Origin: a virus
Direction: 5' to 3' (one strand)
IMG/VR virus record: IMGVR_UViG_3300046004_001278
Coordinates: 1 to 23,130 of that record
DNA: 23,130 nucleotides
The stretch's first letter is position 1; every line of letters starts with the position of its first letter. Below are positions 1-23,130 of this stretch, in pieces. The notes under the pieces were generated by a model. It ran no database searches and was not told where the DNA came from. It worked only from the letters and a program-made list of their open reading frames with translations. Made by a program: the position numbers and the translations under genes.

Positions 1-73
1 CTCTAAACTCTTTGTGTCTTTTTATATTACGAATGTGTATATCCGCAATGTGATAAATTCTCTTTAACCTCAT
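1..73 (-). CDS. SbcD/gp47-like recombination nuclease, N-terminus only (partial)
   Basis: Only the first 24 codons lie in the window; the gene continues past position 1. The visible peptide reads YHIADIHIRNIKRHKEF from residue 7. The D-x-H of ADIH is the first metal-binding motif of calcineurin-like phosphoesterases, and the arrangement fits the start of SbcD/Mre11-type nucleases, including T4 gp47. That family works with an SbcC/gp46 ATPase in recombination and DNA-end processing. The start ATG at 73-71 overlaps the primase stop TGA (72-70) as ATGA, which implies translational coupling and a shared transcript. The function rests on a short stretch, but the motif and the position next to primase agree. 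It could instead be another metallophosphatase. The partner gp46 is expected just outside the window. Confidence 0.72.
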   Translation of the reverse strand, partial: MRLKRIYHIADIHIRNIKRHKEFR

Positions 74-1008
74 ATATTATTTAGTTTGGATAGAACTAAG
101 TCATCCCATCCAGTTTGTTTTGCTCCCTTTAGGAGTTCGTTTACTTTTTTAAATCCCATTTCACCAGCATCCTTATCAGTTGGTATAATGTTACGAACTT
201 TAATTCCGTTCTTTAAAAAGTAATCAGTATGTTTAGTTGAATCTGCAATAGCATCTGAATCTAACATAATAGTTACTTCCTTAACACCTTTCTCTATAAT
301 CTTATTCTTTAATTTACTTAATAAAAACTTACCAAGTAAAGGAATACAATTTCTTTTAATTGAGAATGAATCAAATACACCCTCACATAAAGTAATGGGT
401 TCATTCCAATTGATTTGATTATCAAACACAATTACATCTCTATTAACCGGCGGATTCTTATACTTCATTCGTTCTTCTTTGTAATATGAACGAGCTACGA
501 AGTAATTTAAGTCACCATTCTCATCATACGAAGGTACAATGATTCTGCCAAAGTATAATCCATCAGAACAATATCCGATGTTGTATTTAACGATATCAGC
601 TTGAGTAATTCCTCTTTCTTTAAGGTAGTTAATAGCTTGATTATATTCAGGTTGGAATCCATTTGGTTTGAAGTGTAATTGTTTGAATTCTGATGGTAAT
701 TGTAGCTTAGCTACATACTCATCTTTGTCAACTAATGTATAATCATCCTCACCATAGATATCTTTCAATCTATTGAGGTCTCTTATATCTACATTGAGTT
801 TGCGAAGAAGGGATTGAATACTCCTACCCTTAGAATCACATACCCAGCAGTGCCATCTTTGGGTATCTAAGTTTACTTGAAGTTTTTTCTTATGGTGATT
901 ACAAAATGGACAATGGTGAGCCTGCTCATTTCCCTTTAAGGATGAACCTACACCCAATGTGGTGTCTAAAATGTTAATGACCGTTAGTTTATTCTTCCCA
1001 AATAGCAT
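70..1008 (-). CDS. DNA primase (zinc finger plus TOPRIM, gp61/DnaG-like)
   Basis: Makes RNA primers for lagging-strand synthesis, working with the replicative helicase. The 312-residue protein begins with a zinc-binding module: CPFC at residues 33-36 and CWVC at 54-57, a C-x2-C / C-x2-C pair typical of phage primase zinc domains. A TOPRIM fold follows, with the acidic motif CEGVFDS (Glu about 209) and the metal-binding LDSDA (Asp about 250 and 252). Length is close to T4 gp61 (about 340 residues). There is no helicase domain, so helicase must be a separate gene, as in T4-like phages. It has its own host-type promoter in the preceding gap and overlaps the gp47-like gene by ATGA. It is the only replication gene fully in the window, and it lies downstream of a long structural region. 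Confidence 0.9.
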   Translation of the reverse strand: MLFGKNKLTVINILDTTLGVGSSLKGNEQAHHCPFCNHHKKKLQVNLDTQRWHCWVCDSKGRSIQSLLRKLNVDIRDLNRLKDIYGEDDYTLVDKDEYVAKLQLPSEFKQLHFKPNGFQPEYNQAINYLKERGITQADIVKYNIGYCSDGLYFGRIIVPSYDENGDLNYFVARSYYKEERMKYKNPPVNRDVIVFDNQINWNEPITLCEGVFDSFSIKRNCIPLLGKFLLSKLKNKIIEKGVKEVTIMLDSDAIADSTKHTDYFLKNGIKVRNIIPTDKDAGEMGFKKVNELLKGAKQTGWDDLVLSKLNNI

Positions 1009-1025
1009 AAATGGTATATTCTATA

Positions 1026-1057
1026 CAAATATACGAAAATTATGGGAATTTGCCAAA
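1026..1057 (-). promoter_or_regulatory. Bacteroidetes-type sigma promoter for primase
   Basis: On the coding strand TTTG (1057-1054) is followed by a 20-nt spacer and TATATTTG (1033-1026), an exact match to the Bacteroidetes primary-sigma consensus TTTG / TAnnTTTG. The predicted start of transcription is about 1019-1020, giving a leader of about 11 nt before the ATG at 1008. The TTTG begins immediately after the stop codon of the preceding gene. This gap lacks the ATATTTATA motif found before the structural blocks. Confidence 0.72.
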
Positions 1058-1258
1058 TTAATGGTTAGAATTCTTTACATCGTAAAGGAAATCAGCTAAA
1101 AACTGCATTTTTGCTGCAATTGGAGCTTTTGGTTGGTTTGCTTCCAACATTCCTTTAAGGTCTACTAAAGATGCAGCTGCTATTTGTAGTGCATCATCTT
1201 TTGCGTTTAAATAAGCTTCGGAGATTCCGTACTTATGAGCGATTTCAGGTATTGTCAT
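1058..1258 (-). CDS. Small protein of unknown function (66 aa)
   Basis: I do not recognise this protein. It is mostly helical in character, with no membrane segment or signal peptide. The first 17 residues (IPEIAHKYGISEAYL) look like one helix-turn-helix segment of the kind seen at resolvase or regulator ends, but 66 residues with an acidic, Ala-rich remainder is thin support for DNA binding. The gene lies 4 nt after the GIY-YIG gene stop and is the last of a three-gene block that starts at 1865. Its stop codon directly abuts the primase promoter. It is real by position, reading-frame packing and strand. Confidence 0.6.
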   Translation of the reverse strand: MTIPEIAHKYGISEAYLNAKDDALQIAAASLVDLKGMLEANQPKAPIAAKMQFLADFLYDVKNSNH

Positions 1259-1262
1259 AACT

Positions 1263-1673
1263 TTAGTTTATAATATCCCTACGGAAGAATTTTCCCATAA
1301 GGTTTTCGTTTATTGCTTGTTCGTTGGCAAGTACATCGTAATGAAACTGCCATTTAATTTCGTAATATGATAAGGATTTCTTTGAAAAACAAAATTGAAT
1401 TATTTCTCTTTCAAAGTATTCAGCGTTTCCAGCTTTTACTTCTGCTTTAATCCATTCGTTAGATGAGTAATATTTTTCCCAATCAGATGCTTTTTTTACA
1501 ACTCTTTTACGAGTCTTTCCCTTAAGGGGTTTTAATCTTCTGGTTTGAGATAAGGATTTCTTTCCTATATAAAATCTATTAGTTCTAGTATCAACTATTT
1601 TATAGACAAATCCAACCGCACCTTCAGGTGTGTTTTCTTCTGTAACAATATTTCCATTAAATTTCCAACTCAT
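1263..1673 (-). CDS. GIY-YIG nuclease, SegE-like family
   Basis: The 136-residue protein carries a GIY-YIG nuclease signature near its N-terminus: GFVYKI at 21-26 supplies the first strand with its Tyr, and FYIGKKS at 34-40 the YIG part. The basic stretch that follows (Lys/Arg-rich, about 41-62) and a later Glu-containing helix (about 85-92, YFEREIIQF) fit the family's Arg and metal-binding Glu. Such small proteins are widespread in T4-like phages. Some are free-standing homing endonucleases, but the position here, packed tightly between two small genes in a late block, reads as a resident phage gene. The last nine or so residues are basic. Whether it nicks DNA or serves in packaging or repair cannot be told from sequence. 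Confidence 0.75.
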   Translation of the reverse strand: MSWKFNGNIVTEENTPEGAVGFVYKIVDTRTNRFYIGKKSLSQTRRLKPLKGKTRKRVVKKASDWEKYYSSNEWIKAEVKAGNAEYFEREIIQFCFSKKSLSYYEIKWQFHYDVLANEQAINENLMGKFFRRDIIN

Positions 1674-1676
1674 TGA

Positions 1677-1865
1677 TTATCTTTTAACCGAATCAGAATA
1701 CTTCTTTTGATTCAAAGTACCACCTCTAGCTTTAAGAAGTTTCTTTTCATCTTTAGCTAAGTTCAAACCACCATCTGGTTCAATTGGTGTTTTATCTTTA
1801 CCTTTACTATCAATTGTACCTGTTTTAGGTCCAGTAGTTCCGTATAATTCTAGTATGCTAGCCAT
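1677..1865 (-). CDS. Small basic protein of unknown function (62 aa)
   Basis: First gene of a block preceded by an ATATTTATA motif. The protein is hydrophilic, rich in Lys, Gly and Thr, with no hydrophobic core large enough for a stable domain, so it may be partly disordered. The N-terminal MASILELYGTTGP is the only apolar stretch and may bind a partner. Its stop is 3 nt from the start of the GIY-YIG gene. I cannot assign a function. The late-type promoter motif suggests expression with virion genes, so a minor virion or assembly role is possible but unproven. Confidence 0.6.
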   Translation of the reverse strand: MASILELYGTTGPKTGTIDSKGKDKTPIEPDGGLNLAKDEKKLLKARGGTLNQKKYSDSVKR

Positions 1866-1887
1866 TTTATTTTATTTTGTTTACTAA

Positions 1888-1896
1888 TATAAATAT
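1888..1896 (-). promoter_or_regulatory. ATATTTATA motif, candidate late promoter (62-aa gene block)
   Basis: Exact coding-strand nonamer, 22 nt before the ATG at 1865, in a 35-nt gap. One of six identical copies, each upstream of a structural or late-looking gene block. No host-type TTTG at the right spacing. Confidence 0.5.
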
Positions 1897-1900
1897 AACA

Positions 1901-2797
1901 CTATGTGTCAAAACGAATAATAAAGTTTACCGGATAATCAGGTAAGGACTTAATTGGTTGTGGTAATTTAGCTACTGCAACCATATTTAACTCATTATCA
2001 TACAATGCAATTGTCGTAATCATTGGTGCTAAAAATGAACCAGTCTGGTCTAAAGAACTACTTGCTTCATATTGATTAAAAGCACCTTTAACCCATTTTA
2101 TACCAGCATCATAAAAAGATGAAGTAACCAAATCTCCAATTTTAGTAGAACCCGGTCTTTGCATTATATGAGTATAAAGCCTACCACCATCTTCATACAC
2201 TGCCGAAGGGTTTTGTGAATAATTAAATTCACTTTCTAATACTGGAATGAATACTTCGTTTTCAAATATTGTTTTTGTTGAACGAAAGTTTAAAGTAAAT
2301 TGAGATAATACAGAACCGCTAACTATATCTTTTGCTACCACTATTAATCCTCTATCATAAAATATGTTTCCCTTAATATTACTACCAGAATCAATAAGAT
2401 TTGAATACCCATCATCTGTATATGTTCTTGCTAATTGTTCATCTTCCAATACAACAGTACCAACTTTTATTCCCTCACCATAATATATTTGTGGAATAGA
2501 AAATACAGCTATATTATCTTCCAAAATCCTTTCATTGGTTGATGCATATGAAATTCTCCTACCAACTTCTGTTAAAATTGATGATGTTGATGGATTTGTA
2601 TAGAATTGTGATTTTATAGATGCATAAATTACTTTTTTATTAAATCCGTGGCTTTTTGCATCATTATCAATATCAACTAATGTATTAACACCATTTGTAC
2701 CAAATATTGGATATATATCATTTTCATCTAATGTCCATTCCTTATAAACCTTCATTGGTCTAGTAATTACATCAGATTTTGGAATTTCTTTAATCAT
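1901..2797 (-). CDS. Virion structural protein, paralogue of the 413-aa protein upstream
   Basis: The 298-residue protein has the pattern of a family common in marine T4-like phages: an IPQIYYGEGIKVGTV segment, then a DDGYSNL motif, then FYDRGLIVV (about 145-155). Its C-terminal third aligns with the neighbouring 413-residue protein: EFNYSQNP versus EFNYSNNP, then a shared ITT(I/V)xL(Y/L)(D/N) stretch and AVAKLPQPIKS versus AIAKTSQPIVKS close to the end. Both terminate in an alternating hydrophobic strand. No signal peptide or membrane segment. It has its own ATATTTATA motif and is separated from its paralogue by a hairpin terminator, so the two can be expressed independently. Likely tail or baseplate decoration; the exact place in the virion is not known. 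Confidence 0.62.
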   Translation of the reverse strand: MIKEIPKSDVITRPMKVYKEWTLDENDIYPIFGTNGVNTLVDIDNDAKSHGFNKKVIYASIKSQFYTNPSTSSILTEVGRRISYASTNERILEDNIAVFSIPQIYYGEGIKVGTVVLEDEQLARTYTDDGYSNLIDSGSNIKGNIFYDRGLIVVAKDIVSGSVLSQFTLNFRSTKTIFENEVFIPVLESEFNYSQNPSAVYEDGGRLYTHIMQRPGSTKIGDLVTSSFYDAGIKWVKGAFNQYEASSSLDQTGSFLAPMITTIALYDNELNMVAVAKLPQPIKSLPDYPVNFIIRFDT

Positions 2798-2815
2798 TTA
2801 GTCTTCCGATTTGTA

Positions 2816-2824
2816 TATAAATAT
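2816..2824 (-). promoter_or_regulatory. ATATTTATA motif, candidate late promoter (298-aa gene)
   Basis: Exact nonamer 18 nt before the ATG at 2797, just downstream of the terminator hairpin. It is followed by TACAAAT, matching the extended form ATATTTATA-N-ACA-W seen at four of the six sites. Confidence 0.52.
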
Positions 2825-2835
2825 TGGTTAAATGA

Positions 2836-2859
2836 AAAACCCCCAATGAAGGGGGTTTT
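2836..2859 (-). terminator. Rho-independent terminator after the 413-aa virion gene
   Basis: A perfect 9-bp stem (AAAACCCCC pairing with GGGGGTTTT) with a 6-nt loop AATGAA, lying 22 nt after the stop of the 413-aa gene. In the coding direction the G run is followed by five T residues, then CATTT. The opposite strand also gives GGGGG followed by TTTTC, so it could work both ways. It is the only clear terminator hairpin I see in the window. Confidence 0.85.
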
Positions 2860-2881
2860 CTTTATTATGTTTCTAATTAAT

Positions 2882-4123
2882 TTAGAATGATAATTTAACT
2901 TTGATTAAAACTTCCTTATCAAAAGATTTAACAATTGGTTGTGAAGTCTTAGCTATTGCAACTAATTCGTTTGAATCATTTAATAAACCCACAGTTGTAA
3001 TATAAGTTTGAGGGTCAGTATTAAATGAAGTTTCAGTAAATGTACCATCAGCTGCTAAGTAAGTAGGGTTGTTAGAATAGTTAAATTCTCTATTTGTTGC
3101 TCTTACAAAGAAATGTTGTGTAGATACATTTTCAGTTCTTCTTGCTTCAAAATCACCACCTTTTTTAATTGCGTAGTATAATAACTTATGATTGTATGCA
3201 TCATGTGTTGTTGCAATTCCACCCTGTAAACTACCGGTATTTGGAAATCCAACTTCACCAACATTACCAACTACGTTTCCTATTGCCTTAGCGTTAAGAA
3301 CTATAATACCTCTATCAGGATAAAATTCTCCAAATCCTTCTCCTGTTGCCGAATATCCTGCTTTTAAATCCGTAGCTATATCTGCCGAATGTTTAATCGT
3401 TGCTTCACTTTGAGTTCCTAATTCCAGTGAACCAGAAACTACTTTAAATACATTACCAGCTAATCCCAAAGTATCACCAAATTTCTTACCACTATTATCA
3501 ATAAATGTAAATAAGCCATTAGAACCAGAAACTTTTAATGACCAGTTACCAGCATCCATTTTTTCTCTATATCTGTTTCTAGCTACATTAATGAAATAAA
3601 CTCCGTTTGCATCGGTTGAAATTGTAGAACTATTATCAAATTTGAATTTAGAAACAGTTGGTTCTAATAACATTGATTTATACTGAGCGTATGTTGATTT
3701 AGTTGGTAACAATGCGTTATCATCTAAATCCAATCTAACAGAACCACTTCCATCAACATGTCCATATGCCACAGCGAATTGAATTTCTTCATTATCTGAA
3801 AGAGATGGGTCAAGATCTAATACATTGTAATAATATTTCCCACTAGCTGCTGTTGTTTGAGATGATGCTGTATATACTGATGTCAATGAACCAGAATCAT
3901 TACTCCACAATCCTGTTGTTACTACTTCTATTTTAGCGTTTACTTTATCAAATTCACCAAATCTTTTGTAAAGACCTGTACCAGTTGTTCCAGTAGTTGC
4001 AATTTGCTGAGTAGCTGGTAGAGCTGAATTTAGTAATTGTACTATCGCATTTGAATCAATTGTACCAGTGTTAGCCAATGCTGCAATCTGCGAAGTTATA
4101 TTTGGGTTTGTTATTTGTGCCAT
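2882..4123 (-). CDS. Virion structural protein (413 aa)
   Basis: A Ser/Thr/Gly/Asn-rich, beta-type protein with no signal peptide or membrane segment. The N-terminus (about 1-45) is helical and Ala/Thr-rich and may be the attachment end. The middle has short polar loops. From about 280 the sequence FYPDRGIIVLNA matches the FYDRGLIVV motif of the 298-aa downstream neighbour, and the last 75 residues align throughout (EFNYSNNP, then DSNELVAIAKTSQPIVKS). The pair therefore arose by duplication, and this copy carries an extra N-terminal region of roughly 100 residues. Proteins with this pattern are annotated as virion structural proteins in marine T4-like phages. It is the second gene of a two-gene block ended by the hairpin at 2836-2859. 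Confidence 0.62.
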   Translation of the reverse strand: MAQITNPNITSQIAALANTGTIDSNAIVQLLNSALPATQQIATTGTTGTGLYKRFGEFDKVNAKIEVVTTGLWSNDSGSLTSVYTASSQTTAASGKYYYNVLDLDPSLSDNEEIQFAVAYGHVDGSGSVRLDLDDNALLPTKSTYAQYKSMLLEPTVSKFKFDNSSTISTDANGVYFINVARNRYREKMDAGNWSLKVSGSNGLFTFIDNSGKKFGDTLGLAGNVFKVVSGSLELGTQSEATIKHSADIATDLKAGYSATGEGFGEFYPDRGIIVLNAKAIGNVVGNVGEVGFPNTGSLQGGIATTHDAYNHKLLYYAIKKGGDFEARRTENVSTQHFFVRATNREFNYSNNPTYLAADGTFTETSFNTDPQTYITTVGLLNDSNELVAIAKTSQPIVKSFDKEVLIKVKLSF

Positions 4124-4143
4124 TTTCTTATTTCTATTTTATT

Positions 4144-4770
4144 TTATACAGATTGTTTGTATGTTATGATTACAGGTATAGTTTGAGAACCTCCAGTTTC
4201 ATTACCAAATACAGTTATTGTTGTTGATACATCAATTGTTAAGTTTGGATTTGGAGTAAATCTAAATTCTAAACCAGTAACTACTTGCGCAGTTGTTGTA
4301 ATTTCATCGCCCAAAAATACATTTGTAGTAGTAGCAGATGCTGTTTTACTTACAGTCAATGTACCAGCTCTTTGGTCTGCCAATACCATTGTGTATCCAC
4401 CATTTGTATTTCCAGCAGGAGATGTTGTTGGAGTTAATCCCACACCACCTTCTAATTGAGTTGCACTAACTTGAGTTACACCTAATTTAACAGTTGGTAT
4501 TTGAGTAGTTCCTTTTGGAAGGGTTACTAACTTATATCTTAATACTTGAGTTTCATCAGGTGAAGCTTCCGTAATAGGAATTGCTCTGATTGCTGAATCA
4601 TAGTATGCCGAACCCTTTGGATGTGCTGGTTCATAAAGCGTATAATCAATTTCATCATCACCTAAAGCGAACTTTGTAATGTTTAATGATTGTCCAGATG
4701 CTAATTTTTGTCTTCCTTTTTTTGTAAGGATTGCATCTACCGTAATTTCTGTGTTATCTAAATATGCCAT
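4144..4770 (-). CDS. Virion structural protein (208 aa), FALGDDEIDY family
   Basis: The N-terminal 80 residues contain a strongly patterned segment: TVDAILTKKGRQKLASG, then ITKFALGDDEIDYTLYEP. I associate it with small structural proteins of marine T4-like phages, generally found among tail, neck or fibre genes. The C-terminal part (about 105-205) is Thr/Val-rich with alternating hydrophobic residues and ends in an Ig-like strand pattern, which suggests a surface-exposed beta-sandwich. No signal peptide. It is the first gene after an ATATTTATA motif and is followed after 20 nt by the 413-aa gene. The structural role is inferred from family memory and context; the exact location in the virion is unknown. 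Confidence 0.6.
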   Translation of the reverse strand: MAYLDNTEITVDAILTKKGRQKLASGQSLNITKFALGDDEIDYTLYEPAHPKGSAYYDSAIRAIPITEASPDETQVLRYKLVTLPKGTTQIPTVKLGVTQVSATQLEGGVGLTPTTSPAGNTNGGYTMVLADQRAGTLTVSKTASATTTNVFLGDEITTTAQVVTGLEFRFTPNPNLTIDVSTTITVFGNETGGSQTIPVIITYKQSV

Positions 4771-4795
4771 TTGATATTGTTTTTTATCTATATTC

Positions 4796-4804
4796 TATAA
4801 ATAT
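4796..4804 (-). promoter_or_regulatory. ATATTTATA motif, candidate late promoter (208- and 413-aa genes)
   Basis: Exact nonamer 25 nt before the ATG at 4770, in the 54-nt gap after the 1744-aa gene. It is followed by GAATA, so it lacks the ACA extension of four other copies. Confidence 0.5.
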
Positions 4805-4824
4805 AACTAATTTTTATTTTCAAA

Positions 4825-7800
4825 TTAATCTACTTCAAGTATTGGTTCACCACTACCTCTACCTGTCTTAGCCACTTTAAGGATATTAGGATTGGTAGTA
4901 AATGTTTCTACTGGGTCCAAACCATCAGGTGTAGTTGCTGCTGTTTGTTGAGAACCTTTCCAAAATGAACGAATCATACCCTCACCTAAATTATTTTTGT
5001 ATCTATAATGTGTTGGGAAATATCCATTTAGTGCAGTAACTTCAACTACTTCATTACCAATAGATATACTACCACTATAAGGTAGTGTTGATACTTTATA
5101 TTTGTAGTTGATAACTGATACCTTTTCATATTTTTGAGCTTCACCTAAAAGAGCTCCATTAGTTGGCCAGCCTTTTACTAATGTATTTATTTTTTGAGTG
5201 TATTGCTCTTTTACTAAAAAAATACTTTTTCTACTTCCAGAAGTTGGATGATAATTTCCAAATAATGGGTCATAGTTACTAACTATACCAGTACCATGTT
5301 TAGCATATAATCCAAATCCCCTATTTGCTAAAGAATCTTTATCCATACCAATTTCAGTAAATGTAAATGAATCAGCTTCTCCAACCAAACTTGCCCCAGT
5401 AGGACATTGAATGAATGTATCATAAAAAGGAGCGCTTGATTCAAATGTAATTATTTCAGATGTATCTATTATTGTATCATAATTTTGATTAGTTCCCTCA
5501 AATACGATTACTTCATTTGCATCAATTGTAGTTTCTTCATTACTAATATCACTTGTAAGTAATACTACTTCTTCTGCGTTTATATGTGCATCTTTTGGAA
5601 TTGATTCACTTTCTAATATATAATTTTTATTAGTATCTATTGAAGTTTCAAAATCATTTCTTAAAGATTCCGGTTTAGTCCAACGAGTCTTACTTCTTTC
5701 TAAATAGTGAGGTTCTATTAGTAAACCTTTAACTATATTTGTTCTAGCCGGTGCTAAATCCGATAATACCTCAAATAAAGATTTATCAATGTATTTAATT
5801 AATCTTATATATTCATAGATATCTCTATTATCTAATCTTTCAAAATAATAATGTCTTAATGTATCTAATTGAGAATATGTATCTTTATATTCATCACCAG
5901 CATCTCCAATATAGTTATCAATATTAAAATCACCAAATGCTTTTAGGATATCCATATTCAACTCCTTAATTGGAGAGAAGAATAATCCCAAACGATTTGA
6001 ATCTATTGGAGCTCTATCAAATGATTTTTGAGTTGCTCTAACTTTATAAGATAAATCTCTACCAGGCATTAAACTTGATGATTCAAAACGAATTTTATTA
6101 GAATAATTAAATCCTAAAGATGGAACAGTTGCTGTTACAGTTCTATCATATGGTACATACTGATATGGATATACCGATGCTGAATACATATTACTTGCAA
6201 ATGCAAATGGTTCTCCATAGTTATCACTAATAGCTACGTTTTTAATTCCTATATTTTCAGTTATGGTTCTATTTTTTGGATATTCAAAATCCAATCTGAA
6301 CATTAAATCTTTTGTGGATGAATCAAAATCATTACCATTTATTGCATCAGGAAATAAAGTATGGTTTTCAAATTTACTTCTTTGTAAAGGAACAGTCCAA
6401 AAACGAAACTCATCCAATTCACCAGCATATCCTTTACCACCCACTACTAAATTTGGCTTTGAACCCGTCCATTGAGAATCATTATACATCATAGACATAC
6501 TAACCGAAGTTATAATTCTATTTCCATCGGATGTACCTAACCAAACCTCATACCAAGAAGATGAATCAGGATTATTGTGTCTATTGATTGCTACGTTTGA
6601 GTAATGTTCATTTGAAAGTGGAAAATCTAAACTTCCTGTTTTTAAATCCGGTCCAAATGCGTACTCACCATCTTCACCAGAATAATATACACTTGAAATT
6701 ATCACAGATGGTGTAAATGAACTTGTATAATTATATGTGAAAGGACTTCCAGTTATAGCACTTACAAATGGAAGAGCTGTATCAAAGTATGTACTATTGG
6801 AATCATTGCCACCAAAATTTAATTCTAATTTATAAAAAGAACCAGTTGTATTAACCAAATCTAAAGTAAATTCACTTCCAGATATTAATGTTGCTACAGA
6901 ATCAATACTGCCAGAAGGTCTTATTCTAAATTCAATACAATTTGGATAATCCAATGTTGCACCTACACTATGCCAAGGTACTATTATACTAGATTCCTCT
7001 CTTAATAATATTGCGGCCGTTCTATCATCAAAAGTAAATTTTGAACTGCCACCTTTTGTCGGGTCTTGCGGTCCACCAAATTCCATTATTGTCAACATAG
7101 ATTGAGGAACACCATAACAAGCCATAATAGCTTTCATAGCTCTAGCAGTACCTTTATGTTTCAATAAGTATGGTAAGTTATTTAATATTCTTCTCCAAAC
7201 CTCATCGTTTGCATCTGCCAATGGCATTCCATATTTTTGGAAACCATCTTTGTAAGTACCAAACGCATACTCCCATATTAATTCAGAATTAAATGCTCTT
7301 TTAGCATTCCAACCAAATGATTCCAATAAAGAATGAACCAAATTATTTGAGAATCCATTTACTTGCTTATGCTCTAACACTTTAGTCTTTGATAAATTAT
7401 TTATATAAACCCAAAGAATATCAAAGTGGTGTCCTATCATATCTAAAAATACTAAGAAGTCATTATTGTTATAATCTTCTTTTATAAATTCAGGTATATT
7501 GTTTACTAAATAATTTGGGTTATATTTATCATATTCTGAGGATAAATCTATTAATGTATTATACCATGCTATTGTAATTGCATGTGTTGTTGCTCTTAAT
7601 TTATAATATGGTAATCCAGTCAATGGATTTGCTTCTGCTGTTTTTGGATATGCTAAATCGTTTGTTGATTTATATAAGAAATTTTCAAATCCATCAAATC
7701 CCCTAATTAAAGAATTTATAGTATCTAATACTTTCTTAGCTTCACCAGCTTGAGATACACCAGCAAATTGTTGAATTTCCCATTGAATATCAAATAGGCC

Positions 7801-10059
7801 ATCTTCGGTAATAGTTTGATATCCATCTTGCGTTAATAATCCACCATCAAATGCGCCGTATGGTGGAATAAATGTTGGTGATATTAAACCTTCATATTTT
7901 TCTTTATAAGTTTCTAATAATTGTATTTTATAAAAGAAATTATTAGCTCTTTCTTCTACAGAACTAAAATTTGTAAAATTTGAAAATGTATAATCAGACC
8001 CACTAACATATTGTATATTTAATTTAGTAGTATCTATACCAGTACTTTCTAAAAATCTAGTTACTAAATCATTTGATGTAGTAGAACCACTAGCTATTAA
8101 ATCATCATAAACTTGATAAGCAATACCATTACTTTGTTCTAATGTAAAATTAGGTCCTTTTAATGGATTACAATATATTTCATCAATACCATTAATAGTT
8201 ATTGTTTCAACTATTGGTTGTGATTGTAATTTAGAAATCCAAACTTGTTCATTTGGTTGGATTGATGTAGGTAATGGTTCGTATAACTTTAATATCAAAG
8301 AAGCTTCACTACCAACCCAAGTTGTAATTACTTTTGTATCACCATTACCAATATGTAATAAGTGCGTTAAATATTTTGATGTTTCGTTTTCAAAAATTTT
8401 AGAATCAAATTGAGAAATAAATCCATCTGCAATTCTACTAATAGCAACATTTCTTGGTATTGTTAAATCTCCTTTATCAAACTTAATATTAATAAATTCC
8501 TCCTTACCAACTACAACTTTATATCCACTTTCGTTGTATGGTACTAATTTTAAAGTAATATTTATTAAATCATCAGTTTCAGAAACTTGAGTGCCATCTA
8601 ATTTTAATAACTCTTGAAAATTTAAATTTACTACACCAGCTGCAGTTGCTCTTATAAATCTATCACTACCAACTTTATATATCTTTACATAATCGGTATT
8701 TACAGATTCATAACTTATTACAAAATTTACATCAGTTCCAACAAAATCTGGTCCTTTTAATAATGATGGGTATTTTATATTTCTAATATCAGGTACACCA
8801 ACATACTGCTCACTATTAACATTTATTGTCAATTCAAGCTTCTCACCATCACCATCCGCACCTGAAGGTACTAATATTAATTTATAGTTTCCAATTGTAG
8901 AAAATGCTTTAGCTGGTATAATAATTACTGCACTTTTTGATTCCGCTGATGGACGATTGAAAAGAGATACTCCGGATGTAGCTAAGTTTGAAAATGTAAA
9001 TGTTTGATTATTTATATAAGCAGTAATCTTTGATGTATTACCACTTTTACTTAATCCTATCGGATAATCTGCTTTTGAATTTAAATTGTATTTTCTATTT
9101 GGCTCTGCATTATTTAATGCTAATGTTGGTTTGGTTACTATTTTTGTTACAAATATTTCAGAAATAATACCAATATTATAATTTGCATTATTTAAATCAA
9201 TTGTGGTGGATAAACTATCTTCATTAGATTTAGCCTCTAATGTTTTTTCTTTATATACATCAGATTTTACATTTATAGTTTTAATTCTATAATTTTTTAA
9301 ATCAGCTGATTGTATAATAGCTTTACCCCCATCTGGTATTGCTATTTTATTATTTCCACTTTTTAATACTATTGCTTCTCCAACAGTTAATACACCTTCA
9401 GAATTTACTATATTAGTTATTACACTAACAGATGCATCAGGACCATTTAAATCAATTAAAGTAAATTTTAATAATGGTTCATCTGGTATTATTTGCCTTT
9501 CTAGGTTAAATAAAATAGTATTTGAATATTGTCCATCGCTAAAAGTTATATATGATTGCTCAACATCATCTATATATTTTTTTATATTTATAGTATATAA
9601 TAATTCTTCTGAATATTCTAAACTAGCTATTGGTACGTTGGGTAAACTAGTAAAAATATTTTGCGTATCCATTCCACTATTATTTCCCAATAACTGAGCT
9701 GCCGTATTATAATTTAGATTTCTATTATAATTTGGATTCGTTACTACAGATACTATGTATTTATCACTTGAAACATATCCATCTTTTTTTAATTTAATTT
9801 CCGTATCTCCTTTTAATAATAAATTGCCAGTTGATATTGTAATTGTATTATTTGTTTTTTTAGATATAGATTCGCCATTTACAATAATATCTGCATCTTT
9901 TACATTTGAATCTACATTTATAATATATGATTGATTAGATAGTACAGTATTTGGTGTGTTTGTTAATATTACATTTCCAGTATCAGCAGACGTGATACTT
10001 CCACCACCACCACCGGTTACAACATCTCCATCAATTATTATATCTTCTACTGCTCTCAT
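4825..10059 (-). CDS. Giant baseplate/tail protein: tail-protein-I-like region plus LamG-like lectin domain (1744 aa)
   Basis: The largest gene in the window. Residues 1-25 hold a Gly5 linker. About 30-110 resembles a PEGA-like beta module (IIVNGESI ... LKKDGY), followed by several Ig-like segments to about 650. About 720-985 is helical and contains NLPYLLKHKGTARAMKAIM then ACYGV (about 955-985), the pattern of phage tail protein I (P2 gpI type), a baseplate component. About 1010-1225 is a concanavalin/LamG-type sandwich ending GELDEFRFWTVPL, a likely sugar-binding domain. About 1385-1460 is a second helical segment (LRHYYFERLDNRDIYEYIR, then LSDLAPARTNIVKGLLIEP), followed by three 19-residue repeats (about 1490-1548). 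It occupies the place of T4 gp7-gp10 after gp6, so it likely links the wedge to host-facing parts. Domain borders are estimates. Confidence 0.7.
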   Translation of the reverse strand: MRAVEDIIIDGDVVTGGGGGSITSADTGNVILTNTPNTVLSNQSYIINVDSNVKDADIIVNGESISKKTNNTITISTGNLLLKGDTEIKLKKDGYVSSDKYIVSVVTNPNYNRNLNYNTAAQLLGNNSGMDTQNIFTSLPNVPIASLEYSEELLYTINIKKYIDDVEQSYITFSDGQYSNTILFNLERQIIPDEPLLKFTLIDLNGPDASVSVITNIVNSEGVLTVGEAIVLKSGNNKIAIPDGGKAIIQSADLKNYRIKTINVKSDVYKEKTLEAKSNEDSLSTTIDLNNANYNIGIISEIFVTKIVTKPTLALNNAEPNRKYNLNSKADYPIGLSKSGNTSKITAYINNQTFTFSNLATSGVSLFNRPSAESKSAVIIIPAKAFSTIGNYKLILVPSGADGDGEKLELTINVNSEQYVGVPDIRNIKYPSLLKGPDFVGTDVNFVISYESVNTDYVKIYKVGSDRFIRATAAGVVNLNFQELLKLDGTQVSETDDLINITLKLVPYNESGYKVVVGKEEFINIKFDKGDLTIPRNVAISRIADGFISQFDSKIFENETSKYLTHLLHIGNGDTKVITTWVGSEASLILKLYEPLPTSIQPNEQVWISKLQSQPIVETITINGIDEIYCNPLKGPNFTLEQSNGIAYQVYDDLIASGSTTSNDLVTRFLESTGIDTTKLNIQYVSGSDYTFSNFTNFSSVEERANNFFYKIQLLETYKEKYEGLISPTFIPPYGAFDGGLLTQDGYQTITEDGLFDIQWEIQQFAGVSQAGEAKKVLDTINSLIRGFDGFENFLYKSTNDLAYPKTAEANPLTGLPYYKLRATTHAITIAWYNTLIDLSSEYDKYNPNYLVNNIPEFIKEDYNNNDFLVFLDMIGHHFDILWVYINNLSKTKVLEHKQVNGFSNNLVHSLLESFGWNAKRAFNSELIWEYAFGTYKDGFQKYGMPLADANDEVWRRILNNLPYLLKHKGTARAMKAIMACYGVPQSMLTIMEFGGPQDPTKGGSSKFTFDDRTAAILLREESSIIVPWHSVGATLDYPNCIEFRIRPSGSIDSVATLISGSEFTLDLVNTTGSFYKLELNFGGNDSNSTYFDTALPFVSAITGSPFTYNYTSSFTPSVIISSVYYSGEDGEYAFGPDLKTGSLDFPLSNEHYSNVAINRHNNPDSSSWYEVWLGTSDGNRIITSVSMSMMYNDSQWTGSKPNLVVGGKGYAGELDEFRFWTVPLQRSKFENHTLFPDAINGNDFDSSTKDLMFRLDFEYPKNRTITENIGIKNVAISDNYGEPFAFASNMYSASVYPYQYVPYDRTVTATVPSLGFNYSNKIRFESSSLMPGRDLSYKVRATQKSFDRAPIDSNRLGLFFSPIKELNMDILKAFGDFNIDNYIGDAGDEYKDTYSQLDTLRHYYFERLDNRDIYEYIRLIKYIDKSLFEVLSDLAPARTNIVKGLLIEPHYLERSKTRWTKPESLRNDFETSIDTNKNYILESESIPKDAHINAEEVVLLTSDISNEETTIDANEVIVFEGTNQNYDTIIDTSEIITFESSAPFYDTFIQCPTGASLVGEADSFTFTEIGMDKDSLANRGFGLYAKHGTGIVSNYDPLFGNYHPTSGSRKSIFLVKEQYTQKINTLVKGWPTNGALLGEAQKYEKVSVINYKYKVSTLPYSGSISIGNEVVEVTALNGYFPTHYRYKNNLGEGMIRSFWKGSQQTAATTPDGLDPVETFTTNPNILKVAKTGRGSGEPILEVD

Positions 10060-10063
10060 TTTT

Positions 10064-11290
10064 TTATTTTTGTGCTTTACCCCTTTCTACATCGGACCTA
10101 ATTCTACCATCATTTCCATCATATCCATCATCTAAGAAACCACCACCTCCACCGCCGCCAGTTCCACCACCACCACTATCAGGTGGAGGTATATAATCCG
10201 GCTCATCATCAGGTGTTATTATTTTAATATCTATTGGTTCTTCCTCTGGTAATTCAATTTTAATTTGCTTTTCCAACTCCAATTGAATGTCTGTTTGTGT
10301 TAGTGTTTTAGATTCTCCAACATTTACAACAGGAGATGTAGTATCTACTAATGTATCAGATTCTAATGATTGTAGTACATTTCCCACTGTATCCATAGAT
10401 TCATTTATCCCAGAATCAAATGTTGTTGCTGTTTTAATATCTTGCTTTGATAAATAGTATTCTATTGTACTAACTAAAATTGTTTTACAAATTTCTATAA
10501 TTTCAGTTTTTGATAATTCAATTTTTGTTTTTTTATTACTAGGTTTACCATAATTTATATTTTTTAAATCAGATATCCTATTTGTAAATTCATACGTTGA
10601 AGCTTCTAAAAATTTATTATGTATTGTTGTTATAAATGTATCAAAATTTTTTATTTTAAATTCACCAATCATTTTGTTCAACCACTTTTCAGAATACTTT
10701 CTTTTCATAAATGAATTTATTGTAGTTGGTGTAATTGCTTCTACAAAATTAAAAGAAGAATTTATAGTATCATCTCTAAATTCACCTCCCATCATAAATA
10801 AAGAAAATCTATCTTCCAATTCTTTGTTTATATTATTTGCATCTCTTATAGGAAATAATCTAACTTCTGTTCTAGATGGGGATATTTCAGATATCCAAAG
10901 TTTATCATTATTTATCTCACTTCCAACTCTTTTATTAATAAGAGTTATTTGTGTTTTAAAATTTCCATTATTATATCCAGCTTCTCTTAACAATCTTTCA
11001 ACATCTATAAAATATTCATTTGGTAATTTATATTTTTGAAATTCAGTACCTTCTGCTATTAAAAAATAATCTTTTATATTATCAGTTGTCAATGGTATAT
11101 ATCTAACTAAATTACCGTCTTTTTGCGGTAGTTGATTATCATTTATATCATATATAATAAATTCAATACAATCGTTTTGTCCTAATCCAAAAAAAGACTG
11201 AATATCTCCGTTTTCAAATATTTTTCTATCATTTGAATTAACACGATATCCTTTGTTATCTAATATTTCTTTGAATGTTTTTATTGCCAT
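10064..11290 (-). CDS. Baseplate-region structural protein with Gly-rich C-terminal tail (408 aa)
   Basis: I do not recognise a named family. The N-terminal 150 residues look like a compact mixed domain (IEFIIYDINDNQLPQ ... KLWISEISPSRTEVRLFPI); the last motif is of the kind found in phage baseplate and neck proteins. Residues about 160-285 are helical and Lys-rich. From about 300 the chain becomes acidic and Pro-rich (EEEPIDIKI, DDEPDYIPPP) and then carries a Gly run (GGGG-T-GGGGGGG) before an Asp/Arg-rich end. The last third is therefore probably a flexible tether. It lies between the 353-aa and 1744-aa genes with a 4-nt gap to the latter, whose own N-terminus also has a Gly5 linker. A wedge or wedge-to-fibre connector role is inferred from gene order only. 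Confidence 0.5.
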   Translation of the reverse strand: MAIKTFKEILDNKGYRVNSNDRKIFENGDIQSFFGLGQNDCIEFIIYDINDNQLPQKDGNLVRYIPLTTDNIKDYFLIAEGTEFQKYKLPNEYFIDVERLLREAGYNNGNFKTQITLINKRVGSEINNDKLWISEISPSRTEVRLFPIRDANNINKELEDRFSLFMMGGEFRDDTINSSFNFVEAITPTTINSFMKRKYSEKWLNKMIGEFKIKNFDTFITTIHNKFLEASTYEFTNRISDLKNINYGKPSNKKTKIELSKTEIIEICKTILVSTIEYYLSKQDIKTATTFDSGINESMDTVGNVLQSLESDTLVDTTSPVVNVGESKTLTQTDIQLELEKQIKIELPEEEPIDIKIITPDDEPDYIPPPDSGGGGTGGGGGGGFLDDGYDGNDGRIRSDVERGKAQK

Positions 11291-11302
11291 AATTGTAATC
11301 TA

Positions 11303-12364
11303 TTAATATTTGTATATATGTACAGTAAAGTCTTTATTTTCAGTTTTAGTTCCATCTGATATTATTATACTAAATGTAAAATCATATTCTGCTGGCTTTC
11401 TTTTTCTTCTCCCACCTTTAAATCCTTTGAAGTATGCAGATGGTACTTTTAAATCAAATCTTTTAGTATCACCTGCTTTTATTGTAACAGGCAATGCAAA
11501 TCCAAAATCCCAAATAGATTGATTACCAGCTCCTGAAAATTTAATATCAACAGTTATTTCTTTTTTTCCAGTTAATCCAGAAGATGCAATTACTTCAAAA
11601 TAAGTTCTGAATGTTTTTGAATAATCATTACCCGGAGGTCCAAATCCGTTGGGTGGTGCACCGGCACCATTATAATCCATACCAATCATTTTTGGAGTAC
11701 TTTCTTTCGTAGGGTCACCTTTATCAAATAATATACTTGCTAATTGTCCAGTTGAAACTGCTCCTGCTGCTATTGATTGTTCTTTTGCAGATGCTGCTAT
11801 TCTTAACGCACTCAACTCTTGCTCCAATGATTGGTTTCTAGCATACAAAGATACTCTTTGAATTGCTTCAGATGTACCTTTTTGAATTGAATTTTGTAAT
11901 TCAGTAATAGTACTTGAAATTTTTGTTGTTAATTGCCCAGTTTGATTTTGTGATGCTGCTAAGTTTAAATCTTTTAAATCCAATTGTACTTTTAAACTTT
12001 CTGATACAATTTCCACATCCTGCACCTTTGCTCTCAAATCCAATACAGTTCTATTTAAAGTAACTACTTGTACAGTTAAATCAATTACCGATTGAGTTGC
12101 TTCATTGTATATTGGTCTTGGAACTCTATCATCAAATGGCGGTGGTTCTGGCGGTAGTAACTCAAAAATTCTAGTATCAATAGATTTAACTAATTCTACT
12201 TCATTGTATTTCGGTTTTACTAATTTTCCAGAAATAACACCATCTTCATTATTAGTTTGTTCAAATGTATGGACACCAAAAGTATTTTTACTAGTAATTG
12301 CGTTTGAACCACTAATCAAAAGTTCACTTATTAATTGTTCATTTTGTAATCCTGTCTTTGCCAT
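11303..12364 (-). CDS. Coiled-coil structural protein with C-terminal beta-sandwich (353 aa)
   Basis: Residues about 85-200 form a long coiled-coil region with clear heptad-like hydrophobic spacing (VIDLTVQVVTLNRTVLDL, then KVQDVEIVSESLKVQLDL and following). After a short Gly/Pro-rich link (about 230-245) the last 110 residues look like an Ig-like or jelly-roll sandwich (FRTYFEVIAS ... FTFSIIISDGTKTENKDF) with a basic loop GGRRKRKP. The N-terminal 65 residues are polar. This trimeric-rod-plus-globular-head plan is typical of short tail fibres or baseplate pins. The gene follows the DNRLRE-like gene by 2 nt in the baseplate block. No database family is recognised, and the fibre or pin role is inferred from the architecture. 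Confidence 0.5.
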   Translation of the reverse strand: MAKTGLQNEQLISELLISGSNAITSKNTFGVHTFEQTNNEDGVISGKLVKPKYNEVELVKSIDTRIFELLPPEPPPFDDRVPRPIYNEATQSVIDLTVQVVTLNRTVLDLRAKVQDVEIVSESLKVQLDLKDLNLAASQNQTGQLTTKISSTITELQNSIQKGTSEAIQRVSLYARNQSLEQELSALRIAASAKEQSIAAGAVSTGQLASILFDKGDPTKESTPKMIGMDYNGAGAPPNGFGPPGNDYSKTFRTYFEVIASSGLTGKKEITVDIKFSGAGNQSIWDFGFALPVTIKAGDTKRFDLKVPSAYFKGFKGGRRKRKPAEYDFTFSIIISDGTKTENKDFTVHIYKY

Positions 12365-12366
12365 TA

Positions 12367-13437
12367 TTAATTTTTAACTAAACTAAATGTAGTATCATTA
12401 TCAAAGTATTCAACACTTCCGTTATTGTCTATTTTAAATTCTATTTTGTAAACTCTATTAGCTTCCCAATTTGAAAAATTAACTTTTATATAATTTCCAT
12501 TAGAATCACAACTAATTTTAGAATAATCGCTAAATGGGATTATAATATCATTAGATGCATAATCTTTTATTTGATAATAGGTTGTAGTTGGTAAATATTT
12601 TGAAGTTGAATATCCAAATGTATCTGAAAATGTTTTTATCGGATATAACTCTCTACCAAAAATTTGTATCTTTGCAATAGTACCTACTTTATATTCTTTT
12701 TTCAAATTAGTTACACCAACTTTAATATCATTTGCAGTTAGTGCTGCCAATGAACCAGTAGAAAATACTGAATCATCCCAACCTATTCTTATTTTTGGTT
12801 GATATATAGTATGCGTTTCCTTACTAAAGAATTTTAAAATTCCATAATCAGCAGTATCACTTTCATTTGTATTTGAGTATTTTAAAATAATACCATCGTT
12901 TGGAATTGAGCTACTTACAAAAGCTCTTAACAATGATATTACATTCATATTAATATCCGTAGTTTGGTAACTAAATGTTTGAGATGCATTATACGTTGTG
13001 TACCATGTCCCACCACCTCCATTATTAATACTAGCGGTTGTATTTGTTTCAAAATTATTTTGTAACCACTCTAACGAACTATCACCCTCTCTATAATTCC
13101 AAGTTACACCTTGCGTTGATATATTATCAAATCTAGTACCAGTACCCATTTCCCAACTTCCAGAAATTGGATTTGCATATATAGTGTATTCTAATGGAAT
13201 TTCTTCACTTTTAGTTTCTTTTAGTATCAATTCAGCTACGCTCATTGAAATACTATTATTAGAAATTGATGCTGATATATACCCTACATCAAATTTAAGT
13301 AGAGCATGAGATACATCTTTGATGTTTCCATAATACACTTTACTTATTTCCAATATCTCATCTAAACCAGTATTTTGATTTGGCTGTTGTAAGTAAACCG
13401 ATGCATCTTTTGATGCTGTTAAAAAATAGTATGCCAT
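12367..13437 (-). CDS. DNRLRE-domain-like baseplate-region protein (356 aa)
   Basis: The N-terminal 215 residues follow the DNRLRE pattern, known from bacterial surface proteins: an opening with DASVYLQ, a partner strand HALLKFDV, then an AELILKE strand, YANPISGSWEMGTG, the GVTWNY turn, and DGIILKY before the final strands. The remaining 140 residues are a separate beta-rich domain with an FGRELYPIKTF segment. No signal peptide is present, which fits a virion protein and not a secreted one. Its start codon overlaps the gp6 stop (TAATG), indicating coupled translation, and it occupies the position of T4 gp7. A carbohydrate- or surface-contact role is plausible. The DNRLRE assignment is by eye and moderate. 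Confidence 0.55.
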   Translation of the reverse strand: MAYYFLTASKDASVYLQQPNQNTGLDEILEISKVYYGNIKDVSHALLKFDVGYISASISNNSISMSVAELILKETKSEEIPLEYTIYANPISGSWEMGTGTRFDNISTQGVTWNYREGDSSLEWLQNNFETNTTASINNGGGGTWYTTYNASQTFSYQTTDINMNVISLLRAFVSSSIPNDGIILKYSNTNESDTADYGILKFFSKETHTIYQPKIRIGWDDSVFSTGSLAALTANDIKVGVTNLKKEYKVGTIAKIQIFGRELYPIKTFSDTFGYSTSKYLPTTTYYQIKDYASNDIIIPFSDYSKISCDSNGNYIKVNFSNWEANRVYKIEFKIDNNGSVEYFDNDTTFSLVKN

Positions 13438-15470
13438 TATTTTACTCTGCCTTTTATGTCTGCATCAGGAAACTTAATTTCAAAAATTGAAGGGTCTAAA
13501 GATGGATATACAATCTTATCTTTAGTTGCCGCATCTATATTATATGAATTTGAAGAATACTTTCCAGCACATTTGTTTGTTATTATAACTTTTGGAACTG
13601 ATGAAACTCCTTCAACATTTGCTATTAATAATTCAACTTCGCTCAAATTAATAGTTTGATTAAAAGACCAATTATTAATATTAAAATAATCTTTCAACTC
13701 AATTATACATTTTGTCAATACTTCACTTTTATTGTAGTTTCCAAAAACAACTATTTCAAAATCAATACCGATATTAATTACAAATCCATCATTAATATTA
13801 ATACCATCTGTTAATAATCTATATTCATTTAAATATGTTTTAAGATTTTCTTTAACTGCTCTATTAAGATTAGTAAGATGTCCATTTATATCATATCCTA
13901 ACAAATAAAGATTAATTGCAAATGGATTATTTTTTTCATTTTCATTTGCAGTTTTACCAATTAAATATTTAGTAATATCTGCTTTTACACTTCCTTCTGT
14001 TGGTTCTTGTGAATCTGGTTTATTAACAAAACTCATAACTAAATCAGTAAACTCTTGTAAATGATTAGGCGATGCTAATATGGATGCCGGTGAGTTATTA
14101 TCCAATGTACCATCAGCCACAGCATATGCTTTTGCAATTCCACCATACTTTGAAGGTAATGATAATACTCTAATTTGATAATCTTTTGCAGTAACAGCCC
14201 TATTTTGAGCTCCAAAGTTTGCTAATGAGTTTTGTCTAATTTCTTCTAATGTTTCACCATCCCTACCTCCAGTAGCTGGAATTTCATTATCAACAGCTAC
14301 AGAATTTTTTATAGTATTATATGTTATTCTATCCGCATTGTTAAAAGCTGATATATCATCATCAAATTCTATTCCTGTTATTTTTGTTAATTGCCCTTGC
14401 GATATATTGGATGCAACACCACCACCAACATAATACTTTACAGTTATTGTTGTATTTGATGGAGATGTACCATATGTTTTTGTTTTTAAGAAGTTTGTTG
14501 GGTCAAATGATTCTTCTAATCTACTAATAGAATTTGGTAACCCCAATCCAACATTTTTTAAATTAGGAATTAATTGCTCATCAGATGCAGTTGGGTCACC
14601 AGCTCCGAATTGAATAGTTGTTGTACTATCTTGATTTATTTTAGTAGTAAATCTTTTTGGAGTCTTAATTGTTTTTAAAATATATGGTACTGTTGATTTA
14701 AATTGATATAAATCTTGGTCATTTGCTTCTGTATTTGGATAATCTATAAATACCATTTCTTGTGCCAAATATGGAACTTCATAATATTTGTTACCATTTG
14801 AATCTCTAACATCATATATAGAAATTATATTAGTATCTTCTAAATCAATTTTTTGAAAAGATTCATAATCGCCAAAAGATACCTCTTTTTGTTTTACAAC
14901 AGCAGATATTACTTGTACATATTTTTTAATTAAATAGAATATCGGTTCTCCAGTATTTGCATCTCTTTCATACACAGTAATTTCTCTATCCGTTGCATCT
15001 TCAAAATCAACAAGATTAGTTGTCCTAAATTCAATATCATTAGTTGATTGTACCGCTAATCCTTCTTTAATTCTTAAATAAAATTTTGAATCAGGTTTAT
15101 TATTAAATCCACTTCCAATTGATGGAACTAACTGATATATAGATAATGTAGATATTGCTGGTGCAGTAACTTTTGGTTTATATCCTAAAAATTGTGCCAA
15201 TGCTAACATACTTTGTTCATCTTCTGCATATGGCATTAAAGATTCTTTTAAAGTATCATCAATATAATATCCTAACACATCACCAATATAAGATGCCATT
15301 TCAATAAACATCATACCAGGTGAAGTTTCATTAAAATCAGAATATGTTTTTGGAAAATATGTTTTAGAAAATTCTATAAGATTAGCTCTAAAGCTGGAGA
15401 AGTCTTTGTTAAGATATTTTATATCCTTTCCTTTATTTTTAAAATTTCTATTTGTAGTGTTTATTGCCAT
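13437..15470 (-). CDS. Baseplate wedge protein gp6-like (baseplate J family)
   Basis: Central wedge subunit of contractile-tail baseplates: in T4, gp6 dimers form the inner ring that opens when the sheath contracts. At 677 residues it is close to T4 gp6 (660). The N-terminal part has the typical PGMMFIEMASYIGDVLGYY motif (about 50-65) and ESLMPYAEDEQSMLALAQFL (about 70-90). The middle has DGETLEEIRQNSLANFG followed by NRAVTAKDYQ (about 400-430), the baseplate-J hallmark. It follows gp25 with a 5-nt gap, the same pairing as in T4-like phages and in type VI secretion and other contractile systems (gp25 and gp6 equivalents). It overlaps the next gene by TAATG. Well supported. Confidence 0.92.
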   Translation of the reverse strand: MAINTTNRNFKNKGKDIKYLNKDFSSFRANLIEFSKTYFPKTYSDFNETSPGMMFIEMASYIGDVLGYYIDDTLKESLMPYAEDEQSMLALAQFLGYKPKVTAPAISTLSIYQLVPSIGSGFNNKPDSKFYLRIKEGLAVQSTNDIEFRTTNLVDFEDATDREITVYERDANTGEPIFYLIKKYVQVISAVVKQKEVSFGDYESFQKIDLEDTNIISIYDVRDSNGNKYYEVPYLAQEMVFIDYPNTEANDQDLYQFKSTVPYILKTIKTPKRFTTKINQDSTTTIQFGAGDPTASDEQLIPNLKNVGLGLPNSISRLEESFDPTNFLKTKTYGTSPSNTTITVKYYVGGGVASNISQGQLTKITGIEFDDDISAFNNADRITYNTIKNSVAVDNEIPATGGRDGETLEEIRQNSLANFGAQNRAVTAKDYQIRVLSLPSKYGGIAKAYAVADGTLDNNSPASILASPNHLQEFTDLVMSFVNKPDSQEPTEGSVKADITKYLIGKTANENEKNNPFAINLYLLGYDINGHLTNLNRAVKENLKTYLNEYRLLTDGININDGFVINIGIDFEIVVFGNYNKSEVLTKCIIELKDYFNINNWSFNQTINLSEVELLIANVEGVSSVPKVIITNKCAGKYSSNSYNIDAATKDKIVYPSLDPSIFEIKFPDADIKGRVK

Positions 15471-15475
15471 AGTAA

Positions 15476-15904
15476 TTATGCTTGGATGTTAAATGATAGA
15501 GTTTCTAAATTAACATTATTTTGTATTCTAAATCTCAAAGAAACATTTACTTGATTACTATCTTTGAATTCATTTGTTTGCTCTATTGATATATCTTCAA
15601 TTGTTACAAATGGTAACCAAGTTTCCATTGAACTGTTTATTGTATCTTCTATCTTTTGAGCTAAATCTTCATCATTCATTTCAAATAATAATTCTTGCAT
15701 ACCACTACCTAAATTTGGTTGCATTAACCTTTCATATTTTTTAGTAAGTAATAGATTTTTTATATTTGATTTAGTTTGCTCTATTGTTGTAAATGATTGA
15801 TTGAAAGCGGTATTACCAATTTGTATAGGCAGTGTTATACCAATAGCATAATCATTATACTTTTCGGTATCTTTTACTAATTTTTGCCCTAATACAATTG
15901 CCAT
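15476..15904 (-). CDS. Baseplate wedge protein gp25-like (GPW/gp25 family)
   Basis: A 142-residue protein of the gp25/GPW family, present in nearly all contractile injection systems; it anchors sheath to wedge. The recognisable core runs from NIKNLLLTKKYERLMQPNLG (about 46-65) through ELLFEMNDEDLA to EDTINSSMETWLPFVTIEDI (about 87-106), then the paired strands VNVSLRFRIQ and LETLSFNI. The first 40 residues hold a short helix and an IGITLPIQIG strand. T4 gp25 is 132 residues, so the length fits. It is not a lysozyme, despite older labels for this family. The start overlaps the stop of the 166-aa gene (TAATG). Very secure. Confidence 0.93.
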   Translation of the reverse strand: MAIVLGQKLVKDTEKYNDYAIGITLPIQIGNTAFNQSFTTIEQTKSNIKNLLLTKKYERLMQPNLGSGMQELLFEMNDEDLAQKIEDTINSSMETWLPFVTIEDISIEQTNEFKDSNQVNVSLRFRIQNNVNLETLSFNIQA

Positions 15905-16404
15905 TACTTCTTTTTAAATCTTTTTACAAGTTCTGAATAATCCCTATTCAAAGCTTTATCTATTTCAGCTACTCCAGTGTTTACACCCAATCCAGTTGGT
16001 TGAGGTCCTTTAGCCATTTCACCATAACCCATTTTTTCAGCTAATGCACTTCCACCTGCAATTGAACCCATATCACCTTGTCCAAAATTCATTGTTCTAA
16101 AACCACCATCTCCCTGCGGAATACCACCTTTAGTTTCATTAAGGATTTGATTAATCATCGGGTTTTTACTGAATTGCTTTGTTGGTGCTACGTTTTGAAC
16201 TACCGATTCTTTAATAGTATCATCTCCCAATATAGCCTTAGCCATTGAGATACTCTTTGATACTGGTTTTGGGGCTACCTTTGTTTCAGATAGCATTTTT
16301 TTCATTTCAGCCTTCACACCTTCCTTAATTAAAGCAGGTAATTGCTCTTTAAGCTCCTCTTTAATAAGAATTTGAATGGCTTCTAATAGTTTATCCATGT
16401 CCAT
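15904..16404 (-). CDS. Structural protein of the baseplate region (166 aa), function unknown
   Basis: First gene of the longest block, preceded by an ATATTTATA motif. The N-terminal 40 residues are an amphipathic, Glu/Lys-rich helix (LLEAIQILIKEELKEQLPAL), probably a coiled coil. The middle is low in hydrophobics and Gly/Met/Gln-rich (about 95-135, GGFRTMNFGQGDMGSIAGG). The end is basic (ELVKRFKKK). Small proteins of this layout sit next to gp25 in several marine T4-like phages and are labelled virion structural proteins; I rely on memory of gene order for that. A role as a connector between hub or tube and wedge is possible. No catalytic motif is visible. Confidence 0.55.
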   Translation of the reverse strand: MDMDKLLEAIQILIKEELKEQLPALIKEGVKAEMKKMLSETKVAPKPVSKSISMAKAILGDDTIKESVVQNVAPTKQFSKNPMINQILNETKGGIPQGDGGFRTMNFGQGDMGSIAGGSALAEKMGYGEMAKGPQPTGLGVNTGVAEIDKALNRDYSELVKRFKKK

Positions 16405-16431
16405 AATATTCTATTCTTTGTTTGTTATGTT

Positions 16432-16440
16432 TATAAATAT
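16432..16440 (-). promoter_or_regulatory. ATATTTATA motif, candidate late promoter (baseplate wedge block)
   Basis: Exact nonamer 27 nt before the ATG at 16404, in a 63-nt gap. It is followed by AACATAA, matching the extended ACA form. It would drive seven genes from the 166-aa gene through the 1744-aa gene. Confidence 0.55.
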
Positions 16441-16467
16441 TTAAATTAAGTATTTTTGAGATTTAAC

Positions 16468-17769
16468 CTATTTGGATATATTATAAATGTCTTGAAGTGT
16501 TGTTTCTGACGTAATTGTGTATCCCTGTCCTTTAAAATAATTAATTACAAAATTAGTATATGCTGTTGGGTTATTAGTACTTTTATACCATTTTCCGTTT
16601 TTATCTTTGCTCATAACAGGTGCATATGTTGACAAATATTTAAATAATGAATATGTTGTTTTATAATATGGAGATGTTCCTTTAAATACCCTTCCCAATA
16701 CTTTATTCCATTGCGCCGCTATACCAGCCTCTAAAGTATCAAATTTTCCAATATGAATACCATCTGTACCAACATTACCAGGATTATTTGTTCTAAATGA
16801 TAATGATCCTGGGAAATATCCTTCCATCATAGCTTGAGCTGCCATCAATACTCGTATTCCTTTTGGTTTATCTACGTGTACTTTTTCCATTGTTGGTACA
16901 TATATTTTTCGTATTGTATCAGATGGACTTAAAGCTTTTCCTGTATATCCACTATAATCAAATCCATTTGGAAAATTTGGATTATTATTTTGTGTTTCGG
17001 ATATTACTCCTGGAACATATAATATTGTATAATCTGGTCCATCTATTGCTAATGATTGTCCAGAATCTATATCACTACTATTTAAATCAAAATCATCTTT
17101 AGTATTTGTTGTTTGTACTAATTGTAATGTTTCACCTCCTAAAATCCATGGTGGTTTTGGTATATCATCTAAATCAATAGTAATGTTAGCTGATAGTTTT
17201 ACTGATATTGGGGATGGGTCAATAAAATACCCAGTCCAATTTATTATAGCAGGACCAGGGGTTGCAAATGGTGGATATAACGAATTTGTAATAATAAATC
17301 CAGTAACCGTAGCTAAATGTGTTTGTGCATAAAATATAAAAATATCTACTAATGTTTGTGGTATTGTTGTTGGTGGAATTAAAAATGCAGGCTTCCATAT
17401 GCCAGGAGTCATTACCATATTATAATAAACTCCAATATTTTGAACGGTACCAGGTGCAGGAATTATTGGTATTGGAAATTCATTTAAAACTGCTGAGCTC
17501 CAATATGCAATCACACCACCACCCATAGCGCCAACCAAATCATATGCCACTGTTGATAGTTGTCCTTGTTGTAATGCAAATTTAAATAATGTTTTCATCA
17601 TTTCTACATTACCCTTCTTTACACTGGCCATACTAATAACATCCATTCCCCTTTTTATACAAGCATCATATTCTTCGGCATATGTCTTAGCTACTAAATC
17701 TATATCATTTATAGATTCAGGGTTTTCACTCATTCTTACAATATTTTGTTTAAATGTTACCCAAGACAT
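16468..17769 (-). CDS. Tail-associated peptidoglycan hydrolase-like protein (433 aa)
   Basis: The C-terminal 130 residues look like a muramidase or lytic-transglycosylase-type domain. AAQAMMEGYFPG places a candidate catalytic Glu at about 316, and SFRTNNPGNVG (Asn-Asn-Pro-Gly-Asn at about 328-332) is the motif of phage P5-type and related virion muralytic proteins. GIAAQWNKVLG and the final helices complete a small lysozyme-like fold. The N-terminal 300 residues are different: a helical start, a hydrophobic Gly/Pro-rich stretch (about 75-130, VGAMGGGVIAYW), then beta-rich sequence. The gene is 1 nt downstream of the spike gene. In T4 the lysozyme domain is within gp5; here it appears to be a separate polypeptide that would digest the cell wall during injection. 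Structural location is inferred. Confidence 0.68.
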   Translation of the reverse strand: MSWVTFKQNIVRMSENPESINDIDLVAKTYAEEYDACIKRGMDVISMASVKKGNVEMMKTLFKFALQQGQLSTVAYDLVGAMGGGVIAYWSSAVLNEFPIPIIPAPGTVQNIGVYYNMVMTPGIWKPAFLIPPTTIPQTLVDIFIFYAQTHLATVTGFIITNSLYPPFATPGPAIINWTGYFIDPSPISVKLSANITIDLDDIPKPPWILGGETLQLVQTTNTKDDFDLNSSDIDSGQSLAIDGPDYTILYVPGVISETQNNNPNFPNGFDYSGYTGKALSPSDTIRKIYVPTMEKVHVDKPKGIRVLMAAQAMMEGYFPGSLSFRTNNPGNVGTDGIHIGKFDTLEAGIAAQWNKVLGRVFKGTSPYYKTTYSLFKYLSTYAPVMSKDKNGKWYKSTNNPTAYTNFVINYFKGQGYTITSETTLQDIYNISK

Positions 17770-17770
17770 C

Positions 17771-19018
17771 TTATGATAATTGAGTTCGTTGACTTAAAAT
17801 ACTATTCAATTTAGATTTAATCATACCAAAATCGGGAGAGTTTACAGGTCCTAATGCCGATGGTCCTGATGGTGTTAAATATTGTTGCTGTCCTATTGCA
17901 TCTATTAACTCAGATAATATATCTACTAATTGTTGTCCTTTTACCATTGGTTCTAAATCCACACTACCAAAAAACATTGTACCATTTCCAGTTACAAAGT
18001 TTATATCCCTATCATTTGTTATAATATTAATATTATCACCAACACTTATATCAATACCACCTTGGTTATCAATTGACATTGAACCATCTGATATAAATCC
18101 ATAATTCTTTTTTGAATAGAATAACATTTCACCACTTTTAGCAGATAATATTATTCTTCCAGAATTTAAAAGTAACTGGTCACCAATTAATTTTGTTGGA
18201 TAATCTTCAAATGATTCTGGTTTTGTTTTAAAATCTCCTTTACCTTTATCATCCACTGTGCCTGGTATAAACCCTAATTGGTGTTCTCCAGATGTTAAAG
18301 CTATTATAGTACCATCTAAATTCACATCTTCCTCTACACTTTGTGTTTCTCCTAATTTTATATTATTAGATGATTCTCTATTTCTTATTATTATAGTTGG
18401 AGAAAACTTATTTTTTGCATTATTAAATCCAGAAAATCTAATTGATTGGCCGAATCTACTTTCTATTAAACTATCACCTTCATATAATTTTAATTTATGT
18501 ATATTTTGTTGAGATTCATAATACTTACCAAACACATTATACAAAGATGAATTACTTTTATTTGTTTTGGGAATATTAGTATCTAATCTTTGTTGATATT
18601 CTTTAGATTGATTAGTATTTTCTTTTTTTTCTGGAAAATTATTAGATATAGCATTTTTAACTGCTGATATTGTTGGATTGTATTCTTGTGTAATTCTTTT
18701 ATAAAAATATAATCCGGGACTACTTTCATGTATTTCCACAGATTCATTTATAATTGGTATATTTTTAAAATTTTTATCAAATGGATATGCTATTGGCAAT
18801 TGAGATACATCAGTAATTATATTATTTTTTTTTCTGAATTTAATAGCTCCTATTAAAGAACTATTTGTTGCTAATGGATGCGAATCATCAATAATAATAT
18901 CATAAACAATAGCTACTGTTCCTGATTTATTTACAAATTGGGATTCTAATATTATTGAATCTGATGAATCTATTGATATACTGTTTCCTAGTCTAGCCGA
19001 GCTTAAACCTCCTCCCAT
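17771..19018 (-). CDS. Baseplate hub spike protein, gp5-like (415 aa)
   Basis: Central spike at the tip of the tail tube that pierces the outer membrane. About 35-105 fits the N-terminal OB-fold of gp5-type spikes (IVYDIIIDDSHPL ... GAIKFRKKN). GDSLIESRFGQSIRFS (181-196) is the recognisable hub motif, also seen in gp5-like proteins of marine T4-like phages. About 278-352 is a run of short strands (LLLNSGRIILSAKSGEMLFY, later GIDISVGDNINIIT) that would form the trimeric beta-helix. The last 60 residues are helical with Gln/Pro-rich sequence. Unlike T4 gp5 there is no lysozyme domain between the OB-fold and the helix; the muralytic domain is in the next gene. One nucleotide separates it from the 130-aa gene before it. 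Confidence 0.8.
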   Translation of the reverse strand: MGGGLSSARLGNSISIDSSDSIILESQFVNKSGTVAIVYDIIIDDSHPLATNSSLIGAIKFRKKNNIITDVSQLPIAYPFDKNFKNIPIINESVEIHESSPGLYFYKRITQEYNPTISAVKNAISNNFPEKKENTNQSKEYQQRLDTNIPKTNKSNSSLYNVFGKYYESQQNIHKLKLYEGDSLIESRFGQSIRFSGFNNAKNKFSPTIIIRNRESSNNIKLGETQSVEEDVNLDGTIIALTSGEHQLGFIPGTVDDKGKGDFKTKPESFEDYPTKLIGDQLLLNSGRIILSAKSGEMLFYSKKNYGFISDGSMSIDNQGGIDISVGDNINIITNDRDINFVTGNGTMFFGSVDLEPMVKGQQLVDILSELIDAIGQQQYLTPSGPSALGPVNSPDFGMIKSKLNSILSQRTQLS

Positions 19019-19019
19019 A

Positions 19020-19412
19020 TTATTTCATTTTTTGTTTTAATTCATCTAATTCAAATTCTAAATCATCAACTCTTTCAACTTGCTCTTTTGTTTCTTCTAA
19101 ATCTTTAAGTAATTGTTCTTTCTCAAATGCTGATAGAAATCCTTCTTGTCCTTCGGTTTTCTTTTCAGATGCTATAATCTTAGTTGCTATTGTTGCTAAT
19201 TTAACCAATTGGTCATCGTTCCTAACTGAGCTATCAATCAGTCCACCAATTACAGGACCTAAAGTTCCCATATCACCGGCATGTCTAACCATTTTCTTTA
19301 GTTCCTCAATTAGAGCACTAATCTTTGTTTTTTTAGAAACTTGGTTGTTATAGATATCCTCAAAAAGACCACTTAATGATTTACCTTTGAATAATTCAAA
19401 TTCTGTTGACAT
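19020..19412 (-). CDS. Coiled-coil structural protein before the spike (130 aa)
   Basis: Almost wholly helical. The first 20 residues are mixed; about 28-47 (KISALIEELKKMVRHAGDMG) and 60-82 form helices, and the last 45 residues are a strongly charged coiled coil (EKEQLLKDLEETKEQVERVDDLEFELDELKQKMK region). There are no cysteines and no signal peptide. It is the first gene of the spike block, preceded by an ATATTTATA motif, with 1 nt to the spike gene. I associate this type with conserved small virion proteins of marine T4-like phages, but I cannot give an equivalent T4 gene. A chaperone or adaptor role for spike assembly would fit the position and size, as inference only. Confidence 0.55.
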   Translation of the reverse strand: MSTEFELFKGKSLSGLFEDIYNNQVSKKTKISALIEELKKMVRHAGDMGTLGPVIGGLIDSSVRNDDQLVKLATIATKIIASEKKTEGQEGFLSAFEKEQLLKDLEETKEQVERVDDLEFELDELKQKMK

Positions 19413-19438
19413 ATTAATATATTTACATTTTGTATGTA

Positions 19439-19447
19439 TATAAATAT
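19439..19447 (-). promoter_or_regulatory. ATATTTATA motif, candidate late promoter (spike block)
   Basis: Exact nonamer 26 nt before the ATG at 19412, in a 56-nt gap. It is followed by TACATAC, matching the extended ACA form. Confidence 0.55.
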
Positions 19448-19468
19448 GATTCTATTAAAATGTTGAAA

Positions 19469-20284
19469 TTAAACTGGGATTACTTCAATTGTAATCTTTG
19501 GTTGATATCCTTCAGGCAATTGTCTATTAATACCTTTGAATTCGTTTACCTTACCCTTAAAGTAAGTTATTTGTAATATACGGTCTGTCAGATTCATTAC
19601 AGTTTGAGATGATGTAGACATTTCTTCCGTATCTCTTTTCATATTAAGGGCGGGTTTCTTTGGAAAGTATTCCTTTCTCATAGCCTGTGCTATTGCTTTC
19701 CAATCCTCTACTTTATCAACCGATTTTTCTGCTGATATTTTTCTCATTTTTGAACTTAGATATTTCTCACCACTTGTATATCCAGCATCGGTGAACATAT
19801 GTCCGTGATTTGTACGAACAACAGGTGATTCAGAGTTTTGGAGTTTAACATCAGGCTTATGCTTTGATGTAGTTTCAATACTAACCATATGTTTTGTAGA
19901 TGATACAAATGTATGACCTTTAAGAGATAATCCACTCTTGCCCTTATATGATAGTGCAGCTCGTACTGCATCAATTAAAGTAGGTTGCTTAATGATGTTT
20001 CTCATCTTATCACCATCAGGTCCAGGTTTACCAGCTTTCTTTACAAGCTTAGCTTCAGCTTCATCGTGTCCAACTAATAGTGCTGAGTTTACAACACCAA
20101 TTCCGTTTTCGTTTAAACCCTCACTCCAATCCGTTATTAAATCATGTAGATATGCAACTTCCACACCATCAATGATAGTATGTACGATTTCTAAAGATGG
20201 ATTATAAGCTCTATCTCTATTTTTAGCTAGGATAAACTTATCTTTAATTTCTTTAGATACGATTATGCACTCTGAAAGTTTCAT
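19469..20284 (-). CDS. Ntn-hydrolase-like protein (choloylglycine hydrolase / acyltransferase / TANGO2-type fold)
   Basis: A 271-residue protein. CIIVS at 6-10, ILAKNRDRAY at 18-27 and GLNENGIGVVNSAL at about 55-68 are the spaced landmarks of Cys-nucleophile Ntn hydrolases: nucleophile Cys, the (R/K)N-x-D acid site, and the Gly-Asn/Gly strand. The spacing from Cys6 to Asp24 (18) is one shorter than in choloylglycine hydrolase (Cys2 to Asp21). A later N-H-G segment (RTNHGHMFTDAG, about 158-169) may supply the Asn of the oxyanion hole. The family cuts or forms amide bonds in substrates such as bile salts, N-acyl lactones, penicillins or peptides; the substrate here is unknown. Cys6 would need removal of five residues, MKLSE, which ends in the LxE pattern cut by T4-type prohead proteases. 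Its start abuts the stop of the 200-aa gene. Confidence 0.62.
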   Translation of the reverse strand: MKLSECIIVSKEIKDKFILAKNRDRAYNPSLEIVHTIIDGVEVAYLHDLITDWSEGLNENGIGVVNSALLVGHDEAEAKLVKKAGKPGPDGDKMRNIIKQPTLIDAVRAALSYKGKSGLSLKGHTFVSSTKHMVSIETTSKHKPDVKLQNSESPVVRTNHGHMFTDAGYTSGEKYLSSKMRKISAEKSVDKVEDWKAIAQAMRKEYFPKKPALNMKRDTEEMSTSSQTVMNLTDRILQITYFKGKVNEFKGINRQLPEGYQPKITIEVIPV

Positions 20285-20887
20285 TTAGAATCCTATTGAA
20301 ATTACATCACCATCCGCTTCAACCCAACGAATCTTTAATGCTAATAATTTTTTAAGAGTATCAGCTCCAAAACGATAACCAGTTCCAAAATTGCCTCTTG
20401 CTGGAATATCTACAACCATTCCGTGAATACCAGCAAAAATTTGAGAATGGTCTGCACCAATTACTTTTTGAAATGCTACAACCTGTTTTTGTTGAATAGG
20501 TTTTAATTCTTTGAATTTTATTTCCGATGCTTCGTTTATTGATTCAACTTTAGCACCATCCAATCCACCATATCTAAGTGTGTATATATATTGATACAAT
20601 TCAGGCCATCCACCTTTAACTGCACCAAAATCGTATTTATAGAATACTTTAGAACCAAAAGTTGCAGATGATGTTTCTTCACCTCTACCACCTAAATATG
20701 GTTCTTGCTTATCTTTGAATTTTAAGAAAGCCTTATATCCTCTCATTAAATCAGTATTTTTCTGAGCTAATGTAGTCATTATTTGCTTAACCTTTGGATA
20801 TTTTTTTAAAAATGTTTCCACTGCTTTACTATCCACTCTACGAACTAAAATAGTTTCTTCGTTTAGTATATTTTTTAACTTTATCAT
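20285..20887 (-). CDS. Unknown protein with possible T4-type capsid-targeting N-terminus (200 aa)
   Basis: No known domain is recognised. The N-terminus MIKLKNILNE resembles the ten-residue capsid-targeting peptide of T4 internal proteins (MKTYQEFIAE), which is cut by the gp21 protease after (L/I)-x-E; here the site would be LNE after residue 10. The rest is a mixed globular protein, basic in its first third (about 20-60) and with a Gly-rich loop GGRGEETSS (about 66-74). The last 25 residues form a strand-helix-strand end (KKLLALKIRWVEADGDVISIGF region). No membrane segment. It is 1 nt from the 104-aa gene, which also begins MIKL, and abuts the Ntn-hydrolase-like gene. A co-packaged, injected protein is the hypothesis; otherwise unknown. 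Confidence 0.55.
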   Translation of the reverse strand: MIKLKNILNEETILVRRVDSKAVETFLKKYPKVKQIMTTLAQKNTDLMRGYKAFLKFKDKQEPYLGGRGEETSSATFGSKVFYKYDFGAVKGGWPELYQYIYTLRYGGLDGAKVESINEASEIKFKELKPIQQKQVVAFQKVIGADHSQIFAGIHGMVVDIPARGNFGTGYRFGADTLKKLLALKIRWVEADGDVISIGF

Positions 20888-20888
20888 A

Positions 20889-21203
20889 TTAAAATGCTCC
20901 GTTTAATTCTTTAGCTGCATCAGAACCATATTTTGATTTAAATTTATCCATCAAATCTTTTAACACACTACTTCTATATTTAGAAATCTCCGTTGGCATT
21001 GAACCTTCTATTGTATGTATTGTTTCTACTGCCTGTAATTTTTTAACAGATTTAGTATCATTTAAAAATGTTGCTAATTCTATTACAGAACCAGTATGGT
21101 CATTTCTATCAGTTAGTTTAGCTATCTTAGCCACTATTTGTTTAGTATCTAAAGATTCGGTTACTTTAGGTTTTCCAGTTACAATACCCATTAATTTTAT
21201 CAT
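20889..21203 (-). CDS. Small helical protein of unknown function (104 aa)
   Basis: Lys/Thr/Ser-rich and mainly helical, with no membrane segment, signal peptide or metal-binding motif. It begins MIKLMGIVTG, sharing MIKL with the next gene; the nearest Glu to fit a protease site is VTES at about 14-17, which has Val in place of Leu or Ile, so I do not claim a capsid-targeting peptide here. The central part (about 30-75) looks like two or three helices of a small bundle (IAKLTDRNDHTGSVIEL). It is 1 nt after the membrane-anchored gene and 1 nt before the 200-aa gene, so it is tightly co-transcribed with them. Function unknown. Confidence 0.5.
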   Translation of the reverse strand: MIKLMGIVTGKPKVTESLDTKQIVAKIAKLTDRNDHTGSVIELATFLNDTKSVKKLQAVETIHTIEGSMPTEISKYRSSVLKDLMDKFKSKYGSDAAKELNGAF

Positions 21204-21204
21204 C

Positions 21205-21852
21205 TTATTTCTTTAATTTAAGTTTCCAATAAACACCACCTCTTACATATGGAGTAAATCCACCATTTGTACCATCGGTTGTTTGATTAGTAACGCCTAA
21301 ACCCAATTGGTATATCTTATCTTTCTTAGTATTGATTAACACACCGGCTCCTACTGAACTTACAAAATCTGCTTTATTGAATCCACCCTCTAAACCATAA
21401 AATAATTTAGTCTTTGGTAATTCTTTTACAATTGTAGTTTCTTTGATAGTTCTTTGCTTAACACTTGCGTTGAAAGTTCTACCTAATATTTTGTTTTGTG
21501 AAATAGTATCATTTAAAGCAACAATACCTAATGAATCAGGTAAAACTAATGTATCTTTGTATAATACTTTTGAGTAATAGTCTTTTAATAAAGCCATAGT
21601 ATCAATAACCGCTGGAATGATTACTTCTTTCTCTACGATTGTTTCATGGTAGATATCTTCACCTTTTTTAGTTACCACTTTAGTTTTCACAATATCAATA
21701 GTATCAATTTCGTGCTTAATTACTTCATATGCTTTACCAGCTATGAATACTTTCTTACCTGGCATAACTCCACCTGGGTTAAACCACTCCAATAAAACGA
21801 ATATAATCAATACTGCGATTGCTATATTCTTAAAGTTCAACAAATTTTTCAT
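21205..21852 (-). CDS. Membrane-anchored protein with beta-rich C-terminus (215 aa)
   Basis: Residues 10-21 (IAIAVLIIFVLL) form a single N-terminal hydrophobic segment after a short basic tail (KNLLNFK), fitting a signal anchor with the rest outside the inner membrane. About 40-130 is a charged, partly extended region (TIDIVKTKVVTKKGEDIYHE) that may span part of the periplasm. About 150-215 is beta-rich with Gly/aromatic alternation (LFYGLEGGF ... GLGVTNQT ... YVRGGVYWKLKLKK), like barrel or autotransporter-type strands. It lacks a lipobox and has only one helix, so it is not a classical two-component or unimolecular spanin, though a lysis or envelope-bridging role is one option. It is the first gene of the block starting at the 21872-21880 motif. 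Function unknown. Confidence 0.5.
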   Translation of the reverse strand: MKNLLNFKNIAIAVLIIFVLLEWFNPGGVMPGKKVFIAGKAYEVIKHEIDTIDIVKTKVVTKKGEDIYHETIVEKEVIIPAVIDTMALLKDYYSKVLYKDTLVLPDSLGIVALNDTISQNKILGRTFNASVKQRTIKETTIVKELPKTKLFYGLEGGFNKADFVSSVGAGVLINTKKDKIYQLGLGVTNQTTDGTNGGFTPYVRGGVYWKLKLKK

Positions 21853-21871
21853 AATATATTTGATTTATGTG

Positions 21872-21880
21872 TATAAATAT
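21872..21880 (-). promoter_or_regulatory. ATATTTATA motif, candidate late promoter (membrane protein / Ntn-hydrolase block)
   Basis: Exact nonamer 19 nt before the ATG at 21852, in a 37-nt gap. It is followed by CACATAA, matching the extended ACA form. It would drive the four genes down to 19469. Confidence 0.53.
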
Positions 21881-21889
21881 TGATTTATT

Positions 21890-23130
21890 CTAAAATATCA
21901 TTTTTGACCCAATTTGGATATTATTTAATAAAGAAAAACTATCCCCAAAGGACATTGCTGCTTTATACGATGCTGAAAATCCAAATCTTTTACTTAATTT
22001 GTAATCATATCCCAATCCTACCATTGCGCCCGGTATTCTACTTACAGTACTTCCACCAGTCACAGTATTCCAAGCTAATGGAGATTGCATTACAAATACT
22101 TGCGGAGTTAGGGTAACCTTTCTACTATAAGGAAATGGTTTCATCCAAAATCCTACTGCAGATGAACTTAAACTAACATCATATCCTCCAGTAACTGCGT
22201 TTTGCATCATTAAAGTAATTATACCAACATTGTATCCAAATGTTCCGTATTTAGGGTGAGGTTTAATCCAAGTGTATCCGTTAAGATTCATTATAGTTCC
22301 TTTAAGATATGCAAATGTAGTTCCGTATGAATGTATTGCGTTCAATTGTCCGTTCTCAAAATCCATCTTTGTAATACCACCACTTAAAGCAAATTGATTT
22401 AGGGTACTCCATATAAGTGCGGTAGCTGAATATGATTTATCTCCCATCAATGAAGATTTAGATACACCCACACTCATCATTACAGCATACTTACCTTCCG
22501 CATCTTCCGTACCAGCCAAATCAGATGCCATCATCATTGGATTTGCTACTGTTTTCTTTTTTTCCTCTTTTTTCTTTTCTTCCTTCTTCTCCTCTTTCTT
22601 TTCTTCTTTAGATTCTTCCTTCTTCTCCTCTTTTTTCTCCTCTGACTTTGATTCTTCTTTCTTTTCTTCTTTGCTTTCCGATTTAGTTTCTTCTTTCTTT
22701 TCTTCAGTCTTACTTTCCGATTTACTCTCCGATTTTGATTCAGATTTCGTTTCAGTTTTAGTCTCCGTTTTGGTTTCAGTCTTTGTTTCCGTAGATGAAG
22801 ATGAACCACTACCAGAACTGCTCCCAGAACCTCCAGAACTACTGCTTCCTGATGAGGAAGCCGGTGGTGGGGTAGAACTACTACTTGATGTTGGTGGAGG
22901 GGCTGATGCCGTTGGTGGAGGGGCTGTTGGTGGTGGTGGAATTGCCGCCGTTGCTGATGAACTAGCTGCTGCACTTGCTGATGAAGATGCCGCAGAACTA
23001 GCTGATGAACTTGCCGCTGAAGATGCTGATGAACTTGCTGCTTTTGCTGCCGCATCGGCCGCTGCTTTTGCTGCTGCATCAGCTGCTGCTTGTGCTGCTG
23101 CCGCTGCTGCAGCTGCCGCTGCGGCCGCTG
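21890..23130 (-). CDS. Low-complexity protein with C-terminal beta-barrel-like domain (5' partial)
   Basis: The reading frame is open from the stop at 21890 to the window edge: 412 codons read without a stop. The ATG at 22537 is internal, inside NPMMMASD, so starting there truncates the gene. In order the visible chain has an Ala run with Q/D/K every fourth residue, SSSA units, PPPT units, a Ser/Gly stretch, four TETK, three SESK, then about 45 residues of mostly EEKK. About 215 C-terminal residues follow, with Gly/aromatic alternation and outer-membrane-barrel-like strands (GYDYKLSKRFGFSASYKAAM). The last eight, QIGSKMIF, fit the BamA beta-signal (polar-x-G-x-x-hydrophobic-x-aromatic). The blocks could form a rigid charged helix and linkers. 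Function unknown; a virion appendage or a phage-made envelope protein are both open. Whether a signal peptide exists upstream cannot be seen. Confidence 0.7.
   Translation of the reverse strand, partial: AAAAAAAAAAAAQAAADAAAKAAADAAAKAASSSASSAASSSASSAASSSASAAASSSATAAIPPPPTAPPPTASAPPPTSSSSSTPPPASSSGSSSSGGSGSSSGSGSSSSTETKTETKTETKTETKSESKSESKSESKTEEKKEETKSESKEEKKEESKSEEKKEEKKEESKEEKKEEKKEEKKKEEKKKTVANPMMMASDLAGTEDAEGKYAVMMSVGVSKSSLMGDKSYSATALIWSTLNQFALSGGITKMDFENGQLNAIHSYGTTFAYLKGTIMNLNGYTWIKPHPKYGTFGYNVGIITLMMQNAVTGGYDVSLSSSAVGFWMKPFPYSRKVTLTPQVFVMQSPLAWNTVTGGSTVSRIPGAMVGLGYDYKLSKRFGFSASYKAAMSFGDSFSLLNNIQIGSKMIF
22547..23130 (-). repeat. Tetrapeptide-periodic low-complexity coding region
   Basis: Within the partial gene the codons repeat with a dominant 12-nt period through successive blocks: AAAK/AAAD, SSSA, PPPT, TETK, SESK, EEKK. 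The blocks change composition but keep the four-residue period. Codons vary within blocks (for example different Thr and Ser codons in TETK and SESK), so the peptide pattern is better kept than the DNA. This is strong skew relative to all other genes in the window. Confidence 0.8.

Follow-up and report, generated by a model that had tools for sequence, protein, structure and literature searches.

The nonamer ATATTTATA is predicted, with a probability that we put at about 0.8, to be a single-box late promoter, which in a large group of T4-like phages would be read by a phage sigma factor on the host core RNA polymerase. The box is enriched in intergenic gaps, follows the coding strand, is conserved at the same gaps in relatives, precedes structural genes, has no -35 box and is linked to a family of proteins that resemble gp55 and sigma region 2; each of these findings supports the late-promoter reading. 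Most phages of this group probably infect Bacteroidota. In the open literature, to which our search was confined (subscription papers were outside it), no earlier report of the motif or of a late promoter of this group was found.

The box in the window and in its relatives

The window, that is, the whole stretch of DNA that was analysed, is the record IMGVR_UViG_3300046004_001278, which is only a fragment, of 23,130 nt. All its genes are coded on the minus strand and comprise the T4-type baseplate genes gp6 and gp25 (identified with PHROGs), a primase gene and uncharacterised genes. The sequence-only reading had listed six copies of ATATTTATA, each 18-27 nt before the next start codon. All six positions proved correct, the copies lie on the minus strand, which is the coding strand of every window gene, and the measured distances to the ATG (gene starts were taken from a simple ATG-based caller) agree with the range given. 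The box at 1888-1896 is found 22 nt before the ATG of a gene coding for 62 aa (1677-1865), and that at 2816-2824 lies 18 nt before a gp105-like gene (1901-2797), directly after an intrinsic terminator (2835-2859, minus strand), whose C-rich/G-rich hairpin and T run close the upstream transcript just before the box. The copy at 4796-4804 precedes a gp107-like gene (4144-4770) by 25 nt; that at 16432-16440 is located 27 nt before the 166-aa gene (15904-16404), the first gene of the gp25-gp6 baseplate operon. The remaining two, at 19439-19447 and 21872-21880, stand 26 nt before a gp117-like gene (19020-19412) and 19 nt before a 215-aa gene (21205-21852), respectively. The primase gene (70-1008), in contrast, has a host-type promoter at 1026-1056 on the minus strand, with TTG at 1056-1054 and TATATTTG at 1033-1026. 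A seventh copy of the nonamer, absent from the sequence-only reading, is present on the plus strand at 9584-9592, antisense inside a 1744-aa gene, and was judged to be a chance match.

Two points concerning the annotation of the window emerged from this inspection. The product of 1263-1673 (minus strand) is named NAD synthetase by PHROGs, but homing endonucleases are among its matches too, and in Microcystis phage Mel-JY01 the protein that occupies this position ahead of the primase is annotated as GIY-YIG; the name looks doubtful. At 21890-23128 (minus strand) the two listed ORFs are misleading, since a single open frame runs from 21890 past the window end, with a low-complexity stretch rich in Ala, Ser, Pro, Glu and Lys followed by a C-terminal domain.

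Over the whole window the nonamer occurs 7 times as compared to 2.6 expected, a mildly unusual count that was reached in 2 of 100 shuffles. The window has exactly eight gaps of at least 20 nt, as had been claimed, and the box is present in six of them; the claim that such a word should be rare there also held, 0.13 copies being expected (Poisson P ~7e-9 for a word named in advance). When the post-hoc choice of the word was taken into account, some nonamer occurred at least six times in 24 of 5000 simulated gap sets (~0.5%). By itself, the window is no more than suggestive, and the decision comes from the relatives.

A gp6-like query retrieved at least 596 relatives from IMG/VR, of which the best 80 (63-100% identity) were kept, and the counts were made on 75 of these loci together with five long contigs (49-169 kb). 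In this set the nonamer was found 195 times in gaps in the sense orientation and once in the antisense orientation, as compared to 15 sense and 19 antisense copies (34 in all) in about 1.24 Mb of coding sequence. Its density is 2.15 per kb of gap vs. about 0.012 per kb of sense coding sequence. When 8-mers were ranked without any seed, ATATTTAT and TATTTATA were the two most gap-enriched words in every long relative. When sites were gathered with TATTTATA alone, 99% of the 116 non-redundant ones proved to have an A before this word, and the nonamer is therefore a real unit. The distance from the box to the next ATG is about 13-28 nt in the relatives. The extension N-ACA-W, described in the sequence-only reading, is seen as N-ACA in four window copies but is not kept across the relatives, where the flanks show only a preference for T right after the box (~60%) and for A three positions later.

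The box is kept at the same gaps even where protein identity falls below 50%, as observed with homologs of the 166-aa gene and of gp117. The exact box is present in 90 of 95 distinct upstream regions of the former and in 104 of 129 of the latter, CTATTTATA and CTATTTATT being the main variants. No copy was found in several hundred distinct upstream regions of genes internal to operons (homologs of gp25, gp6, gp111, gp106 and gp116). As proposed in the sequence-only reading, the box stands before virion genes: in the relatives G001, G002 and G003 it precedes gp117, the gene ahead of gp25, gp107, gp105, a gp73-like gene after the portal gene, and the head completion, sheath, hub and other genes, each in at least one of the three. 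In the same three relatives a two-box promoter of the Bacteroidetes type precedes the primase gene and many small early genes.

The same box is found in cultured phages. In Flavobacterium phage immuto (NC_055915.1), 38% identical at gp6, TATTTATA is the top 8-mer of the gaps, with 24 copies in gaps and 4 in genes, and precedes the terminase, sheath, tube, hub and other virion genes. In Mel-JY01 (42% identity at gp6) the top 8-mers are ATATTTAT and TATTTATA, located ahead of portal-like, tube and other genes, often at 33-36 nt, and the orientation of the box matches the coding strand also for genes on the minus strand. According to its record, Mel-JY01 has a cyanobacterium as host, whereas immuto is recorded from a flavobacterium; that the two have the same box speaks for its recognition by a phage factor. 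Genome bins were uninformative on the hosts, as they yielded only two MAG contigs at 40-41% identity. A second motif was noticed at about 60,955-76,215 of immuto, namely ATATTTAGG with CAATAATTAA some 10 nt downstream; each of the two has about 15 copies, mostly before short hypothetical genes, and this is probably an early promoter.

Late sites, host-type promoters and other explanations of the box

Late and host-type sites form separate classes. The absence of a second box, claimed in the sequence-only reading, was borne out by 159 non-redundant late sites, in which TTG is found upstream in 20% of cases as compared to 16% for a control window. Of the 66 non-redundant host-type sites, 61% have a TTG at a distance of exactly 23 nt upstream of the first base of TAnnTTTG. 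These host-type promoters are strict, with TTTGG followed by CGTATATTTGT, in G001-G003, in other relatives and at 1026-1056 of the window. The late sites have neither of the two elements that define a Bacteroidetes host promoter (TAnnTTTG, and TTG about 23 nt upstream). Intrinsic terminators are present in 30% of the late-box gaps of 60-120 nt vs. 8% of other gaps, and in late gaps of any length 44 of 48 terminators lie upstream of the box. Some weak preferences were also seen in the 159 late sites: counting from the first A of the box, A is infrequent at -18 and -3, and position -14 is almost devoid of G and C.

The likeness of TATATTTA to TATATTTG, in phages that also carry true host-type boxes, raises the question of whether the late box is derived from the host -7 box TAnnTTTG, an A having replaced the G, and is used by the main host sigma with or without a phage activator and with no phage sigma. 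We consider this unlikely, because late and host-type sites are clearly separate (the G goes together with the TTG at 23 nt, and late sites are without both), because they divide by gene function and because Mel-JY01, recorded from a cyanobacterium, has the same late box. Far less probable is that the box acts on the opposite strand, as TATAAATAT, a sequence that includes the exact T4 box TATAAATA, and gives antisense transcripts into the preceding genes. This had been judged unlikely in the sequence-only reading, and we reject it: 195 of 196 gap copies are oriented like the gene that follows them, as are those before the minus-strand genes of Mel-JY01, the spacing to the next ATG stays at about 13-28 nt, and the preceding genes are separated from the box by their own terminators, which are found upstream of it. 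Considering that TATTTATA is already like TATAAATA in 6 of 8 positions in register, the exact T4 box on the other strand is a coincidence of sequence.

That the box lies near the start codon, at a fairly constant spacing, would also suit an element of translation or mRNA stability in the leader, all the more so since, according to one study (PMC6847099), Flavobacterium mRNAs lack a Shine-Dalgarno sequence and bases near the start codon tune initiation. Such an element is highly improbable, because the box is missing before every operon-internal gene tested, in several hundred distinct upstream regions, is replaced by a host promoter at the primase gene and is placed after terminators. Large phages of other groups use an RNA polymerase of their own, and the box might be read by such an enzyme instead of by the host core with a sigma factor. 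This explanation has a very low probability, since no catalytic match of the beta' type was obtained in G001, G002 and immuto, whereas all 14 controls matched; a search for single-subunit polymerases (PF00940) also gave nothing, but it matched no control either and hence is weak.

A candidate sigma family linked to the box

Recognition of the box by a phage sigma factor would involve a gp55-like protein, for which the sequence-only reading had proposed a search. A candidate family was indeed found in the relatives, through weak but consistent profile and fold matches. The T4 late-sigma profile phrog_234 matches gp118 of immuto weakly (E 0.008), whereas gp118 itself has strong homologs (E 2e-42 to 2e-46), among them those of G001 and G003. 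Among the matches listed, at least 100 further loci, and well above that, contain a member of the family. Of 67 aligned members, 30 match the late-sigma profile at E up to 1 (best 8e-4) and 6 match another sigma profile. Searches of the relatives with phrog_12791 and PF04542 gave nothing. The family has no meaningful match in Pfam, and no relative is above the cut-off for Sigma70_r2, which T4 gp55 itself also misses. A search of PDB sequences with the family gave no sigma match, but only chance matches to chitinase (E 0.4-0.7).

The full-length structural model (pLDDT 75.6, pTM 0.46) has an extra C-terminal helical domain, and nearly all its Foldseek matches are sigma factors; the best E was 0.025 in the PDB and 1.2e-4 in the viral library (an unnamed entry, followed by a phage sigma-E factor). 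The model of the N-terminal domain (pLDDT 83.5) matches almost only sigma region 2. With T4 gp55 in the open promoter complex 7d7c it gave a query TM of 0.61 over 119 columns, the highest of 50 listed, and with RpoS region 2 a query TM of 0.53, while in the PDB an E below 0.025 was not reached by Foldseek. The candidate thus appears from the models to have a sigma region 2 fold, with weak Foldseek E-values. For this reason, the case for a sigma factor is built on profile, fold, synteny and promoter biology, all of which agree. Direct comparison with T4 gp55 was not decisive: hhalign of the family against this single sequence gave a probability of 0.7% (P 0.08, not significant), in an alignment that places the invariant Tyr91 of the family on Y97 of gp55, and pairwise z-scores over shuffles were 3.6 for immuto, 3.7 for Mel-JY01 (with a different alignment) and 1.1 for the relative L033.

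In contigs that reach far enough, the sigma gene is found upstream of gp117-gp116-gp25-gp6, and in Mel-JY01 it lies immediately before gp117. None of 127 upstream regions of the sigma gene itself contains the late box, which fits a factor whose synthesis would have to precede late transcription. Three distant carriers of the family (L287, L288 and LR756508) have few boxes in the stretch read. The gene was not found in the window nor in the fragments G002, G004 and G005. However, homologs of the 271-aa and 215-aa genes of the window lie between the sigma gene and gp117 in L225 and L271, respectively, a gene order that places the window's own copy, which presumably exists, beyond the end at 23130. 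Among the candidates L207-L285, only members from the clade of the window carry an acidic-aromatic C-terminal tail (EDEFFSY, NDFWEEEYL or NPYLDNEFL), which is absent from immuto-type members. It is loosely like the clamp-binding tails of T4 gp55, gp33 and gp43, and may leave room for a clamp or another partner.

Proposed late transcription and comparison with T4 and other systems

From these data we infer that transcription starts at the box, that it is late and that the candidate protein reads the box. Early and replication genes would be transcribed by the host polymerase with its own sigma from two-box host-type promoters. The phage sigma, encoded upstream of the gp117-gp116-gp25-gp6 baseplate cluster, would then bind the host core and direct it to the ATATTTATA boxes before the structural operons. 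Here the nonamer would serve as recognition box in the -10 position (about -14 to -6), with no -35 box, and transcription would start about 6 nt after it, giving a leader of roughly 10-20 nt. The factor would be a late sigma in one piece, probably clamp-independent, working with the host core polymerase.

These phages, most of them uncultivated, form a very large group in environmental data, with at least 596 gp6-like relatives, and the box together with the sigma family offers an easy way of recognising late genes from sequence in many uncultivated contigs. The question of a clamp-free T4-like late transcription with a one-piece sigma can now be tested in the cultured Flavobacterium phage immuto.

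The likeness to T4 late promoters consists in a single AT box of 8-9 bp in the -10 position without a -35 box, in its placement before structural genes and in virion genes of the T4 type; the region 2 of the candidate sigma may be gp55-like as well. The box itself differs. The exact T4 box TATAAATA was not found on the coding strand, where the box is (A)TATTTATA; in register, 6 of 8 positions are identical, including A-12 and A-8, with two central changes from A to T and an extra A in front. In T4, gp55 inserts A-12 and A-8 into pockets and Y97 stacks on A-12 (PMC7892883). The T4 sigma is split, gp33 standing in for domain 4, and activation is brought about by the clamp gp45 (PMC2988020). As compared to gp55, the candidate adds a C-terminal helical domain of its own. 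The gp45 profile PF02916 finds the T4 clamp but none in immuto or in the five long contigs, which may be incomplete, and no bacterial-type clamp was above the cut-off in a search of these phages. Given that the relatives yielded no T4-type clamp, activation probably proceeds otherwise than in T4. The box would work like T4 late promoters while lacking two of their defining features as tested, namely the box sequence and a detectable gp45 clamp. A tentative explanation, less probable than not, is that of an unsplit T4 late sigma, with a gp55-like region 2 and a C-terminal domain replacing gp33, which would read TATTTATA with no phage clamp; the acidic-aromatic tail could then bind another clamp, possibly that of the host. 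If true, late transcription would have an alternative, or an ancestral, design within the T4 superfamily.

Bacteroidetes host promoters (TTG/TAnnTTTG), which serve the primase and early genes of the same phages, share a similar TATATTT core, but the late box is without their final G and the upstream TTG at fixed spacing. In phages phiEco32 and 7-11, sigma-like proteins switch the host polymerase to later genes, as described in one report (PMC8948821); these phages belong to a different group, and the likeness lies in a phage sigma that redirects the host polymerase, as is proposed here.
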